A stretch of 64,000 nucleotides of DNA from Runella sp. SP2 (lineage in GTDB: Bacteria; Bacteroidota; Bacteroidia; Cytophagales; Spirosomataceae), in NCBI RefSeq assembly GCF_003711225.1, contig NZ_CP031030.1, forward strand, positions 2,852,001 through 2,916,000, written 5' to 3'. Made by a program: the position numbers and the translations under genes. Each line of letters begins with the position of its first letter. The first letter of the stretch is position 1. This document shows positions 1-64,000 of the stretch, in pieces. The notes beneath the pieces were generated by a model that made no database searches, had not been told where the DNA came from, and saw nothing but the letters and a program-made list of their open reading frames with translations.

Positions 1-1336
1 ATCGGGCTGTACCAAAAAAATAGGCCAGACCAACGGCACTGCCGACACTGTTATTTTATTGTGGATGGCAGGGGGAATGGCGCACACCGAGACTTTTGAC
101 CCTAAACGATATACTCCTTTTGAAAAAGGAATGGAAGGCAATCGGGTATTGAGCACGTTCAAGTCGCACCCAACGGTACTCGATGGGATTCATTTTTCGG
201 AAGGGCTGCAATCCATTGGTAAAGTGATGGACAAAGGCACGCTGATTCGGTCGTACGTCGCGGCTGACTTGGGGCACATCCTTCACTCTCGTCACCAATA
301 CAACTGGCACACTTGTTACGAACCCCCACAAACGGTGGCAGCACCGCACATTGGGGCTTGGATTGCCAAAGAACTTGGCCCCAAAAACCCCGTCATTCCT
401 GCTTTCATTGACATCGGTCAACGTTTTACGGTAGGTGAAGCCGAAGAGTTAAAGGCATTTCATACCGCAGGATTTTTGGGCAACGAATACGGCCCGTTTT
501 TTATACCTGACCCCAGTCAGGGACTAGAAAGCGTTCGGCCGCCCGTTGGGATGGATGCCAAGCGTTTTGAGCGTCGGAATCAATTATACAATGACTTGAT
601 TAGCAACAGTGCTTTTGGCGAATTTGGCAGCGATTACCAAAAAGAATCGCTGCGTCGGTCGATGGAACAGGCTTATATGTTGCTCAATTCGCCCGAGTCC
701 AAAGCCTTCAACCTGAGCACAGAACCAAAAGAAAGCTTTGATATTTACAACACGGGACGGTTTGGATTGGGTTGCTTGTTGGCGCGCCGCCTGACCGAAC
801 AAGGTGCTCGCTTTATCAGCGTGACAACCGAGTATGAACCGTTTTTTGGTTGGGATACCCACGAAAATGGCCATACGCGCTTGGTGGATATGAAAAAGAT
901 GATTGATGGCCCCATTGCACAGTTGATTAAAGACCTTGACAAATCGGGGCACCTCGACCGTACGCTCATCATTTTGGCCAGCGAATTTAGCCGCGACATG
1001 ATGGTGGAAGGCCGCCCCGACGCGAAGGTGCAAGAGCAGGTAAATCAACCAGAGATTTTATCAGACATGAAGTTCTACGGAATGCACCGCCACTTTACCG
1101 ATGGCTGTTCGGTGTTGATGTTTGGCGGAGGAATCAAACGCGGGTTTGCCTACGGAAAAACCGCCGATGAGCGCCCTTGCAAAACGATTGAGAACCCCAT
1201 CAAAATCGACGGCCTCCACCAAACGATTTACCACGCCCTTGGCATTTCTCCTGATACTCAGTACGAAATTGAAAAGCGTCCGTTCTACACAACCCCCGAT
1301 GGAAAAGGAAAAGCTGTAATGGATTTGTTTGCGTAA
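1..1336 (+). CDS. DUF1501 family secreted protein, 5'-truncated by the window edge
   Basis: The reading frame is open from base 2 and runs in without a start codon, so the N-terminus (normally a Tat signal) lies outside the window. About 444 residues are visible. DUF1501 proteins are sulfatase/alkaline-phosphatase-fold-like exported proteins whose reaction is unproven. Typical features are the LWMAGGMAHTETFDP segment near the start, a WDTHENGH segment in the middle, LIILASEFSR, and the late FGGGIKRGFAYGKT segment. It lies 11 bases before a PSCyt/DUF1549 protein, the usual partner of DUF1501 proteins in Planctomycetes and Bacteroidota, so the two are probably cotranscribed. An internal TTG at 59 is not the true start because homologous-looking sequence continues upstream of it. 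Confidence 0.85.
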   Translation, partial: SGCTKKIGQTNGTADTVILLWMAGGMAHTETFDPKRYTPFEKGMEGNRVLSTFKSHPTVLDGIHFSEGLQSIGKVMDKGTLIRSYVAADLGHILHSRHQYNWHTCYEPPQTVAAPHIGAWIAKELGPKNPVIPAFIDIGQRFTVGEAEELKAFHTAGFLGNEYGPFFIPDPSQGLESVRPPVGMDAKRFERRNQLYNDLISNSAFGEFGSDYQKESLRRSMEQAYMLLNSPESKAFNLSTEPKESFDIYNTGRFGLGCLLARRLTEQGARFISVTTEYEPFFGWDTHENGHTRLVDMKKMIDGPIAQLIKDLDKSGHLDRTLIILASEFSRDMMVEGRPDAKVQEQVNQPEILSDMKFYGMHRHFTDGCSVLMFGGGIKRGFAYGKTADERPCKTIENPIKIDGLHQTIYHALGISPDTQYEIEKRPFYTTPDGKGKAVMDLFA

Positions 1337-1347
1337 CGTGTTTCCTT

Positions 1348-3675
1348 ATGAAAAAAGAAACGTTTTTCTTGACCTTCGTTGTGGCTGGTATGCTTACGTA
1401 TCTGCAAGCCTGCAAGGGTAGTTCGACCCCCACCGAGGAAGAACTACCCGATGAGATAAGCTACAACTTTGACATTCGGCCTATTCTCTCCGATAAGTGT
1501 TTGGCCTGCCACGGCCCCGATGCCAACAAACGGCAAGCAGGACTTCGTCTGGACGACCCAGTCAGTGCCTTTGCGGCGTTGAAAGAGAACCCATCGGCCC
1601 ATGCCATTGTGGCAGGAAAGCCTGGTATGTCAGAGGTATTTTTGAGGATTACGACCAAAGATACCTCCAAAGTGATGCCGCCGAAAGAATCAAATTTGAC
1701 ACTCAGTCCTCGTGAAGTTTCTCTCATCGAACGCTGGATTGAACAAGGAGCCAAGTACGAAAAACACTGGGCGTTTGTGGCTCCCAAAAAAGCCGCACTC
1801 CCCGAGGTGGACAATGAAAAATGGGTCAAAAACGAAATTGATTACTTTGTTCTCCAGAAACAAGAACAAAAAGGGCTGACTCCCAACGACGAAGCGGACA
1901 AAGAACGCTTGTTGAAACGCGTTAGCCTTGATTTAGTGGGCCTTCCTCCTACCCTTAAAATGATGGAGGGTTTCTTAGCCGACAACAGTCCCAACGCCTA
2001 CGAAAAAGTGGTGGACGAGTTGTTGAAAAACCCTTCGTATGGTGAAAAAATGGCCATTTATTGGCTCGATTTAGCCCGCTACGCCGATTCGCACGGCTAC
2101 CAAGACGACGGCTACCGCACCCAATGGCCTTGGCGCGACTGGGTGATTCATGCACTAAACAAAAACATGCCTTACGACCAGTTTGTCACGTGGCAGCTCG
2201 CGGGCGATTATCTCCCAAGTCCGCCTAATGACCCTGAAAATAAAGAACATTTACTGGCAACGGGTTTTAACCGCAACCACAAAATCACGGAAGAAGGCGG
2301 GGTAATTCCCGAAGAATATCGGATTAGCTACGTCACCGACCGAAACGATTTGTTTGGGAAAGCTTTTTTGGGACTTACGATGGAATGTGCTCATTGCCAC
2401 GACCACAAGTACGACCCTTTTTCCCAAAAAGATTATTACCAGTTATTTGCCTTTTTTAATAACGTCAACGAAGTTGGTATCGAATCGGTGATTGGTGGGC
2501 CAGAAACTTACGCCAAAAAACCGTTGATGCAAATCAGCAATCAGGACGTTAAGAGCATCCTGAAGTTCATCAATAAACCCGATACCAACGGACTGATTGT
2601 ATCGGTTATGACGGACTTGGACACGGTACGAAAAACGCACATTTTGCGGCGGGGCTCGTACGATGCCCCAGGCGACGTGGTAGAGCCTAATGCGCCTAAT
2701 ATCATTTTGCCTTTTAACAAAAACTACCCCAAAAACCGCCTCGGGTTAGCCAAATGGCTTTTTAACAAAAAAAATCCGCTGACCGCTCGGGTGTTTGTCA
2801 ACCAAATCTGGCAAGAGTTTTTTGGAAAAGGTATCGTAAAAACAACGGGGGATTTTGGAATGCAGGGCGAACTTCCCTCCAACCCCGCCTTGCTCGACTG
2901 GCTGGCGGTGGATTTGATGGAACATAATTGGAACATCAAACGCCTCGTCAAACAAATCGTCATGTCGGCTACTTATCGTCAATCGGCCGTGGTTTCTCCT
3001 GAAAAATTAGCCGCCGACCCCGACAATATTTACCTTGCCCGCGCTCCTCGTTATCGGATTCATGCGGAGTTCGTACGCGATGTTGTTTTGTCGAGCAGTG
3101 GTTTGTTGGTTCGCACCATCGGTGGGCCGAGCGTAAAGCCTTACCAGCCACCTGGGCTGTGGGAAGGAGCGACTTCGGGACGTGGGCTGTTGTCGATGTA
3201 TGTGCAAGACCACGGCAATCAGCTTTATCGAAGAGGCATGTACACCTTGATAAAACGCACGGTTCCGCCTCCGATGTTGACCATTTTTGATGCAAGTACC
3301 CGCGACATGTGCGAAGTGAAGCGATTGAGAACCAACACGCCGCTTCAAGCGCTCATCATGCTCAACGACCCCACGGTGTTGGAAGCATCAAGAGTGTTAG
3401 CGGCCAAGCTTCTTGAAGAAAAATCGGCAACGAAAGAGAAAATCACCAAAGCATTCCGCCTTATTGTTTGCCGAAAACCTACTGAGCAGGAAGTGGATAT
3501 TTTGGAAAGTTATTACCAAAAAGAGCTTAAAAAACTCAACCCAACACGTGCGGAGAAAGCACTTGCCGTTGGTGAGTATCCTATTCCAGTACAGATGGAT
3601 AAGGTGCAGTTGGCGGCATTGATGCGGATTGTGAATACCATTTATAATTTGGAAGAGACTTTGATGAAAACGTAG
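1348..3675 (+). CDS. PSCyt1 / DUF1549 / DUF1553 lipoprotein with haem-binding motifs
   Basis: The 775-residue protein has a lipoprotein signal (cleavage before Cys22 in YLQAC), so it is likely anchored in the periplasm or outer membrane. A Planctomycete-type cytochrome domain follows, with CLACH at 51-55. Then comes DUF1549 (about 155-375), containing a second CxxCH at 347-351, and DUF1553 (about 450-760), with RVFVNQIWQEFFGKG and RRGMYTLIKRT. The haem motifs suggest covalent c-type haem attachment; the reaction is unknown for the family. At 775 residues it is shorter than many members. It sits between two DUF1501 genes and is probably part of one operon. Its last 52 bases are copied downstream by a tandem duplication (3624-4051), which leaves the stop codon at 3673-3675 intact. 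Confidence 0.88.
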   Translation: MKKETFFLTFVVAGMLTYLQACKGSSTPTEEELPDEISYNFDIRPILSDKCLACHGPDANKRQAGLRLDDPVSAFAALKENPSAHAIVAGKPGMSEVFLRITTKDTSKVMPPKESNLTLSPREVSLIERWIEQGAKYEKHWAFVAPKKAALPEVDNEKWVKNEIDYFVLQKQEQKGLTPNDEADKERLLKRVSLDLVGLPPTLKMMEGFLADNSPNAYEKVVDELLKNPSYGEKMAIYWLDLARYADSHGYQDDGYRTQWPWRDWVIHALNKNMPYDQFVTWQLAGDYLPSPPNDPENKEHLLATGFNRNHKITEEGGVIPEEYRISYVTDRNDLFGKAFLGLTMECAHCHDHKYDPFSQKDYYQLFAFFNNVNEVGIESVIGGPETYAKKPLMQISNQDVKSILKFINKPDTNGLIVSVMTDLDTVRKTHILRRGSYDAPGDVVEPNAPNIILPFNKNYPKNRLGLAKWLFNKKNPLTARVFVNQIWQEFFGKGIVKTTGDFGMQGELPSNPALLDWLAVDLMEHNWNIKRLVKQIVMSATYRQSAVVSPEKLAADPDNIYLARAPRYRIHAEFVRDVVLSSSGLLVRTIGGPSVKPYQPPGLWEGATSGRGLLSMYVQDHGNQLYRRGMYTLIKRTVPPPMLTIFDASTRDMCEVKRLRTNTPLQALIMLNDPTVLEASRVLAAKLLEEKSATKEKITKAFRLIVCRKPTEQEVDILESYYQKELKKLNPTRAEKALAVGEYPIPVQMDKVQLAALMRIVNTIYNLEETLMKT

Positions 3676-3680
3676 ATAAT

Positions 3681-3780
3681 TTTTACCCGCAGACTACGCA
3701 GATTCAAATCGCAGATTTTCGCAGAGCGAGTATTCAGCACCAGTCTGCGGTTTTTAGATCTGCGCTTTCTGCGGGTAAAA
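3681..3780. repeat. Intergenic CGCAGA-rich palindromic element (copy 1)
   Basis: About 100 bases bounded by perfect 13-base inverted ends, TTTTACCCGCAGA at 3681-3693 and TCTGCGGGTAAAA at 3768-3780. The interior is full of CGCAGATT- and TCTGCG-like words. The ends could close a long hairpin. A related but diverged copy lies at 24073-24157. It resembles dispersed intergenic repeats I associate with Bacteroidota genomes. In this position it could also act as a terminator-like structure between the DUF1549 and DUF1501 genes. Confidence 0.75.
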
Positions 3781-3894
3781 AACCAAATAAAGCAATGTGT
3801 TTGATTTTATCCTTTGAGATACATGAGCAAAATTGACGCGGATTGTGAATACCATTTATAATTTGGAAGAGACTTTGATGAAAACGTAGATAAT

Positions 3895-3994
3895 TTTTAC
3901 CCGCAGACTACGCAGAGTCAAATCGCAGATTTTCGCAGAGCGAGTATTCAGCGCCAGTCTGCGGTTTTTAGATCTGCGCTTTCTGCGGGTAAAA
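3895..3994. repeat. Intergenic CGCAGA-rich palindromic element (copy 2)
   Basis: Second copy of the element at 3681-3780, produced by the 214-bp tandem duplication rather than by an independent insertion. It carries the same inverted ends and two base differences. It now lies 42 bases before the ATG of the downstream DUF1501 gene. Confidence 0.75.
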
Positions 3995-4036
3995 AACCAA
4001 ATAAAGCAATGTGTTTGATTTTATCCTTTGAGATAC

Positions 4037-5500
4037 ATGAGCAAAATTGACAAAGAAATCCTTGAACATGGCCTGACCTTCAATCGTCGTCGCTTCTTGT
4101 CCACCATGAGTTTGGGACTAGGAAGCGTGGCACTAGGTTCGTTGATGATCCCAAATCTATTGAACGGCGGCGACCAAGACGGGGCAAATTTTGTTCCGGG
4201 TATTCCTCACTTTGCACCAAAAGCCAAGCGGGTCATTTATTTGTTTCAAAACGGAGCTCCTTCCCAAATGGAAATGTTTGATTACAAACCCAAACTGCGC
4301 GAAATGGTGGGGCAAGAATTACCGCCTTCGGTACGAGGTATGCAGCGACTGACGGGGATGACGGCCAACCAAGCATCGTTTCCGTTGGCAGGTTCCTTCA
4401 CTGATTTTAAGCAATACGGCCAATCGGGAGCGTGGATAAGCGACTTATTGCCCTATACTTCCAAAATCGTCGATGACCTTTGTATCGTGCGCTCTATGTA
4501 CACCGAAGCCATCAACCACGACCCTGCCCTGACCTTTTTGCAGACAGGCTCGCAGCAAGGAAATCGCCCGAGTATGGGGGCTTGGCTAAGTTATGGATTG
4601 GGCAACGAAAATAAAAATTTACCCGATTTTGCCGTATTACTTTCGCGCGGAATTGGCAACGGACAAGGGGTTTATTCCAAACTTTGGACCAACGGATTTT
4701 TGGATTCCATTCACCAAGGAGTTCAATTTAGTAAAGGTGAAGACCCAGTGCTTTATTTGCGCGACCCCGAAGGCATGAACCGTGAAGAACGACGGGATAT
4801 GCTAGACAACTTAGCATCACTCAACGACCTGTCTTACAAGGAGTTTGGCGACCCCGAAATTACTGCCAAAATCAAACAGTACGAAATGGCGTATCGGATG
4901 CAAACAGCCGTTCCCGAAGTGATGGACGTGTCGAAAGAACCCGACGATGTGGTCAAACTTTACGGCCCCGATTGTTTGGTTCCAGGTACGTATGCGGCCA
5001 ATTGCCTGTTAGCCAGAAAATTGTCTGAAAACGGCGTTCGTTTTGTGCAATTGTATCACCAAGGCTGGGACCAACACGGCAACCTTCCTTTTGAAATTAC
5101 GAGCCAAGCTAAGGACGTGGATCAAGCTTCGGCAGCGTTGGTAACCGACCTCAAACAACGGGGTTTGCTCGACGAAACCCTCGTCATTTGGGGTGGAGAG
5201 TTTGGCCGCACAAGCTACAGCCAAGGCAAACTGACGGCTGACAACTATGGCCGCGACCACCACCCTCGTTGCTTTAGTATTTGGATGGCAGGCGGAGGCA
5301 TCAAGCCTGGTACCGTTTATGGTGAAACCGACGAGTTGGGATATAACATCAGCCGTAATCCCGTTCACGTACACGATTTTCACGCCACGGTACTGCACCT
5401 TCTTGGCCTCAATCACGAACAACTGACCTTCAAACACCTGGGTCGCCGTTACCGCCTCACCGACGTGGCAGGCAGAGTAGTACGCGACATTATCAGCTAA
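4037..5500 (+). CDS. DUF1501 family protein with Tat signal
   Basis: The ATG at 4037 is chosen over an in-frame TTG at 4028. It gives 487 residues with a twin-arginine export signal: NRRRFLS at 16-22, followed by a hydrophobic stretch rich in Gly, Leu and Ser. The protein is therefore probably exported folded. DUF1501 features include FQNGAPSQMEMFDYKP near 75, a central segment with HDPALTFLQTGS, LVIWGGEFGRT in the C-terminal third, and FSIWMAGGGIKPGTVYG. It is a paralogue of the partial protein at the window start but belongs to a visibly different subgroup. It is followed after 26 bases by the DUF2231/cytochrome protein. The enzymatic role is unknown for the family; co-occurrence with PSCyt/DUF1549 proteins suggests a shared periplasmic complex or pathway. 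Confidence 0.9.
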   Translation: MSKIDKEILEHGLTFNRRRFLSTMSLGLGSVALGSLMIPNLLNGGDQDGANFVPGIPHFAPKAKRVIYLFQNGAPSQMEMFDYKPKLREMVGQELPPSVRGMQRLTGMTANQASFPLAGSFTDFKQYGQSGAWISDLLPYTSKIVDDLCIVRSMYTEAINHDPALTFLQTGSQQGNRPSMGAWLSYGLGNENKNLPDFAVLLSRGIGNGQGVYSKLWTNGFLDSIHQGVQFSKGEDPVLYLRDPEGMNREERRDMLDNLASLNDLSYKEFGDPEITAKIKQYEMAYRMQTAVPEVMDVSKEPDDVVKLYGPDCLVPGTYAANCLLARKLSENGVRFVQLYHQGWDQHGNLPFEITSQAKDVDQASAALVTDLKQRGLLDETLVIWGGEFGRTSYSQGKLTADNYGRDHHPRCFSIWMAGGGIKPGTVYGETDELGYNISRNPVHVHDFHATVLHLLGLNHEQLTFKHLGRRYRLTDVAGRVVRDIIS

Positions 5501-5526
5501 TTTTCAAGTAATTTCACACAAGTAGT

Positions 5527-7695
5527 ATGGGCAATAAGGTCAAAGGCATAGCAGAGCAATTATTGATTGTTGCGAATATTTTCATTTTATTCTTGCTTAT
5601 TTTTGAAAACCGTTGGGTTGTTCCGCTCTGGATTCAGCCCATTGGGCGAATGCACCCGCTGCTTTTGCACTTTCCGATTGTCCTTTTATTGCTAGCGCTT
5701 GGAATGGAAGTATTTCGGTTCAAACCTGAAAATACAGCCAATACTTTTTACGAAAAATTTCTGTCTTCATTTTGGTTAGCGGGTACGTTTACCGCTGCAA
5801 TCACCGTAGTTATGGGGCTGTTTTTGGCCAAAGAAGATGGATACGCAGGAAACACACTTGCTACGCATAAATGGCTGGGAATAGGCACGTTGTGGACAGG
5901 AACGGTTATTTATTTTTTTCGTAAAGCACCTTGGTACACCCCTACCCTTGCCCGCGTCGGCACGGCTTCGGTGGCCATTGCGCTGCTGGTGGGTGGGCAT
6001 TACGGCGCTACCCTTACTCACGGTGAAAACTTCGTTTCAGAACCACTTACCCGCAGCGAAAGCGTACCGTTGGACAAAGCCTTGGTATTTGACCACGTTA
6101 TTCAACCCATTTTGGAACAAAAATGCGTGAGTTGCCATAATCCCGAAAAATTGAAAGGAGAATTGTCGCTAGTGAACGAAGCGGCATTGCTGAAGGGCGG
6201 GAAATCGGGAAAGCTATTTGTGGCGGGAAAGCCTGAAATAAGTTTGTTGCTCCAACGCATTCATTTACCCAACGATGACAAAAAGCACATGCCGCCCGTG
6301 GGCAAAGCTCAGTTGACCGATGCAGAACAGCTCTTGTTGGCACTTTGGATAAAATCAAACGCGGTGTTTAATAAAAAAGTAATCGACCTCCCCGCGCGGG
6401 ATTCGTTGCGCTTGGTGGCGAGCAACCTCTTTCAAACCGCCGAAACGCCCGAAGATAAGTTTGATTTTGGGGCGGCTGACGAAGAAACTATCAAAAAGTT
6501 GAGCAACAACGACCGTACCATTGCGCCATTGTCGCTTTCATCGCCTGCGCTATCGGTCAATTTGTACAACAAAGCCGCCTATTCTCCCGAAAAAATTCAA
6601 GAACTGAGCGAGCTTAAAACCCAAGTGGTTTCCCTCAATCTGAACAAATTGCCCGTCAAAGATGGCGACCTAAAAGCGGTAACTCAGTTTGAAAATTTGC
6701 AAAAGTTAGACTTAAACTTTACTGACATTACGGGCAAAGGACTTTCAGAACTCACTGGTTTAAAGCAACTTAAAAGCTTAAACATCTCGGGCACCAAAAT
6801 TACGTTGGCAGAACTTCAAGCGTCGATTGGCAAGCTAAAAAGCCTCAAAAGTTTGTCAGTTTGGAATACGGGCTTGACGCCTACTGAAATTCAACAATTA
6901 CAGAAAACGTACAAAAACGTTGAGTTTATCGCTGGTTTTAAAGACGACGGCAGTAACCCCATCAAGTTGAACACTCCGCAAGTCAAAAACAGCTCAATGG
7001 TGTTTAATCAGGAACTTTCGGTGAAGCTCTACCACCCCATCCGAGGCGTAGAAATCCGTTACACCACCGATGGAACGGCTCCAGATAGCCTTCATTCGCC
7101 GCTTTTTACCAACCAAACGGTGTTAAAAAACAGCACAAAAATTCGCGCCAAAGCGTTTAAAAAAGGGTGGTTTGGCAGCGATGAAGTCGTTTTTGATTTT
7201 TACAAAAACACCTACCAGCCCGACAGCATCAGCTTGTTACTTCCCCTCAATCGAGTCCACCAAGCAGCGGGCGCGAAGTCTTATTTTGACGGAATCTTGG
7301 GAACCTTCAACGCCAACAGCCCCGCTTGGGCCAACAATTGGACGGGAGTTCGTAACAACGATTTGGCCATTTATTCGGAGTTTAAAAAGCCTGTTTTACT
7401 TTCGTCGGTGGGGTTGCGTATTATGGAAGAAACCGAAACGGGTATTTTTCCGCCCGAATCAATTGAAGTGTGGGGCGGCACTAGCCCCACCCAACTGAAA
7501 CTCATCGGTAAATTGAAACCTACCATGCCGACGCAAGTCAGAACGCATTCTTTATTGAGTGTTACCTGTCCAGTAAAACCCCAAAACATTACTTATCTAA
7601 AAATAGTAGCCAAGCCCCTACAAAAAATCCCCGATTGGCACGGAAGCAAAGGCCGTACGGCATTGCTGTTGGTGGATGAGCTGTTGTTGAATTAA
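5527..7695 (+). CDS. Multidomain membrane protein: DUF2231, c-type cytochrome, LRR, CHB_HEX-like domains
   Basis: The protein has 722 residues. The N-terminal part (about 1-165) is a DUF2231-like bundle of about five membrane segments, with GRMHPLLLHFPIVLL at 38-52. A Planctomycete-type cytochrome domain follows, with CVSCH at 200-204, which should bind one haem c in the periplasm. Residues about 370-465 form leucine-rich repeats (LQKLDLNFTDITGKGLSELT type). Residues about 490-560 resemble the chitobiase/hexosaminidase C-terminal domain (EIRYTTDGTAPDS). The last 150 residues look like a beta-sandwich, perhaps F5/8-type. The architecture suggests electron transfer plus binding of a polymer or partner protein. 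It is the last gene of the DUF1501/DUF1549 block and is probably cotranscribed with it. Confidence 0.82.
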   Translation: MGNKVKGIAEQLLIVANIFILFLLIFENRWVVPLWIQPIGRMHPLLLHFPIVLLLLALGMEVFRFKPENTANTFYEKFLSSFWLAGTFTAAITVVMGLFLAKEDGYAGNTLATHKWLGIGTLWTGTVIYFFRKAPWYTPTLARVGTASVAIALLVGGHYGATLTHGENFVSEPLTRSESVPLDKALVFDHVIQPILEQKCVSCHNPEKLKGELSLVNEAALLKGGKSGKLFVAGKPEISLLLQRIHLPNDDKKHMPPVGKAQLTDAEQLLLALWIKSNAVFNKKVIDLPARDSLRLVASNLFQTAETPEDKFDFGAADEETIKKLSNNDRTIAPLSLSSPALSVNLYNKAAYSPEKIQELSELKTQVVSLNLNKLPVKDGDLKAVTQFENLQKLDLNFTDITGKGLSELTGLKQLKSLNISGTKITLAELQASIGKLKSLKSLSVWNTGLTPTEIQQLQKTYKNVEFIAGFKDDGSNPIKLNTPQVKNSSMVFNQELSVKLYHPIRGVEIRYTTDGTAPDSLHSPLFTNQTVLKNSTKIRAKAFKKGWFGSDEVVFDFYKNTYQPDSISLLLPLNRVHQAAGAKSYFDGILGTFNANSPAWANNWTGVRNNDLAIYSEFKKPVLLSSVGLRIMEETETGIFPPESIEVWGGTSPTQLKLIGKLKPTMPTQVRTHSLLSVTCPVKPQNITYLKIVAKPLQKIPDWHGSKGRTALLLVDELLLN

Positions 7696-7852
7696 TAGCA
7701 GCTACCTAAACGGGCAGCGGATCCTTACGAGTAGGTTTTATAACTTATTTTATTTTGTGTTTGGAGGAACAATACAACCTTTGACGTAAGCACTGCGTCT
7801 TTGTTGAATACCCCTCATTATCAACCTGTTTTGTTATCCAAACACCAAAATC

Positions 7853-9679
7853 ATGCTACGTTCAACCCTACTTCTCGGAGTCTTATTCTTGCTATTTTGT
7901 AGTATAAAAGGACAAGCTCAAAAGGTTATTTTGGAGATGGACGAAAACTATCGCTTTACATTTAAAACGATTGAAAGTCCACAAGCTCGAAGTTCGGCAA
8001 CTTCCCCGATCACCATTACCAGTTCATTAGATAACATTTTTCCTGAGAGCAAAGTACACATTCAAATCCGCTTTGACCAGACCGTTAACTTAAACGAGTT
8101 GCGTTTTTTTTCATTACTTATTTTTAAAACTGATGAAATCAACGCTCGTTTTTCCAAATACATCATTTATACCAACAAAGCAATTAATGCTTCAACAAGA
8201 ACTTTATCAACCACCATTGGGGGTCTTAAACCCAATGAAACGTACAGTGTTAGGATACATTATAATACCCCCACTGTAGAATATAGTTGTTCTTCCGAAA
8301 CTTCTAAAACCGTCTATTTTACTACTGCCAGAGAACCTATTAATCGCCCGAAAAAATTACTGTTTATCATTGATAAAGACCTCGAAGGAGATTCGGATAT
8401 AAACCAAGCAATTTCCACCTATCAAAAAGACATATCTACCTATTATCCAATTACTTTTGAGAAAATTTACCTTGAAAATCAAAACCAAAAAAAGAATGAG
8501 TTGGTCAATAAAATCAGGCAAGATTACGAAAACGTTGACCAACCATTGCGTTACTTATTTTTCTTAGGTTCCAATGCAGCTACGAACATCCAGCGTCGAT
8601 TTTTGAATCCAGTAACCAATGAACCTGTCAACGTTTATTCTGATTTAAGCATTAATTTTTACACCCAAGTTTACAATCCTGAATACGTTTATAGTTCAGA
8701 AGAAAACCAGTTTATCTTACGAAACTATTCCTACTGTTCTTTCAATGGATTCCCAGCAAACGACATAGGAAATTCTACCTCACAATCAAGTTCTTACGAA
8801 ATAGCTTATGGCGCACTGCTACCCAATGGCCCTACGCCAAAAAAAGACTATATTCTAAACTATTTCTCCAAATTACACCGTTTTAAAATTGGACAAATTA
8901 CCTTCAACAAGTCTGTTCTCTTTGCTGATACGCAGTTAAACGACGGAGCTTCACCCGCTAGTTTGTCCCAGAGTATTACCCGTTGGCAATCAAATGACAC
9001 CATTCAAATTCCCCAAAAATACGGGTTTGAATACCACGGATTTGACCCCGTTTGGCACCAAGATTATCAGTCTAAACTTTCCAATAAATCCTACGAAATC
9101 GCCCTTTATATGGGGCATGGTGCCCCTACCTACCATTATTATGGTATTTCCAATCAAACAATTCGAGATTTACCCCAAATGAATACAATGCTTTTTGATT
9201 TTCATTCTTGTTCGGTGGGGGCCTTCAATACCTATGATTATGTAGCAGGCGCTTATCTGGAAAAAGGGAATACATTGTTTGTCAAAGCATTTACTCTTCC
9301 TATCTTTCTCGCTATCATTAACAATCGCTCGCCCCTGATTGACTACTTTCATGAAAAGTCGCTTTTTTGGGAAATAAGTACGCGGGCTTTTTTTGGCGAT
9401 GCTTATCTACACGGGTCTAATACTACCATGGTGCAAATTCAGCTAGGTGACCCCCTACTCCAACTCGACCCACCTTGTAGTAGTACTAACTTGACCCTTA
9501 CCACTAACACCAATACCCAAGTTTTTGCAGGGGCAAAAGAACACATCAATGCCCAAAATAAACTTTACCCGCCAGCAAAAGGCACTTATCAGGCGGGCAA
9601 GTCTATCACTTTAGAACATGGTTTTGAGACTAGAAAAGGCACAATTTTTGAAGCAAAAGTCCAAGGATGCCCGCAGTAA
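7853..9679 (+). CDS. Secreted gingipain-like (C25-type) cysteine peptidase candidate with C-terminal sorting-like domain
   Basis: The 608-residue protein has a signal peptide ending near GQAQ (residues 19-22). The N-terminal third looks like an Ig/FN3-type beta-domain. The central part resembles the caspase-fold C25 peptidases: a His in MGHGAP (His422) and a Cys in FHSCSVGAF (Cys453), 31 residues apart as in the gingipain dyad, then a GDPLLQLDP segment like the conserved GDP strand of that family. The last 60 residues form a small domain (AGKSITLEHGFE) ending GCPQ, shared with the M64 peptidase at 20897. I believe this corresponds to the domain named 3-coathanger stack / GCX-COOH, a suspected sorting or anchoring signal. 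Substrate and activity are unproven. It is a single-gene unit convergent with fbp. Confidence 0.7.
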   Translation: MLRSTLLLGVLFLLFCSIKGQAQKVILEMDENYRFTFKTIESPQARSSATSPITITSSLDNIFPESKVHIQIRFDQTVNLNELRFFSLLIFKTDEINARFSKYIIYTNKAINASTRTLSTTIGGLKPNETYSVRIHYNTPTVEYSCSSETSKTVYFTTAREPINRPKKLLFIIDKDLEGDSDINQAISTYQKDISTYYPITFEKIYLENQNQKKNELVNKIRQDYENVDQPLRYLFFLGSNAATNIQRRFLNPVTNEPVNVYSDLSINFYTQVYNPEYVYSSEENQFILRNYSYCSFNGFPANDIGNSTSQSSSYEIAYGALLPNGPTPKKDYILNYFSKLHRFKIGQITFNKSVLFADTQLNDGASPASLSQSITRWQSNDTIQIPQKYGFEYHGFDPVWHQDYQSKLSNKSYEIALYMGHGAPTYHYYGISNQTIRDLPQMNTMLFDFHSCSVGAFNTYDYVAGAYLEKGNTLFVKAFTLPIFLAIINNRSPLIDYFHEKSLFWEISTRAFFGDAYLHGSNTTMVQIQLGDPLLQLDPPCSSTNLTLTTNTNTQVFAGAKEHINAQNKLYPPAKGTYQAGKSITLEHGFETRKGTIFEAKVQGCPQ

Positions 9680-9687
9680 ATAGCCTT

Positions 9688-10689
9688 TTATTTTAACAAC
9701 CCCAGCAACTCTTTCACCATGGTTTCGGCACCGATGTACAACGGTACGCGCTGGTGAAGGGAATCGGGTTTGATGTCGAGAACGCGCTGTGAGCCGTCGG
9801 AGGCTTTGGCACCTGCTTGTTCGGCAATCATCGCTAAAGGATAACATTCGTACAAAAGGCGGAGTTTTCCGTTGGCATCTTTGTGCGTTGGTGGGTAGAG
9901 ATACACGCCACCTTTGAGCAAATTTCGGTGAAAATCAGCCACTAACGAACCAATGTAACGCGACGAATACCCACAATCTCGGCAGTGGTCGATGTAGGTT
10001 TTTATCGGTTCGGCGTACTGGTTAAGATTTCCTTCGTTGTACGAAAAAATCTTGCCGTCTTTGGGGCTTTTGATATTTTGATGAGATAAAATAAATTCCC
10101 CCAACGACGAGTCGTACGTAAAACCAGCAACGCCATTGCCCGTCGTATAGACCAAAATTGTGGAAGAACCGTACAAAATATATCCTGCTGCCACTTGTTC
10201 TTCGCCTCCCTGCATAAAATCCTCCAGTGCGGGCTGAGTACCTAGGGGAGTAATTCGCCGATAAATTGAGAAAATGGTGCCAATAGAGACGTTGACGTCG
10301 ATATTCGACGAGCCATCAAGCGGGTCCATCGCCACCACGTATTTAGCATGATTGTTGCCCGTGTAAATGATGTCATCGTCTTCTTCAGAAATAATGGCGC
10401 AAACTTCACCGCCATTGATGAGCGCACGGATAAAACGAATGTTGGCAACCACGTCGAGCTTCTGTTGGGCTTCTCCTTGGACGTTGTTCGTCCCGAAGCC
10501 ACCCGTAATGTCAATAAGTCCCGCACGATTGATTTCGCGGTTAATAATTTTTCCTGCCAAAGCAATGTCCCGAAGGAGTTGGGAAAGCTCTCCCGTAGCA
10601 AAAGCGAAGGAGTTTTGGTTGTGCATGATGTAACGGTCGAGCGTCACACCCACAGGCACGGCGAGGTGGTGGTCCATCTTGGTTTCCAT
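9688..10689 (-). CDS. fbp: Fructose-1,6-bisphosphatase class I
   Basis: The 333-residue protein hydrolyses fructose 1,6-bisphosphate to fructose 6-phosphate and phosphate, the committed cytoplasmic step of gluconeogenesis. Length and sequence fit class I FBPase throughout. The metal-binding motif [10 protein letters not shown] is at 122-131, preceded by the acidic SEEDDD segment at 101-106. The C-terminal half contains the substrate-binding region ([17 protein letters not shown]) and [18 protein letters not shown]. The gene is transcribed leftward, ends 8 bases from the convergent peptidase gene, and is divergent from a TonB receptor. I see nothing unusual. Confidence 0.97.
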
Positions 10690-10919
10690 TCTAAACTGAT
10701 GTGTAAATTTTTGGTAAAATAGAGATTAACAAAGCTAACCCTGAACTTTGTAAAATACAATACTTTAAATACTTTTTAAATACATTTCTTTGTTTTTTTA
10801 TAAATCACTTCTGTATTAATCAAAAATTTTATTGAATCAAATTAGGGTAAGAAAAAACGCCTCCACCTCCTCCCCCATAAAGTGTGATAAGAAAAAAATG
10901 AGGATATTTTTTAAGAATT

Positions 10920-10953
10920 TTTGCCCATTCCTAACCGTTTGTCTCTAAGTTTG
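10920..10953 (+). promoter_or_regulatory. Bacteroidota-type promoter for the TonB receptor gene
   Basis: TTTG at 10920-10923 and TAAGTTTG at 10946-10953 are separated by 22 bases. This fits the Bacteroidota housekeeping sigma consensus TTTG ... TAnnTTTG. Transcription would start near 10960, about 20 bases before the ATG at 10982. The rest of the 292-base spacer from 10690 is AT-rich and should also contain the leftward fbp promoter, which I could not place. Confidence 0.6.
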
Positions 10954-10981
10954 CGGCAAACAATCCCACTAAAAACGAAAA

Positions 10982-13702
10982 ATGAAACAATTTTTTACCC
11001 CCGTTTTACTAAGTTTAAGTGTCATTAAATTTTCGTTTGCGCAAGTCCCCACTAAGAAAAAAAACCTCGAATTAGACACCCTCTATTTGAAAGAGGTGAT
11101 AGTCTCGGCCTCTCGCACCGCCGAGCCGCTCATGGAAACTCCCGTTTCGGTCGAACGCCTCACTGCCGCTCAACTCAAGCGTCTGCCTTCCACCGAATTT
11201 ATTTCTTCGCTCGCCCGCCTCAAAGGCATTGATGTAAGCCAATCGAGTTGGCTAATCACCAGTTTTAGTACCCGTGGTTTCAACAGTTCAAAAGCCGAAC
11301 GCGTCGTGCAGCTCGCCGACTACGTCGATGTAGCGTCCCCGACCGCCTCACTTTACTACGGAAACTGGGTAGGTGTTTCGGAACTGGACATGGAAAGTGT
11401 GGACGTAGTATTTGGTGCCAACTCCGCTTTGTATGGTTCCAATGCCTTCAACGGCGTACTGCTCATGCACTCCAAAGACCCGTTCAAATATCAAGGACTT
11501 TCGGCTTCGTTGCGAGGCGGGAATCGCAGCATGATTGACGGCCAACTCCGCTACGCAAAGGTTTTTGGTGACCGTTTTGCGTTTAAAATCAGTGCCAACT
11601 ACTTTGAAGCCGACGAATTTTTGGCTTCCAACAGCGCCGCCATCAAGCGCGTCACGTCGGGTGGATTGGCTGGCTCAGACCCTTTGAACAACGCCGAAGG
11701 AAGCAATACAGGCTGGAATGCCATCAACCGTTATGGAGAAGTCGGAAGCACCGTCACTTCGCCCGCGCTCACGGCTTTGAACAATAACCAGAGCTACCGC
11801 ATTTACACACGAGGCTATACCGAAGCCGAAATGGCCAACTGGCCCGAGTCGTCGGGAAATCCGTTCAAATTGTTCAATAACGGCAATTACAAAGCAGGAA
11901 ATTACCGCATCAACCCGTCGTTGCATTGGCAAATTACCCCCAAACTCCGCGCCGTTTATGAATACCGCTTGTCGGTGAGCAATGGTATCTTCCAAAGCAC
12001 CAGTCGTTACGCCCAACGCGGCATGAAGTACGACGTTCATCGGGTCGAACTTAAAACCGACAAATGGTTTTTGCGGGCTTATACCGTATTCGATTACGGT
12101 GGCAAAGCGTACGATTTGAGTTCGTTGGCCAGTGGCCTGATGAACGCCCCCATGGCCGCAGGCAACCAGCCCAACGGCTCGCGCTATCCTACTTTTGCCC
12201 AAAACTATTTTTCAGTTTGGAACCAAGTCTTTACCGCCGCGCGTAGCAATGGCCTAGCTGCGGGAACAGCCTTGAACGCCTTTGCCCCAAATTCGGCGGG
12301 AGGAACGCCAACTCCGTACGTTATTCCTCAATCAATTGCAGGACATCAAAGCATCGAAGCTGCACAAGCCTTGGCCACTCAGCTTGCCTCTGGCGTTCAA
12401 CTTCCCGTCAATAGTCCACTTTTTCAGCAACTTCGCGAGCAGATTGTCGCAGGAATTGGCTTAATTGATGTCAACGGCACCAAAACGGTGCGCGGAGCGG
12501 CGTTTGCCAATACGGCACGTTTTTGGGATATTAGCGGCCAACGCGAATGGAACATTGGTAAACTCAACGCCATCGCTGGGGCGTCGTACCGAACTCATTT
12601 GTTGCAATCAGCAGGAACGTTATTTTCTGATGGGCCTAGTTCGCCGATTACGGCCAATACCAACGAAGTTCAGTACCGCGACCGCATCGTGAACTGGGAC
12701 GGAGGCGCCTACGGTCAACTTCGGTATAGTCTTTGGAAAGACCGCTTGAAACTAGCCGCCGCAGGACGTTTTGACCAATTCCGCAATTTTGGTGGTCGTT
12801 TTTCACCGCGCCTCTCGGCTGTACTTTCGCTGGGAGACAACCGTCAACATAACTTTCGCGTCAACTATGCCCAAGCCTTTCGCCAACCTGCTCAGTTAGA
12901 CCAATTTATTTATCTCGATTTTGGGACATTATTGGTAGCAGGAAACGTTACCAACGGCTACCAAGGCTTGAATGCGGTATCGGCCTTGCCCAATGGACAA
13001 GCGAATCCTGATTTCTTGAAACCTGTCACAATTAAGAAAATTGCTCCCGAACAAATGAACACTTGGGAAATTGGCTATAAAGGTCAGATTGCCAAAGGTT
13101 TGTACGTGGATGCAAGTTATTATCGTTCGGTTTATAACAATTTTATCGGAACCCTGCGTTTTTATGGTCGCGAAGATGGACTGGCTCCAACGGGTGCACC
13201 GTTGCCCACTGCCACAGGAGATTTTGCCAAACCTACTACCGACCGTACCCGTGGACGTTTGATGCAGACTTGGGCCAACGCCGACAAAGAGGTACATACA
13301 CAAGGAGCCATCGTAAGTCTTGAGTATTTCTTCTCTAAAAAACTAAATTTCAATACCAACTACACTTGGTCAAACATCAACGAAAACGATGTCCCTGGCT
13401 TGATTCTAGGATTTAATACCCCTACTCACAAATTTAACGTAGGAATCCAAGGAGAACCTTTGAAAAACGTTTCGTACGCGTTTAACTACCGCCACACCAG
13501 CGGATACACCTACTTTATGCCCGTTGACGAAGGGTACATCCAAGCTTTTGGAACCTTGGACGGACAAGTGAGTTACCGTTTACCAAAAATTAAAAGTGCC
13601 CTTCGGCTCGGAGGCACCAATTTATTAAACGCCAACGCCGTACAAGTTTACGGAGCAGCGCCTATCGGCCGCATTGTTTATCTAGGCTGGGTGTTTGAGT
13701 AA
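10982..13702 (+). CDS. TonB-dependent outer-membrane receptor
   Basis: The 906-residue protein has a signal peptide ending near FSFAQ. A TonB-box-like region (LKEVIVSASRTAE, about 36-48) follows, then a plug domain (about 50-165) with STRGFNSSKAER and VVFGANSALYGSNAFNGVLLM, then a 22-strand-type barrel ending in an aromatic-rich strand (IGRIVYLGWVFE). It lacks the N-terminal carboxypeptidase-regulatory domain seen in the two other receptors of this window. Receptors of this kind import siderophores, vitamins or oligomers across the outer membrane using energy from TonB. No SusD-like partner or substrate-processing gene is adjacent, so the ligand cannot be inferred. It appears monocistronic, with its own promoter and a downstream terminator. 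Confidence 0.93.
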   Translation: MKQFFTPVLLSLSVIKFSFAQVPTKKKNLELDTLYLKEVIVSASRTAEPLMETPVSVERLTAAQLKRLPSTEFISSLARLKGIDVSQSSWLITSFSTRGFNSSKAERVVQLADYVDVASPTASLYYGNWVGVSELDMESVDVVFGANSALYGSNAFNGVLLMHSKDPFKYQGLSASLRGGNRSMIDGQLRYAKVFGDRFAFKISANYFEADEFLASNSAAIKRVTSGGLAGSDPLNNAEGSNTGWNAINRYGEVGSTVTSPALTALNNNQSYRIYTRGYTEAEMANWPESSGNPFKLFNNGNYKAGNYRINPSLHWQITPKLRAVYEYRLSVSNGIFQSTSRYAQRGMKYDVHRVELKTDKWFLRAYTVFDYGGKAYDLSSLASGLMNAPMAAGNQPNGSRYPTFAQNYFSVWNQVFTAARSNGLAAGTALNAFAPNSAGGTPTPYVIPQSIAGHQSIEAAQALATQLASGVQLPVNSPLFQQLREQIVAGIGLIDVNGTKTVRGAAFANTARFWDISGQREWNIGKLNAIAGASYRTHLLQSAGTLFSDGPSSPITANTNEVQYRDRIVNWDGGAYGQLRYSLWKDRLKLAAAGRFDQFRNFGGRFSPRLSAVLSLGDNRQHNFRVNYAQAFRQPAQLDQFIYLDFGTLLVAGNVTNGYQGLNAVSALPNGQANPDFLKPVTIKKIAPEQMNTWEIGYKGQIAKGLYVDASYYRSVYNNFIGTLRFYGREDGLAPTGAPLPTATGDFAKPTTDRTRGRLMQTWANADKEVHTQGAIVSLEYFFSKKLNFNTNYTWSNINENDVPGLILGFNTPTHKFNVGIQGEPLKNVSYAFNYRHTSGYTYFMPVDEGYIQAFGTLDGQVSYRLPKIKSALRLGGTNLLNANAVQVYGAAPIGRIVYLGWVFE

Positions 13703-13725
13703 ATTTTTCTAGCTTCTTGAAAGTC

Positions 13726-13768
13726 GAGCGAGTTTTACGATATTTATATCTTAGAACTCGCTCTTTTT
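13726..13768 (+). terminator. Intrinsic terminator after TonB receptor
   Basis: GAGCGAGTT at 13726-13734 pairs with AACTCGCTC at 13755-13763 and is followed by TTTTT. The loop is 20 bases. It ends the receptor transcript before the gene at 13792. Confidence 0.8.
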
Positions 13769-13791
13769 ATTCACACTAACCGCTGCCGTCT

Positions 13792-14547
13792 ATGGAATCA
13801 TACGTAGCCCGCTGGGCGTCCCAACACAGTCGTTTAGCTATTTTACTCATTGTTCTTTGTGAACTTACCAATGCCTGTATTGGAATCACGGCGGGCAGTG
13901 CTTTGTTGGCGGGGCTATTGCCTTTGCAACTGTTGGTGCTTATTGGGAGTGCTTTTGTGATTCGAACTTTAATTTTAAAGTTTCACAAAACTGAATTCCA
14001 GCACCTTCGTTCAAGTACTCGGTTTTTGTTCCAAAAGCGAATTTTTGTTAGCCTTTTTTGTCTCAATTTGTGGATTTATACCTTAGGTGGCGCTGTACTA
14101 GGAAGCATGGTGCAGTCACCCCAACCCACCTCCAGCCTCCACAGCAGTATGACAGTGGTAACGAGCGAGCAGTATCCCGATTTCTCTAAAAAAACATCTC
14201 CAAAAGAGGAAGAAAAAAAACCAAAATCATCGAATGAGGGGTTGATACGTTTGGGCTATATTTTGCTGTTTGTGGCGGGCGTGGCGCTCTCTTACATTGG
14301 TGCCCTATTAGCTTGTAACCTTGCTTGTGCGGGTATCGGTTGGGCGGCAGTAGCAGTCTTATTGTTGGGTTTAGGCATCATGGCGGGCGGTTTTTATTTC
14401 TTGGGTCGAGCCATTGATAAAAACATGAAACCCTTCAAAGAAATGACACCCGACGAACGAAAACGTGAAAAACGACGGTATTGGCGTACAGCGTTGGGAA
14501 CTGTTTTAGTGACCGCTTTTTTAATTTTACTTTCAGCGCTTTCTTAG
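13792..14547 (+). CDS. Unknown multi-pass membrane protein
   Basis: The 251-residue protein is not one I recognise. It has about five or six hydrophobic segments: roughly 15-35, 42-60, 82-108, 155-175 and 178-205, plus a final one at 232-250. Between the third and fourth lies a polar, Lys/Glu/Pro-rich stretch (about 115-152, with KEEEKKPKSS). A charged segment (MTPDERKREKRR) precedes the last helix. A Cys pair occurs in ALLACNLACAGIG. It is followed by two shorter membrane proteins with a similar helix-pair-plus-polar layout, so the three are probably one unit of unknown function. Confidence 0.7.
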   Translation: MESYVARWASQHSRLAILLIVLCELTNACIGITAGSALLAGLLPLQLLVLIGSAFVIRTLILKFHKTEFQHLRSSTRFLFQKRIFVSLFCLNLWIYTLGGAVLGSMVQSPQPTSSLHSSMTVVTSEQYPDFSKKTSPKEEEKKPKSSNEGLIRLGYILLFVAGVALSYIGALLACNLACAGIGWAAVAVLLLGLGIMAGGFYFLGRAIDKNMKPFKEMTPDERKREKRRYWRTALGTVLVTAFLILLSALS

Positions 14548-14584
14548 AGTTTTCATTGACTATCATGTGTTTTTTAGTATTGAT

Positions 14585-15022
14585 ATGAACTATTTGCGCT
14601 TTCTGCTACTGACCTTCCTTTTGCTCACGACATCTGAAGTACAATCGGCGAACTATGCCCCATCGGATAGTATATATTATTCCAAAAGAAGTGCAGATTC
14701 TACGATTGTGAAGGAAGCGAAAAATAGAAGAGAGGCAACCATTTTGGGCATTACTGGCGCTGCTATGGCCGTAACAGGTATTTTGTATGGTGGCATTCTG
14801 GTGGCTGTCCTTGGAGTAATATTGATTGTTGTGGCCATAATTAAAACGAAAAATAGGTCTAAAAATCAGCCTCAAAAAATACCACATTCAAGTTCTTCGG
14901 ATTCATCAAAAAAAGGAATTGCATCCACAGGACAAGCCATATTGCTTGTGCTTGCTGGAATTGGAATTGCCGCATTGGCTCTTAGAGGGCTGACATATCT
15001 AGTACTTTCTAATGGTTTCTAA
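14585..15022 (+). CDS. Small membrane protein with signal peptide, unknown
   Basis: The ATG at 14585 gives 145 residues and a clean signal peptide (FLLLTFLLLTTSEVQSANY). An in-frame GTG at 14567 would disrupt it, so it is less likely. The rest has two hydrophobic segments rich in Gly, Ala and Ile (about 48-80 and 112-135), separated by a Lys/Ser-rich stretch (KTKNRSKNQPQK). The next gene has the same layout, which suggests a tandem paralogue pair. Function unknown. Confidence 0.65.
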   Translation: MNYLRFLLLTFLLLTTSEVQSANYAPSDSIYYSKRSADSTIVKEAKNRREATILGITGAAMAVTGILYGGILVAVLGVILIVVAIIKTKNRSKNQPQKIPHSSSSDSSKKGIASTGQAILLVLAGIGIAALALRGLTYLVLSNGF

Positions 15023-15033
15023 TCTCTCCCAAA

Positions 15034-15486
15034 ATGAAACTTCTCATCTACCTCTATTTTGGCTTTTTTGTCTTGACCATTTCTGCCAAAGCAGCAAATA
15101 CACCTGTTGTTAATAAAGAAGCCACAATTGCGATATATCCCTCCGATTCGAGCAATAAAAAGAAACCTCAGAAAATAATAAAACTACAGGTTCTAAGTGC
15201 GGTTTCGTTTAGTTCTGCAATCATTGCTACCATTTTAGCCTTTTCGGGAGCGATGGTCGGCGTTATTGTTTTGGGAGTAGCTGCTATTTTAGCAGGGTAT
15301 TTCGGTGAAACTTTAGCTAGAAAAATCGCAACAGAACAACTTCAACCACCCGCCATAAGTCCATCAAAGAAAGTCAAAGCAAGATGGGCAACTTTAGGTA
15401 TGATCTTAGGGGCATTGGCCATTGCAGCTACACTTTGCATTGCTCTTTCTAATAGCTTTTTCGGCTTATTCAAATTAGGGGGATAA
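15034..15486 (+). CDS. Small membrane protein, paralogue-like of the preceding gene
   Basis: The 150-residue protein starts 11 bases after the previous stop. It has a signal peptide (FFVLTISAKAANT), a short acidic/polar segment with YPSDSSNKKK, a hydrophobic pair (about 50-90, rich in Ala, Val and Gly), a Lys-rich linker (ISPSKKVKARW) and a last hydrophobic segment near 120-147. Motif order and the YPSDS/APSDS similarity to the preceding protein point to a duplicated pair. I cannot assign a function. It lies 67 bases upstream of the TonB receptor at 15554. Confidence 0.65.
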   Translation: MKLLIYLYFGFFVLTISAKAANTPVVNKEATIAIYPSDSSNKKKPQKIIKLQVLSAVSFSSAIIATILAFSGAMVGVIVLGVAAILAGYFGETLARKIATEQLQPPAISPSKKVKARWATLGMILGALAIAATLCIALSNSFFGLFKLGG

Positions 15487-15553
15487 TGCCCATAATGCCA
15501 TATAATTTGGTTTATTTACCCAATTTTCTTCATTAGTTTTAAAATTCATTCCT

Positions 15554-17983
15554 ATGAAAAATACACTTCTATCCACCTTCTTTTTATTAGTTGCTCTTTC
15601 CACGTTTGCCCAACCTTCTCAAACCGTTCGCGGTAAAATTGTTGATAAAGAATCAAAATTTCCATTAATCGGTGTAGCCGCCCTTTTGGTCAATAATGCT
15701 ACGCAACCCGTAGGAACGGTGACGGACGTTGAAGGCAATTTTCGGCTTCCGAACGTCCCCGTAGGCCGACAAACTTTGCGCTTTACGTTGGTAGGTTACA
15801 AAGAAGTTTTGCTCAACAACATCGTCGTAGAAGCAGGCCGCGAAACGGTTTTGAACCTCGAAATGGAAGAATCTGTGACAGAACTCAATACGGTGGTCGT
15901 GAAAGTGAAGCGTAATGGCGAAGCGGCCAACGAAATGGCTACGGTCAGCGCGCGTCAATTTTCGGTAGAAGAAACGGGGCGGTACGCGGGAAGTCGCGGC
16001 GAACCCGCTCGGATGGCCTCCAACTTTGCGGGTGTACAAGGGGCGGATGACTCGCGCAATGACATTGTGATTCGAGGAAATTCGCCTTCGGGCGTGCTTT
16101 GGCGATTGGAAGGCATCAACATTCCGAACCCCAACCATTTTGCCATTTCGGGAACATCGGGCGGGCCAGTGGGAATTATCAACAACAAGTATTTAGCCAA
16201 TTCTGATTTTTTTACGGGCGCCTTTCCTGCCGAATTTGGCAACACAACGTCGGGTGTTTTTGACCTAAAACTACGCAACGGCAACGACGAAAAGCACCAA
16301 CTTTCGGCCCAATTTGGCTTTCTGGGCACAGAATTTTTAGCCGAAGGGCCGTTATCGAAAAAAAGCAAAGCTTCCTATTTAGTAACTGGCCGCTACGCCA
16401 ACCTCTGGTTATTCAAAAAAGCGGGCATCGACATCGGCACGGAAGCTACTCCAACCTACGCCGACGGCTTTGCGCGTTTTAATTTTCCACTAAAAAAAGG
16501 CGGAAACGTCGCTATTTGGGGCGTGGGCGGCGCAAGCACAATTGATATTTTGATTAGCGAGCAAGAAGCATCCGACCGTAATATTTTTGGGCAAAACGAC
16601 CGCGACCAATACTTTTCTACCAACATGGCCGTGGGCGGAATCACCTTAAATAAACCCCTTAATAAAAGTACATTTTTTAAAGCAACTGTAGCCGTTTCTG
16701 CCAACAGCCAAGACGCTAATCACGATTTTTTGTTTTTACGCAAAAATGCCCAAGGCGAGCCTCTCATCGAAAACAAACGATTTGTGATTGACTCACTTCG
16801 GCCATTATTAGATTACAAGTTTACCGAAAACAAATATTCATTGGCTACTTATTTGAACAAAAAATGGGGTGCAAAAAGTATATTAAAAGTAGGATTAACG
16901 GCTGACTTATACAGCTTTACGGCTTTTGACCAAGCCCGTTCTTTTAATGAAACTACCCAAAAATGGAACGCTTGGGTAACCCGTTGGAATACCAATAATG
17001 CCACGTATGTGTTACTACAGCCTTACGTTCAGTTCAAACATTACCTCACCGAAAACTTTTCGTTCAACGCGGGGCTAAGTAGCCTTTACAGTTCCATCAA
17101 TTCCAATAGTTATTCCCTTATCGAACCAAGAGTTGGGTTTGCTTTGGAACTTCCCCAACGCCAAAAACTCACGTTTGCCACAGGTTTACATAGTCAAGGG
17201 CTACCTTCTTACCTTTATTTTTACGACCAAAGTGGGGCAAATGCCAGTACGCGCTTCCCCGTCAAAAACGTAGGTTTCTCTAAAAGTTGGCATTTTGTGG
17301 CTGGGTATAGTAAGATGCTGGCGGATAATTTGCGCTTGCTAGTAGAAGCGTATTACCAAAATCTCTTCGATATTCCCGTTGAAAAAACCATTTCTTCGTA
17401 TTCCTTGGTCAACTCAGGAGCGGGTTTTTCTCGGTTATTCCCCAACCAACTTCAAAATGGTGGCATTGGGCGGAATTACGGAATAGAAATGACCTTGGAA
17501 AAGTTTTTCAACAACAGCTACTATTTTTTGGTAACGGCTTCACTCTTTGATGCCCAATACCAAGGCTCGGATAAGATTTGGAGAAATACCGATTTCAACG
17601 GAAAGTATGCCTTCAATGCGCTGTTTTCCAAGGAGTTTACATTCAACAAACGCAAGAGTCTTAACATCGGCGCGAAGTTTACAGCCACGGGAGGGCGCTG
17701 GTACGGCCCTGTGGATGCGACGCAATCGCGGTTTGCACAGGAAATTATTTATGCCGATGCCACGCGCAATTCACTGCAATTCAACCCCTACAAGCGCTTT
17801 GACTTAAAAACAGAATACAAAATCAATAAAAATCGCTTGACCCACACCATTGCAGTGGATATCGTAAATGTATTAGGCAGCCAAAATCAGCTGAGCCTCA
17901 GCTATATCCCGCAAGCGCCGTACTTTAAGCAAGAATACCAGCTTGGGTTTTTGCCTGTATTCTTTTATCGAATTGATTTTTAG
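15554..17983 (+). CDS. TonB-dependent receptor with carboxypeptidase-regulatory-like domain
   Basis: The 809-residue protein has a signal peptide ending near STFAQ (residues 15-19). A CarboxypepD_reg-like beta-domain follows (about 24-110; GKIVDKESKFPLIGVAALLV). The plug domain contains NDIVIRGNSPSGVLWRLEG and GNTTSGVFDLKLRNGND, and the barrel ends PVFFYRIDF. This layout is typical of Bacteroidota outer-membrane transporters that take up large or unusual ligands. It has no SusD partner. It converges on the anti-sigma gene at 18164, with a hairpin-repeat array between the two 3' ends. An ECF/anti-sigma pair next to a TonB receptor sometimes regulates it, but the convergent orientation does not show that here. 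Confidence 0.92.
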   Translation: MKNTLLSTFFLLVALSTFAQPSQTVRGKIVDKESKFPLIGVAALLVNNATQPVGTVTDVEGNFRLPNVPVGRQTLRFTLVGYKEVLLNNIVVEAGRETVLNLEMEESVTELNTVVVKVKRNGEAANEMATVSARQFSVEETGRYAGSRGEPARMASNFAGVQGADDSRNDIVIRGNSPSGVLWRLEGINIPNPNHFAISGTSGGPVGIINNKYLANSDFFTGAFPAEFGNTTSGVFDLKLRNGNDEKHQLSAQFGFLGTEFLAEGPLSKKSKASYLVTGRYANLWLFKKAGIDIGTEATPTYADGFARFNFPLKKGGNVAIWGVGGASTIDILISEQEASDRNIFGQNDRDQYFSTNMAVGGITLNKPLNKSTFFKATVAVSANSQDANHDFLFLRKNAQGEPLIENKRFVIDSLRPLLDYKFTENKYSLATYLNKKWGAKSILKVGLTADLYSFTAFDQARSFNETTQKWNAWVTRWNTNNATYVLLQPYVQFKHYLTENFSFNAGLSSLYSSINSNSYSLIEPRVGFALELPQRQKLTFATGLHSQGLPSYLYFYDQSGANASTRFPVKNVGFSKSWHFVAGYSKMLADNLRLLVEAYYQNLFDIPVEKTISSYSLVNSGAGFSRLFPNQLQNGGIGRNYGIEMTLEKFFNNSYYFLVTASLFDAQYQGSDKIWRNTDFNGKYAFNALFSKEFTFNKRKSLNIGAKFTATGGRWYGPVDATQSRFAQEIIYADATRNSLQFNPYKRFDLKTEYKINKNRLTHTIAVDIVNVLGSQNQLSLSYIPQAPYFKQEYQLGFLPVFFYRIDF

Positions 17984-18012
17984 GAAATCAGCCTTGATTC
18001 GCTGTTTTGGTC

Positions 18013-18174
18013 GGGTTTTGAGAAACCCTCTGCACGGTTACTCGGGTTTTGAAAAACCCTCCTCACGGTTACTTGGGTTTTGAGAAACCCTCGGCACGTT
18101 GGCACGGTGGGTCGGGTTTCTCAAAACCCGACCACTACGCCGAGTAACAGACCTCAGGGTTTCTCAAAACCCTG
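18013..18174. repeat. Array of five TGAG-loop hairpins between convergent genes
   Basis: There are three direct units of period 31, with hairpins at 18013-18028, 18044-18059 and 18075-18090. Each has GGGTTT and AAACCC arms around TGAG (TGAA in the second), and the connecting sequence CTCxxCACGGTTACTC is conserved between them. Two inverted hairpins follow at 18113-18130 and 18155-18174. The last one overlaps the end of the anti-sigma gene and supplies its TGA stop, from the loop. It is not a CRISPR array because the spacers are repeated, not unique. Related hairpins occur at 50227, 50268, 58685 and 63557-63740. Confidence 0.9.
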
Positions 18175-19693
18175 TTCGCGGCAAGCGGTATTTGGCAGAA
18201 ATAAAGAAGCCTGACGTTTGAAGTTTAATCTTCCCAAAACCCACTTCGGCCATGGGAATTTTCCAAAATGGCTCTACTTGAAGGGAAAAATTACGCCCAA
18301 TTTGTCGTTCCACACCCACCGACGCATTCAATATACCCATCCAATAATTTCCCGTTGAGCCTTCCCAGTTCATCCATTTTGGGTATGAATGCGGTGGGTA
18401 AGTATAATCATACCTTTCATTCATCATCTTGTAGCTCGATACACCCGACGATACAAACCACCGACTTCGACGTCCTTCCAAAACATCAAAACGGATATTG
18501 ATTGGAATGTCTAGTACCTTACAATTGGCCGCCACCTCGGTAGGTCTGGCTTTTTGAGAATTCCAAATTTCAGGCCATTTGTACTGTTCGCCCGTGGCGG
18601 TATAGACTTTATCACTTTTTATAACGCCCACCTGAATGCTCCAGCGGCGTGCAAAACGGTATTCTAACATCGCCCCCAATGCCAAACGGGGGTTTTTAAG
18701 CATTTCGCTCGACGAGATAAAACTCAAATCGGGTGTTGCGATTACACGGGTGCTTAGCCCTTTTTGGAAGGCAACGGGAGGCTCTACAGATTCTTTTTTC
18801 TTTACAACAGGAGGCGGAGCAGGTGGCAAATACGCTACCGTTGGCTCTGCAACAGGTACTGTAAGCAACTTCCAGTTTTTAGCCACAAGTTCATTTAATG
18901 TAACATTGAAATTTGTAGGCCCTTGAGGTTCATTGGAAGATGACTGAGGTGTTCGCTCCGCGGGATCTGTATCCTTTGACACAACCGAAACCATTGTATT
19001 CCCCTTTTTATCTTGCTTTCTTCCCAACGTAGAAACATACGATGGAGACGTCGAACTTACCTTTGCAGCCGTAACTCGTTTGTTTTCTGAATCCTTTACC
19101 CAGCGGGCCGTTTGGCTCGTTTCATCGGTTTGTTTTAAAACAGGCTCCCGCGTATTTTTAAGGGCAAACGATTTTTGGCGGGTTACACCTACTGAATTGG
19201 ACTGCTTTTTACTAGACGCAATGGACTGTTTTTTAGCTTGTTGTACTGGTGTTAACTGTTCTTTTTCTTTTTCCTCCAACGCTAGGTGCGGTTCTTCATT
19301 CAGTGCAGAGCCTTCTTCTTTCGCTGCTTCGGGGTTAACTTTTTCCGTTTCAGAGGCATTGACTTTTTCGGCTTCCTTTTGTGATTGGCTTGGGTCACTT
19401 ACCTTAGGAGCATTTCGTTGAGACTCTTTTGGCATTATTTCGATTTTCGGACAAACAAACTCCATTTCACTTGTATTAGGCCAAAACAAATAACTTCCCA
19501 AACCTAAAAGCAACACAATGCCTCCAATGACCCCTGCGCGGCGCCACCACCAAGCTCCTGGCTTTTTGTCCTCGTCGTCCAACTTACGACGCATTGCCTC
19601 CCAAGCTTTTGGATCGAATGTTGGCTCAAACTCCTCAGACGATTTTCTGAAGAGTTCGTCCAGTCTGTCATCTGGTAACTCTTGCATACTCAT
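18164..19693 (-). CDS. Candidate dual-membrane-spanning anti-sigma factor (Dma-like)
   Basis: The protein has up to 509 residues (ATG at 19693, or 19687). The layout in order is: a short cytoplasmic acidic N-terminus (DDRLDELFRKSSEEFEP) of the kind found in Bacteroidota anti-sigma factors; one membrane helix at about 52-70; a long low-complexity Lys/Glu/Ser/Thr linker (about 75-300) able to cross the periplasm; and a C-terminal domain of about 190 residues resembling an outer-membrane beta-barrel of the PorT type (LALGAMLEYRFARRWSIQVG). The gene overlaps the end of the ECF sigma gene by 26 bases, so it should bind that sigma factor. The architecture matches the Dma anti-sigma family described in Bacteroides thetaiotaomicron. 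The last five residues (PRTGF) and the stop come from an adjacent repeat hairpin. Confidence 0.7.
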   Translation of the reverse strand: MSMQELPDDRLDELFRKSSEEFEPTFDPKAWEAMRRKLDDEDKKPGAWWWRRAGVIGGIVLLLGLGSYLFWPNTSEMEFVCPKIEIMPKESQRNAPKVSDPSQSQKEAEKVNASETEKVNPEAAKEEGSALNEEPHLALEEKEKEQLTPVQQAKKQSIASSKKQSNSVGVTRQKSFALKNTREPVLKQTDETSQTARWVKDSENKRVTAAKVSSTSPSYVSTLGRKQDKKGNTMVSVVSKDTDPAERTPQSSSNEPQGPTNFNVTLNELVAKNWKLLTVPVAEPTVAYLPPAPPPVVKKKESVEPPVAFQKGLSTRVIATPDLSFISSSEMLKNPRLALGAMLEYRFARRWSIQVGVIKSDKVYTATGEQYKWPEIWNSQKARPTEVAANCKVLDIPINIRFDVLEGRRSRWFVSSGVSSYKMMNERYDYTYPPHSYPKWMNWEGSTGNYWMGILNASVGVERQIGRNFSLQVEPFWKIPMAEVGFGKIKLQTSGFFISAKYRLPRTGF

Positions 19694-20249
19694 CGTTTCC
19701 CTTTTTCAGTAACATACTTCTTAAATTTTCGCGGGCTCTGGCCAAATTAGATTTGGAAGTCCCTTCACTAATACCCAGTTTTTGGGCAATCTCTTCGTGT
19801 GAATAACCGTCGATTACGTATAAGTTAAATACGGCTCGGTACGAGGGAGTGAGTTGCTGAATTAATTCAATCAACTCATTGTATTCCAATTGGCTATACG
19901 CAGAATGACTCTCCGAAGCTGCCACCGTATTCTCAATGCTACTTACGTCATCATGGTTTTGAAATTTCACGTTTTGACGATAAAAATCCAAGGCAGTATT
20001 AATCATGACCTTTTTGAGCCACGCTTTGAAAGGCTTATCGGCGTCATACATCTGCACTTTTTGGAAAATTTTTAAAAAACCGTCGTTGACAACCTCCAGC
20101 GCCTCATCTCTATTGGGCACATAACGCATACACACTCCCATAGCGTAGCCATAAAATTGCTTGTAAAGCAATTCCTGACACTTACGGTCATTGCGCAAGC
20201 AACCCTCAAGAAGTTCCGGTAATGTTTTCAACGCACGAGAAAATAACAT
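19668..20249 (-). CDS. ECF-type RNA polymerase sigma factor
   Basis: The 193-residue protein has the sigma-70 region 2 (about 25-95; DEALEVVNDGFLKIF and the AWLKKVMINTALDFYR segment) and region 4 with a helix-turn-helix (about 130-180; YSHEEIAQKLGISEGTSKSNLARAR). Region 3 is absent, as in extracytoplasmic-function sigma factors. It would direct RNA polymerase to an envelope-stress or transport regulon. Its 3' end overlaps the anti-sigma gene, so the two are translationally coupled. The regulon cannot be read from this window. Confidence 0.93.
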   Translation of the reverse strand: MLFSRALKTLPELLEGCLRNDRKCQELLYKQFYGYAMGVCMRYVPNRDEALEVVNDGFLKIFQKVQMYDADKPFKAWLKKVMINTALDFYRQNVKFQNHDDVSSIENTVAASESHSAYSQLEYNELIELIQQLTPSYRAVFNLYVIDGYSHEEIAQKLGISEGTSKSNLARARENLRSMLLKKGNDEYARVTR

Positions 20250-20442
20250 TCAATATAGCGTTACGGAGCGAAAGTTGGAAAGGTTGCGTCCAGATTGAAA
20301 AAAACTTTTTTTTATCTATCGTCAATTTACGACAGTTTTAGGCAAATTCCCACAAAACCGTTGGATAATTTTCAATGGTTTTGTGCACTGTCTGACTAAA
20401 CTATTGATACCTTACACTGATTTTTCACAAACAGTCCTTTCT

Positions 20443-20895
20443 ATGAAGACCAGGCTATTACTACTACTATTTGTGCTCACTGGAGCTTTTACGCGGTTAC
20501 AAGCGCAAGAAGAAGCCAAAATTTTGTTTTTGACGTTTAAAATCTCCAAAGTGAAAAACGGTGAAGATTACCAAATTCAGCTTTTGGACAAAAAAATTGT
20601 GGATGGGAAAATTAAAAATGAGAAAGTTCATTCGCATACTCCCGAAAAACTGGTCTTTTCTATTCTGGATGCGCAACAGCAATTGGCCAAAAGTCTTGAA
20701 ATTGATAACCCACTGAGCTCGGCCATTGAGTCTTTTGAGCCTGACGGAACCATTCATCGGCACGTCGCTACGCAAGAATCTTCTGAGTTTATGGTTCGTT
20801 TTCAGTACGTTAGCCAAATGAAAAAACTCACCTTGCAACCCCAGAATAAACGAGCAAGGGTTCAAACTTTTTCCACCTTTAGCATGGATTTGTAA
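20443..20895 (+). CDS. Small secreted protein of unknown function, cotranscribed with the M64 peptidase
   Basis: The ATG at 20443 gives 150 residues with a signal peptide (LLLLFVLTGAFTRLQAQ). An upstream in-frame ATG at 20383 would add a polar 20-residue extension and is less likely. The mature part is about 128 residues, with Lys-rich, beta-strand-like sequence and no motif I recognise. The stop is one base before the ATG of the peptidase gene, so the two are almost certainly one operon and translationally coupled. A chaperone, inhibitor or accessory role for the peptidase is possible but only inferred from position. Confidence 0.75.
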   Translation: MKTRLLLLLFVLTGAFTRLQAQEEAKILFLTFKISKVKNGEDYQIQLLDKKIVDGKIKNEKVHSHTPEKLVFSILDAQQQLAKSLEIDNPLSSAIESFEPDGTIHRHVATQESSEFMVRFQYVSQMKKLTLQPQNKRARVQTFSTFSMDL

Positions 20896-20896
20896 A

Positions 20897-22228
20897 ATGA
20901 AAAAATACCTACTCCTATTTGGGTGGCTGGTGGGCGCTAGCCTCTCGTTTGCCCAAACGTTTCCGACTGAATCTTTGCTCAACAACGGCGACAGAAGTAA
21001 ACTGATAAATATCGTCATATTGGGCGACGGATATACAGCGGCCCAACTAGACCAATTTAAAGCCGATGCCCAAAATATCACCAACTACTTATTTTCAGTT
21101 ACCCCGTTTAAAGAATATAAGAACTACTTCAACGTCGATATTGTCAAGGTACCTTCTAATCAATCGGGTGCCAAACACCCCGCGACGGCAACCGATGTAA
21201 ACGAACCCGTCATTCCTGCCTCAAACCCAGACAATTATTTCGGTTCTACGTTTGATTTTGCCAACATTCACCGACTGTTAGTTCCAACCAAATACGCCGC
21301 TATTTCTTCGGTATTAGCCAGCAATTTCCCTGATTATGACCAAGTTTTAGTCATTGTCAACTCCACCGAATACGGTGGTTCGGGAGGCGCTTATGCCACT
21401 ACTTCCATCAATGCTAGTGCCTTTGAAATTGCGGTACATGAGTTAGGCCACTCCTTTTCAGCCCTTTCTGACGAATACTGGGCAGGAGATGTTTACGCCC
21501 GCGAATCAGCCAACATGACCCAACAAGCCAACCCTAGTTTGGTTAAATGGAAAAATTGGTATGGGCTCAACAGCGTAGGAGTTTTTCAACATGGTACAAG
21601 CGGAAACCAAGCCCTTTGGTATCGCCCCCACCAAAACTGCAAAATGCGCTTTTTGGGCGTTAATTTTTGCTCAGTTTGTCGTGAGGCCATCGTCGAACAG
21701 ATTCACAACTTGGCTAGTCCCATTACGGGTTTTAGCCCTGCCAATAGTTCCACTCTTACAGCCAATTCCAACCTTACCTTTACTTTATCCACCCTAAAAC
21801 CCGTCCCCAATACACTCGAAATCACTTGGACGCTTAACGGTAATTCGTTTGTAACCAATAGTGATACGCATCTTTTAAACACCAGCAGTCTTGTGTCAGG
21901 CAGCAATACCTTGGTGGCAAAAGTGATTGATAAAACGACCTTATCTAAATCTGACACTCACCCAACCGCCCATCAATACTTGGTTTCGTGGAATATTCAG
22001 TACACCCCCTGCCCCGATGCCATCGTAATGGCAAGTCCCACCGACAACATCCCCGCAGGAAGCACCACCAAAAAAGCCAACAAAACGGTAAACGCCACCA
22101 ATAAAATCAGTGGAAATGCGACCAACGTCATCTATCGCGCAGGACAAGCGATTACGTTAGAGCCAGGTTTCACGTCCGAAAACACAACTGTTTTTACTGC
22201 CGAAATCAAGGTAAATCCGTGCAATTAG
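20897..22228 (+). CDS. Secreted M64 (IgA peptidase-like) zinc metallopeptidase with C-terminal sorting-like domain
   Basis: The 443-residue protein has a signal peptide ending near LSFAQ (residue 20). The catalytic domain (about 30-275) carries LVIVNSTEYGGSGG and the zinc motif HELGHS at 181-186 (His181, Glu182, His185), with an acidic SDEYWAG downstream that probably contributes a metal ligand. These are features of peptidase family M64. A CKMR...FCSVC cysteine cluster near 251-262 may form disulfides. An Ig-like domain (about 285-370) follows, then a final domain (YRAGQAITLEPGF) ending NPCN, shared with the C25-like protein at 7853. The likely role is extracellular or surface-bound proteolysis. 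Confidence 0.88.
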   Translation: MKKYLLLFGWLVGASLSFAQTFPTESLLNNGDRSKLINIVILGDGYTAAQLDQFKADAQNITNYLFSVTPFKEYKNYFNVDIVKVPSNQSGAKHPATATDVNEPVIPASNPDNYFGSTFDFANIHRLLVPTKYAAISSVLASNFPDYDQVLVIVNSTEYGGSGGAYATTSINASAFEIAVHELGHSFSALSDEYWAGDVYARESANMTQQANPSLVKWKNWYGLNSVGVFQHGTSGNQALWYRPHQNCKMRFLGVNFCSVCREAIVEQIHNLASPITGFSPANSSTLTANSNLTFTLSTLKPVPNTLEITWTLNGNSFVTNSDTHLLNTSSLVSGSNTLVAKVIDKTTLSKSDTHPTAHQYLVSWNIQYTPCPDAIVMASPTDNIPAGSTTKKANKTVNATNKISGNATNVIYRAGQAITLEPGFTSENTTVFTAEIKVNPCN

Positions 22229-22230
22229 GA

Positions 22231-23982
22231 TTAAAGCCTCGGCGGGGCGGGTTTGTTTGGTGTTCCCCACGCAGTCGCCCCTTTTACTTTTACTTTGCGC
22301 TTATACACCTTATCACCGCAAGTCGCGTACAAGACATCGAAATTTTCACCCCCAAAACAAAGATTAGAAACGTCACCGTTGGGAGTCGGAATGATGGCAT
22401 TCACCCGCCCCGCTTGGTCGCACACTTGAATGCCTAAGCGCGTAGCCACGTACAAGCGGCCATCACGGTCGGTTTTCATCCCATCTGCACCCGCGTCATC
22501 GGCGGTGTCGGGCGCGTGTAGCCAGTAATATTTTTGTTTGTTGGCCAACGTACCATCGGGTAAAATTGAATAGCTATATACCCAATGAGAACGCGTATCA
22601 GACACATACAGCAATGTTTGGTCGGGCGAAAGGGCAATCCCATTGGGAAATTTTAGTCCCTCGTCCACCACCAATTTTTGTCCATTTGAACGCACCAACC
22701 ACACTTTGCTTGGCACTTTTGAGTCCGACGACGGGCTTGTTACGTAGGTATTTCCGTTGCTAGTCACCACCAAATCATTTCCCGCAAACCCTTCCGTGAT
22801 TTTTGTACGCTTTTCTACCGCATCGTACGCATTGATTACTTTGGTTGTTAAGGTAGAAGAATACATTTTTCCATCGGGGCCAAAAGCTAACCCATACGAG
22901 TTCCCCGAATTTTTGGCAAATACCACCACTTGATTATTATTACCCACTTTCCAAAGCGTAGCGGCATCGCCATCCGCAAAAAACACCTCACCTTTGGCAT
23001 TCGCGGTGGGGCCTTCGGCAAATTTATACCCTTCGCCTACCAACTGCCAGTCTTCATTGGGTAGTAAAATATCATTGAGCATGGGGTTCTTGGTTGAACC
23101 GATTTTAGGTGTTTGGGGCCATTCTTTCCATAAAAAACGCATGGCATCCGCAAAAATAGCCGTACCATGCTTGCCATTATGTGCTCCTTCGCCCCACACG
23201 TGCTGCACTTCATAACCCGAAAAAACCAAAGCCCGCTCCATCGTCTGATTGGCCATCCACCAATCGCCCGCGTAGATATTTAAGTCATTGGTGCCGTCTT
23301 GCAAAAAGATGCGTAATGGTTTGGGCTCATATTTCCGAACCAACGTCGCATAACGATCGGCGCCGCGCAAGCCCACATACGTACCAATTGCGCTAAAAAC
23401 CCGACTGAAGGCATCGGGACGTTCCCAAGCAGCCGTAAACGCACAAACGGCTCCACTACTCGACCCACCGATGGCGCGGTCGCTGCCGTTTTTCGACAGT
23501 CGAATAGCTCTTCCATCTGACGCTTTTTTTGTTTCTACTTCGGGCAGAAGTTCTTCCAGTAAAAAACGAGCGTAGGTATCGCCAAGGCCGTCGTATTCAA
23601 AACTGCGATTAAAACGATCTAAGGCTTTTTCTGGTTGTTCGGCTTTTACGCGCCCGTGCATCACAAATACCCCAATGGTAACGGGCATTGCTTTTTGGTG
23701 AATAAGGTTATCAAAAACCGTGGGCGCTTGCCACTGAACCCCGTCTTGGTTGACATAGACACAAGCAGGCTGTGAAGGAGTATATTGGGCAGGAACATAT
23801 ACCCAATACTCCCGCCAAGTTCCTGGAAAGAATTTTGAATTTTCGAACGTAAATTTAAGAATTTCCCCTTTCGGCACTCCCTCTTTGACTTTTGCATCAG
23901 GATGAACGGGGTATTCTTCGGGCACTTGGGAGTAAAGCGAAAAGCTTACGAGAAAGAGACTAGCAATCAAAAAGGCTTTCAT
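22231..23982 (-). CDS. Fusion of esterase-type alpha/beta hydrolase and SMP-30/gluconolactonase propeller
   Basis: The 583-residue protein has a signal peptide (LIASLFLVSFSLYSQ). The first half (about 30-285) is an alpha/beta hydrolase of the enterochelin-esterase/D-type family, with a nucleophile motif GGSSSG, an Asp in FLQDGTNDL and a His in WGEGAHNGKHG. The second half (about 300-570) is an SMP-30/gluconolactonase-like beta-propeller (FAEGPTANAKGEVFFAD, FPNGIALSPDQTLLYVSD). Both folds hydrolyse ester bonds, so the protein may open and process a sugar lactone or carbohydrate ester in the periplasm. The substrate is unknown. It converges tightly (2 bases) with the M64 gene. Its start codon lies within a 15-bp inverted repeat. 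Confidence 0.85.
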   Translation of the reverse strand: MKAFLIASLFLVSFSLYSQVPEEYPVHPDAKVKEGVPKGEILKFTFENSKFFPGTWREYWVYVPAQYTPSQPACVYVNQDGVQWQAPTVFDNLIHQKAMPVTIGVFVMHGRVKAEQPEKALDRFNRSFEYDGLGDTYARFLLEELLPEVETKKASDGRAIRLSKNGSDRAIGGSSSGAVCAFTAAWERPDAFSRVFSAIGTYVGLRGADRYATLVRKYEPKPLRIFLQDGTNDLNIYAGDWWMANQTMERALVFSGYEVQHVWGEGAHNGKHGTAIFADAMRFLWKEWPQTPKIGSTKNPMLNDILLPNEDWQLVGEGYKFAEGPTANAKGEVFFADGDAATLWKVGNNNQVVVFAKNSGNSYGLAFGPDGKMYSSTLTTKVINAYDAVEKRTKITEGFAGNDLVVTSNGNTYVTSPSSDSKVPSKVWLVRSNGQKLVVDEGLKFPNGIALSPDQTLLYVSDTRSHWVYSYSILPDGTLANKQKYYWLHAPDTADDAGADGMKTDRDGRLYVATRLGIQVCDQAGRVNAIIPTPNGDVSNLCFGGENFDVLYATCGDKVYKRKVKVKGATAWGTPNKPAPPRL

Positions 23983-24020
23983 GTTGGCAACGTTTGTGAG
24001 TTACCCATGAAAGCCTTTTT
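23969..24020 (-). promoter_or_regulatory. Inverted repeat enclosing the start codon of the esterase-lactonase gene
   Basis: A perfect 15-bp inverted repeat (23969-23983 and 24006-24020) surrounds a 22-base loop. On the leftward mRNA the second arm contains the ATG (23982-23980) and codons 2-5, and it is followed by a run of U. The hairpin could hide the start codon or act as an early attenuator. It may also simply be a duplicated-inverted gene start. Confidence 0.55.
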
Positions 24021-24072
24021 TAAACAACAATTACCTGTAATTCAGCACATTGTTAAGCAAATAATTTCATTA

Positions 24073-24157
24073 TTTCACCCGCAGAAGTCCACAGATTAAT
24101 ACAAACGCAGATATTCGCTGAAAAAGAAATTACATCTGCGCTAATCAGCGGGTAAAA
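24073..24157. repeat. Intergenic CGCAGA-rich palindromic element (diverged copy)
   Basis: TTTCACCCGCAGA begins the element and CAGCGGGTAAAA ends it. The interior has ACGCAGATATTCGC and ATCTGCGCT. Ends and interior words match the element at 3681-3780, though spacing differs, so these are two independent members of one dispersed family. It lies between the divergent-looking 5' end of the esterase-lactonase gene and the 3' end of the phosphatase gene. Confidence 0.7.
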
Positions 24158-24192
24158 CTTTTAACAAACTTAGCTAACACGCCGTTCAGGAG

Positions 24193-25041
24193 TTATCCCC
24201 AATGTTCTTGAATCACTTCTAACAATTCGGTTTGAGCAGCGCAGCCCGCAATCACATCTCCTCCAAAAAGCCAATTTTGCCCCCCCGAGAAGTCCGTAAT
24301 TTGCCCACCTGCTTCTAAGATAAGCAATGCACCCGCGGCCATATCCCACGAATTGAGGTTATATTCATAAAACGCCTCAAAACGACCCGCCGCTACGTAC
24401 GCCAAGTCGATGGCGGCTGCTCCCATACGCCGCAAACCGTGGCAACGCTGCATGAGTGTTTCCAAAATTTTGAGGTAACGGTCTTGTTTTTCAAACTTAT
24501 AATAAGGAAAACCTGTCGCCAACAAACTATCTCCAAGCGTTGACGCTGCCGACACTTTCAGACGGGTAGCCCCCTGCCCCCCAATGGGGGAAATAGTAGT
24601 GCCTCCCCCATTGGGGGCTGGGGGGCTACTCCACGCACCACCGCCTTGCCAGCCATAAAAAAGTTCTTCTGTCCCTAAATGATAAATCACTCCAGCAATA
24701 GGAATACTATTTTGCACCAACCCCACACTTACGCAATAAACGGGCAGGCCGTGAATAAAATTGGCAGTTCCGTCCAAAGGGTCGATTACCCAGTACAATT
24801 CATTCGGGTTTGATTCTTCGCCTGCTGTGCCTTCTTCCGTAATAAACCCTGCTTCGGGTAAAATTTGTCGCAAACCTGCAACCAACATTTTTTCGGTTTC
24901 TTTGTCAACGTACGAAACGAGGTTGTTGGCAGCTTTGTATTCGGTTTGTGAACGGTCAAATTTGGCCGCTTCTTGTTTGATAAATCCTCCCGCTTGGCGG
25001 ACAATTTCTATGGTTTGTAACGTGATGTTTTCGAGATTCAT
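24193..25041 (-). CDS. Inositol monophosphatase family protein with in-frame repeat insertion
   Basis: The ATG at 25041 gives 282 residues (a TTG at 25047 is in frame). The family dephosphorylates inositol phosphates or related metabolites using Mg2+. Metal ligands are in ITEEGT (about 68-72), WVIDPLDGTANF (about 84-95; Asp87, Asp90) and NSWDMAAG near the C-terminus. Between GGGAW and LKVSAAST, where relatives usually have about five residues, there are about 25. Residues about 138-159 are encoded by a C/G-rich palindrome (24567-24628) giving SPPAPNGG. This loop lies at the surface and away from the metal site, so activity may survive. It is the last gene of a leftward cluster with selD, rsmI and the DUF4105 gene. 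Confidence 0.9.
   Translation of the reverse strand: MNLENITLQTIEIVRQAGGFIKQEAAKFDRSQTEYKAANNLVSYVDKETEKMLVAGLRQILPEAGFITEEGTAGEESNPNELYWVIDPLDGTANFIHGLPVYCVSVGLVQNSIPIAGVIYHLGTEELFYGWQGGGAWSSPPAPNGGGTTISPIGGQGATRLKVSAASTLGDSLLATGFPYYKFEKQDRYLKILETLMQRCHGLRRMGAAAIDLAYVAAGRFEAFYEYNLNSWDMAAGALLILEAGGQITDFSGGQNWLFGGDVIAGCAAQTELLEVIQEHWG
24567..24628 (-). repeat. C/G-rich palindromic element inside the inositol monophosphatase gene
   Basis: The element of about 62 bases has imperfect inverted arms of the form TAGCCCCC..CCCAATGGGGGA and its complement, around a spacer at about 24592-24602. It lies fully within the coding sequence and keeps the frame. A second copy with the same arms, length and reading frame lies in selD (27967-28028). 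Both encode SPPxPNGG in the first arm. Confidence 0.9.
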
Positions 25042-25052
25042 GTACAATGATT

Positions 25053-26276
25053 TTAACGCTTTGTTTTAAGTAAAAAGAACAACCGATGCACAAGGCAAAA
25101 AATGAGTAACCAAGCCTCTACAGGCATCCCGACGAATGAGCCTTTGATAACACTTCCGACGGCTACCACCAACAAGTAAAGCCCTATCAACCCAAAACTG
25201 ATTTGTAGGTATCTCAGTACCCAACCCCCTTGTTGAACGCTAGCAAAGAAAAAAGCCAATGGCAAATGAAGCGGTAACATCCAAAGTATGTGCGGATTCC
25301 AAGCCGTCACACCGTGGTTGGTGGCCGTTGCCAGCCCAAATAGAATCCATCCCATTAGTCCAACTACAGTAAAAAGGATTTTATCAAAGGTATAGCCAAT
25401 CTTGAGCCGTTGTTGCTGACGGCGGGTGTGCCAAATGGTTCCAAGTACTAACAAAACCAACAAAAACAGCGGACTCAAATACCAAGGCTGCGACGGCTGC
25501 GCCATGTGCGAGAAGTTGGTCACTACCAAAGGCTGCGTTGCACTTACGAGCGGCTTACCTCCGACTTTGGCTTTGTCAAAATGGTGCATCAAATTGTACG
25601 GCAAGTACATTTCTTGCATTGGCGTAGCGACATCGTCCGAAGGAAGTCCCAAAGCTAAATTCATCAAAAATCGCTCCCAAGGTTTTTCGACCAAATAATC
25701 GTTCATCCATTCCCGAAAACTTTTGGCTTCTCCTTCAATCGGCTTATTATAATACACCAAGCTATCGCCACAAGCCGCTGTGAGTGCATCACGCAAGCGA
25801 GTCGAGCAGTTATCAAAAAAGAAACGGTATTGGTATTCGCGGTTTTGGGGTAAGGCATTATTTTCGAGAAAGTCGTACAGACGCTGTTTTTGCATTTGCG
25901 AAAGGTTCAGCACTTGTTCGGTCATATCCCGTCGCTCAGCTTCGTAATGCGGCACCACGTATTCCATCGGAATCACCGAAATGGTGTAAGGCAACGTCCC
26001 TTGCACAAACTTCAGTAAAAAGTTGCCCGTTTGAAAAGTGAACGTCCCGTAATTGTAATTTTTGTTGATACCGTTGGCTGGGTCCGAAACCCACAACGAA
26101 CTATGGCCAAAACCACTTCCTTCAAATACGCTATTTCCTGGCGCAATGGTCACCAAGCTGATTTTGGCGTCTTTGGTAAGGGTTTGAGCGGAAAGGGTTG
26201 AAGCGGTCAGCAGGCAGCAAGCAGCGAACAGTAGTGAGAGAGATGGGGTTAGATACCTCCTTCGTCGGTATGACAA
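25053..26276 (-). CDS. DUF4105 (Lnb-type) membrane protein, possible lipoprotein N-acyltransferase
   Basis: After a signal/TM segment (SLSLLFAACCLLTASTLSAQ) comes a DUF4105 periplasmic domain with GFGHSSLWV and FFDNCSTRLRD (likely His and Cys active-site residues of a papain/NlpC-type fold). Four hydrophobic segments follow in the last 150 residues. DUF4105 plus a membrane domain is the layout of Lnb; an Lnb-like protein has been reported as the lipoprotein N-acyltransferase of Bacteroides, so that role is plausible here. The start is uncertain. The frame is open back to a TTG at 26414 inside rsmI, but 26277-26352 is repeat-derived. I prefer the TTG at 26276 (407 residues, RRRR n-region). No ATG is available upstream of the signal. 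Confidence 0.7.
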   Translation of the reverse strand: MSYRRRRYLTPSLSLLFAACCLLTASTLSAQTLTKDAKISLVTIAPGNSVFEGSGFGHSSLWVSDPANGINKNYNYGTFTFQTGNFLLKFVQGTLPYTISVIPMEYVVPHYEAERRDMTEQVLNLSQMQKQRLYDFLENNALPQNREYQYRFFFDNCSTRLRDALTAACGDSLVYYNKPIEGEAKSFREWMNDYLVEKPWERFLMNLALGLPSDDVATPMQEMYLPYNLMHHFDKAKVGGKPLVSATQPLVVTNFSHMAQPSQPWYLSPLFLLVLLVLGTIWHTRRQQQRLKIGYTFDKILFTVVGLMGWILFGLATATNHGVTAWNPHILWMLPLHLPLAFFFASVQQGGWVLRYLQISFGLIGLYLLVVAVGSVIKGSFVGMPVEAWLLIFCLVHRLFFLLKTKR

Positions 26277-26350
26277 AGTGCTTTGTCGATTTGACCCAAA
26301 TAATAACTTCCAAACAGGAAACCCCAAACAGGAAACTGGAAACAGGAAAC
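26249..26350. repeat. Repeat-derived 5' region of the DUF4105 gene
   Basis: Two low-value repeat types abut here. At 26249-26277 the leftward strand reads TTGTCATACCGACGAAGG then AGGTATCT, a word I recognise as a dispersed Bacteroidota intergenic repeat. At 26311-26350 the octamer-like CAGGAAAC recurs three times (26315, 26329 and 26343). The leftward frame remains open through both, so they form or alter the 5' end of the DUF4105 gene. Confidence 0.6.
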
Positions 26351-26352
26351 TT

Positions 26353-27027
26353 CTATTTCCCAGATACGACAATAACGATTTCACCTTTGATTGTTTTTTC
26401 GGTAAAGTAAGCAATAATTTCAGTTAAAGTACCTCTTACTGTTTCTTCAAACATTTTTGTTAACTCACGAGAAACAGATGCTTGACGGTCGCCCCCAAAA
26501 TACTCCGCAAATTGTTCCAACGATTTCAAAAGGCGATGGGGTGATTCGTAGAAAATCATCGTTCGTTCTTCTTCTTTGAGTTCGGTCAAGCGCGTTTGTC
26601 GGCCTTTTTTATGGGGTAAAAAACCCTCAAACGTAAATCGGTCAGAAGGCAGTCCCGAATTGACCAAGGCAGGTACAAAAGCTGTCGGACCAGGAAGGCA
26701 CTCGACTTCCACGCCGTTTTTCAAACATTCTCGTACCAACAAAAACCCAGGGTCAGAAACCGCAGGCGTTCCAGCATCCGACACCAAGGCCATGCTTTCC
26801 CCTTTCAAGATTCTAGCAATGATTTTTTGGACAGTTTGGTGCTCATTATGAATATGATAACTCTGCATCGGTTTCGAAATGCCGAGGTGTTTGAGCAGAT
26901 TTCCAGATGTACGGGTGTCTTCTGCCAATACCACATCCACGCTTTTAAGGACATTAATCGCGCGCAGGGTGATGTCTTCTAAGTTGCCAATGGGCGTAGG
27001 GACTAAATATAATTTTGGACTTACCAT
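26353..27027 (-). CDS. rsmI: 16S rRNA (cytidine-1402-2'-O)-methyltransferase
   Basis: The 224-residue protein belongs to the tetrapyrrole-methylase-fold family. RsmI uses S-adenosylmethionine to methylate the 2'-OH of C1402 in the decoding centre of 16S rRNA. Diagnostic segments are LVPTPIGNLEDITLRA at the N-terminus, LAEDTRTSG, ALVSDAGTPAVSDPG (SAM binding) and CLPGPTAFVPAL. It is slightly shorter than the E. coli enzyme, lacking the C-terminal extra domain, as is common in Bacteroidota. It follows selD by 26 bases on the same strand and is probably cotranscribed with it. Confidence 0.95.
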   Translation of the reverse strand: MVSPKLYLVPTPIGNLEDITLRAINVLKSVDVVLAEDTRTSGNLLKHLGISKPMQSYHIHNEHQTVQKIIARILKGESMALVSDAGTPAVSDPGFLLVRECLKNGVEVECLPGPTAFVPALVNSGLPSDRFTFEGFLPHKKGRQTRLTELKEEERTMIFYESPHRLLKSLEQFAEYFGGDRQASVSRELTKMFEETVRGTLTEIIAYFTEKTIKGEIVIVVSGK

Positions 27028-27053
27028 AAATGAAGGTCAAATACTAAATTCAA

Positions 27054-28124
27054 TTATTTCACATAAACAACTTTCTCACGTTTTTCTACCAGTTTTCCAA
27101 GGGTTTGTAGTTCAAAGCCACGTTCTTCCATCAACGCCTCAAACTCCTCTTGGGCATCTGGTTCTACGGCAATGAGCAATCCTCCACTGGTTTGAGGATC
27201 TGCCAAAATGAACTTTTGTAATTCGGACACCTCACCTATTTTATGCCCATAGCTATCCCAATTCCTAACCGTACCGCCTGGAAACGACTTTTGGGCCAAA
27301 TAATCTTCGATAAAAGGCAATTTGGGTACTTTGTCAAACTCAATTTCAGCACTCAGCCCACTTCCTTCGGCCATTTCAATCAAATGCCCTAGCAAGCCAA
27401 AACCCGTCACGTCGGTCAAGGCGGTTACGTAAGGTAACGTACCCAAAACGGCCCCGATTTGGTTGAGTTGCATCATTTGCTGAGGTGCAATATCGGCGTG
27501 TTCGTCCTTGAGAATCCCTTTTTTCTGCGCCGTTGTCAGAATACCCACTCCAAGTTTCTTGGTCAAATACAACAGACATCCTTCGGTGGCGGTATCGTTC
27601 TTTTTAAGGTTGGGGATAGCGACTTTCCCCGTCACGGCCAAACCAAAAATAGGCTCAGGGCTGTCGATACTATGCCCACCAGCCAACGGAATACCTGCTT
27701 CCGCACAAATCGACCGACTTCCTTCTATTACCTGCGCCGCCACTTCAGGCGGGAGTTTATCAATAGGCCAACCCAAAATGGCAATGGCCAAAAGCGGCAT
27801 TCCACCCATGGCATAGACATCCGAAATGGCATTGGCCGAAGCAATTCGACCAAAATCAAAGGCGTCATCAACGATGGGCATAAAAAAATCGGTGGTACTA
27901 ATAATCGCCTCCCCATTTCCTAGATCCATGACGGCGGCGTCATCCCGAGAGGAATTACCTACCAACAGCCCCCCCGCCCCCAATGGGGGAGTTAATACAG
28001 GAGCTCCCCCATTGGGGGTGGGGGGGCTTAAAATAACATCCAACACTTTTGGGGATATTTTACAGCCGCAGCCTGCTCCGTGGCTGTATTGAGTCAACTT
28101 GTACGATTTTAAGTCAGTTGTCAT
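27054..28124 (-). CDS. selD: Selenide, water dikinase with in-frame repeat insertion
   Basis: The ATG at 28124 gives 356 residues; the open frame reaches 28199 but the extra residues are not SelD-like. SelD makes selenophosphate from selenide and ATP for selenocysteine or 2-selenouridine synthesis. The glycine-rich N-terminal loop SHGAGCGCK holds Cys19 and Lys22 (equivalent to Cys17 and Lys20 of E. coli; Cys, not selenocysteine). [26 protein letters not shown] and DPQTSGGLL are conserved. Between KVLDVIL and LLVGN the usual linker is replaced by about 20 residues ([10 protein letters not shown]...PPLGAGG, residues 33-53) encoded by a palindromic repeat. No selA or selenouridine synthase gene is nearby. 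First gene of the leftward cluster. Confidence 0.95.
27967..28028 (-). repeat. C/G-rich palindromic element inside selD
   Basis: Inverted arms AGCCCCCCCGCCCCCAATGG (starting 27967) and its near-complement (ending 28028) flank a spacer at about 27992-28003. Length, arms and coding frame match the element at 24567-24628. It encodes residues 33-53 of SelD, in the linker after the catalytic Cys/Lys loop. Confidence 0.9.
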
Positions 28125-28432
28125 CAGTGATTCAAATCTTCGATCTAAAATAAATGCAAGTAAACATTTTTTACGTGACACTGTTGTATGTTCAAACAAA
28201 TAGGTTTATAAATAAGATAAGAGGTAACAATTTTTTAACCTAATTTTTTTGAAATTTTGTGTTAAAAAATTGTTTTATTCCAATAAATCAAGTAGTTCCT
28301 AATGTTAACTTGGTATTATATTAAGAATTGGCTTTTGTTTGTCAACCAATTTTCTTGTTTCTTTGCACTGCATTTCATTGCTTATCAGCAATTAAAAACC
28401 AAATCATAATTCTAACCAACTTCCCAAATTGT
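28125..28432. other. 308-base divergent spacer between selD and the large TonB receptor
   Basis: The spacer is AT-rich with many T- and A-runs (for example 28228-28275). It must hold both the leftward selD promoter and the rightward receptor promoter. I could not find a clean TTTG...TAnnTTTG pair on either strand. An open frame in line with the receptor reaches back to 28328, but its residues do not look like a signal peptide. No RNA gene or riboswitch-like structure was recognised. Confidence 0.5.
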
Positions 28433-31400
28433 ATGAACTTTCAACTTCTACGAAAGAGCAAAGCAGTAATTGGACTTTTCGCAGTCATTGCCGCTGTTTT
28501 TATGGGTTTATCTTCCGCCAACGCACAGGTGACGGCCTCTTCAATCAGAGGTATTGTCAAAGACACTAAAGGCTCTGAGTTGCCAGGTGCTACTGTCGTG
28601 GCTATCCACACACCATCTGGTTCTAAATACGGAACTGTTACCAACGACAAAGGACGCTTCGTTCTTCCTTCGGTTCGTGTAGGTGGTCCTTATAAAGTTG
28701 TTGTCACATTTGTCGGTTTTAAAGAGCAAACTAAAGACGATATTTACGCCAACTTAGGAGCTTCTGCCGATGCAAACTTCAGCTTGGTTGAAGACGGGAA
28801 AGAACTTCAAGAAGTAGTAGTAACAAGCGGTCGTTCGGACATTTTTTCATCGGGCCGTACGGGTGCTGCCACTACGTTGGGTTTGAATGCCGTTAACAGC
28901 TTGCCAACCATCGGTCGTACCATCGATGACATTACAAAGTACAATGCTTACAGCAACGGCCGCTCATTTGGTGGTCAAGATAGCCGTTTGAACAACTTTA
29001 CCATCGACGGTTCGGTGTTCAACAACGGTTTCGGTTTGGGTTCTTCTTCACAAGCTGGTGGCCGTACAGGAACAACCGCCGTTTCTTTGGATGCGATTGA
29101 GCAGGTTCAAATCAACATCGCTCCTTTCGACGTTCGTCAGTCAGGTTTTGCAGGTGCAGGTATCAACGCCGTAACTCGCTCTGGAACAAATGAGGTTTCT
29201 GGTTCTGCTTACTTCTTGACAAGAGGTAGCAGCTTAGTTGGTAAAAAAGCAGATGGACGTGACTTACCAACGGTAAATCTTAACGAAAAGACGTTCGGTT
29301 TCCGTATCGGTGCACCAATCATCAAAGACAAGCTTTTTATCTTTGCTAACTTTGAAAACTTCACAAGCTCTACGCCAGCGTTGACATGGGTAGCTAACCG
29401 CTCAGGTGCAACTGGAAACGTGTCACGCGTGACAGCTGATGACTTGAATGACATTGCTAACTTCATGAAGACCAACTTCAACTACGAGTCAGGTGCAATT
29501 GATAACTTCAACAACGATGTAACAAGTAAAAAAGGTCTTGTTCGTCTTGATTACAACATCAATAACAACCACAAATTGTCGGTTCGCTATTCACACCACA
29601 ACTCACAGTCTGGCCAGATTATCTCCAACAGTAACAGTAGTAACACCGCAGGTAACGGTAACCGTACAAACTCTAACTTGGCACTTTCACCAGAAAATAC
29701 AGGTTACTTGATTGCGGATAACACTCGTTCGTTTGTAGCCGAGTTGAACTCTAACTTCGGTGGTAAGTTTGCCAACAACTTCATCGCTACCTACAACAAG
29801 CAAATCGAAGACCGTCAGTATAAAAACGATATTTTCCCAACGGTTGACATCTTGAAAGACGGTAGTACTTATACTTCAACAGGTTTTGATCCATTTACGC
29901 CTAATAACAAGTTGAATTACTCAACGTTGAACTTCACCAACAACTTGAGCTATTTCGCGGGTAAGCACAACATCACTTTAGGTCTTTCGTACGAACACTT
30001 TACGTCAAACAACGTGTTCTTCCCTGCATCAAACGGGGTATGGGTATTTAACTCAATCGCAGATTTCAAAACGGCAGCGTTGGCATTCAAAGCCAATCCA
30101 AACTTGACAACTTCACCAGTTCCAGTAGCCCGTTTCAACTATCGCTATTCACTCTTGCCAGACGGGGCTGAACCTTTGCAAACATTGAAACAATCAACGT
30201 ATGCTGCTTATCTCCAAGATGAATTCCAAGTAAGTGATAAATTCAAATTGACAGGTGGGATTCGTTTCGATTTGTTTGACTACAACGATGACTTAGCAAA
30301 AGACTTTAACAACCCAGTTGTGGCAGGTTTGACCTACAAAGACGAAAACGGACAAGACCTTAAAGTAAGCACAGGCGCTTTCCCAAGCAACAAATTGTTG
30401 GTTTCTCCACGTCTTGGATTTAACTACGACGTAAAAGGAGACAGAACGACGCAAGTACGTGGAGGAACAGGTATTTTTGTATCTCGTATCCCACAGGTAT
30501 TGGTATCTAACCAATTGGGTAACAACGGGGTAAACACGGCCGTTCTTAACTTCACTAACACTACCGCCTATCCTTTCACAACTGACCCTAGTCGTTACAG
30601 ACCCGCTACGACAGACATCACAAGATTGCCAGCATACGTAATCAACGCTTCGGTAGATGGTTTGAAAAACCCAGTGATTTGGAAAACAAACTTAGCGATT
30701 GACCACAAACTTCCTTTCGGTTTGATTGCTACTGTAGAAGGTATTTACAACAAAAACGTACAAGCACTTCGCTACATCGACGCCAACTTGAAAGGCCCAA
30801 GCGCTACTTTCTCAGGTCCAGATACACGCGGCCGTTTCCCTGCATCAGGCTTATCGGGTGCAGCAGTAAACCCAGCTCGTTTTATCAACGCTGCTAACAC
30901 CAACGCCTTCATCTTGACAAACACGAAAGAGGGATATTCTTACTCGTTGACAGGTAAATTGGAGAAAACAGCAACGCAAGGCTTGAGCGGTATGTTGGGT
31001 TATACTTACGCAGTAGCCAAAGACATCCAATCAGTAGCAAGTACAGTATTGGCTAACATTCCAACGGTAGCTGGTCAAAACTATTTGACGCCATCGTGGT
31101 CTGACAACGACCTTCGTCACCGCATCGTAGGTTATTTGAACTACCGTATCAACTACGGTGGCAAACTGGGTGGTTCTACCATGTTCACATTGGGTATGGT
31201 TTCTAACAGCGGTTTTAAAGTATCTTATACATCTGGTAGCGACATCAATGGTGACGGTCAGAACAACGACCTTATCTTCGTTCCGAACAGAGGTTCTGAT
31301 TTGACTTTCACATCGCTTACTTCAGGTGGTAAAACTTTCACTCCTGAACAACAAGCAGCCGCTTTTGACGAATACATTTCAAACCATCCTTACTTGAGCA

Positions 31401-31768
31401 CTCGTCGCGGTCAGTATGCAGAACGTAATGGTGCTGCCGTACCTTGGTTGACTCGTTTCGACTTCACAGTTGAGCAAGATTTCAACATCTCTGTAGGTTC
31501 AAAAGGCAAGAAAAACATCCTTCGTTTCCGTTTCGACCTTCTTAACGCAGGTAACTTGCTAAACAACAAATGGGGTGTAGCTTACACAACTACTGGTACA
31601 AACCCATTGACAATGGCAAGCGTAAACGCTCAAGGTGTTCCTGTTTACCGCATGGCAACGCAAGTTGTAAACAACGAAACAATCTTGTTGAAAGACGCTT
31701 TTGTAAAGAGTATCAACGTCAACAACGTATGGCAGGGCCAATTCGGAATCCGCTATATCTTCAACTAA
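28433..31768 (+). CDS. Very large TonB-dependent receptor (Oar-like)
   Basis: The ATG at 28433 gives 1111 residues and a normal signal peptide ([16 protein letters not shown]). A CarboxypepD_reg-like domain (about 38-125; [19 protein letters not shown]) is followed by a plug ([37 protein letters not shown]) and a long barrel ending [10 protein letters not shown]. Length and the SGTNEVSG segment resemble the Oar/Cna-B-type receptors of Bacteroidota, which may transport proteins or peptides. Codon use differs from neighbours: Asn is mostly AAC, Arg mostly CGT and Gly mostly GGT, suggesting very high expression. It is monocistronic with a strong terminator at 31787. The ligand is unknown. Confidence 0.92.
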
Positions 31769-31786
31769 TCGGTTGATTCTCATACC

Positions 31787-31818
31787 AAAAAATCCCGCAC
31801 TTAGGTGCGGGATTTTTT
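31787..31818 (+). terminator. Strong intrinsic terminator after the Oar-like receptor
   Basis: A perfect 14-bp stem (31787-31800 with 31805-31818) has loop TTAG. A-runs on the left and T-runs on the right make it potentially bidirectional. Confidence 0.92.
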
Positions 31819-31994
31819 GTTTTTACCCCTCCCCTCACCCGCTAAAACTTGTAGATAAAATTTTGTTGATTAAGAAAAGCGCCAACTTTTACATTTTACA
31901 TTTTTCAGTTTAAAATTTTTCGGCTTACTTAGTGTCTCATTTATTTGAACGTTTGCCAAGCAAAGCTTTAAACCACCAAAAACTTCCTATTACC

Positions 31995-32375
31995 ATGTCG
32001 CAAAAGCGCGTACTTATTGCCGAAGACAGTTCTGTAATCCAAAACCTAGCAAAGAAAATTTTGGAGTTCCAAAACTTTGAAATTACCGCCGTCAAAAATG
32101 GCGAGCAAGTGCTACAAATTTTGGATAAAGAAGATTTTGAGATCATTTTGCTCGACATTAACATGCCTATCATGGATGGTATGGAATGTGTAAAGGCAAT
32201 TCGGGGATTAGCCAACAAAGCTAAAGCTCAACTTCCAGTGGTAGCCATTACAGGAAACGCTAAAAACTACTCTGAAGAAGATTTTACTACCGCAGGATTC
32301 AACGATGTACTTGTAAAACCGCTCAATTTTGACCGCCTCGTTGAAATTGTGAATGAACTGACTGCCGCAGAATAA
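31995..32375 (+). CDS. Single-domain CheY-like response regulator
   Basis: The ATG at 31995 gives 126 residues; an in-frame start at 31932 adds a polar, non-conserved leader. The receiver domain fills the protein. The acidic pocket is Glu10-Asp11, the phosphorylation site Asp54 lies in LLDINMPIMDG, the switch Thr is in VVAITGNA and the conserved Lys in LVKPLNF. There is no output domain, so it acts by protein-protein contact or as a phosphorelay intermediate. No histidine kinase is adjacent, so the partner must lie elsewhere. It is bounded by terminators on both sides, so it is likely a single-gene unit. Confidence 0.93.
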   Translation: MSQKRVLIAEDSSVIQNLAKKILEFQNFEITAVKNGEQVLQILDKEDFEIILLDINMPIMDGMECVKAIRGLANKAKAQLPVVAITGNAKNYSEEDFTTAGFNDVLVKPLNFDRLVEIVNELTAAE

Positions 32376-32385
32376 TAACGAACGA

Positions 32386-32419
32386 TGGGGATGCGTAAAA
32401 GCACTTTTACGCATCCCCA
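32386..32419 (+). terminator. Intrinsic terminator after the response regulator
   Basis: A perfect 15-bp stem (32386-32400 with 32405-32419) has loop GCAC, followed by CTATTTTAT. It ends 14 bases before the next ATG. Confidence 0.85.
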
Positions 32420-32433
32420 CTATTTTATAACGA

Positions 32434-33201
32434 ATGGTCATTACGCTCCTTGGGACAGGGACATCTTCGGGAATTCCATTGATTGGTTGTCGTTGTGACG
32501 TTTGTCGGTCGTTGGACTACCGCGACAAACGCCTACGGGTGTCTGTCTATGTCGAAACACAAGGCAAGTGTTTTGTGATTGATACAGGCCCTGATTTCCG
32601 TCAGCAAATGCTGCGCGAAGATATTACCCAACTGGATGCTGTTATTTTTACGCACCAGCACAAAGACCATACCGCGGGCTTAGACGATGTCCGTGCCTTT
32701 AATTTCCTACAAAACAAAGACATGCCCGTCTATGGGCGTTTGCAGGTCTTAGAGCAGCTAAAACGCGAATTTGAATACGTATTTGCCGACTACCGCTACC
32801 CAGGTATTCCGAGACTTCAGCTCCACGAAATTACCAATACCCCTTTTGACGTCTTGGGAGTTACGTTTACCCCCATCGACGTGCTTCATCATCGCTTGCC
32901 CGTTTTTGGCTTCCGCATTGGCAATTTTGCCTACCTAACCGACGTTAATCATATTCCCGAAGCAGAAGTGGCGAAACTTCAAAACCTTGATGTGTTGGTT
33001 TTAGGAGCCTTGCAGCGCGAAACACACATTTCGCATTTCAATTTGCAACAAGCTATTGATACCGTCACAATTTTGAAGCCCAAAGTGACCTATTTTACCC
33101 ATCTGAGTCATAAAATGGGCCGCCATGCCGAAGTAGAGAAAGAACTACCTGCTCACATTAGGTTGGGATTCGATGGGTTAAAAATTCGGCTCGAAGACTA
33201 A
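32434..33201 (+). CDS. MBL-fold metallo-hydrolase, PhnP-like
   Basis: The 255-residue metallo-beta-lactamase-fold protein is of the PhnP/RNase Z-like branch. The N-terminal GTGTSSGIP is followed by GCRCDVC, a Cys cluster that often holds a structural zinc in PhnP. The catalytic dinuclear site is THQHKDH (near residues 73-79), with later ligands in YLTDVNH and the C-terminal FTHLSHKMG. PhnP cleaves cyclic ribose phosphates in phosphonate breakdown, but no phn genes are near, so it is more likely a general phosphodiesterase. Its start is just downstream of a terminator. Confidence 0.88.
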   Translation: MVITLLGTGTSSGIPLIGCRCDVCRSLDYRDKRLRVSVYVETQGKCFVIDTGPDFRQQMLREDITQLDAVIFTHQHKDHTAGLDDVRAFNFLQNKDMPVYGRLQVLEQLKREFEYVFADYRYPGIPRLQLHEITNTPFDVLGVTFTPIDVLHHRLPVFGFRIGNFAYLTDVNHIPEAEVAKLQNLDVLVLGALQRETHISHFNLQQAIDTVTILKPKVTYFTHLSHKMGRHAEVEKELPAHIRLGFDGLKIRLED

Positions 33202-33289
33202 TTCTTAGCGATTTTTTCTGTCAAAATTTTTGGCGTAAATTTTGCACCAAATTGCAGTGTCTCCTGCTTTACTTTTATCTTAGATTCAG

Positions 33290-34672
33290 ATGTACGCAAA
33301 ACTCAGCCACGGAATTTTCATCATGTTGATTGCCTTTGTATCAACCGCTCAGGCACAACACCTTCACCGCAAAGGATCATTAGGAATTGACTACGTCGAA
33401 GCACCTGATTCGCTCCTAAATGCCCTCAAAATAGAGGAAGCGCATTGTATTTGGGTAAAAAGCGTTCATCCAGAATCAACAGCCGCCCAATTGGGTATTC
33501 GTCCTGACGATATTTTGGTAGCCATCAACGAAACAGACTCGCTCTATCTTTTTGACTTCCATAACCTCGAACAACAGCTCAAAGAAAACGACCCTATTTC
33601 CATTACCTATCTCCGCAAAAACCGTAAAACGCGCGCCGTGGGCATCGTCAAACCTGCCCCCCGCGAAAACTCAGCGGGTGAAGTATTTTACGATGAAGTT
33701 CCGTACCAACGTGGGTATTTGCGCACCATTGTGCACCGCCCCTCCAACATCGACAAAGCTCCTGCCGTTTTTTATATCCAAGATTTTGATTGTGGTTCCA
33801 TTGATTTTTCAAAAGATAGCCTCTCTCCTACCAAACAATTGGTTGATGGCTGGGTGAAGGCAGGCTATGCCGTGGTGCGGGTCGAAAAGCCTGGTGTGGG
33901 CGAAAGTGCGGGTACCAAAGACTGTGCAAGGCTGGATTACCAAGAAGAACTCGCCGCTTTTCAAAATGCGTTTCGTTTTACCCAAAAACTTCCCTTTGTT
34001 GACAGTTCAAAGGTTTTTATTTTTGGTCATTCTATTGGCGGAACGGCTGTGCCCATCGTCGCCCTGAAAGCGCGTCTCAAACCACGTGGTGTGATGGTGT
34101 ATGGCACGGTGGTAAAACCTTGGTTTGAGCATATGCTTGATGTGTTTCGTAAGCAACCCCTGCTCTATAAAGAATCTCTATTGCCTTCCGATGTCAATGC
34201 CCGCATGATGACGCCACTCTTGTACGAATGGCTAGTACAAGGCCGTAGTGCTACCGATTTGCTCAGTGTCCCCGATTTTGAAGCCATACTTACTTCCAAA
34301 GAAAATCCGCTTGGCTATCGGAGAGGGACATTTTGGGGACGTTCGGCGGGATACTTTGCTGATTTAAACCGCGTCAACCTTCTACAAACGTGGGCACAAG
34401 CCAATGTCCCCACTTTAGCCATCCACGGTGAATTCGACAGCCAAGCGATTAGTCCAGAAGCAGCGCAGCAGATTGCCCAAATCGTCAATGAGTCGTTGCC
34501 AAACAAAGGTACTTACAAATTACTGAGAAATGCCGACCACTTTATGGCAAGGGTAAATTCATTTACAGAATATAAGCAGTTACAACAAAAAGGGAAATAC
34601 AAAGATTTTGCCTCCCACAATTTCAACGCTGCCATTATCGAAATGACCGTCAACTGGATGCAGCAGCAGTAA
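33290..34672 (+). CDS. Secreted PDZ domain - alpha/beta hydrolase fusion
   Basis: The 460-residue protein has a signal peptide ending near STAQAQ. A PDZ-like domain (about 28-120; STAAQLGIRPDDILVAINE) precedes an alpha/beta hydrolase (about 135-458) with VEKPGVGESAG, nucleophile motif GHSIGG, Asp in IHGEFDS and His in NADHFM. This is a complete Ser-Asp-His set of the dienelactone-hydrolase/acyl-peptidase-like class. The PDZ domain probably docks a protein C-terminus or substrate in the periplasm. The terminator hairpin begins directly at the stop codon. The substrate is unknown. Confidence 0.85.
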   Translation: MYAKLSHGIFIMLIAFVSTAQAQHLHRKGSLGIDYVEAPDSLLNALKIEEAHCIWVKSVHPESTAAQLGIRPDDILVAINETDSLYLFDFHNLEQQLKENDPISITYLRKNRKTRAVGIVKPAPRENSAGEVFYDEVPYQRGYLRTIVHRPSNIDKAPAVFYIQDFDCGSIDFSKDSLSPTKQLVDGWVKAGYAVVRVEKPGVGESAGTKDCARLDYQEELAAFQNAFRFTQKLPFVDSSKVFIFGHSIGGTAVPIVALKARLKPRGVMVYGTVVKPWFEHMLDVFRKQPLLYKESLLPSDVNARMMTPLLYEWLVQGRSATDLLSVPDFEAILTSKENPLGYRRGTFWGRSAGYFADLNRVNLLQTWAQANVPTLAIHGEFDSQAISPEAAQQIAQIVNESLPNKGTYKLLRNADHFMARVNSFTEYKQLQQKGKYKDFASHNFNAAIIEMTVNWMQQQ

Positions 34673-34699
34673 GAAACCCATTGAATTCATGGGTTTCTT
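34671..34699. terminator. Bidirectional terminator between convergent genes
   Basis: AAGAAACCCAT (34671-34681) pairs with ATGGGTTTCTT (34689-34699), with a 7-base loop. It overlaps the stop codon of the PDZ-hydrolase gene and lies 8 bases beyond the Nudix gene stop on the other strand. Confidence 0.85.
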
Positions 34700-34707
34700 T
34701 ATCATTT

Positions 34708-35397
34708 TTAATCCATGTCCACTTCTTGGCCCAGAAAACAATCCACTACATAGCGAATGGAACTGAAAGAGTTCAGGAGGGCTTGACGCGCTTCCGTTTC
34801 GGTCATCCATACAATCTGCTCAATTCCTTCCTCGTGTTGAGGTGCCATTTTTTTATCATTGACGTTGCGCATCAAGTACCACTTTGTGCGTTTGAGGTAT
34901 TTTTGATTGTTTTGGCTGTATGTGTGCCAAGTGGTACAAATTTTTTCAACCAATTCGGCTTTCACGCCCGTTTCCTCTTCTACCTCACGCAAAGCAGCTT
35001 TTTTGGACTTTTCGCCCTCATCCAATTTTCCTTTGGGCAAATCCCAGCAACCACGCCGAAACATCATCAAAAACTGCTCACCTTTGGTCACTACTCCACC
35101 CGCAGCTTTTACGACCGTAAACATCTTTTTAAGGCGCTTTTCTACGGCCTCTTTATCTTTTGGCACCAAATAAACCGACTGTAAATCAGGCAAATCGAAG
35201 TTGTTCAAAAAATGAAACAACTTTTCAACCGTGATGGGAGTAGCGTTTAAAATCAGCAAATGGCCACGCAAACTAGCCACTTTCAACATCTCTAGGTTAG
35301 CATCCACTACCTTGTCAAAAGTGCTTCTATCGGGAAGCTTTTGGGCAGCCTTTTCGCTTAAAATTCGGATAGGTCGGTCTTTGATAAAAATAATCAT
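34708..35397 (-). CDS. Nudix hydrolase
   Basis: The ATG at 35397 gives 229 residues (the frame is open to 35433). The first 100 residues form an N-terminal domain with little similarity to known folds (IIFIKDRPIRIL). The Nudix domain follows, with VKAAGGVV and the full Nudix box GKLDEGEKSKKAALREVEEE followed by TG. It hydrolyses a nucleoside diphosphate linked to another group, needing Mg2+; the exact substrate cannot be read. The two-part layout recurs in Bacteroidota Nudix proteins. It is convergent with the PDZ-hydrolase and divergent from the CNNM gene. Confidence 0.92.
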   Translation of the reverse strand: MIIFIKDRPIRILSEKAAQKLPDRSTFDKVVDANLEMLKVASLRGHLLILNATPITVEKLFHFLNNFDLPDLQSVYLVPKDKEAVEKRLKKMFTVVKAAGGVVTKGEQFLMMFRRGCWDLPKGKLDEGEKSKKAALREVEEETGVKAELVEKICTTWHTYSQNNQKYLKRTKWYLMRNVNDKKMAPQHEEGIEQIVWMTETEARQALLNSFSSIRYVVDCFLGQEVDMD

Positions 35398-35443
35398 TCT
35401 GCTATGGAAAGTAAAACTTGACAAAATTAGCAAATGCGATTGT

Positions 35444-35473
35444 TTTGGATAGCAAATAGTTTTGATAATTTTG
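35444..35473 (+). promoter_or_regulatory. Bacteroidota-type promoter for the CNNM/CorC gene
   Basis: TTTG at 35444-35447, 18 bases of spacer, then TAATTTTG at 35466-35473, a full match to TAnnTTTG. Transcription would start near 35480, giving a leader of about 20 bases before the GTG start at 35499. Confidence 0.65.
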
Positions 35474-35498
35474 CAATTGTACCAACCATCCCCCCTTC

Positions 35499-36791
35499 GT
35501 GGAACTACTTGTAATCGTTCTACTCGTTCTCATTAACGGAATTTTCTCCATGTCGGAAATCGCGCTTGTTTCATCGCGAAAGTCGAAATTGGAAACCGCG
35601 GCCCGCAACGGTGACCGTCAAGCCCAGCACGCGCTTGAACTTGCCAACTCTCCCAATCGCTTCTTATCCACAGTCCAGATTGGTATCACGCTCATCGGTA
35701 TCCTCAACGGGGTATTCAGTGGCGAACGCATTACAACTGATTTTCAAACGTACATCGAACAGTTTGAGTTGCTTAAACCTTACGCCCACAGCATTGCCGT
35801 TGGGGGGGTTGTTCTTTTTGTCACTTATCTCTCGTTGGTACTTGGAGAACTTGTTCCCAAACGAATCGGGATGGCCAACCCCGAAGCTATTGCCAAGTTT
35901 ATGGCAGCACCGATGAACTGGCTTTCTACCCTTACGGCTCCGTTTATTTGGTTGTTGGCAAAATCGAGCGATTTGATTATGAAATTGCTACGCATTACGC
36001 CACAAAACCAAGCCATCACGGAGGAAGAAATTAAAACAATTATCCAAGAAGGAACTACGGGAGGTGCCATTGATGAAATCGAGCAAGAAATTGTTGAAAA
36101 CGTATTTCACCTCGGCGATCGCAAAATTGTTTCATTGATGACCAATCGCCAAGAAGTGACTTGGCTAGATGCCGCCGATGAACCCGACGTGAATAGGGCA
36201 AAAATCTTAGAATCTAAACATTCAGTATATCCCCTTTGCAACGACGGAATCGACAATATTGTTGGTTTAATTTATGTCAAAGACTTACTTGGGGAAGACC
36301 TCGATGGTCAGCTTCGACGGTTGGAATCACTGGCCAGAGAAACCTTGTACATCCCCGAAAACATAAAAGCGTACCAAGCTTTAGAAAAATTTAAGGAGCG
36401 CCGCGTGCATTTTGGCATCATCGTCGATGAATATGGCGCCATGCAAGGCATTGCCACCCTCAACGACATTATGGACGTTCTGGTGGGAGATTTGTCAGAA
36501 ACGAATGAGTTTAACTACGACATCGTTGAGCGCGAAGACGGCAGCTTTTTGGTGGATGCACAGCTTCCTTGGGAAGATTTCCTCGATCACTTTGATATTG
36601 TGGTCGAAGACAACAAAGAATTGACTGGGTTTAATACCCTCGGCGGATTTGCCTTGCACATTATCAAGGATATTCCTACCACTGGCGAATATTTTATCTG
36701 GCAGGAATATCGCTTTGAAATCATCGACATGGATAAAAGTCGTATTGACAAAATTCTTGTACAACGTATCCCTGACGAAGGTATTCTTTAA
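35499..36791 (+). CDS. CNNM/CorC-HlyC family membrane transporter
   Basis: The 430-residue protein starts with GTG at 35499, supported by the promoter just upstream. The N-terminal DUF21/CNNM domain (about 1-190) has three to four membrane segments (MELLVIVLLVLINGIFSMSE, IGITLIGILNGVFSG). Two CBS domains follow (about 210-335; VGLIYVKDLLG, VDEYGAMQGIATLNDIMD), and a C-terminal CorC_HlyC domain (about 345-425). CNNM proteins export or regulate Mg2+ or Co2+. The family is often called hemolysin-like but has no proven haemolytic role. It stands alone between divergent and convergent neighbours. Confidence 0.93.
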   Translation: MELLVIVLLVLINGIFSMSEIALVSSRKSKLETAARNGDRQAQHALELANSPNRFLSTVQIGITLIGILNGVFSGERITTDFQTYIEQFELLKPYAHSIAVGGVVLFVTYLSLVLGELVPKRIGMANPEAIAKFMAAPMNWLSTLTAPFIWLLAKSSDLIMKLLRITPQNQAITEEEIKTIIQEGTTGGAIDEIEQEIVENVFHLGDRKIVSLMTNRQEVTWLDAADEPDVNRAKILESKHSVYPLCNDGIDNIVGLIYVKDLLGEDLDGQLRRLESLARETLYIPENIKAYQALEKFKERRVHFGIIVDEYGAMQGIATLNDIMDVLVGDLSETNEFNYDIVEREDGSFLVDAQLPWEDFLDHFDIVVEDNKELTGFNTLGGFALHIIKDIPTTGEYFIWQEYRFEIIDMDKSRIDKILVQRIPDEGIL

Positions 36792-36814
36792 AACTGCAAA
36801 CTTTTGCAATATTT

Positions 36815-37564
36815 TTAGATGAGTTCAATACCTTGCTGCCGAAACGCATTTAAAGTGACGTCAGAAGGCTTTAAACTTGTTATCAAAATATCAATATCTT
36901 GTAAGTCGCATACTTTATAGGTTTCTACCGTATGCAACTTTTCGGTAATGGCGCAGATAGCTACTTTTTTGGCTGCTTGCGCCATTTTTTGTTTTAAGAC
37001 CGACTCTTCATAATGCCGCAACGTCACGCCCACTTCGGGATCGAGCCCATTAAAACCCATCAAGTACAAATCCACCCGAATATGCTCAAGTTGCTTCATT
37101 ACTTGGTTACCAATCGTGATTTGATAGCGTTTATGGTAAGTGCCCCCCAGTAAAATGGTTTCGATTTTGGGATGTTCGTTCAATACCGCAGCCAAGGGTA
37201 AGCTATTCGTAATCACAGTCATTTCCAGATTTTTAGGAAACTGCTCCGCAATATGAAAATTGGTTGTTCCACCGTCCATGAGTATTGTCTGGTGATTGTA
37301 AAAAAGTTTTTGGGCTTTTCGGGTCAGCATCACCACCTCTTGCTGGTCGGCGCTGTAATTGTGCGTATTCTTAAACGATAAATACGAGTTGGCCACCGCA
37401 CCGCCGTGGACTTTCTTTAAAAGCCCCTTGTCTTCTAGCTCAATGACATCGCGGCGAATGCTATCGTAGGAGACATTCAACAATTGGCTCAACTCCAACA
37501 AATTGATTTTTTGGTCACGATTGAGCTTCTCAATGATGAGCCGTTGGCGTTCTTCTTTAATCAT
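36815..37564 (-). CDS. DeoR/GlpR family transcriptional regulator
   Basis: The ATG at 37564 gives 249 residues; the frame is open to 37648, but the extra residues are unlike the family. The N-terminal winged helix-turn-helix (about 3-57; LLELSQLLNVSYDSIRRDVIELE) binds DNA. The C-terminal DeoRC domain (about 75-235; MDGGTTNFHIAEQF, NSLPLAAVL, FNGLDPEVGVT) senses a phosphorylated sugar or related ligand. It is probably a repressor of a sugar-utilisation gene, but no sugar operon adjoins it. Repeated TTTGCA/TGCAAA words in its upstream region (37598-37679) are the obvious candidate operators, suggesting autoregulation. Confidence 0.93.
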   Translation of the reverse strand: MIKEERQRLIIEKLNRDQKINLLELSQLLNVSYDSIRRDVIELEDKGLLKKVHGGAVANSYLSFKNTHNYSADQQEVVMLTRKAQKLFYNHQTILMDGGTTNFHIAEQFPKNLEMTVITNSLPLAAVLNEHPKIETILLGGTYHKRYQITIGNQVMKQLEHIRVDLYLMGFNGLDPEVGVTLRHYEESVLKQKMAQAAKKVAICAITEKLHTVETYKVCDLQDIDILITSLKPSDVTLNAFRQQGIELI

Positions 37565-37597
37565 AGGTGAATGTGTCTGACAGGTATCCAGGTATCG

Positions 37598-37679
37598 TTT
37601 GCAAAGTATTGAAAATTCTTTGCAAAAAAATGCAAAAAAAAGTTGCATTAAAACAAAAAGTTTGCATATTTTTGCAATG
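37598..37679. promoter_or_regulatory. Cluster of TTTGCA/TGCAAA boxes, candidate DeoR operators
   Basis: About six copies of the hexamer or its complement lie in 82 bases: TTTGCAAA near 37598, TTTGCAAA at about 37619, TGCAAA at 37631, TTGCAT at 37643, TTTGCATA at 37661 and TTTGCA at 37671. Two are themselves palindromes. DeoR-family repressors typically bind repeated short boxes. The cluster overlaps a rightward promoter. Confidence 0.5.
37643..37674 (+). promoter_or_regulatory. Rightward promoter without an obvious gene
   Basis: TTG at 37643-37645, 21 bases, then TATTTTTG at 37667-37674, a full match to TAnnTTTG. No substantial rightward gene follows. The next genes on both sides are leftward. 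Confidence 0.45.
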
Positions 37680-37680
37680 T

Positions 37681-37826
37681 TGATTCAATCACAACTTGAC
37701 CTATGATGAAAAAAACCTCGCGCTACCTTAGGGGTTTGTGTAGCTGCGAGGTTTTACAAGAATCTGTTTTAAAATGATGTGGATAGGAACGTCAGGCCCA
37801 GCTGTTTCAGCTGGGTTTGTGTTTTT
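37681..37826 (+). ncRNA. Candidate small RNA or leader remnant
   Basis: A transcript from the promoter at 37643-37674 would start near 37681. It would contain a strong hairpin (37712-37726 with 37740-37755, one bulge) and end at a terminator (37797-37804 with 37808-37815, then a T-rich run to 37826). It could encode a 24-residue peptide (37703-37777, starting MMKKTSRYLRG). This may be a regulatory RNA, an attenuator leader of a lost operon, or two unrelated terminators. The 37712 hairpin also has a T-run when read leftward, so it could terminate the DUF1080 transcript. Confidence 0.35.
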
Positions 37827-37828
37827 AT

Positions 37829-38524
37829 CTACAGTTCACGAAGACGGACATTGCGGTACCATACTTTGTCGCCGTGGTCTTGCAACGCAATTTTGCCTTT
37901 TGCAAACTTTCCAAATCCTTCCCAAGTCTTAAATTTACTGTTAGCAACCAACGCATCCCATCCTTCTCCTTTGGTTGGGAAAGTCACCGTCTGCTTGCCA
38001 TTAAGCCAAAAAGTACCTTGTCCGTTTGAAATGATCATTTTAGCCTTGTTCCACTCTCCCGCTGGCTTCACGGCTGTTAGGTCTGCGGGTGGAATCATGT
38101 CGTACAATGAACCTGATTTGTGGTTGCCATTTTTACCCGCAAACGAATCAGGGTGTTTGGCGTCGTCCAATACTTGCATTTCTGGTCCTGTACTGTATGG
38201 GCAGCAGTATTTTTTATCTTCTACTACGCCCCACATCACACCGCTATTGCCTTTTTCAGCAATTTTCCATTCAAGTTCCAACTCAAAATTTTCGAACTCT
38301 TGGTCAGTCACTAAGTCACCACCACCTCGGGCAGTAAGGGTCATTGCGCCCTCTTCTACCTTCCATTTATCCGACACAGGCTGACCTTGCTTGTTATAAT
38401 TATGCCAACCGCTGAAATCTTTGCCATTGAAAAGCTTTTGCCATTTTCCTTTTTTTTGCACAAATCCGCAGGTCAAAATGAGCGCTGCTGCTGCAAAAAC
38501 GAGTGTGAATTTTAATTTTGTCAT
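37829..38524 (-). CDS. DUF1080 (3-keto-disaccharide hydrolase-like) secreted protein
   Basis: The 231-residue protein has an N-terminal signal (FTLVFAAAALILTCGFVQ), possibly a lipoprotein. The single DUF1080 domain (about 27-230) is a concanavalin-like beta-sandwich: KLFNGKDFSGWHNY at its start, GNSGVMWGVVED in the middle, PEMQVLDDAKHPDS, then NGKQTVTF and KIALQDHGDKVWYRNVRLREL at the end. Family members cleave glycosidic bonds of 3-keto sugars in the periplasm. No 3-dehydrogenase gene is next to it. The stop codon is 3 bases from the rightward terminator described above. Confidence 0.93.
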   Translation of the reverse strand: MTKLKFTLVFAAAALILTCGFVQKKGKWQKLFNGKDFSGWHNYNKQGQPVSDKWKVEEGAMTLTARGGGDLVTDQEFENFELELEWKIAEKGNSGVMWGVVEDKKYCCPYSTGPEMQVLDDAKHPDSFAGKNGNHKSGSLYDMIPPADLTAVKPAGEWNKAKMIISNGQGTFWLNGKQTVTFPTKGEGWDALVANSKFKTWEGFGKFAKGKIALQDHGDKVWYRNVRLREL

Positions 38525-38558
38525 GATACTAAAAGTGATAAATTAAGAGAAACAAAAA

Positions 38559-38586
38559 ATGAGTAGTCTTGGTTAAGACCACTCAT
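38559..38586 (-). terminator. Intrinsic terminator after the YceI gene (leftward)
   Basis: ATGAGTAGTCTT and AAGACCACTCAT form a stem of about 12 bp with one mismatch and a GGTT loop. On the leftward strand it is followed by a run of T (38552-38558), so it ends the transcript of the YceI gene at 38624. Confidence 0.75.
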
Positions 38587-38623
38587 CAAAAGGAATCTGT
38601 GCGACACCTATACTTATTTTACT

Positions 38624-39187
38624 TTATTTTTTAGCAGCTTGTGGCGCCATACTGTACTTACATTTCACTTTAATTACCTGCGCGATTTTCACAAAAACCA
38701 TCTGTGGTACCTCTATATTGTGATCTACCAAAGCAACGTCAAACTCAGAGCTAATGGAGATTGTTCCCTCAGCCACAGTGAGTTTTCCCTTGAGGGTACG
38801 GGGTTTTGTCACTCCATGAATCGTTAGGTCACCCGTAGCAGTGACGTCGTACGTACCGTTTTTAGTGTAATCAATTTTTTCTACCAACTTTCCTTTAAAA
38901 ACGGCTTTGGGATACTTGTCCGAATCCATGTAGTTTTCGTTGAAATGCTCCTGCATCAACTTATTGGGAAAATCAAACTGCTTCATCACCATTTGCACGG
39001 CTACGTCCCCCGTTGCGGTGTTGATGATACTTACACTGTTTTTATTCACTGCCGAAATGTCCTCGACGGGAGTTTCTGAGAAGAAAGTGGTTTCTCCTTT
39101 ATTGGTCAGATATATCCCTTGCGCTTGCAGCGAACCCGCAAATAGCAGGCAGCCCAAGAAAAGTTTGATGCGTGTTTTCATAGCCAT
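38624..39187 (-). CDS. YceI family secreted protein
   Basis: Up to 187 residues (ATG at 39187, or 39181), with a signal peptide ending near SLQAQ. The rest is one YceI lipocalin-like barrel (about 25-180), with VAVQMVMKQFDFPNKLMQEHF, KYPKAVFKGKLVEKI, the signature GDLTIHGVTKPRTL and SSEFDVALVDHNI. YceI proteins bind isoprenoid lipids such as quinones in the periplasm; the physiological role is unclear. It is the last of three leftward genes, Rieske - DUF5777 - YceI, which suggests a redox-linked group. Confidence 0.93.
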   Translation of the reverse strand: MAMKTRIKLFLGCLLFAGSLQAQGIYLTNKGETTFFSETPVEDISAVNKNSVSIINTATGDVAVQMVMKQFDFPNKLMQEHFNENYMDSDKYPKAVFKGKLVEKIDYTKNGTYDVTATGDLTIHGVTKPRTLKGKLTVAEGTISISSEFDVALVDHNIEVPQMVFVKIAQVIKVKCKYSMAPQAAKK

Positions 39188-39220
39188 TCAAATAGGTTTG
39201 AGATAATGTTAAATGTGTCT

Positions 39221-40123
39221 TTATTTCATCATTTTTTTAGCTCTCTTGTCGAAGCTAAACGTACGCGACACATTGAATCCGTAGCGAATATCGCCTTTGC
39301 CCCAACTCCCCGCCGTATCGCCAATAAATTGTTTTTCAACCATACCTGATGAATTGGTGAAGTGGAGCTGGAAAACGTGCCCGCCCGTCTCGATGTCAAA
39401 GCCAATCGCCAGCGAGTTATTGTACTTATCGCCGAGGTCATTAATAATATCTTGATCGCGGAAAGCCCAATAGTATTCTGCATTCAAAGAGACGCGCTTA
39501 CTGACTTTCATTCGCCCCCCAAAACCAAGGGCAAACAACGCACGTTCTTGCGCAGCCGTAGCCACTCGGTTGCGGTACAGTAACGTTGGGTTCAATTGCA
39601 ACGACAGCTTATCGTTAAATTTTCTTGCAATCAACAACTGCGTACAGTATGAGGTTTTGTCTTGGGTAGAAAGCGTCTTATCTTGGGTTTCGATGACTGC
39701 GCTAACCAAGCCTGTAATAGACACGGGGATATTTTTTGTGCCACTTGCCTGCCGCAACAACTTGGCTTTCCCGAAGAAATCAAAGGTCTTTTGGACGCTG
39801 CTACGCCCAACGCCAATCATGATGTTGTCGGTCAGGCCGTATTCAAACCCCAAACGGACGGTAGAATAATCAAGTCCAAACAAATTATAGGCCCCCGAAT
39901 TGAGGCGGTCGAAACGGTGGTGAATCAAGAAATCAAGGTGGTTTTTCTTCACCGTTTCAACCGAATGTCCATTGATAATCCGTGTCCCTTTGAAGGTCGC
40001 AGAGGTATAATCAGTCGTTTTTGGAGTTTCTTGCTCCAGCAATTTTGTCAAGTCATCTTGGGCATTTGCCTTGACCATACCTATTACTAGCCACAATAGG
40101 GCTATTTTAGCAACTACTTTCAT
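39221..40123 (-). CDS. DUF5777 family outer-membrane beta-barrel protein
   Basis: The 300-residue protein has a signal peptide (LWLVIGMVKANAQ). The DUF5777 domain fills the mature protein: alternating hydrophobic strands, HLDFLIHHRFDRLNSGAYNLFGLD, YGLTDNIMIGVGRSS, and a C-terminus of barrel type (GFNVSRTFSFD). The function is unknown, but these proteins are often found with YceI and Rieske or cytochrome genes, as here. It lies 33 bases before the YceI gene and 56 bases after the Rieske gene, so one operon is likely. Confidence 0.88.
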   Translation of the reverse strand: MKVVAKIALLWLVIGMVKANAQDDLTKLLEQETPKTTDYTSATFKGTRIINGHSVETVKKNHLDFLIHHRFDRLNSGAYNLFGLDYSTVRLGFEYGLTDNIMIGVGRSSVQKTFDFFGKAKLLRQASGTKNIPVSITGLVSAVIETQDKTLSTQDKTSYCTQLLIARKFNDKLSLQLNPTLLYRNRVATAAQERALFALGFGGRMKVSKRVSLNAEYYWAFRDQDIINDLGDKYNNSLAIGFDIETGGHVFQLHFTNSSGMVEKQFIGDTAGSWGKGDIRYGFNVSRTFSFDKRAKKMMK

Positions 40124-40179
40124 AATTTGGGAATATCAAATGTGTTACAAGCTTTTTATTAATTGAGGAACTTCGGCAA

Positions 40180-40701
40180 TTAGGCACTTACCGTGAGCGT
40201 ATTGCCATTGGCACTTAATTGGGCTTTATAAACTGTCAAGGCCCTAGTAGCTGGCCCTACTTCTACCGCACCTGTTGTACTAAACTCTGAACCATGGTTA
40301 CTACAATAAAAATCATTTTGTGCCGAGCGGTAATCTACGGTTGTACCTTCATGGGTACAGGCTTTTGAAAGGGCAACGATGGTACCTTTGGCGTTGGCCA
40401 CAATCACACTACCGACTACGACAAAGCGCCCATCCGTTTTTAAAGTTGAATAGGTGCTTGACGTTAAATCAAGGGTAAAACTAATCGCTCCTTTGCTCAA
40501 ATCTGCGTTACCTGTCAGCCCAGTTGTTCCTGTCCCAGTACCTGTTCCTGTCCCAGTACCCGTTCCAGTTGGGCTCGGATCTTCGCTTCCCGTTGAGCAA
40601 GCCGTCAGGGTCGTTCCCATACAATAAAATGCCATTAGCGCACTGCTACTAAGCCCCAAATTGCGCAAAAATTGTCCTCGTTTCATGGTTTGATTTTTCA
40701 T
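40180..40701 (-). CDS. Rieske [2Fe-2S] lipoprotein
   Basis: The protein has up to 173 residues (ATG at 40701; 40686 also possible). The signal region ends at a lipobox-like TLTAC (Cys35). A low-complexity Gly-Thr run (about 46-60, alternating GT) links it to a small Rieske domain with CTHEGT (Cys115, His117) and CSNHGS (Cys133, His136), the four ligands of a 2Fe-2S cluster. The DNA under the GT run is a 12-base-period repeat, so its length can vary in frame. It should be a periplasmic or surface electron carrier. First of the Rieske - DUF5777 - YceI group. Confidence 0.9.
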   Translation of the reverse strand: MKNQTMKRGQFLRNLGLSSSALMAFYCMGTTLTACSTGSEDPSPTGTGTGTGTGTGTGTTGLTGNADLSKGAISFTLDLTSSTYSTLKTDGRFVVVGSVIVANAKGTIVALSKACTHEGTTVDYRSAQNDFYCSNHGSEFSTTGAVEVGPATRALTVYKAQLSANGNTLTVSA

Positions 40702-40817
40702 GTTAAAGAAAGATGGATTGTTGGTTAAAACTCCTTTTGAATGTATTTACGTGTCCATAACCGATATGGTTGCGTGAATGGCACTTTTTTTTATGCCTTG
40801 TAACAAAAGAGAGGCAA

Positions 40818-41726
40818 TTAAAACAACGAGCCTTGGATTACTTTAGGCTGAATACGAGGAGCTAAGAGTGTAAAGTGGCAGTGTTTATTTATTTGCTCAA
40901 TCCAATAGCTCGACAGCTCGGGGGCGTGAAGATTTTCACCACAATGAACAAAAATGTAGGCAGTAGATAGTCCCTTTTCAAACCAATTTTTTAAACGCTG
41001 TACCCATTCGTCCACCCTGCTGTAGTCGGTCGGGTGAAGTTCATTTCCCACAAAGCGGAGCGTAACCGTTGAATTTGACAGGCCCATGTGAACCACATCG
41101 CGGCGGCCTGCCACATCCGACATGACCGTGCCCACGCCTAGCTCATGTAACATCTGCAACGTTTCTTCCCAAATTAATGGTTGCGCAAACCAATCGGGGT
41201 GGCGAAATTCGACCGCTATGGGAAATTTTGGCGGAAGTTGTTTCAAAAAAGCTGTTAAAATCTTTGACTGGCGCGGGTCAAAATAAGGGCCTAGTTGAAG
41301 GAAAGTCATGCCAAGGTTAGCTTCTAAACCCAACACTGACTTGGTAAATGCATCGCTTAAAGGTTCACAACCGCGCAATTGGCGGTCGTGGCTTATTTCT
41401 TGGGGCCATTTGGGGCAAAATTTAAAATGGGTAGGTACCGACTCTTTCCACCGCTGAATGGTGGACTCCGACGGAATTTGGTAGTGCGTTACGTTTAATT
41501 CAATCGTGTTGAACTGACGACCGTAATGGTAAAGAAAATCTTTTTCTTTGGCCGTGGTGGGATAAATTTTCCCCACCCATTCTTTATTTGCCCAAATGGG
41601 TGGCCCAACAAATACTTGCTTTTCTCCCGCAATGACAGTTCCGTTTAACACACCTTGATTAAAAACTGGATCATTGGGTAGTGCAAAATTAACCCCCGAA
41701 ATATCCGTTAATTTTCCAAAATCCAT
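40818..41726 (-). CDS. DUF72 family protein
   Basis: The 302-residue protein has a TIM-barrel-like DUF72 domain. Typical segments are VGPPIWANKEWVGKIYP near the start, FNTIELNVTHYQIPSESTI, FKFCPKWPQEISHD, PIAVEFRHPDW and VTLRFVGNELHP. The family is widespread, cytoplasmic and uncharacterised. The protein is complete and lacks a signal peptide. It stands alone, separated from the upstream metallopeptidase gene by a terminator at 41749-41772. Confidence 0.93.
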   Translation of the reverse strand: MDFGKLTDISGVNFALPNDPVFNQGVLNGTVIAGEKQVFVGPPIWANKEWVGKIYPTTAKEKDFLYHYGRQFNTIELNVTHYQIPSESTIQRWKESVPTHFKFCPKWPQEISHDRQLRGCEPLSDAFTKSVLGLEANLGMTFLQLGPYFDPRQSKILTAFLKQLPPKFPIAVEFRHPDWFAQPLIWEETLQMLHELGVGTVMSDVAGRRDVVHMGLSNSTVTLRFVGNELHPTDYSRVDEWVQRLKNWFEKGLSTAYIFVHCGENLHAPELSSYWIEQINKHCHFTLLAPRIQPKVIQGSLF

Positions 41727-41748
41727 GTTGGTATTCGCTTTTAAAAAC

Positions 41749-41772
41749 CAAAAAGCCGCTTTAACAGCGGCT
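41749..41772 (-). terminator. Intrinsic terminator after the MORN metallopeptidase gene
   Basis: AGCCGCT (41754-41760) and AGCGGCT (41766-41772) form a stem with loop TTAAC. Leftward it is followed by TTTTTGGTTTTT. Confidence 0.85.
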
Positions 41773-41824
41773 CGCCAATTTACAACAAAATGAGGTTTGT
41801 TATGTTTGATGAAAGAGGTAATTT

Positions 41825-42967
41825 CTATTTTACTCGCTCGTCGTTGGTATAGACCCCAACTTCTTTGCGACCATTACGGTGATAAAATGCGCCTTGTCCA
41901 TTGCGTTTTCCGTTGGCAAAGATACCCACAAATCGATCACCATCCACGTAATAGTACGTTCCCTTTCCATTGGGTAAATTATTTTGGAAAATACCGACGT
42001 ATTTATCGCCATTGGGGAAATAATAAGCGCCGTAGCCCGCACGTTGGTCGGCTTGAAAATCGCCTTTGTACTTCATTTTTCCGTCGGGATAATATTGAAC
42101 CCCAATGCCATGACGACGCCCCATCCGAAAATCTCCTTCGTATCGCTCACCGCTTTCGTGTACGTAAATGCCGTAACCATTTTCACAATTTCCCGCAGTA
42201 CACCCTACCTTTTCGTCTTCTTCTTCCTCCTCTTCGTCATCGTCAGAAGCAGGAAACGAGCCAGTGTTTGTGGAGGCGACCGTTACTGGAATTTTACTTT
42301 GATTTTTGGCCGTTAGGGGTGCTTCCGATTTCGACGGTGTAGTGGTCATTGTTAGCCCTGCTGCATCCATCCAACCTTGCCGAATGGCGTCAATGCGGTA
42401 TGTTTTGGCGGGATGAGAATACGTTGCTTTGTCATCGCCCAAGGTTTTGATGGCCACCAGCGACTCTTCTAATGAAGCTCCAAGACGCTGCATGACAAAA
42501 CCTGAAAAACGGTCGGCTTCGAGTTCTTTTTGCGGACGCGCCCCTTTTCCATCAATGGTGTGGCCTTGTAAATGATGCCCAATTTCGTGAGCTACAATAC
42601 TGATGGCCGACCAGTCGGTGTGGGTTACGTTTTCAACCCGCTTCATAAACGCACCGTCATAAACGATGTAGCGTTGCCCATCCACCACGGTTGCAAAGCA
42701 GTTTTCGGTGTTGGGACACTCGACCACGATAAAATTTCGCAGCAATCCCACTTGCTTTAAGATTCGGTCCACGACCGCTTCGGCGTGCTGGTTGGAGCGA
42801 AAGCTCAGGTAGTTACAAATGTCTTTGGGTGATTGGAGTTGTTTAAATCCAAAATAATGACAAACGAAGGCATCATCTTCGGGGTTGTCGTTTTTTTGGG
42901 TTGCCGCAGGAGTTTGGGCAAACGAATAACTTGAAAGAGCTGTTAATAGGCAGATTAGGCGTTTCAT
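41825..42967 (-). CDS. Secreted HExxH metallopeptidase with MORN repeats
   Basis: The 380-residue protein has a signal peptide ending near YSFAQ (residues 14-18). The N-terminal domain (about 30-210) carries AHEIGHH at 126-132, a zinc-binding HExxH helix, with a later Glu in QKELEADRFSG as probable third ligand, as in M48-like gluzincins. A strongly acidic linker follows (about 243-253, a run of D and E). The C-terminal part (about 258-380) is five or more MORN repeats (ERYEGDFRMGRRHGIG, DKYVGIFQNNLPNGKGTY). MORN repeats bind membranes or proteins, so the peptidase may act at the envelope surface. This fusion is unusual. Confidence 0.85.
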   Translation of the reverse strand: MKRLICLLTALSSYSFAQTPAATQKNDNPEDDAFVCHYFGFKQLQSPKDICNYLSFRSNQHAEAVVDRILKQVGLLRNFIVVECPNTENCFATVVDGQRYIVYDGAFMKRVENVTHTDWSAISIVAHEIGHHLQGHTIDGKGARPQKELEADRFSGFVMQRLGASLEESLVAIKTLGDDKATYSHPAKTYRIDAIRQGWMDAAGLTMTTTPSKSEAPLTAKNQSKIPVTVASTNTGSFPASDDDEEEEEEDEKVGCTAGNCENGYGIYVHESGERYEGDFRMGRRHGIGVQYYPDGKMKYKGDFQADQRAGYGAYYFPNGDKYVGIFQNNLPNGKGTYYYVDGDRFVGIFANGKRNGQGAFYHRNGRKEVGVYTNDERVK

Positions 42968-43042
42968 AAGTGGTTGCAGTCAGGAATCGCATTATTGAAA
43001 AAACGACAGTTAAGTTCAAAAATTACATTCCCCAGAAAAAAT

Positions 43043-43070
43043 AAAAACCTCTCCCAAAACTCAGGAGAGG
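43043..43070 (-). terminator. Intrinsic terminator after the YceI gene at 43099 (leftward)
   Basis: CCTCTCC (43048-43054) and GGAGAGG (43064-43070) form a stem, followed leftward by a T-run (A-run 43043-43047 on the + strand). Confidence 0.8.
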
Positions 43071-43098
43071 CTTTCTGATTTTCTCAAAATAGGTCAAG

Positions 43099-43713
43099 TT
43101 ACTTTGCAGCAGCCAATGTCAAGTCGATAGCGAAATCATCATAAATCGCTTTATCACCGATGTTAGCAAAGAATGTTTTTGAGCCGTAACGAATATCCCA
43201 CTTTGTACGGTCAAGCGTGATTTTAGCGTTAGCAGTTACTCCTTTTGCATCAGCTTTCACTGTAGCTGGGAAAGTTACGCTTTGAGTAATTCCTTTGATT
43301 GTCAAATCGCCAGTGATGTTGATGTTTGCACCTGTTCCGTCCACTTTCTTGATGACGAACTTTGCTTTTGGATGCTTTTCTACCGAGAAGAAATCATCTG
43401 ATTTTAAGTGACCCACCAATTTCGCGTTGTACCCTGCATCAGTCAAGTCATCACATTTGATGGTCGTCAAGTCAATTTCAAAAGAACCGCCAGTTACTTT
43501 AGCGCCGTCCACGGTCAACGAACCATTTGCCAATGAGACTGTTCCGTAGTGCTCACCAGTTACTTTTTTCGCGTTCCATTTTACCACACTTTTCGACGCA
43601 TCTACTTTGTAAGCAACTGCCTTTTTCGAGCTATTTTTTTCAGTAGCAGAAGCACCGCTAACGGCCAACAAACCAGCTACCAACACACTTGCAATCATTT
43701 TCATTGTTTTCAT
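43099..43713 (-). CDS. YceI family secreted protein, second copy
   Basis: The 204-residue protein has a signal peptide (SVLVAGLLAVSGASATE). A YceI barrel follows: SKSVVKWNAKKVTGEHYGTVSLANG, GSFEIDLTTIKCDDL, LVGHLKSDDFFSVEKHPKAKF, GDLTIKGITQSVTFPATV and TKWDIRYGSKTFF. This is the classic YceI pattern and is closer to the canonical family than the protein at 38624. It lies 148 bases downstream of a MarR regulator on the same strand, a pairing often seen in Bacteroidota. It may bind a quinone or isoprenoid and respond to redox conditions through the MarR protein; this is inference from position. Confidence 0.95.
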   Translation of the reverse strand: MKTMKMIASVLVAGLLAVSGASATEKNSSKKAVAYKVDASKSVVKWNAKKVTGEHYGTVSLANGSLTVDGAKVTGGSFEIDLTTIKCDDLTDAGYNAKLVGHLKSDDFFSVEKHPKAKFVIKKVDGTGANINITGDLTIKGITQSVTFPATVKADAKGVTANAKITLDRTKWDIRYGSKTFFANIGDKAIYDDFAIDLTLAAAK

Positions 43714-43861
43714 TGTACTTAATTGTAGTTAAAAAATTATTGTTTATTGTGAATTTTGAAAGTTTTAAACGTTAAAAATGTACTAATTACAAACTAGGTT
43801 TATCGAATTAATAGGTTTTGACTCTATAACACTTAAACGTGCAAAATTAGTTCGCATCAAC

Positions 43862-44353
43862 CTACTCTTCGACAGATGGGCACTGGCTTTCTTCAACAGC
43901 ACCTGACCCTCTAAGGCGGTCAAGCAAGTCGCTTAGTGTGCTCGCTTCTTCTTCAGTCAGCCGCTTCAACTGGTTTTCCCATACTTCCTGCATATTGTCC
44001 AGTTCCAACAAAATTGTCAACCCTTCTTCTGTAATCACTACATCCACTGCTCGGCGATCACTTGGGCATTCCGTACGGCGAACATACCCCTTAACCAATA
44101 GTTTATCAACCAAGCGAGAAGCGTTCGACATTTTGTCAAGCATCCGCTCAATGATGTCATTTACTCGTACTGGCTTCGGATGTTGACCTCGCAATATGCG
44201 TAATACGTTGTATTGCTGAGGAGTCAAATCGTAGGGCTTCAATAGACAAGCCTGACTATTTGATAACCAGTTTGTTGTATAGAGCAAGTTAATCGCGACT
44301 CGCTGATACGGATTTTTAAACTTTGTTTGTTTGATGTCAGTTTCGATAGACAT
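43862..44353 (-). CDS. MarR family transcriptional regulator
   Basis: The ATG at 44353 gives 163 residues; the open frame to 44410 adds a non-conserved leader. The winged helix-turn-helix lies at about 45-130 (LTPQQYNVLRILRGQHPKPVRVND, NASRLVDKLLVKGYVRRTECPSDRRAVDVVITEEG). The DRRAVDV wing is typical. MarR proteins are dimeric repressors released by phenolics, oxidants or lipids. The YceI gene immediately downstream is the likely target or partner. An inverted repeat upstream (44390-44414) may be its operator. Confidence 0.93.
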   Translation of the reverse strand: MSIETDIKQTKFKNPYQRVAINLLYTTNWLSNSQACLLKPYDLTPQQYNVLRILRGQHPKPVRVNDIIERMLDKMSNASRLVDKLLVKGYVRRTECPSDRRAVDVVITEEGLTILLELDNMQEVWENQLKRLTEEEASTLSDLLDRLRGSGAVEESQCPSVEE

Positions 44354-44389
44354 GGTACGTGTGTCATATTTGACGTTGCAAATATATGA

Positions 44390-44414
44390 TGTATTTACAT
44401 TATATGTCAATACA
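44390..44414. promoter_or_regulatory. Inverted repeat upstream of marR-type gene, candidate operator
   Basis: TGTATT (44390-44395) and AATACA (44409-44414) are separated by 13 AT-rich bases and lie about 37 bases upstream of the MarR start. Nearby TGTCATATT and AATATGACA-like words add further dyad symmetry. The short arms make this tentative. Confidence 0.35.
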
Positions 44415-44512
44415 TTTAATTTATTTTTTTAGAAAAAATTGAAAATAAAAATTTATCTCTTTGATAATCATCTAATTAGATAATTAACAAAATTTCAACA
44501 ATTATTTTCTTT

Positions 44513-46441
44513 TTACTTAAACTGGACGATTTCGGGGGCTGAAATGTCGAAATCCCTAAACCTTAACGGTGGGACTCCGTCGAAATTGGCCCGAAATGGC
44601 TGCCCAATGTCTGGGATTCCCGAATAAATACTGAGCCGAACCTGAAAAGTTGTAAACGTCAGATTTTCGTTTCGGAACCTAAACCCAAGTCCATAGCCAG
44701 CAAAAGGTTTGTTTCGGAAGAGGTATTGTCCACTAAAGGCAGTCCATCCCAAATCGGCAAAAGTAAAAGGTGCTACCCGAAAACCCAAAAAATTGAGTGG
44801 ACTAAAGAAAACGGTCTCCGCACCAATGACCATTTTTCGGGTACCGCGCAGCTCGTCGCTGGTGATCCCCCTAATGCCCTCATTACCACTTATATTAAAA
44901 TATTCATTCGCAAACCGATTGAACCCCCAAGCAAATTTGAGGTTAATAAAATGCCGCGCGTACCATTCTCCTCCAAAGCGATGCAATGGAGTAAAGTAAT
45001 TGTTTTCGGTGCTAAAAACCCCTTGCTCGGTAGCTCCTTCTTTTATATAAGTGCCGATGTTGGTGAGGTTGTATAAGTACCCAATTTTAATGTAACGCGC
45101 CCTCGAATATTTTAAACCTATGTATTTTCGGTCGCCCAATTCGGCGGGATCGCTGCCATAAACAAACGACACCAAATCTCCCACGGGTACGTCTTCAGTT
45201 CGACCGAAGCCATAAATCAATAAGTCGCGCTGGTATCGGCGGTTGGAGTACCCAATGCTCAACAAAGTTGGGCGGGTATTTTGGAAGAGTTGGTTAGTGC
45301 TATCCGTCACGCTGCGGTCACGATTGTAGAACGACTGACGCGTATGCCGCAAAGCCACCACAAACCGAGCCCGTTCACGCAGTTTATCATCACCAAAAAA
45401 TATACGAAAAGAGCGACCCATCCACGCATCAAACAGTACGTATTGCGACCAAAAATAATTTCTTACGGAGCGCCCAGTCAGGGAATCGAGGGTAAATTCA
45501 AACAACCGACGATTGTAGTACCCCAATTCGATGGCTCCCGCATATTTCATTTGGGGGGTTAAGAAAGGGCGGTAGGCTTTAAATGAAAGCTGTTTTTGGT
45601 CGCGTTGAACGTTGAGTATCCCCTCCCCCGCCACAAACGATTTGCCAAAAGATGGAATAAAATAACGACCTGCATATTCCAAACGCTGTCGTTCATCGCG
45701 GCCGTTGTATGAAACGGTATTTTTGAATGATTGTCCCAATCCACGAAAATTTCGTTGTTCTATGCCAATCGTAAAATTATCAAAATTTGAGGCCGAGCCA
45801 TCGGGCAGCAGCGACCACAAATCTTGGGTATAAACGTGGACATCGACGGCATCCTTGGCATTGCGAAAGGGGACAATGACAATTCGCGCATCGTGAAAAA
45901 TTCCCTGTTGACGCAAATAACGCTCGTTGTCGCGCATTTTTTCTGGGTCAATAACGTCGCCTTCCTCAAAAAAAAGATAATTTCTTAGAATCGTTCGTTC
46001 GCGGGTACTTCGGTGCAATTTATTTCCCGTGCGTTCAGTCCAATTTCCTGGCACTTGTAAGGTATCATGCACACTGTAACCAAAAACATCTAAACTATGG
46101 ATATGAATTTCGCGAATCCAACGGCCCGCAAACGGCAAGTGCGGGTTTTGTTCCATTTGGGCCACTTGTCCCGAATCAATGTGCCGATCAATATCTCGAA
46201 ACAATACATTGTAAAACGTCTTGGGAATCACCTTTTTAGCTGTTTTCCCAAAGGCGGTATCTTTGGCCGTAGGGGCATCTAGTTTTGCTTTAAAGAGGCT
46301 ATCAATGGGCAAAGAAACCCGCGTTGTGTCTTTGATTTTAGTACTTTTTCGGGGGTCAGGCCGTTCAATAGTGGGCTTCTGCGCCAACGACGACACCGTC
46401 ATCAGCACAAATACCACCCACAAAAGTCCATTTTTTGTCAT
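44513..46441 (-). CDS. Omp85/BamA-like outer-membrane protein
   Basis: The ATG at 46441 gives 642 residues with a signal peptide (LLWVVFVLMTVSSLAQ); an ATG at 46462 is in frame. A Pro/Lys/Asp-rich region (about 25-70) precedes a POTRA-like part (about 85-215), with IREIHIHSLDVFGYS, LFFEEGDVIDPEKMRDNERYLRQ and DVHVYTQDLWSLLP. The rest is a 16-strand-type barrel. The L6-type motif is GIRGI instead of the VRGF of BamA, and the last strand ends in DISAPEIVQFK. It is probably a surface-antigen-family protein that inserts or exports outer-membrane proteins or lipids, not the essential BamA itself, since only one or two POTRA-like units are visible. Confidence 0.85.
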   Translation of the reverse strand: MTKNGLLWVVFVLMTVSSLAQKPTIERPDPRKSTKIKDTTRVSLPIDSLFKAKLDAPTAKDTAFGKTAKKVIPKTFYNVLFRDIDRHIDSGQVAQMEQNPHLPFAGRWIREIHIHSLDVFGYSVHDTLQVPGNWTERTGNKLHRSTRERTILRNYLFFEEGDVIDPEKMRDNERYLRQQGIFHDARIVIVPFRNAKDAVDVHVYTQDLWSLLPDGSASNFDNFTIGIEQRNFRGLGQSFKNTVSYNGRDERQRLEYAGRYFIPSFGKSFVAGEGILNVQRDQKQLSFKAYRPFLTPQMKYAGAIELGYYNRRLFEFTLDSLTGRSVRNYFWSQYVLFDAWMGRSFRIFFGDDKLRERARFVVALRHTRQSFYNRDRSVTDSTNQLFQNTRPTLLSIGYSNRRYQRDLLIYGFGRTEDVPVGDLVSFVYGSDPAELGDRKYIGLKYSRARYIKIGYLYNLTNIGTYIKEGATEQGVFSTENNYFTPLHRFGGEWYARHFINLKFAWGFNRFANEYFNISGNEGIRGITSDELRGTRKMVIGAETVFFSPLNFLGFRVAPFTFADLGWTAFSGQYLFRNKPFAGYGLGFRFRNENLTFTTFQVRLSIYSGIPDIGQPFRANFDGVPPLRFRDFDISAPEIVQFK

Positions 46442-46595
46442 GAAAGCCATTTCCCTAACCACCGCTTGCGATTCGTAGTACTACATACGAGAAAAATCAG
46501 TTGAAAATTAAAGAAACTTAGTCAAAATCATTACTCTTCTGCGAATTTTTAGAAACAGCTTTACAGTAAACTTCTGAAAGTTGGCAGATAGTTTT

Positions 46596-46603
46596 TACTT
46601 TTG
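46596..46603 (+). promoter_or_regulatory. Minus-7 box TACTTTTG upstream of nuoL
   Basis: TACTTTTG matches TAnnTTTG and lies 24 bases before the nuoL ATG. A good minus-33 TTTG at the right spacing is not visible, so the promoter may be weak or depend on another factor. Confidence 0.4.
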
Positions 46604-46627
46604 CCCTCGCAAAAGGCTAACGTTTGA

Positions 46628-48622
46628 ATGTTTTCAAAGCTACTCATTCTTCTTTTTTTACCCTTGGTTAGTTGCCTCGGGCTGTTGTCAGTAGGCAAAA
46701 AAGCCAATGCTTGGGCAGGTTGGGTCGCATCCTTTGTTTCTCTCCTCGGGCTTGGTATCTCGCTTTATCTGTTTCAATCGTGGGTAGATGCTCCGCAGCA
46801 GTTTGCCGTTGAGTGGTTTCAGCTCAAAGAAAAATCATTTACGTTATCGCTTCAAACCGACAACCTTACGCTCATTATGCTTATTCTTGTGCATTTTGTG
46901 GCGTTGTTGGTTCAGCTTTTCTCCATCAGCTACATGCACGACGATGCGGGGCAGTGGCGGTATTTTGCTTTTTTGGGCGTGTTTGTCTTTTCGATGTTAT
47001 TGATTGTGCTCGCTGGCAACCTATTTTTAATGTACGTAGGTTGGGAATTGGTGGGTTTGTCTTCCTATTTATTAATTGGATTTTGGTACGAAAAACCAAG
47101 GGCGGTTTGGGCAGCAAAAAAAGCTTTTATCCTCAACCGAATTGGCGACGCGGGCTTTTTAATGGGAATTTTGCTCCTATTTTGGTATTTCGGAACGAGC
47201 GAATTATCGGTGCTAAGTTCGCAGTTGGCGGTTAACAGTTTACAGGTTATAGTTTCTGGTAATGAATTGACACTCATTGGCTTGCTGCTTTTTTGTGGAG
47301 CCGTAGGGAAATCCGCACAATTTCCCCTTTCAGCTTGGCTTCCTGACGCCATGGAAGGCCCAACGCCCGTTTCGGCACTGATTCACGCCGCAACCATGGT
47401 GGCAGCGGGGATTTTTTTGTTAGCAAGAATTTATTTTTTACTGACGCCTGATGCCCTTACCATCATCGCCCTCATTGGCGGAATTACCATGGTGATGGGT
47501 GCTTACCGCGCCATTTTTCAAACAGACATCAAAAAACTTTTGGCCTACTCCACCATTTCACAACTAGGCTTGATGGTACTCGGAATGGGGATTGGCGCGC
47601 GCGAAGCAGCTTTGTTTCACTTATTGACCCACGCTTTTTTCAAAGCAGGGCTATTTTTGTGCGCAGGAGCCGTCATACACGCCGTACATACACAAGACAT
47701 GCGGCAGATGGGCAACCTACGCCCCAAAATGAAAATCACCTTCATCGCTTATTCGATTTGTGCAGCGGCATTGGCAGGCTTACCGTTCTTTTCGGGCTTT
47801 TTATCGAAAGACGCGATTTTGGTAGAAACATTTGCTTGGGCTTCGCAACGCACTGCCATTGCGTACGTCTTACCCGTCTCAGCCCTTGTTTCAGCTGGGC
47901 TAACGGCCTTTTATATTACAAAACAGTGGCGTTTGGTCTTTCTAACGCGACCTACTTCCGAAACGGTGGTGCACTCGCCTGAAATACAAGAAGCCGATAA
48001 GCTCATGCAGCTTCCGATGGTTTTGTTGGCAGGATTGTCGGTTTTTGTGTGGTTTTCTATCAACCCTTTAGACGCCGCACACGGTTGGTTTTTCCAACTT
48101 TTCCCTAGTAAATTTAGTCATGAATGGCATACCATCGTTGCTACTTTATCAATAATTGTTGCAGCAGTAGGCATTAGTTTGGGATACATTTGTACTTTTA
48201 ATCACAACATTCCATCTATTGTTCAGCAATTTGGGACATTGCACGATGCCATCAAAAAAGCATACGAACAAGGTTGGAATTCGGTCAAGCATCAACTCCA
48301 AATCCTAAGAGAGCACGACCCCGAAACGGAGCAGTTTTTGTTTTTAATAAGTCCTCTCCAAAAAATTGGACAATGGCTGTATCATCTCGATAGCAAAATT
48401 GTGGATGTAACCGTCAATGGATTTGCTTATTTAACCGTCATTATCGCTCATATCATTGGTCGTTTTGACCGAATGGTCGTCGATGGAGCAGTCAACGGTG
48501 CGGCCTGGCTGGCAAGGTTTGTCGGCAGCCGAACCCGCAACCTTCAAAATGGCCAAGCCCAATCTTATTTTGTAGTCGTTCTCGTAGGAATTATCGCTGT
48601 TATCCTGTGGGTACTCCACTGA
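46628..48622 (+). CDS. nuoL: NADH-quinone oxidoreductase subunit L
   Basis: The 664-residue protein has about 16 membrane helices. NuoL is the distal proton-pumping antiporter-like subunit of respiratory complex I. Conserved helices are YVGWELVGLSSYLLIGFWYE, SAWLPDAMEGPTPVSALIHA and YRAIFQTDIKKLLAYSTISQ. The C-terminal part (about 545-664) contains the long lateral helix region and a last anchor helix. Length fits the family. It starts a two-gene unit with nuoM; no nuoA-K or nuoN genes are adjacent in this window. Confidence 0.95.
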   Translation: MFSKLLILLFLPLVSCLGLLSVGKKANAWAGWVASFVSLLGLGISLYLFQSWVDAPQQFAVEWFQLKEKSFTLSLQTDNLTLIMLILVHFVALLVQLFSISYMHDDAGQWRYFAFLGVFVFSMLLIVLAGNLFLMYVGWELVGLSSYLLIGFWYEKPRAVWAAKKAFILNRIGDAGFLMGILLLFWYFGTSELSVLSSQLAVNSLQVIVSGNELTLIGLLLFCGAVGKSAQFPLSAWLPDAMEGPTPVSALIHAATMVAAGIFLLARIYFLLTPDALTIIALIGGITMVMGAYRAIFQTDIKKLLAYSTISQLGLMVLGMGIGAREAALFHLLTHAFFKAGLFLCAGAVIHAVHTQDMRQMGNLRPKMKITFIAYSICAAALAGLPFFSGFLSKDAILVETFAWASQRTAIAYVLPVSALVSAGLTAFYITKQWRLVFLTRPTSETVVHSPEIQEADKLMQLPMVLLAGLSVFVWFSINPLDAAHGWFFQLFPSKFSHEWHTIVATLSIIVAAVGISLGYICTFNHNIPSIVQQFGTLHDAIKKAYEQGWNSVKHQLQILREHDPETEQFLFLISPLQKIGQWLYHLDSKIVDVTVNGFAYLTVIIAHIIGRFDRMVVDGAVNGAAWLARFVGSRTRNLQNGQAQSYFVVVLVGIIAVILWVLH

Positions 48623-48631
48623 AACTAAGTT

Positions 48632-50218
48632 ATGAAGATACCTTATTTACTTTCTTTTTTTGTATTTCACCCTCTGGTAGGTACGATTGCTATTCTACTG
48701 ATTTCTAACCGTTTCAAACACACGTACAAATGGATTACGTTGTTTTTTACGGCTTGTCAAGTGCTTGTATCGGGGGTTTTATACGCCATGTACGACACCT
48801 CCAACCCTGCTCCCCAGTTCGTCGAAAAAGCAGATTGGATTACGCTTTCGTTGGGCAACATGGGCACCGTTTCCATTGATTACCTGCTCGGAATTGACGG
48901 TATCAGTTTTCCAATGGTCTTACTAACGTCGGTCGTCATGCTGGTGGGAGCGATTTCTTCTTGGAATATTGACAAACGCGAGAAGGCTTATTTTTCCTTG
49001 TATTTATTATTAACTACCAGTATCACAGGCTGTTTTATTGCCCTCGACTTCTTCTTATTTTTCCTCTTCTTTGAGTTTATGTTGTTGCCCATGTATTTTT
49101 TGATTGGGCTGTGGGGAGGACCACGTCGCGAATACGCTTCTATCAAATTCTTTCTTTATACGCTTGTCGGTTCTTTGCTTATTCTGATTGTAATGATTGG
49201 CCTTTACCTATCGGTGATTGACCCCGTCGAGTCACAATTGACCCAAACGATGGTTCATACCTTTGACCTTCGTTATATGACTGATATGCGCAACTACCTA
49301 CCCAACAGCTTATTGTCGTTATCGGGTGAGGTTTATTTATTTGGAATACCTTCACGAATGCTGGCCTTTTGGTTGTTGTTTCTTGGTTTTGCCATCAAAC
49401 TTCCCATTGTCCCTTTGCACACGTGGCTACCCGACGCCCACGTAGAGGCCCCAACGCCTGTATCGGTGGTGCTTGCGGGGATTTTGCTGAAAATTGGGGG
49501 CTACGGTTTGTTGCGAATCGCCTACCCTATTTTCCCCGATGCGGCCAATGAATACGCCTTTGTGTTGGCACTTTTGGGCGTCATTTCCATCGTTTATGGG
49601 GGTTTTAATGCCCTTGCCCAAAACGACCTTAAAAAAATGATTGCTTATTCATCAGTCTCGCACATGGGTTTTGTGGTACTCGGAATTGCTTCGCTTACGT
49701 CGGAGGGTATCAACGGCGCCATTTATCAAATGGTGAGCCACGGAGTGCTTTCGGCCATGTTATTTTTGGTGGTAGGTGTTATTTACGACCGTACTCACAA
49801 CCGCCTCATCGACAGCTACCGTGGACTGATTGGCCCAATGCCTATTTATACTGTGCTTACTGGAGTAGCCTTTTTTGCTTCGCTAGGTTTGCCAGGTTTT
49901 TCGGGCTTTGTGGGCGAATTATTCACCCTCATGGGAGGTTTCAAATCGGCAGTAGTTCCAACTTGGGTAGCAGCCCTTGGCACCATAGGCATTATTTTAG
50001 CCGCCGCTTATTTTCTATGGACACTCCAACGGATGTTTTTGGGGAAATTATGGGCCAAAAATCAAGACGATTTGGCAGTTTTGTATGACCTAGATACCCG
50101 TGAAAAATGGATGTTGGTGCCGCTGGCATTGCTGGCATTCCTTATCGGGATTTTGCCAAATAGCCTTTTTCAGCTTTCGGACAAAACAGTAAGTCAGTTA
50201 CTCAAGGTTTTTGAATAA
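48632..50218 (+). CDS. nuoM: NADH-quinone oxidoreductase subunit M
   Basis: The 528-residue protein is an antiporter-like membrane subunit of complex I with about 14 helices. Typical segments are FFEFMLLPMYFLIGLWGG, FAIKLPIVPLHTWLPDAHVE, APTPVSVVLAGILLKIGGYG and NDLKKMIAYSSVSHMG. It begins 9 bases after the nuoL stop, so the two are cotranscribed. In most genomes nuoN follows, but here the gene ends at a hairpin repeat and a convergent flippase-like gene, so nuoN must be elsewhere. Confidence 0.95.
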   Translation: MKIPYLLSFFVFHPLVGTIAILLISNRFKHTYKWITLFFTACQVLVSGVLYAMYDTSNPAPQFVEKADWITLSLGNMGTVSIDYLLGIDGISFPMVLLTSVVMLVGAISSWNIDKREKAYFSLYLLLTTSITGCFIALDFFLFFLFFEFMLLPMYFLIGLWGGPRREYASIKFFLYTLVGSLLILIVMIGLYLSVIDPVESQLTQTMVHTFDLRYMTDMRNYLPNSLLSLSGEVYLFGIPSRMLAFWLLFLGFAIKLPIVPLHTWLPDAHVEAPTPVSVVLAGILLKIGGYGLLRIAYPIFPDAANEYAFVLALLGVISIVYGGFNALAQNDLKKMIAYSSVSHMGFVVLGIASLTSEGINGAIYQMVSHGVLSAMLFLVVGVIYDRTHNRLIDSYRGLIGPMPIYTVLTGVAFFASLGLPGFSGFVGELFTLMGGFKSAVVPTWVAALGTIGIILAAAYFLWTLQRMFLGKLWAKNQDDLAVLYDLDTREKWMLVPLALLAFLIGILPNSLFQLSDKTVSQLLKVFE

Positions 50219-50226
50219 ACAGGGGC

Positions 50227-50289
50227 GGGTTGTGAGCAACCCTTAACACAATCAGAACAATACGTTGGTCAGGTTGTGAGCAACCTGAC
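50227..50289. repeat. Two TGAG-loop hairpins between convergent nuoM and flippase genes
   Basis: Hairpin 1 (50227-50242) has GGGTTG/CAACCC arms; hairpin 2 (50268-50289) has GTCAGGTTG/CAACCTGAC arms. Both have loop TGAG. The stems differ from those at 18013 and 58685, but the loop is the same. They lie between two 3' ends. There is no T-run, so they are not classic terminators. Confidence 0.85.
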
Positions 50290-50301
50290 TCACATATGCC
50301 C

Positions 50302-51300
50302 TCAATTCCACCATTTTAGTTTAAAAGTCCAAACCGTTCCTATCAATACAGGAAGAAGAATATTAATACACCAAAGCGTCAGCGTTACTGCTAAAATACG
50401 CGCAGGTTCGACGTCGTAAAAGCTAAAAACGTAAAGGGAAGAAGCTTCGCGAATGCCCAAATCACCCAAAAAATTGAGGGCTGGGATGAGGGTTTTGGCA
50501 AAAAAGACTAGAAAAATACCCGCTATGGCCACATCAAAAGGGAGATTTACCTCAAAAAGCCAAAGTAACAACGCAAACTGAAGGGTAAAAACGCCATAAC
50601 GCAAGATTGCCCAACGAAACGCCTGACCAATTTCGGATAATGTATATTCTGCAATGACTTTTACGTAAGGATCTACCCATCGAAACAATCGAAAGCGAAC
50701 CAAAAACTGCTCGGCTTCACCGCGTTTGGTCATCAATACCCCACCAAAAACAAGGGTCATCACCAAGGCCAGCAACAGCAGCACCTGCGGCCATTGTTGT
50801 AAAGTAGGTTGATGATATACCCAAAACCCCCAACCCAACGTACCAAAAAACAGGGACACAAAAAACTGTAATCCATTGGAAAGCAGCGCTGCTCCTACCC
50901 CCGACAGACGTTGATGACTTTGTAACGAAAGCACCCTTCCTGCTGCATCACCGACGTTGTTGGGCATTAAAAACCCCAACGCAAGTCCCGAAAGCACCCC
51001 TTGAAAGGCTTGTCCGAAGCTGATTTTTTCGATTTTTTGGGCTAAAAGTTGCCATTTACGGCTTTCGCAAGCCCAGTTGATGGGGGTCAGGAAAAGAGCG
51101 AACCCAAGGATTTTCCAATGACCTTGCTGTAAATGGAAAAGCAAAAGCCGATACACTTCCCCCAAACTTTGTCCTTTGGCCTCCACGCTGACGTACAGGT
51201 AGAGCAACATCCCCAAAAAAAGGAGCCATTTGAACACCCAAGTGATTTTTTTGAGCGAAGAAAGCCGAGAAAACCACGAAGGGCTGTTACTTTGCGTCAT
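50302..51300 (-). CDS. Flippase-like / lysylphosphatidylglycerol synthase TM-domain protein
   Basis: The 332-residue protein has about eight hydrophobic segments. It matches the lysylphosphatidylglycerol-synthetase transmembrane (UPF0104) family of flippase-like proteins: NWACESRKWQLLAQKI, FQGVLSGLALGFLMPNNVGDAAGR and FFAKTLIPALNFLGDLGIREAS. It lacks the cytoplasmic synthase domain of MprF. The likely role is lipid or glycolipid translocation or an accessory role; the substrate is unknown. Its ATG (51300-51298) overlaps the ATG of the divergent ruvC gene. A later in-frame GTG is possible as start. Confidence 0.85.
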   Translation of the reverse strand: MTQSNSPSWFSRLSSLKKITWVFKWLLFLGMLLYLYVSVEAKGQSLGEVYRLLLFHLQQGHWKILGFALFLTPINWACESRKWQLLAQKIEKISFGQAFQGVLSGLALGFLMPNNVGDAAGRVLSLQSHQRLSGVGAALLSNGLQFFVSLFFGTLGWGFWVYHQPTLQQWPQVLLLLALVMTLVFGGVLMTKRGEAEQFLVRFRLFRWVDPYVKVIAEYTLSEIGQAFRWAILRYGVFTLQFALLLWLFEVNLPFDVAIAGIFLVFFAKTLIPALNFLGDLGIREASSLYVFSFYDVEPARILAVTLTLWCINILLPVLIGTVWTFKLKWWN

Positions 51301-51886
51301 GCAAGATCAACAATCAAATCTGACTGAAAAAATTATTTTAGGGATTGACCCTGGAACCCGTATTGCAGGATACGGTGTCATTCGTATTATTGGTGCTCGT
51401 ATCGACTTACTTCAATACGGCGTCTTAAAACTCGACAAATATAGTAGCCATGAACTAAAACTGAAGAAAATTTTTGACCGTATCACCCAACTTATCGAAG
51501 AATTTTTGCCCGATGAAATGGCCGTGGAAGACCCTTTTTACGGAAAAAACCCCCAGTCGATGCTCAAATTGGGGCGTGCTCAGGGTGTAGCAATGGCCGC
51601 TGCGCTCAACCGAAACATTCCGATTGTGGAATATTCGCCCAAAACCGTAAAAATGTCGGTGACGGGTAACGGTAATGCCTCCAAAGAACAAGTGGCTTTT
51701 ATGTTGGAAAGCATCCTAAAGATGCCTCTACAACCCGAATACCTCGACGCCACCGATGCCGTCGCCATTGCGATTTGCCATCATTACCACGCCAACGCCT
51801 TACCTTCGGCAGCGGCCAAAAAGAAAGGTGCAAAAAAAGGCGGTTGGTCAGCCTTTGTGAGTGAAAATCCGAATCGAATCAAGTAA
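51299..51886 (+). CDS. ruvC: Holliday junction resolvase RuvC
   Basis: The ATG at 51299 gives 195 residues; the frame is open to 51230, but upstream residues are the antisense of the flippase gene. RuvC cuts Holliday junctions symmetrically with RuvAB during recombination repair. The four acidic catalytic residues are present: Asp17 in GIDPGTR, Glu77 in AVEDPFYGKNP, and Asp150 and Asp153 in LDATDAVAIA. LKLGRAQGVAMAAA is also conserved. The C-terminus has an extra Lys-rich tail (AAAKKKGAKKGG). The start codon overlaps that of the divergent flippase gene, so both promoters must lie inside the other gene or the mRNAs are leaderless. Confidence 0.97.
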   Translation: MQDQQSNLTEKIILGIDPGTRIAGYGVIRIIGARIDLLQYGVLKLDKYSSHELKLKKIFDRITQLIEEFLPDEMAVEDPFYGKNPQSMLKLGRAQGVAMAAALNRNIPIVEYSPKTVKMSVTGNGNASKEQVAFMLESILKMPLQPEYLDATDAVAIAICHHYHANALPSAAAKKKGAKKGGWSAFVSENPNRIK

Positions 51887-51895
51887 TTCTTTACC

Positions 51896-51951
51896 ACCTT
51901 CCCGAAAGTTTGAAACTTTCGGGAAGGTAGCTATTAACTTTCGGGAAGGTG
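51896..51951. repeat. Perfect hairpin with half-copy downstream of ruvC
   Basis: 51896-51928 is a perfect palindrome with 16-base arms around one central base (CCCGAAAGTTT G AAACTTTCGGG core). A single arm is repeated at 51937-51951. The centre TTTGAAA differs from the TGAG loop of other hairpins here but resembles it. It could terminate ruvC transcription, although no T-run follows. The remaining spacer to 52035 shows nothing else. Confidence 0.8.
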
Positions 51952-52035
51952 GGGAAAAACATCTACGAACTCGCCACACTAACCACTGGAACGATGATTT
52001 AGGCGTATAGTACAGGTCTTTTAACCTTTACTCGT

Positions 52036-53238
52036 ATGCCACCGACTACAACACCTCCTACCGCGTTTCAGCTTCCGTACGTTGCCCGTTTGGGTTTCGT
52101 ATTGCTCAGTGTCACATTATTGGTGTACTGGATGCACGTTTTGGGGTCTATTGTTACCCTGCTGCTCTTCTCCATCATTTTGTCGATGGCCATGTTTCCC
52201 CTTACCAAATGGCTCGAAAAAAAGGGACTTCCGAATACTTTGTCCATCACCCTCGCTATTTTAGCGTTTACGGCCGTTTTTGTAGGGATTGGCTTTGTGA
52301 TTGGGTACGAGGTCAACGAATTTATGCAAATGCTCCCCAAAATGCTTTCCAAAATGGAATCGTGCGCGGCGCAGATGCAGCAATGGGCGTACGAGCATTT
52401 GAAGATTTCGCACAAAATGCAAGTGAATAAGCTGCAAGAATATACGCAAAATCTAAGCTCCAAAAGCGGCGATATGGTCGGTTCGGCGGTTACAACCACG
52501 GGGTCGATGCTCGGAATGCTCGCAATAGTCCCCGTTTTTATCTTTTTTATTTTGTACTACCGCAACATGCTGACGCAGTTTTTGTACAAAGTTTTTAGCA
52601 ACACCCCAAAGTCGAAGCTGAACGGCGTTTTTAGCAAAATTTATGAAGTCGTACATAATTACCTCTACGGCCTGTTTCTGGTAACCCTTATTGTAGGTAC
52701 GCTTAACTCGATTGGTTTATTGGCTTTGGGTATTCAATCAGCCTTTTTCTTTGGTTTTTTGGCAGCCGTTTTGCTCATCATTCCGTATTTTGGGATACTC
52801 ATTGGTTCTATCCTACCCATTGTGGTAGCGCTTGTTACCAAAGAATCGCCCATGTATGCACTCGGCGTGGCTGGTATTTTTTTCTTTGTCCAAATTTTAG
52901 AAGGAAATTTTATTACACCCTACATCGTGGGTTCTAAAATCAGCATCAACCCACTGGCTGCTATTGTCGCGCTATTTCTTGGCGAAATGCTGTGGGGCAT
53001 TGCTGGAATGGCCCTCGCTTTACCACTTACGGCCATCTTGAAAGTTATTTTTGACTCAGTTTCTTACCTAAAACCCTACGGCTACGTCTTGGGAGAGCCT
53101 GAGGTGGACAAAGAACGCGAAATAAAAAGCACCAAAATTCAGGCCCTCGAACGAGAACTGGTTGAAACCATCCACGAAACTACGGATGAAGTAAAGGCTA
53201 TTTTCCACAAGAAAAAAGCTGTCAAAAAAGCATCTTAA
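52036..53238 (+). CDS. AI-2E family transporter (PerM-like)
   Basis: The 400-residue protein has about eight membrane segments. Family features are the paired N-terminal helices (LLFSIILSMAMFPLTKWLEKKG), a central amphipathic region, VPVFIFFILYYRNML, IPYFGILIGSILPIVVAL and LEGNFITPYIVGSKISINPL. The C-terminus is a long charged tail (about 355-400; KAIFHKKKAVKKAS). The family exports small molecules such as autoinducer-2 or Na+ in exchange for protons; the substrate differs among members. It is probably monocistronic. Confidence 0.93.
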   Translation: MPPTTTPPTAFQLPYVARLGFVLLSVTLLVYWMHVLGSIVTLLLFSIILSMAMFPLTKWLEKKGLPNTLSITLAILAFTAVFVGIGFVIGYEVNEFMQMLPKMLSKMESCAAQMQQWAYEHLKISHKMQVNKLQEYTQNLSSKSGDMVGSAVTTTGSMLGMLAIVPVFIFFILYYRNMLTQFLYKVFSNTPKSKLNGVFSKIYEVVHNYLYGLFLVTLIVGTLNSIGLLALGIQSAFFFGFLAAVLLIIPYFGILIGSILPIVVALVTKESPMYALGVAGIFFFVQILEGNFITPYIVGSKISINPLAAIVALFLGEMLWGIAGMALALPLTAILKVIFDSVSYLKPYGYVLGEPEVDKEREIKSTKIQALERELVETIHETTDEVKAIFHKKKAVKKAS

Positions 53239-53352
53239 TATCGGGGAATAAATTCCCCATTTTTTACCCAATATTGGTGGCAAATGGGCTTGGCATACGA
53301 TTTTTATATCAAATAGCATAATTGTAAACCACTAGAAAACAGCATATAAGCC

Positions 53353-55173
53353 ATGAAAACAATTGAAATCTCAGACATACAAGCAAGTACCATTGCAGGC
53401 ATGGGAGCCGTACCACATTCGGAAGGTGTTTCGTTTAGGGTTTGGGCTCCCAACGCCAAAGCAGTATCGGTAGTTGGAGATTTCAACAGTTGGAATAATG
53501 AAGCAACGCCCCTTTCGCACGAAGAAAATGGGTATTGGTCGGTCAATGTTCCAGGCGCAACAATTGGACAAGAATACAAATACGTGCTTTTCACGGAGGT
53601 TGCAGAATTGATGCGCAACGACCCTTATGCCCGACAATTGACCAATTCGGTTGGCAACAGTATCGTGCATGACCCACATTTTGATTGGGCAAATGATGAC
53701 TCTTTTCGGATACCCAACTGGAACGAAATGGTCATATATGAGCTACACATTGGGACTTTTAATGCAAAAGGAGAAGGCAAAATTGGCGATTTTTATTCAG
53801 CCATTGAGCGTCTCGACTACCTTAAAGCACTAGGAATCAATGCTGTAGAAATTATGCCCATTGCCGAATTTCCTGGCGGATACTCGTGGGGATATAACCC
53901 TGCCCATCCTTTCGCAGTAGAATCGGAATATGGTGGGCCGTTGGGCTTGAAAAGTTTTGTAAAAGCCGCCCACGAAAAAGGTATTGCCGTTATTTTGGAT
54001 GTCGTCTATAACCACTTTGGCCCCACTGACATGGACTTATGGCAGTTTGACGGCTGGAGTGAAAACAATCTTGGAGGAATTTATTTTTACAACGATTGGC
54101 GGGCAACTACCCCTTGGGGAGATACCCGCCCCGATTACGGTCGGCCAGAAGTGCGTCAGTATATTCGTGACAATGCCTTGATGTGGCTCGAAGAATATCA
54201 CTTGGATGGTCTCCGAATGGACATGATTCCGTACATGCGAAATGTCAACGCCGACGGAAACCCCGACAACGATTTAGCGGAAGGTTATTCGTTGATACAG
54301 TGGATTAATTCGGAAATCAGGGAAAAATTTCCCCACAAATTTACGGTTGCCGAAGACCTCCACACCCTTTCATCCATCACCGATAGTGTCGCAAACGGTG
54401 GGCTTGGGTACAGCAGTCAATGGGATGCCCAGTTTGTCCACCCCGTACGAGAAGCTATCATTGCGATGCACGACGCCGACCGCAACATGGATGCGATTGC
54501 CCATGCCATTACGCACAAATACAACAACGACGCTTTTCAACGGGTCATTTATACTGAATCGCACGATGAGGTGGCCAACGGCAAGGCACGGGTCGTTCAG
54601 GAAATTGCGGGCGAAGGCGACGTCGATAACTGGTATGCCAAAAAGCGTTCCATTTTAGGAGCCGTGCTTACGCTCACTTCCCCAGGCATTCCGATGCTTT
54701 TTCAAGGGCAGGCATTGCTCGAAGACAAATGGTTTGATGATACCGACCCAATCGATTGGAGTCGCCTGTCGGCACATAAAGGTATTGCTAAACTTTACCG
54801 AGATTTGATTCATCTAAGGCTCAACAAACACCAAACCACGGCTGGGCTTTCGGGACAACATGCGATGGTATTGCACCTCGACCACGAACGTAAAATTATC
54901 GCCTTTTATCGTTTCCGAAACGGCGGATACAACGACAACACCATTGTGATCATCAACTTTTCGCAAGAACCCGCCCACGATTTTGGCATTCGTTTTCCCA
55001 AAAGAGGGCACTGGCGATTGCGTTTCAACAGCGATTGGGACGGCTATGACGCCGATTTTGACAATCATTTTACCAGTGATTTAATTGCCGTTGGAGTCGA
55101 AGAATCCAGACATTTATTGGTTCAAGTTCCATTGGGAGCCTATGCTGCCCTCATTTATTCACTCGAAAACTAA
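53353..55173 (+). CDS. GH13 alpha-amylase family enzyme with CBM48-type N-terminus
   Basis: The 606-residue protein is cytoplasmic, with no signal peptide. An N-terminal CBM48/isoamylase-N domain (about 20-105; VSFRVWAPNAKAVSVVGDFN) precedes the GH13 barrel (about 125-490). The catalytic residues fit: nucleophile Asp290 in GLRMDMIP, acid Glu334 in TVAEDLH and Asp405 in TESHDE. DVVYNHFG is the conserved region I. A beta-sandwich C-domain completes it. This layout is typical of glycogen branching-enzyme-like or 4-alpha-glucanotransferase-like proteins. It is somewhat shorter than standard GlgB. The exact specificity and glycogen pathway partners are not evident here. Confidence 0.88.
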   Translation: MKTIEISDIQASTIAGMGAVPHSEGVSFRVWAPNAKAVSVVGDFNSWNNEATPLSHEENGYWSVNVPGATIGQEYKYVLFTEVAELMRNDPYARQLTNSVGNSIVHDPHFDWANDDSFRIPNWNEMVIYELHIGTFNAKGEGKIGDFYSAIERLDYLKALGINAVEIMPIAEFPGGYSWGYNPAHPFAVESEYGGPLGLKSFVKAAHEKGIAVILDVVYNHFGPTDMDLWQFDGWSENNLGGIYFYNDWRATTPWGDTRPDYGRPEVRQYIRDNALMWLEEYHLDGLRMDMIPYMRNVNADGNPDNDLAEGYSLIQWINSEIREKFPHKFTVAEDLHTLSSITDSVANGGLGYSSQWDAQFVHPVREAIIAMHDADRNMDAIAHAITHKYNNDAFQRVIYTESHDEVANGKARVVQEIAGEGDVDNWYAKKRSILGAVLTLTSPGIPMLFQGQALLEDKWFDDTDPIDWSRLSAHKGIAKLYRDLIHLRLNKHQTTAGLSGQHAMVLHLDHERKIIAFYRFRNGGYNDNTIVIINFSQEPAHDFGIRFPKRGHWRLRFNSDWDGYDADFDNHFTSDLIAVGVEESRHLLVQVPLGAYAALIYSLEN

Positions 55174-55205
55174 CATCCTATTTCACTCATAAACATCACA
55201 AAATC

Positions 55206-55664
55206 ATGAAAAAAGCAACCATCATCGTCGCTGCCATGTTGGCATTCGGAACAATCTCATTATCAAGCTGCTCGCGCGAAGAAAAACGCGAAGTTGCCGA
55301 CAACGTACAAAATGCCCAAGATGAGGTAAAAGATGCGGCTGACAACGTAGCCGAAGACGTAAAAGAAGCCAGAGAAGAAACGGCGGAAGAAATAAAAGAA
55401 GCCCGTGAAGAGCTATCGCTTAAAATCGAAAATCGCCGTCAAATCATTAATAGCGAGCTTGACGAGCTAAACGCAAAAATCAAAAAAGCGTCGGCCAAAG
55501 AAAAGGATAAATTAGAAGCAAGACGTGACAAGTTGAAAGAAAACTTGAACGACTTAAACGACGATTTGGCGGAAGTAAAAAAAGACGTTAAGCGCGACTG
55601 GAAACAGTTTAAACGCGACCTGAACGACCGCATTGACGCCATGCAAAAAGATTTTGAAAACTAG
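55206..55664 (+). CDS. Coiled-coil lipoprotein, unknown
   Basis: The 152-residue protein has a lipoprotein signal (TISLSSC, Cys22). The mature part is almost entirely charged and helical, with Lys/Glu/Asp/Ala repeats (EVKDAADNVAEDVKEAREE and similar), and should form a coiled coil or amphipathic helix like LEA or apolipoprotein-like stress proteins. No catalytic motif is seen. It follows the GH13 gene by 32 bases and is ended by a clear terminator. The role is unknown, possibly in envelope stress. Confidence 0.8.
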   Translation: MKKATIIVAAMLAFGTISLSSCSREEKREVADNVQNAQDEVKDAADNVAEDVKEAREETAEEIKEAREELSLKIENRRQIINSELDELNAKIKKASAKEKDKLEARRDKLKENLNDLNDDLAEVKKDVKRDWKQFKRDLNDRIDAMQKDFEN

Positions 55665-55679
55665 CCATTACACCCCAGT

Positions 55680-55707
55680 CCAGCTCCACAACGGAGCTGG
55701 ATTTTTT
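55680..55707 (+). terminator. Intrinsic terminator after the coiled-coil lipoprotein gene
   Basis: CCAGCTCC (55680-55687) and GGAGCTGG (55693-55700) form a stem with loop ACAAC, followed by ATTTTTT. Confidence 0.93.
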
Positions 55708-55718
55708 CACTTCCTCTC

Positions 55719-56513
55719 ATGAAACTCCAAGGCCAAAGTACCCTCATTTACCAAATTCCCCAGCCTGTGCCTGTTCAGATGATGCTCCGCCCGTATCGCC
55801 ACGACGGACAATCTATTGTAAAAGAGCAGTTTAGCATCCAGCCAAGTGTGCCATTTACCGAATACATTGATGCCTACGGCAACCAATGTCAACGTGCGAT
55901 TTTACCCGCTGGCGACGTCACTATCACGACCGACGTGGAAGCACTCGTGCAACCCTATTTGGCACCAGCCATTCCTCTACCCGCATATATTCCCGTGGAC
56001 GAACTTCCCAATGAAGTGATGATGTATTTGTTGGCTAGTCGGTATTGCCAATCCGATTTGATTGATATTCAGAATCTTGCAAGAGAAATCGTTGGAAACA
56101 GCGAACTGGGTTATGCCCAAGTGGAAGCAATAAGGACATGGATTAATCAGTCGATTAGCTACCAATATGGCACTACCAACGCTACTACCACAGCCCTCGA
56201 TACGGCGCAACAACGCGTGGGGGTTTGCCGCGATTTTACCCACCTTGCCATTGCACTGTGCCGCAGCTTGTCCATTCCAGCCCGCATGACGGTCGGCTTT
56301 TTAGACCAACTCGAATACATGGATTTGCACGCGTGGTTTGAAGCATACGTAGGTAATCAATGGTACACCTTTGATGCCGTTCAATCGCAAACGCAAGGCT
56401 GTCGGGTCGTACTTGGCTACGGGCGCGATGCCGCCGACGTAGCCATGGTCACACAGTTTGGGGCGGCCAATCTGCAATCGCTCACGGTCAACGTACAAGT
56501 TTTTCAAGAATAA
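55719..56513 (+). CDS. Transglutaminase-like domain protein
   Basis: The 264-residue protein has an N-terminal beta domain (about 1-95, Bact_transglu_N-like) and a papain-fold transglutaminase-like domain with a complete triad: Cys170 in RVGVCRDF, His204 in DLHAWFE and Asp219 in YTFDAV. No signal peptide is visible. Such proteins are usually proteases or amidases rather than cross-linkers, and are often encoded near each other with peptide-modification genes, which are not seen here. It sits just downstream of a terminator and is followed by its own. Confidence 0.92.
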   Translation: MKLQGQSTLIYQIPQPVPVQMMLRPYRHDGQSIVKEQFSIQPSVPFTEYIDAYGNQCQRAILPAGDVTITTDVEALVQPYLAPAIPLPAYIPVDELPNEVMMYLLASRYCQSDLIDIQNLAREIVGNSELGYAQVEAIRTWINQSISYQYGTTNATTTALDTAQQRVGVCRDFTHLAIALCRSLSIPARMTVGFLDQLEYMDLHAWFEAYVGNQWYTFDAVQSQTQGCRVVLGYGRDAADVAMVTQFGAANLQSLTVNVQVFQE

Positions 56514-56540
56514 TAAGGTTTCCGCTTTTTATATGTTCCG

Positions 56541-56572
56541 AAAGCTGCACCAAGTTTGGTGTAGCTTTTTTT
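56541..56572 (+). terminator. Intrinsic terminator after the transglutaminase gene
   Basis: AAGCTGCACCAA and TTGGTGTAGCTT form a stem with one mismatch and a two-base loop, followed by a run of T (56566-56572). Confidence 0.88.
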
Positions 56573-56739
56573 GTGGCCATTTGGGAAAAACGGGGAAAAA
56601 ATTCTACATTTTTTTCTCGCCCAAAAATCAAATATAAACAACACAAAACACTGAATATCAAATATTTAACACAAAACCAAACCTCAACTGGAACAGCTTT
56701 TTTAGATTTTACTGCGTCAATCTTTAACATCAACACAGT

Positions 56740-57462
56740 ATGAAAACGAGCATCATCACCTACTTACTTTGTTTCGGATTATTAGCACCGAGCCTCTATA
56801 TACCTTCGCAAGCCCAAACGTCGTCGAAGAAAAAAACGACCAAAACCAAGCTCAAAAAAACGCAGTCAGGCGCTCTGATTGGTGCGGGAGCGGGAGCGGT
56901 TATCGGAGGAATCATTGGTAAAAACAACCGAAATACCGCCATTGGCGCCATCATTGGAGCAACCGTCGGTGGGGCAACGGGTGCCATCATCGGGCAGTCG
57001 ATGGACAAGAAAGCCGAAAAACTTCGCCAAGATTTAGGACCCGATACCAAAGTAGAACGCGTGGGAGAAGGGGTAAAACTCACGATGAACGACCAACTCC
57101 TGTTTGACTTTGGCTCGGCCAAGCTCCGTCCCGAAACACTCGGTAATTTGAGAAAAATGGCCGCCACTCTCAAAAGCGACGACTATACGAATTTGCTCAT
57201 TGAAGGAAACACCGACAACGTGGGCAGCGAAGCCTTCAACAAAACCTTGTCAGAACAACGCGCCGCTGCCGTATCCAATTTCTTGATAGGCGAAGGTGTT
57301 GCCTCAAATCGGGTAAAACTGATTGGTTTGGGCGAAGCAAATCCTATCGCAAGCAACGCATCTGAAACGGGACGCCAGCAAAACCGACGCGTAGAAATTG
57401 GAATTTTTGCCAACGAGAAATTAAAACAGCAAGCCGCTCAATCGGCCTTTAATGCCCAATAA
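56740..57462 (+). CDS. OmpA family protein with glycine-zipper region
   Basis: The 240-residue protein has a signal peptide ending near PSQAQ (residue 26). A Lys-rich patch is followed by a Gly/Ala/Ile-rich zipper region (about 44-88; GAGAGAVIGGIIGKNN, GATVGGATGAIIG), which should insert in the membrane or oligomerise. The C-terminal OmpA domain (about 112-230) has LLFDFGSAKLRPE, IEGNTDNVGS and NRRVEIGIF and binds peptidoglycan. It probably links the outer membrane to the cell wall. It is followed by two barrel proteins, and the three may form an envelope cluster. Confidence 0.93.
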   Translation: MKTSIITYLLCFGLLAPSLYIPSQAQTSSKKKTTKTKLKKTQSGALIGAGAGAVIGGIIGKNNRNTAIGAIIGATVGGATGAIIGQSMDKKAEKLRQDLGPDTKVERVGEGVKLTMNDQLLFDFGSAKLRPETLGNLRKMAATLKSDDYTNLLIEGNTDNVGSEAFNKTLSEQRAAAVSNFLIGEGVASNRVKLIGLGEANPIASNASETGRQQNRRVEIGIFANEKLKQQAAQSAFNAQ

Positions 57463-57497
57463 TCACCATACCTAACTTATTTTAACATACCAAAACC

Positions 57498-57971
57498 ATG
57501 AGAACTCGCCTCTTCATCATCGCTTTAGTAGCCATCCTAAGCACTGCCTTCAGCGCTTCTGCCCAAGATTACCGTACGGCCGTGGGACTACGTTTAGGTT
57601 CTACCAACGGTATCACTATCAAGCACTTTACCAAAAGAAATGTCGCCCTCGAAGGAATTGTTTCTACCCGCTGGCGGGGAGTTGGCTTGACGGGACTTAT
57701 CGAAGGACACACCCGCTTTTTGGGAATCAATCGCCTCAATTTTATCTATGGCGCAGGTGGTCACGTCTATATCTGGGGGGAAGGAAACCGTGGCTATGCC
57801 CCTTACCAACGCTCAAGCATTGCGGGACTAGACGCCCTTTTGGGACTCGAATACAACTTTCGAGAAGTACCCATCAACCTCGGCATTGACTGGAAACCAA
57901 CCCTCAATTTCAGCGTTGACAACGGTTTCTGGTGCGACGAAGCCGCCATTTCTATCCGATATGCTTTTTAA
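57498..57971 (+). CDS. Small outer-membrane beta-barrel protein
   Basis: The 157-residue protein has a signal peptide ending near SASAQ. The mature part (about 134 residues) is alternating-hydrophobic and ends in a barrel-type strand (AAISIRYAF). It contains VGLRLGSTNGITIKHF and NLGIDWKPTLNFS. It is too short for a large pore, perhaps an eight-strand barrel. The function is unknown; it is cotranscribed with the OmpA protein upstream (35 bases) and the barrel downstream. Confidence 0.82.
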   Translation: MRTRLFIIALVAILSTAFSASAQDYRTAVGLRLGSTNGITIKHFTKRNVALEGIVSTRWRGVGLTGLIEGHTRFLGINRLNFIYGAGGHVYIWGEGNRGYAPYQRSSIAGLDALLGLEYNFREVPINLGIDWKPTLNFSVDNGFWCDEAAISIRYAF

Positions 57972-58043
57972 GTGGAACGAGTTACGCACAACTCTTTTTT
58001 GTTCAAATTCAACCATTATCAAACATTAAAATCAACAATCGCC

Positions 58044-58673
58044 ATGAATCGCAAACACATCATTTTAGCCATCGCTTTTGTAGCCTCAGCCCTTACTTCG
58101 TTCGCTCAAGACTCCGAAAACAGAGCACGAACAGGTATCCGTGGTGGACTAAACGCCTCGAATATGTACATCGACGAAGTTACCGACCGCAACCCTCGCT
58201 ACGGATTTCACGCCAGTTTATTTACCCAATTACCTTTGGTGAAAAATAAATTGTACCTCCAACCCGAAATTGGGTACAGCAACAAAGGAACAACGGCCAG
58301 ATACAACGTTCTCAATACTTTTCAAGGAGAAAATACTTTTAGCCTCGATTATGTAGAAGTTCCTGTGTTGCTAACGTATAAAATTGGCAATTTTGTTGAC
58401 TTACACGCGGGTGGTTACGGAGGCTATTTGCTCAATGCCAACACCAAAAGTAAAAGCGATGTTGGCTCCACTCAAATTGAACTTGGGAAGGGCAATTTTA
58501 ACGAAATTGACTACGGACTTTCGGCAGGTTTGAGTATTTATTTTGGCAAGTTAATGATTGGTACTCGCTACAATTATGGGCTTCGTCCAGTAGCGACCAG
58601 CGATGCCGCCAAAGTATTTATGGGTAACGCCAAAAATTCAGTGGGACAAATCAGCGTAGGTTTTACGTTCTAG
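58044..58673 (+). CDS. PorT-like outer-membrane beta-barrel protein
   Basis: The ATG at 58044 gives 209 residues with a signal peptide (LAIAFVASALTSFAQ); the frame extends to 57972 but with an unlikely leader. The mature protein has outer-membrane barrel type 2 features: GIRGGLNASNMY, LYLQPEIGYSNKG, YVEVPVLLTYKIG, DLHAGGYGGYLL and a terminal strand GQISVGFTF. It is typical of PorT/OMP_b-brl_2 proteins of Bacteroidota. No role in type IX secretion can be claimed from this alone. It is the last of three envelope genes. Confidence 0.9.
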   Translation: MNRKHIILAIAFVASALTSFAQDSENRARTGIRGGLNASNMYIDEVTDRNPRYGFHASLFTQLPLVKNKLYLQPEIGYSNKGTTARYNVLNTFQGENTFSLDYVEVPVLLTYKIGNFVDLHAGGYGGYLLNANTKSKSDVGSTQIELGKGNFNEIDYGLSAGLSIYFGKLMIGTRYNYGLRPVATSDAAKVFMGNAKNSVGQISVGFTF

Positions 58674-58684
58674 GCAATGCTGTT

Positions 58685-58773
58685 GGGGAGGATGTGAGCA
58701 TCCTCCCCACACCGCTAACATCCTCCCCACACAGCCAACATCCTCTCAGCACGGCCAACATCCTCCCATACTG
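58685..58773. repeat. TGAG-loop hairpin plus degenerate direct repeats
   Basis: 58685-58708 is a perfect 10-bp stem, GGGGAGGATG/CATCCTCCCC, with loop TGAG. It is followed by three degenerate direct repeats of about 21 bases carrying AACATCCTC (58717-58768), each matching one arm of the hairpin. It lies between the convergent barrel and antiporter genes and ends at the antiporter stop codon. Confidence 0.85.
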
Positions 58774-60345
58774 CTACGAGTACTTCAGCTTCTCTTCATC
58801 TAGGTCAATTCCGTGCAATAGTTTTCGCACAATTTCTTCGTCGATTTTATCATCGGTATTATTTTTATTTTGTAGCCAAAGTCGCTGCTGTTCCAACACA
58901 TCCAAGTAAATGCGCTTGGTTTCTTCGGTCAGTTCTTCAGGTTCTTCATGGCTTTTTTGCTCCCAAAATGCCACTTTAGTCCGTAGTATTTCATTTGTAA
59001 CAAGGTGTTTACGATAGTTTTGGTGAAAATACTGCAAAGAATGTTCGGCCATTCCCCTTTTTAGCATTGCTTCGGTTTCTTCTTCGGGCAAATAATCCCC
59101 ATAATCGGGGAGTTCCAGTTTTTTAATCAGCCACGGTAATGTAAGCCCTTGGACTACCAACGTCGTAAGAATCACCACAAACGTAATAAACAAAATAAGG
59201 TTTCGGTGGGGAAAAGGCACGCCGTTTACCTCCACAGGAATGGAAAGCGCCGCCGCCAACGACACCACGCCCCGCATTCCTGACCAAGACAACACAACGG
59301 GTGCTTTCCAACCTGGGTTGGAATCGGCTACTTGTATAAAATGACTCATTATTTTGGTCGTAACCACAGCGCCAAAAGAAGCGACAATTCGCCCAATAAT
59401 AAGCACGGCAGTAATGACCAAACCATACCCAATCGCCAGAGGTAGCGCAATTCCTTCTTGCTTGAGCCCTTCGTGGATTTCGGGCAAGTCCAAGCCAATC
59501 AGTAAAAAGACCACGCCGTTGAGCACAAAAACAAAGCTTTGCCACACATTTACCCCCCGTAAACGCGACGAGCTTGAAAGAAAAATATGTCTGCGGTTGG
59601 CCAATAACAATCCACCACTCACCACCGCCAAGACCCCCGAACTATGGACTTCTTCAGCCGCGATGTACATCACATAAGGCGTCACGAACGAAAGTACAAT
59701 GTCTATGTTGGCATCGGTAGGTAATAATTGATGGGCCTTCATAAACAACCATCCTACCGCTAATCCAATCACCGAACCACCAACAACCATCCACCCAAAA
59801 CTTAACGCGGCTTCGTGCCAAACAAACTGTCCCGTGGCGACGGTGAGCATCGCAAAACGAAAGATAATCAGCGAGGAAGCATCATTGAGTAGGCTTTCAC
59901 CCTCCATGATGGAGGACATTCGTCTTGGTAGTTTCACAAATTTTAAGATGGCGCTTGCACTTACTGCATCGGGCGGTGAAACGATTCCTCCCAACAAAAA
60001 CCCTAAGGCCAACGAAATACCAGGAATGCACCAATTGGCCACCAAAGCCACCGATAAGGCAGTTAAAAATACCACAACAAATGCAAAACTGCCCACAATT
60101 CTCCGCCAACGCCACAGTTCTTTCCACGACATCGCAAAGGCTGCATCGTACAACAACGGAGGTAGGAAAATGATAAAAATCAGTTCAGGTTTGACTTGTA
60201 TTTTTGGGATACCAGGAAAAAAACTGATGATTAAGCCTGTGATGACCAACAGCACAGGATAGGCTACTTTTATCCTGTCAGCCAGCATAATCAGCAGCAA
60301 AATGACGACAATCAGCGTGAGAAAAAAAGGAAAATGTTCAATCAT
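58774..60345 (-). CDS. Na+/H+ antiporter, CPA1 family
   Basis: The 523-residue protein has about 12 membrane segments and a cytoplasmic C-terminal tail (about 410-523). It is a CPA1/NhaP-like cation-proton antiporter. Typical segments are FLGGIVSPPDAVSASAILKF, with the conserved Asp of the ion site, EGESLLNDASSLIIFRFAML, VVLSWSGMRGVVSLAAALS and LVVQGLTLPWL. It maintains pH and Na+ homeostasis. The tail is rich in Glu and Lys. It is alone on its strand, divergent from the AraC gene. Confidence 0.95.
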   Translation of the reverse strand: MIEHFPFFLTLIVVILLLIMLADRIKVAYPVLLVITGLIISFFPGIPKIQVKPELIFIIFLPPLLYDAAFAMSWKELWRWRRIVGSFAFVVVFLTALSVALVANWCIPGISLALGFLLGGIVSPPDAVSASAILKFVKLPRRMSSIMEGESLLNDASSLIIFRFAMLTVATGQFVWHEAALSFGWMVVGGSVIGLAVGWLFMKAHQLLPTDANIDIVLSFVTPYVMYIAAEEVHSSGVLAVVSGGLLLANRRHIFLSSSSRLRGVNVWQSFVFVLNGVVFLLIGLDLPEIHEGLKQEGIALPLAIGYGLVITAVLIIGRIVASFGAVVTTKIMSHFIQVADSNPGWKAPVVLSWSGMRGVVSLAAALSIPVEVNGVPFPHRNLILFITFVVILTTLVVQGLTLPWLIKKLELPDYGDYLPEEETEAMLKRGMAEHSLQYFHQNYRKHLVTNEILRTKVAFWEQKSHEEPEELTEETKRIYLDVLEQQRLWLQNKNNTDDKIDEEIVRKLLHGIDLDEEKLKYS

Positions 60346-60483
60346 AGATGTAAGAGGTTTGTTGCTTGATGGGTAGGTGGACGTTCAAATGTACATAAAA
60401 ATTAAAATTACACCACTCATCAAATAATCGGTTGTCGGCAATGGATAAGTACTTTATTTGAAAAATTATCGCTTTAAAACGCC

Positions 60484-61386
60484 ATGGTTCATTTGTCGGA
60501 GCAAACCAAAAATCTATTGGAAGGAGTCAATTACCGCAACAATTTGCTGGTGGTTTCGTCATTGAAAGAATTTTACCATCCCATCAAATCACACGGTTTT
60601 GCCATTAAATACGTACTCAACGGAGTCGAGCATTATACCCTCAACGGGCAGGCGTATCCCGTGGGGGCGGGCAACTATTTGCTATCTAACAATACCAGCG
60701 ATGGTCACGTAGAAATAGACAAAGGCGAATTTGTGAAAGGGATTTGCATCAATATCGTACCAGAATTATTGGCCGACGTCGTAGCCAGCTGCCAGCGACC
60801 AGATACTGCTTATCCCGACGCGAATTTAGGTCATTTTTTTAGCTCACATCTTTTTTTGGAGCAACAATACTCCGCCACCAACACCCGTTTAGGCCACCTA
60901 TTACGGCAACTTCATACTGATTTTTTACAGAACGACTTATTAAATTCTCCCATTGAAAACGATTTTTTTTATACGCTTTCAGAGCTAATCGTTGCCGACC
61001 AAATACCTGTTTTTAAGCAACTTCATTCCATCCCCAGCCTTAAACCCTCCACAAAGAAAGACCTCTACCGCCGACTTCATCGGGGCAAAGAGTGCATCGA
61101 CGCGCTTTTTCAATTTCCACTAGCCATCGAAACCGTCGCTACTGAGGCTTGTCTTTCAGAGTACCATTTTTTTCGTCTTTTTAAACAAGTTTTTGGCCAA
61201 ACTCCCCACCAGTACCTCCACCAAAAACGACTCAATCATGCCGCTCAACTGCTTGGTCGTGAGCAAGCCTCGGTCACCGAAGCGGCGATTGCATCTGGCT
61301 TTGCCGACATCCATTCATTTAGCAAAGCCTTTAAAAAATACTTTGGCGTTTCCCCTACCAATTGGCTTCAAAAAGAAAGTTTCTAG
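60484..61386 (+). CDS. AraC family transcriptional regulator
   Basis: The 300-residue protein has an N-terminal cupin-like sensor domain (about 20-165; HGFAIKYVLNGVEHYTLNGQ) and a C-terminal pair of helix-turn-helices (about 200-297; CLSEYHFFRLFKQVFGQTPHQYLHQKRL, SGFADIHSFSKAFKKYFGVSP). It is probably an activator responding to a small ligand. The target is unknown, but the serine hydrolase downstream and the antiporter divergently upstream are candidates. Confidence 0.93.
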   Translation: MVHLSEQTKNLLEGVNYRNNLLVVSSLKEFYHPIKSHGFAIKYVLNGVEHYTLNGQAYPVGAGNYLLSNNTSDGHVEIDKGEFVKGICINIVPELLADVVASCQRPDTAYPDANLGHFFSSHLFLEQQYSATNTRLGHLLRQLHTDFLQNDLLNSPIENDFFYTLSELIVADQIPVFKQLHSIPSLKPSTKKDLYRRLHRGKECIDALFQFPLAIETVATEACLSEYHFFRLFKQVFGQTPHQYLHQKRLNHAAQLLGREQASVTEAAIASGFADIHSFSKAFKKYFGVSPTNWLQKESF

Positions 61387-61550
61387 CCCTAAATTTCTGC
61401 GTGCCTCTGAGTTTTTTACATCTGGGTTATTCTGGGAGTAAAATTTATTTGTTCCATAAAAAGCCGTCATTTTTACGAATTAGCAGGATTTGACAAATCG
61501 TTTCCTCAGCTTCGCCGTAGTTTTACCCCACAGTTTGAAAACACACTACG

Positions 61551-63350
61551 ATGAAGAAAACTATCCTATTTTTGACGCTTTTAGCAAGCACTGCCTTTGC
61601 CCAACAACCCACTCCCGACGCCCGTTTTGCAGGATTGGACACCCTTTTTGCCCGCGTCCTCAACGAATGGAAATGCGCAGGTTTTGCCGTGGCAGTGGTG
61701 GAAAAAGACAAAATCGTTTATGCCAAGGGCTTTGGGTACGCCGATATCGATTCCAAACGCCCCGTCACCGAACACACCCAATTTGCCGCAGGAAGTTGTA
61801 CCAAACCCTTCACCTGCGCCGCTTTAGGCTTACTACGAGCCGAAAACAAAATAGACTTTAACCATTCTGTCCGCGAATATTTGCCTCAATTGTCGTTTTA
61901 CAACGAGGAGATGAACAAAAACATCACCGTTCGCGACTTAATGTGCCACCGAACGGGTTTGCCCCGCCACGACCAAGCGTGGGCACTATTTTCCACCCAT
62001 TCCGTTGATACTTTACTCAAACGGGTTCAGTATTTAGAGCCTAATTATGGGCTGCGCGAAAAATGGCAATACAACAACTTTATGTTTGCGGCACAAGGAA
62101 AAATGGTCGAAAACCTCTCTGGGCAATCTTATCGTGCCTTTGTGAGGGAACGAATTTTTCAACCTTTGGGAATGAAGGACGTTACTTTTTCGGTCGATAG
62201 CATGACGCTCTACAACGACCGTTCGTTGTGCTATGCCGTTTCGGAAGATGACAAAATCGTACCGTTAGATTATTTCAACCTAGATGTGATGTCGGCGGTG
62301 GGAGGCATCAACACCTCCGTCAGTGAGATGGCAAAGTGGGTCATGTTGTGGGCCAACAACGGTATTTACAAAGGCAAACGCATCCTTCCTGCCGAATACG
62401 TTCGCGAAGCCATCAGCTCACAAATGGTTGTGCGTGACGCTGCTCCATCGGCCAGCAACCCGTCATTGCACTTTGAAAATTACGGTCTTGGCTGGTTTTT
62501 ATCCTCCTATCGGGGGCATTATCGGGTAGAACACGGCGGAAACATTTCGGGTTTTTCGACCAATACCTGTTTCTTTCCCACCGACGGCGTAGGCATTGTG
62601 GTTTTCTGCAACCAAGCAGTGTCGCGGGTTCCGTCCGTAGTTCGGAATATTCTCGCCGACCGAATGCTCGGTCTTCCTTATAAAGATTGGCAAAGCTACC
62701 TCTACACCTCCGATATGGCGGCTAAAAACGCTGCCAAGAGTGCCAAGAGCCAAATGGCGAGCTTGACCAAAACCAACGTCAAGCCCGCGCATCCAGCAGA
62801 TGAATACGAGGGTTACTTCCAACACAAAGGGTACGGAACGTTTGAAATTGTAAACCGTAACGACTCGCTCTTTGCCGTTTTTCCGTTACAACAATGGTAT
62901 TTACGTCCCTATGGACACGACGTTTTTGATGCTTTGCCCGTCGATAAAAGCGGAAAAGTGGCGTCCGAAGGTAGTGTTCAGCGAATTGTATTTAACCAAA
63001 ATACTGAGGCCGAAATAGCCAGTGCCTCCATCGCTTTTGAACCTGAATTGATTCATCCGCTGGAATTTACGTGGTCGCCTAAAGTCAAAAAATTACCCAA
63101 AGTTGTCCTTCAACGCTACGTAGGCGAGTATAATCTCAATGGTATGGCCATGAAAGTGGGCCTCAATGCCAACGAAATTTTGTACTTATCGCTCCCTAAC
63201 CAGCCTACCCGCGAATTAGAAGCGCTCGGTAAAGGGAAATTTCGGCTAAAGGGGTTGAACGGTTATTCGATTTCGTTCAGCCAAGATGCGAAAGAATTTT
63301 TACTAACTCAGCCCAATGGCATCTTCAAAGCCCTCAAAAAGAAAGCATAA
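61551..63350 (+). CDS. Secreted beta-lactamase-family serine hydrolase with DUF3471 domain
   Basis: The 599-residue protein has a signal peptide ending near TAFAQ (residue 18). The class C beta-lactamase-like domain (about 25-390) has SxxK as SCTK (Ser82, Lys85), the YxN motif in YNN (Tyr174, Asn176) and a HGG segment (RVEHGGNISG) in place of KTG. The C-terminal DUF3471-like domain (about 405-595) includes the YEGYFQHKGYGTFEIVN region. Such proteins are esterases or D-aminopeptidases rather than true beta-lactamases in most cases. It is followed by a tiny membrane-protein gene and a hairpin repeat. Confidence 0.92.
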   Translation: MKKTILFLTLLASTAFAQQPTPDARFAGLDTLFARVLNEWKCAGFAVAVVEKDKIVYAKGFGYADIDSKRPVTEHTQFAAGSCTKPFTCAALGLLRAENKIDFNHSVREYLPQLSFYNEEMNKNITVRDLMCHRTGLPRHDQAWALFSTHSVDTLLKRVQYLEPNYGLREKWQYNNFMFAAQGKMVENLSGQSYRAFVRERIFQPLGMKDVTFSVDSMTLYNDRSLCYAVSEDDKIVPLDYFNLDVMSAVGGINTSVSEMAKWVMLWANNGIYKGKRILPAEYVREAISSQMVVRDAAPSASNPSLHFENYGLGWFLSSYRGHYRVEHGGNISGFSTNTCFFPTDGVGIVVFCNQAVSRVPSVVRNILADRMLGLPYKDWQSYLYTSDMAAKNAAKSAKSQMASLTKTNVKPAHPADEYEGYFQHKGYGTFEIVNRNDSLFAVFPLQQWYLRPYGHDVFDALPVDKSGKVASEGSVQRIVFNQNTEAEIASASIAFEPELIHPLEFTWSPKVKKLPKVVLQRYVGEYNLNGMAMKVGLNANEILYLSLPNQPTRELEALGKGKFRLKGLNGYSISFSQDAKEFLLTQPNGIFKALKKKA

Positions 63351-63368
63351 TCTAAACGACTCACAACG

Positions 63369-63500
63369 ATGGAAACTTCTCAATTGGTAAAATCCAAACT
63401 CTTCAAAGTGTTTCTCGTGGTATTCATTGCCGCTTGCCTGTTTAAAATTTTTGGAAGTGGATATGATTTTGGACAATGGCTGTACCGTTCGACGCACTAA
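63369..63500 (+). CDS. Short membrane protein, 43 residues
   Basis: It starts with ATG at 63369, 18 bases after the hydrolase stop, and ends TAA at 63498-63500. It has one hydrophobic segment (KVFLVVFIAACLFKIFG) followed by GSGYDFGQWLYRS. Small proteins with a similar GYxFGQWL tail are familiar from Cytophagales, so it is probably real. Function unknown; probably cotranscribed with the serine hydrolase. Confidence 0.6.
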   Translation: METSQLVKSKLFKVFLVVFIAACLFKIFGSGYDFGQWLYRSTH

Positions 63501-63505
63501 CCCTG

Positions 63506-63745
63506 CCCGTGCGGGAGGATACACGTGCGGGAGGATACTTATATCCGACCCATCACGAGGTTTTGAGAAACCTCTGCGTTGGTTTTGAGAAACCAACGGC
63601 ACCAAATGTGCGGGAGGATACTTATATCCGACCCAAAGGTTTCTCAAAACCTTCAATAACGGTTCACGAGGTTTTGAGAAACCTCTGCGTTGGTTTTGAG
63701 AAACCAACGGCACCAACTGTGCGGGAGGATACTCATATCCGACCC
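63506..63745. repeat. Array of TGAG-loop hairpins in 111-base tandem units
   Basis: Two full units (about 63524-63634 and 63635-63745) repeat at a period of 111. Each holds a GAGGTTT/AAACCTC hairpin (63557-63574 in unit 1), a CGTTGGTTT/AAACCAACG hairpin (63577-63598) and, read on the other strand, a GGATA/TATCC hairpin with loop TAAG or TGAG (63727-63740 in unit 2). A lone inverted AAGGTTT/AAACCTT hairpin lies near 63637. GTGCGGGAGGATAC recurs three or more times. The 409-base stretch 63501-63909 has no gene; 63746-63909 holds nothing further that I recognise. Confidence 0.88.
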
Positions 63746-63909
63746 CTTTGGCGCGAAAACGGCACAGAGCAGCGTCCGATTTTGCACAAAAATTGTTCAA
63801 TTTCGGACAAGAACTCATTCATATATTCACCCAACTACCTGTATATCAAACCACTTTAACCTTGGCACAACTTTAGTGGCACATCATTATTTCAACAATC
63901 CAAATTCCA

Positions 63910-64000
63910 ATGACAAGAGCTATCCTTTTACTGTTTTTATCAACCCATATATTACTCGCTCAGACAGCTAAAATCAGCGGGAACGTCGCCAATACCAGCC
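63910..64000 (+). CDS. N-terminus of a secreted protein, cut by the window edge
   Basis: The ATG at 63910 opens a frame that is still open at 64000. It encodes a signal peptide (ILLLFLSTHILLAQ) and then TAKISGNVANTS, which resembles the first strand of a carboxypeptidase-regulatory-like domain found at the start of TonB receptors and other Bacteroidota outer-membrane proteins. Only 30 residues are visible, so the identity is open. Confidence 0.6.
   Translation, partial: MTRAILLLFLSTHILLAQTAKISGNVANTS

Follow-up and report, generated by a model that had tools for sequence, protein, structure and literature searches.

TGAG-loop hairpins with a fixed-distance tag in Runella sp. SP2, probable REP-type partners of a single-copy RAYT transposase

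The dispersed hairpins described here are probably REP-type DNA elements served by a RAYT (a Y1/HuH single-strand DNA transposase) and recognised as folded single strands. Their shared loop, a tag at a fixed distance from it, and their tracking of a single-copy transposase gene make them look like a Bacteroidota variant of known REPs. Judged from their sequences, the Runella hairpins would be of a known kind, and what appears to be new is the pairing of loop and tag spacing with a stem that varies.

Hairpins within the window

The window (the whole 64-kb stretch of DNA that was analysed) holds 13 perfect TGAG-loop hairpins with stems of at least 5 bp, both strands being read. A preliminary description had listed seven, at 18013, 50227, 50268, 58685, 63557, 63577 and 63727 (minus strand). 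All are present, though the stem of the fourth is 11 bp, one longer than given there, and starts at 58684, and that at 63727 is only 5 bp. The six further hairpins lie at 18075, 18110 (minus), 18155 (minus), 63636 (minus), 63668 and 63688. They are listed below with related loop variants, CAC positions being counted from the end of the loop.

18013..18035, plus strand: hairpin GGGTTT-TGAG-AAACCC, CAC at +10; unit of a 31-bp tandem array
18044..18060, plus strand: altered unit of this 31-bp array, loop TGAA
18075..18097, plus strand: hairpin GGGTTT-TGAG-AAACCC, CAC at +10
18107..18133, minus strand: hairpin GGTCGGGTTT-TGAG, stem 10 bp, CAC at +10; same letters in R. defluvii and R. limosa
18155..18174, minus strand: hairpin CAGGGTTT-TGAG, stem 8 bp, no CAC at +10
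50227..50249, plus strand: hairpin GGGTTG-TGAG-CAACCC, CAC at +10; missing at the orthologous site of R. limosa
50268..50293, plus strand: hairpin GTCAGGTTG-TGAG, stem 9 bp, CAC at +10; kept in three species
58684..58712, plus strand: hairpin TGGGGAGGATG-TGAG, stem 11 bp, CAC at +11 instead of +10; loop TAAG in R. defluvii, CTTA in R. limosa
63525..63546, minus strand: GGATA-TAAG-TATCC, loop variant, CAC at +10 (by eye)
63557..63574, plus strand: hairpin GAGGTTT-TGAG, first member of a direct pair, no CAC at +10
63577..63602, plus strand: hairpin CGTTGGTTT-TGAG, second member of the direct pair, CAC at +10
63608..63629, minus strand: GGATA-TAAG-TATCC, second copy, CAC at +10 (by eye)
63636..63653, minus strand: hairpin AAGGTTT-TGAG, no CAC at +10
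63668..63685, plus strand: hairpin GAGGTTT-TGAG, from the second copy of a 111-bp tandem unit, no CAC at +10
63688..63713, plus strand: hairpin CGTTGGTTT-TGAG, CAC at +10
63719..63740, minus strand: hairpin GGATA-TGAG-TATCC, stem 5 bp, CAC at +10

The loop is TGAG or its complement CTCA in 12 of the 38 perfect palindromes of the window (4-nt loop, stem of at least 6 bp), as compared to a mean of 0.1 and a maximum of 1 in 30 first-order Markov shuffles. A tRNA search of the window gave no matches.

Loop excess in the genome

The excess extends to the rest of the chromosome. A sample of 60 stretches of 20 kb at even spacing (1.2 Mb, excluding the window) yielded 544 palindromes of this kind, 106 of them with TGAG or CTCA; the counts in three Markov controls were 1, 4 and 4. 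The preliminary description had made its reading depend beforehand on such an excess and on enrichment at 3' ends (see below), and both are found. After removal of loops whose end bases might pair, 447 palindromes remain, distributed as TGAG 60, CTCA 46 and, for the next 4-nt loop, 9. Over the whole genome, GGNTNTGAGNANCC occurs at 278 + 274 places and the reversed pattern at 3 + 4, and these 552 sites amount to the high copy number of classical GT[AG]G REPs.

Two 3-nt loops are also prominent, TTG (20) and CAA (14) of 293, figures that come without a shuffled control. A tie to replichore polarity or the lagging strand was suggested by the first 100 places of GGNTNTGAGNANCC, nearly all on the plus strand. 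The idea was dropped, the order of the list having been misleading: tabulated by stretch, each replichore has a mixture of TGAG and CTCA.

Anatomy of stem and tag

A second constant had escaped the preliminary description: in 87 of the 120 hairpins of GG type, CAC begins exactly 10 bases past the loop, one of the 120 being mis-anchored at the end of its stretch. No other offset between 3 and 30 accounts for more than 8 hairpins, and no mirrored offset for more than 6. Counted over 104 unique contexts, CAC is at +10 in 77 and absent there in 27, and the base preceding that position is G in 47, C and A in 20 each, and T in 17. On the CTCA-loop strand the commonest element reads GTG, ten bases ending in the 5' arm, the CTCA loop, and the complementary arm. 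The foot is not the GTAG/GTGG of classical REPs but a GTG at fixed distance with the fourth base open.

Because the hairpins were selected by their inner pairing, covariation counts for the five inner pairs are inflated, and the unbiased test is that on TGAG-N10-CAC sites chosen without regard to pairing. All five inner pairs form in 89 of 191 such sites. Alternative spacings between 6 and 15 give no more than 9 apiece, and 15 alternative tetramers no more than 5 apiece. The earlier proposal that the fold and not the sequence is what matters is half borne out, as the loop, the CAC tag and some inner stem positions keep one sequence. The stems are variable only in part: G-C stands at pair 4 in all 104 contexts and at pair 5 in 103, and T-A stands at pair 2 in 103.

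The RAYT gene

The preliminary description had recommended a search for a RAYT gene. The 7.61-Mb genome contains a single match to PF01797 (Y1), 0.86 Mb from the window, with a Y1_Tnp score of 26.5 bits (cut-off 23), and the gene is assigned to the RAYTs by NF047646 at 96.6 bits (cut-off 80). It has the HuH motif (NHIH at 60) and the catalytic tyrosine (at 137, in a 180-aa reading), and it lies inside arrays of TGAG hairpins, its own repeats standing on both sides. From ORF translations it was conceivable that this RAYT mobilises another hairpin family, an idea ruled out by the TGAG hairpins found in the DNA on both sides. By sequence only, the PDB search found a single weak match (4er8, E 0.55), and a fold search was needed: the predicted structure of the R. 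defluvii counterpart (96% identical, pLDDT 80.7) is best matched by the same entry, a RAYT in complex with a REP hairpin.

Association in other genomes

Hairpins of the form T[GA]AG-N10-CAC adjoin RAYTs of 48–56% identity in five further genomes (G016, G207, G230, G218, G056), among them members of another genus and another family. The representative of the other family, G056, has two such hairpins on one side of its gene, and over 400 kb the rule is confined to the neighbourhood of that gene except for one weak site. In a 400-kb sample of G016, 31 TGAG-N10-CAC sites occur, of which 2 are fully paired, both at the RAYT.

In a tree of RAYTs, one branch (support 100/99) has rule-meeting flanking hairpins in 8 of 11 rows and the loop without the tag in 2 more; outside it none of the 21 rows meets the rule. 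No flanking hairpin meeting the rule was found at the RAYTs of G239, G226 and G165, the last with an in-frame TAG and flanking loops CCC and ACG, nor in G003 and G008, whose genes are broken or partial. A GTG-N10-loop rule general to Bacteroidota RAYTs was considered and rejected: the more distant RAYTs examined (20–42% identity) have TGC/TGT, TCT/TCC or other loops, and none has TGAG-N10-CAC hairpins beside it. One distant locus, L062, fits GTG-N10 by eye with loop TCT/TCC; others do not.

Among 222 genomes of the family, hairpins occur in 12 of 13 with the RAYT versus 22 of 209 without (p 3e-10, kinship ignored). At most 34 candidates per genome were scored (127 in another run), so counts for hairpin-rich genomes are lower bounds, and presence or absence alone was used. 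The REP/RAYT reading of the preliminary description gains from the setting of the gene within hairpin arrays, from recurrence in another genus and family, and from this correlation. Weighing against it are the hairpin-bearing genomes that lack a close RAYT (below), the RAYTs without rule-meeting hairpins beside them, the near-restriction of such hairpins to the gene in the samples of G056 and G016, the Runella hairpins with no CAC at +10, and the lack of a replichore strand bias.

Conservation, copy number and decay

In the syntenic stretch compared, all five clusters are common to three species, one of them altered in form, and there is a single clean gain or loss of one hairpin; movement to new sites is therefore rare or old. 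Copy number ranges within one genus from background up to hundreds. The core 14-mer GGTTTTGAGAAACC is more decayed in the five Runella genomes where no intact RAYT was found: one-off to perfect copies, with background subtracted, stand at 86/115 there versus 118/670 in three genomes with an intact gene, a comparison in which those three are close relatives, their arrays raise the number of perfect copies, and the core sequence could vary from species to species. The pooled test did not include G002, where the RAYT is partial and the ratio is 0.34.

These observations bear on the idea that the hairpins are chromosomal sites adopted by the host, bound by gyrase, an IHF-like or a nucleoid protein and held by selection, with the RAYT merely their historic source. 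The shared positions and near-perfect stems would fit, PMC6006769 describes the binding of such proteins to REPs in other bacteria, and a close RAYT, by the threshold applied, is missing from 22 of the 34 hairpin-bearing genomes, three Runella among them. The range of copy number inside one genus and the greater decay without an intact gene argue the other way, and I regard the idea as improbable.

Position relative to genes

Genes were called on 1.404 Mb with a home-made caller. Of 45 hairpin clusters, 37 are intergenic, as is typical of classical GT[AG]G REPs. Convergent gaps hold 16 of the 37 (background 98 of 586 gaps; Fisher p 2.5e-4) and divergent gaps 1 (background 116 of 586; p 0.008), which is the enrichment at 3' ends expected beforehand. 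The window sites at 18013, 50227 and 58684 had been placed between convergent genes, and the ORFs agree, the flanking genes having Pfam support (below cut-off only for the minus-strand gene 18164-19693).

Such positions would also suit structures that end transcripts or protect their 3' ends, the constancy of the loop then reflecting how well a TGAG tetraloop folds as RNA, an alternative that the preliminary description had raised. An intrinsic terminator has a run of T after the stem on the transcript strand, but TTTT follows within 8 bases of the stem in only 6 of 120 hairpins. Between tandem genes, 28 hairpins have TGAG on the coding strand and 34 on the opposite one. The constant DNA tag at +10, the absence of any Rfam match in the window at gathering score, and the association with a clade of DNA transposases also speak against transcript-end structures, which are a distinctly improbable explanation.

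Very improbable, lastly, are passive palindromes kept perfect by template switching in replication, with no enzyme and the RAYT among them by chance: the rarity of inner-stem breaks (3 single breaks over ten positions, as compared to 13 single loop changes over four, with 82 perfect copies) and a loop flipped at one orthologous site would fit, but the single loop, the +10 tag and the RAYT association are all left unexplained.

Comparison with known systems

Among the nearest known counterparts of the REP-type elements proposed here are the palindromes of TnpA subclass 2.6 (RAYT group 5 of Bertels), from Bacteroidetes, for which PMC6006769 gives the motifs NH[LIV]H, WQ and YIH[QN]NP. By motifs only, the Runella protein matches with NHIH, has WD for WQ, and YMHNNP for YIH[QN]NP. 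Like subclass 2.6, it is a Bacteroidota RAYT with a Y-x-H-N-N-P motif, flanked by palindromes that lack GT[AG]G and have further copies elsewhere in the genome. PMC6006769 terms the subclass 2.6 palindromes "atypical", with "weaker secondary structure", and where it describes them it gives no loop, tag or spacing rule, though its Table S1 may imply one.

In group 3 (subclass 2.5) REPs of Stenotrophomonas and Marinomonas, stem mismatches lower cleavage and some loop bases are decisive (PMC8266576). There, as here, foot plus stem length keeps to a set range, given as a narrow 10–13 nt in PMC6006769; PMC8266576 describes GTAG with a defined stem, whereas Runella has GTG with an open fourth base, a TGAG/CTCA loop, and dozens of stems. 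The E. coli REPs of group 2, whose TnpA-REP (PDB 4er8) is the best fold match of the protein, likewise form intergenic clusters, but have GTAG, a bulge in the stem and a loop of structural role only (PMC8266576), whereas in Runella the loop is the constant part. The CGTC-tagged palindromes of PMC3733652 are likewise short, tagged and found in Bacteroidetes too, but have another tag, and that account places none beside transposase genes.

Proposed mechanism and meaning

By analogy with the RAYTs of PMC8266576, the Runella enzyme would bind and cleave TGAG hairpins, with the loop and GTG as its likely contacts. When a site becomes single-stranded, the RAYT may grip the folded hairpin by its loop and by the GTG near its foot, the stem being a spacer of set length, so that many stem sequences would be tolerated provided the arms pair. 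Cleavage beside hairpins could then lead to units being copied, lost or amplified in tandem, with surviving copies chiefly behind 3' ends and between convergent genes.

A bolder version is offered tentatively, as a possibility I do not favour: a loop-and-ruler code, in which a Bacteroidota RAYT clade recognises the T[GA]AG loop together with a GTG at exactly ten bases from it, with the stem as sequence-tolerant spacer. One enzyme might then maintain an open-ended diversity of stems, its activity, perhaps by copying arm from arm, keeping the pairing while the letters drift, and pairing would decay once the gene is lost.

If the rule holds, the palindromes of Bacteroidetes RAYTs, so far set aside as atypical in PMC6006769, would have a clear code, loop plus fixed-distance tag, and an uncharacterised RAYT branch a testable substrate. 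It would explain how dozens of stem sequences might depend on a single enzyme, and natural genomes with the RAYT intact, broken or not found would allow the decay of repeats to be measured. Repeats without a common stem, which sequence comparison would split, can be found by loop and geometry.

Abundance of TGAG hairpins

The seven hairpins of the preliminary description, with differing stems and a constant TGAG loop, were all found in the window, interspersed with six further TGAG hairpins. The claimed excess over chance is borne out: TGAG closes 12 of the window's 38 palindromes with stems of at least 6 and a 4-nt loop, as against a mean of 0.1 and a maximum of 1 in 30 shuffles. I extended the count, as had been proposed, to sixty 20-kb stretches distributed across the 7.43-Mb main contig (genome size 7.61 Mb; window at C1:2852001-2916000), where the loop occurs in 106 of 544 palindromes, compared with 1, 4 and 4 in controls. 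Genome-wide, the pattern GGNTNTGAGNANCC has 552 matches and its reversal 7. Among 293 palindromes with 3-nt loops in the sixty stretches, TTG (20) and CAA (14) stand out.

Anatomy of the hairpin

The sampled stretches and the window hold 137 perfect TGAG hairpins (stem of at least 5) with 73 distinct stems. In 120, termed GG type, the inner stem is GG-N-T-N; the other 17 include chance palindromes. The 120 represent 104 unique contexts, one row being mis-anchored at a stretch end.

Stem pairs of GG-type hairpins (104 unique contexts)
Pair 1: T-A 54, G-C 40, A-T 9
Pair 2: T-A 103
Pair 3: T-A 85, A-T 14, G-C 4
Pair 4: G-C 104
Pair 5: G-C 103
Pairs 6 to 9: variable in sequence yet paired in 99, 73, 59 and 59
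Pair 10: paired in 20

A tag, CAC, starts exactly 10 bases past the loop in 87 of the 120 (77 of the unique contexts); any other offset from 3 to 30 accounts for at most 8 hairpins, and mirrored offsets for at most 6. In the window the tag lies at +10 in 8 of 13 hairpins and at +11 in one (58684), and is absent from four. Many tagless hairpins are the first member of a close direct pair. When sites were collected as TGAG-N10-CAC, with no selection for pairing, 191 were obtained; in 89 of them the five inner pairs are complete, and in just 6 are there four. Fully paired sites number at most 9 at other spacings and at most 5 with any of 15 other tetramers. Beside 82 perfect copies, single departures comprise 13 changes of a loop base (4 positions), 4 of a CAC base (3 positions) and 3 broken inner pairs (10 positions); for the 14-mer GGTTTTGAGAAACC in the same sample (60 perfect copies, 3 loop changes, 4 stem changes) the contrast between loop and stem is weaker.

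Position relative to genes

The hairpins had been said to lie after 3' ends, three of them between convergent genes, and such a placement holds over 1.404 Mb, with gene boundaries taken from a home-made gene caller: 37 of 45 hairpin clusters are intergenic, 16 in convergent, 20 in tandem and 1 in divergent gaps, as against 98, 372 and 116 of 586 intergenic gaps (Fisher p = 2.5e-4 for the convergent excess, 0.008 for the divergent deficit). In tandem gaps, 19 of the 20 clusters begin within 97 bases of the upstream gene's 3' end. Since the caller overlooked a Pfam-supported minus-strand gene at 50302-51300, convergent sites are, if anything, under-counted. Such positions had also suggested a transcript-end structure, but intrinsic terminators are argued against by the rarity of TTTT within 8 bases past the stem (6 of 120 hairpins) and by the hairpins' strand relative to the gene (28 versus 34). 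Strand bears no relation to replichore in the sampled stretches of the main contig, and neighbouring hairpins show each of the three possible mutual orientations: direct (28), tags outward (26) and tags facing (22).

The RAYT gene and its relatives

The other explanation had been a REP-associated tyrosine transposase (RAYT) acting elsewhere. Such a gene is present: a search of the genome with the Y1_Tnp profile gave one match, which NCBIfam classes as a RAYT (96.6 bits against a cut-off of 80), at C1:3780762-3781301 (the part from ATG), 0.86 Mb from the window. An AlphaFold model (pLDDT 80.7) of the 96% identical RAYT of Runella defluvii finds its best PDB match in 4er8, in which a RAYT is bound to a REP hairpin (E 5.8e-8). 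Arrays of TGAG hairpins lie on both sides of the gene, and the locus can be aligned with its counterparts in R. defluvii and R. limosa, congeners among the nearest relatives.

Among 59 genomes, this one included, counts of the hairpin pattern run from background to 654, and the search model of the element (R1) has matches in 13, three of them with 1 to 4. Outside Runella, TGAG or TAAG hairpins with CAC at +10 flank the RAYTs of four genomes from another genus (G016, G207, G230 and G218; 53, 56, 55 and 51% identity), and two such hairpins adjoin a 48% identical RAYT in another family (G056). Their stems have lost the GG; loop and tag follow the rule T[GA]AG, N10, CAC. Two further RAYTs from the genus of G016 (G239, G226) have the loop and lack the tag; that of G165 bears a stop, and its flanking palindromes have different loops. 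In samples of 400 kb, the T[GA]AG hairpins of G016 are few (3 TGAG and 5 TAAG sites, counting those with loose pairing), and those of G056 are virtually confined to the two beside its RAYT.

A tree of 32 RAYTs, which omits some loci and two fragments of insufficient length, puts the 11 of the hairpin clade on one side of a branch with support 100/99; eight follow the rule, two have the loop alone and one has neither. A scan for TGAG at the other 21 found none that follows it. Distant RAYTs are flanked by palindromes with other loops, a hint that each RAYT branch has its own loop. In a survey of 222 genomes of the family (hairpins at E <= 1e-4, RAYT at E <= 1e-25), hairpins occur in 34, a RAYT in 13 and both in 12 (p = 3e-10, kinship ignored).

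RAYTs of other branches in relatives (loci L048-L066) lie between palindromes with recurrent loops TGC/TGT, TCT/TCC/AGA and CTGTG-x-CACAG.

Decay and change between species

Decay of GGTTTTGAGAAACC was expressed as one-base-off over perfect copies, less the background of the reversed pattern. The ratio is 0.15, 0.19 and 0.18 in the three genomes whose RAYT is intact; in five Runella genomes without an intact one (the gene broken in G003 and G008, none close in G010, G011 and G012) it is 0.88, 0.95, 0.50, 1.38 and 0.37. The pooled counts, 118/670 versus 86/115 (p = 5e-16), omit G002 (partial gene, ratio 0.34) and are to be read with caution, the intact-RAYT genomes being closely related and their perfect copies inflated by arrays, while in other species some one-off forms, e.g., the TAAG loop, may count as regular variants. 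G012 has 23 one-off copies, 15 with a broken stem and 8 with a changed loop.

Synteny was compared over about 96-117 kb with R. defluvii and R. limosa (88-94% identity). All five clusters in the stretch common to the three species are shared. Of these, the 58684 hairpin carries TGAG in this genome, while R. defluvii has TAAG at the site and R. limosa CTTA, the reverse complement of TAAG; the 50227 hairpin is absent from R. limosa; and the 63557 array has two GAGGTTT-TGAG hairpins here and four in each of the others. At one site upstream of the window, R. limosa has the stem TTTCAGATT/AATCTGAAA where the other two species have TATCAGATT/AATCTGATA; judged by eye, with homology presumed, this is a double change that preserves pairing. 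The shared clusters, array counts and paired change indicate that arrays vary in number, stems change in step and new sites are rare.

Other repeats in the window

3618-4045: 214-bp direct tandem duplication, 99% identical, holding an inverted repeat with ACCCGCAGA arms
24566-24629 and 27967-28028: C/G-rich inverted repeat AGCCCCC...GGGGGCT, two copies about 3.4 kb apart
51896-51951: second dispersed palindrome, ACCTTCCCGAAAGTTTGAAACTTTCGGGAAGGT, with a half copy
51924-51936: directly adjoining that palindrome, about 4 kb of extra DNA in the R. limosa orthologue
58684-58767: the 58684 hairpin, behind which its 3' arm is repeated in tandem (20-bp repeat)

In the genomes of R. defluvii and R. 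limosa the second palindrome is present at numerous sites; as a 14-mer it has 15 copies in 1.264 Mb of this genome, with an array near C1:4972886-4973414.

Relationship to known REP systems

The tag of the Runella hairpins differs from the canonical GT[AG]G, and they are therefore not classical REPs. One study describes Bacteroidetes RAYTs of subclass 2.6 whose adjoining palindromes lack GT[AG]G and are termed atypical (PMC6006769). That subclass is the likely home of the Runella system, although two of three motif checks are off by a letter. A search of an open-access collection yielded no paper joining Runella with repetitive extragenic palindromic elements and no statement of a TGAG loop rule; a prior description elsewhere is possible.

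Precedents exist among other RAYTs: loop bases are decisive and stem mismatches harmful for those of group 3, the loop is unimportant for that of E. coli (PMC8266576), and foot-plus-stem length keeps to a narrow range in subclass 2.5 (PMC6006769). With their anatomy, their place beside one clade of RAYTs, their co-occurrence with that gene and their decay where it is lacking, the hairpins fit REP elements in which the RAYT would read the loop and tag of the hairpin and the stem would serve as spacer.
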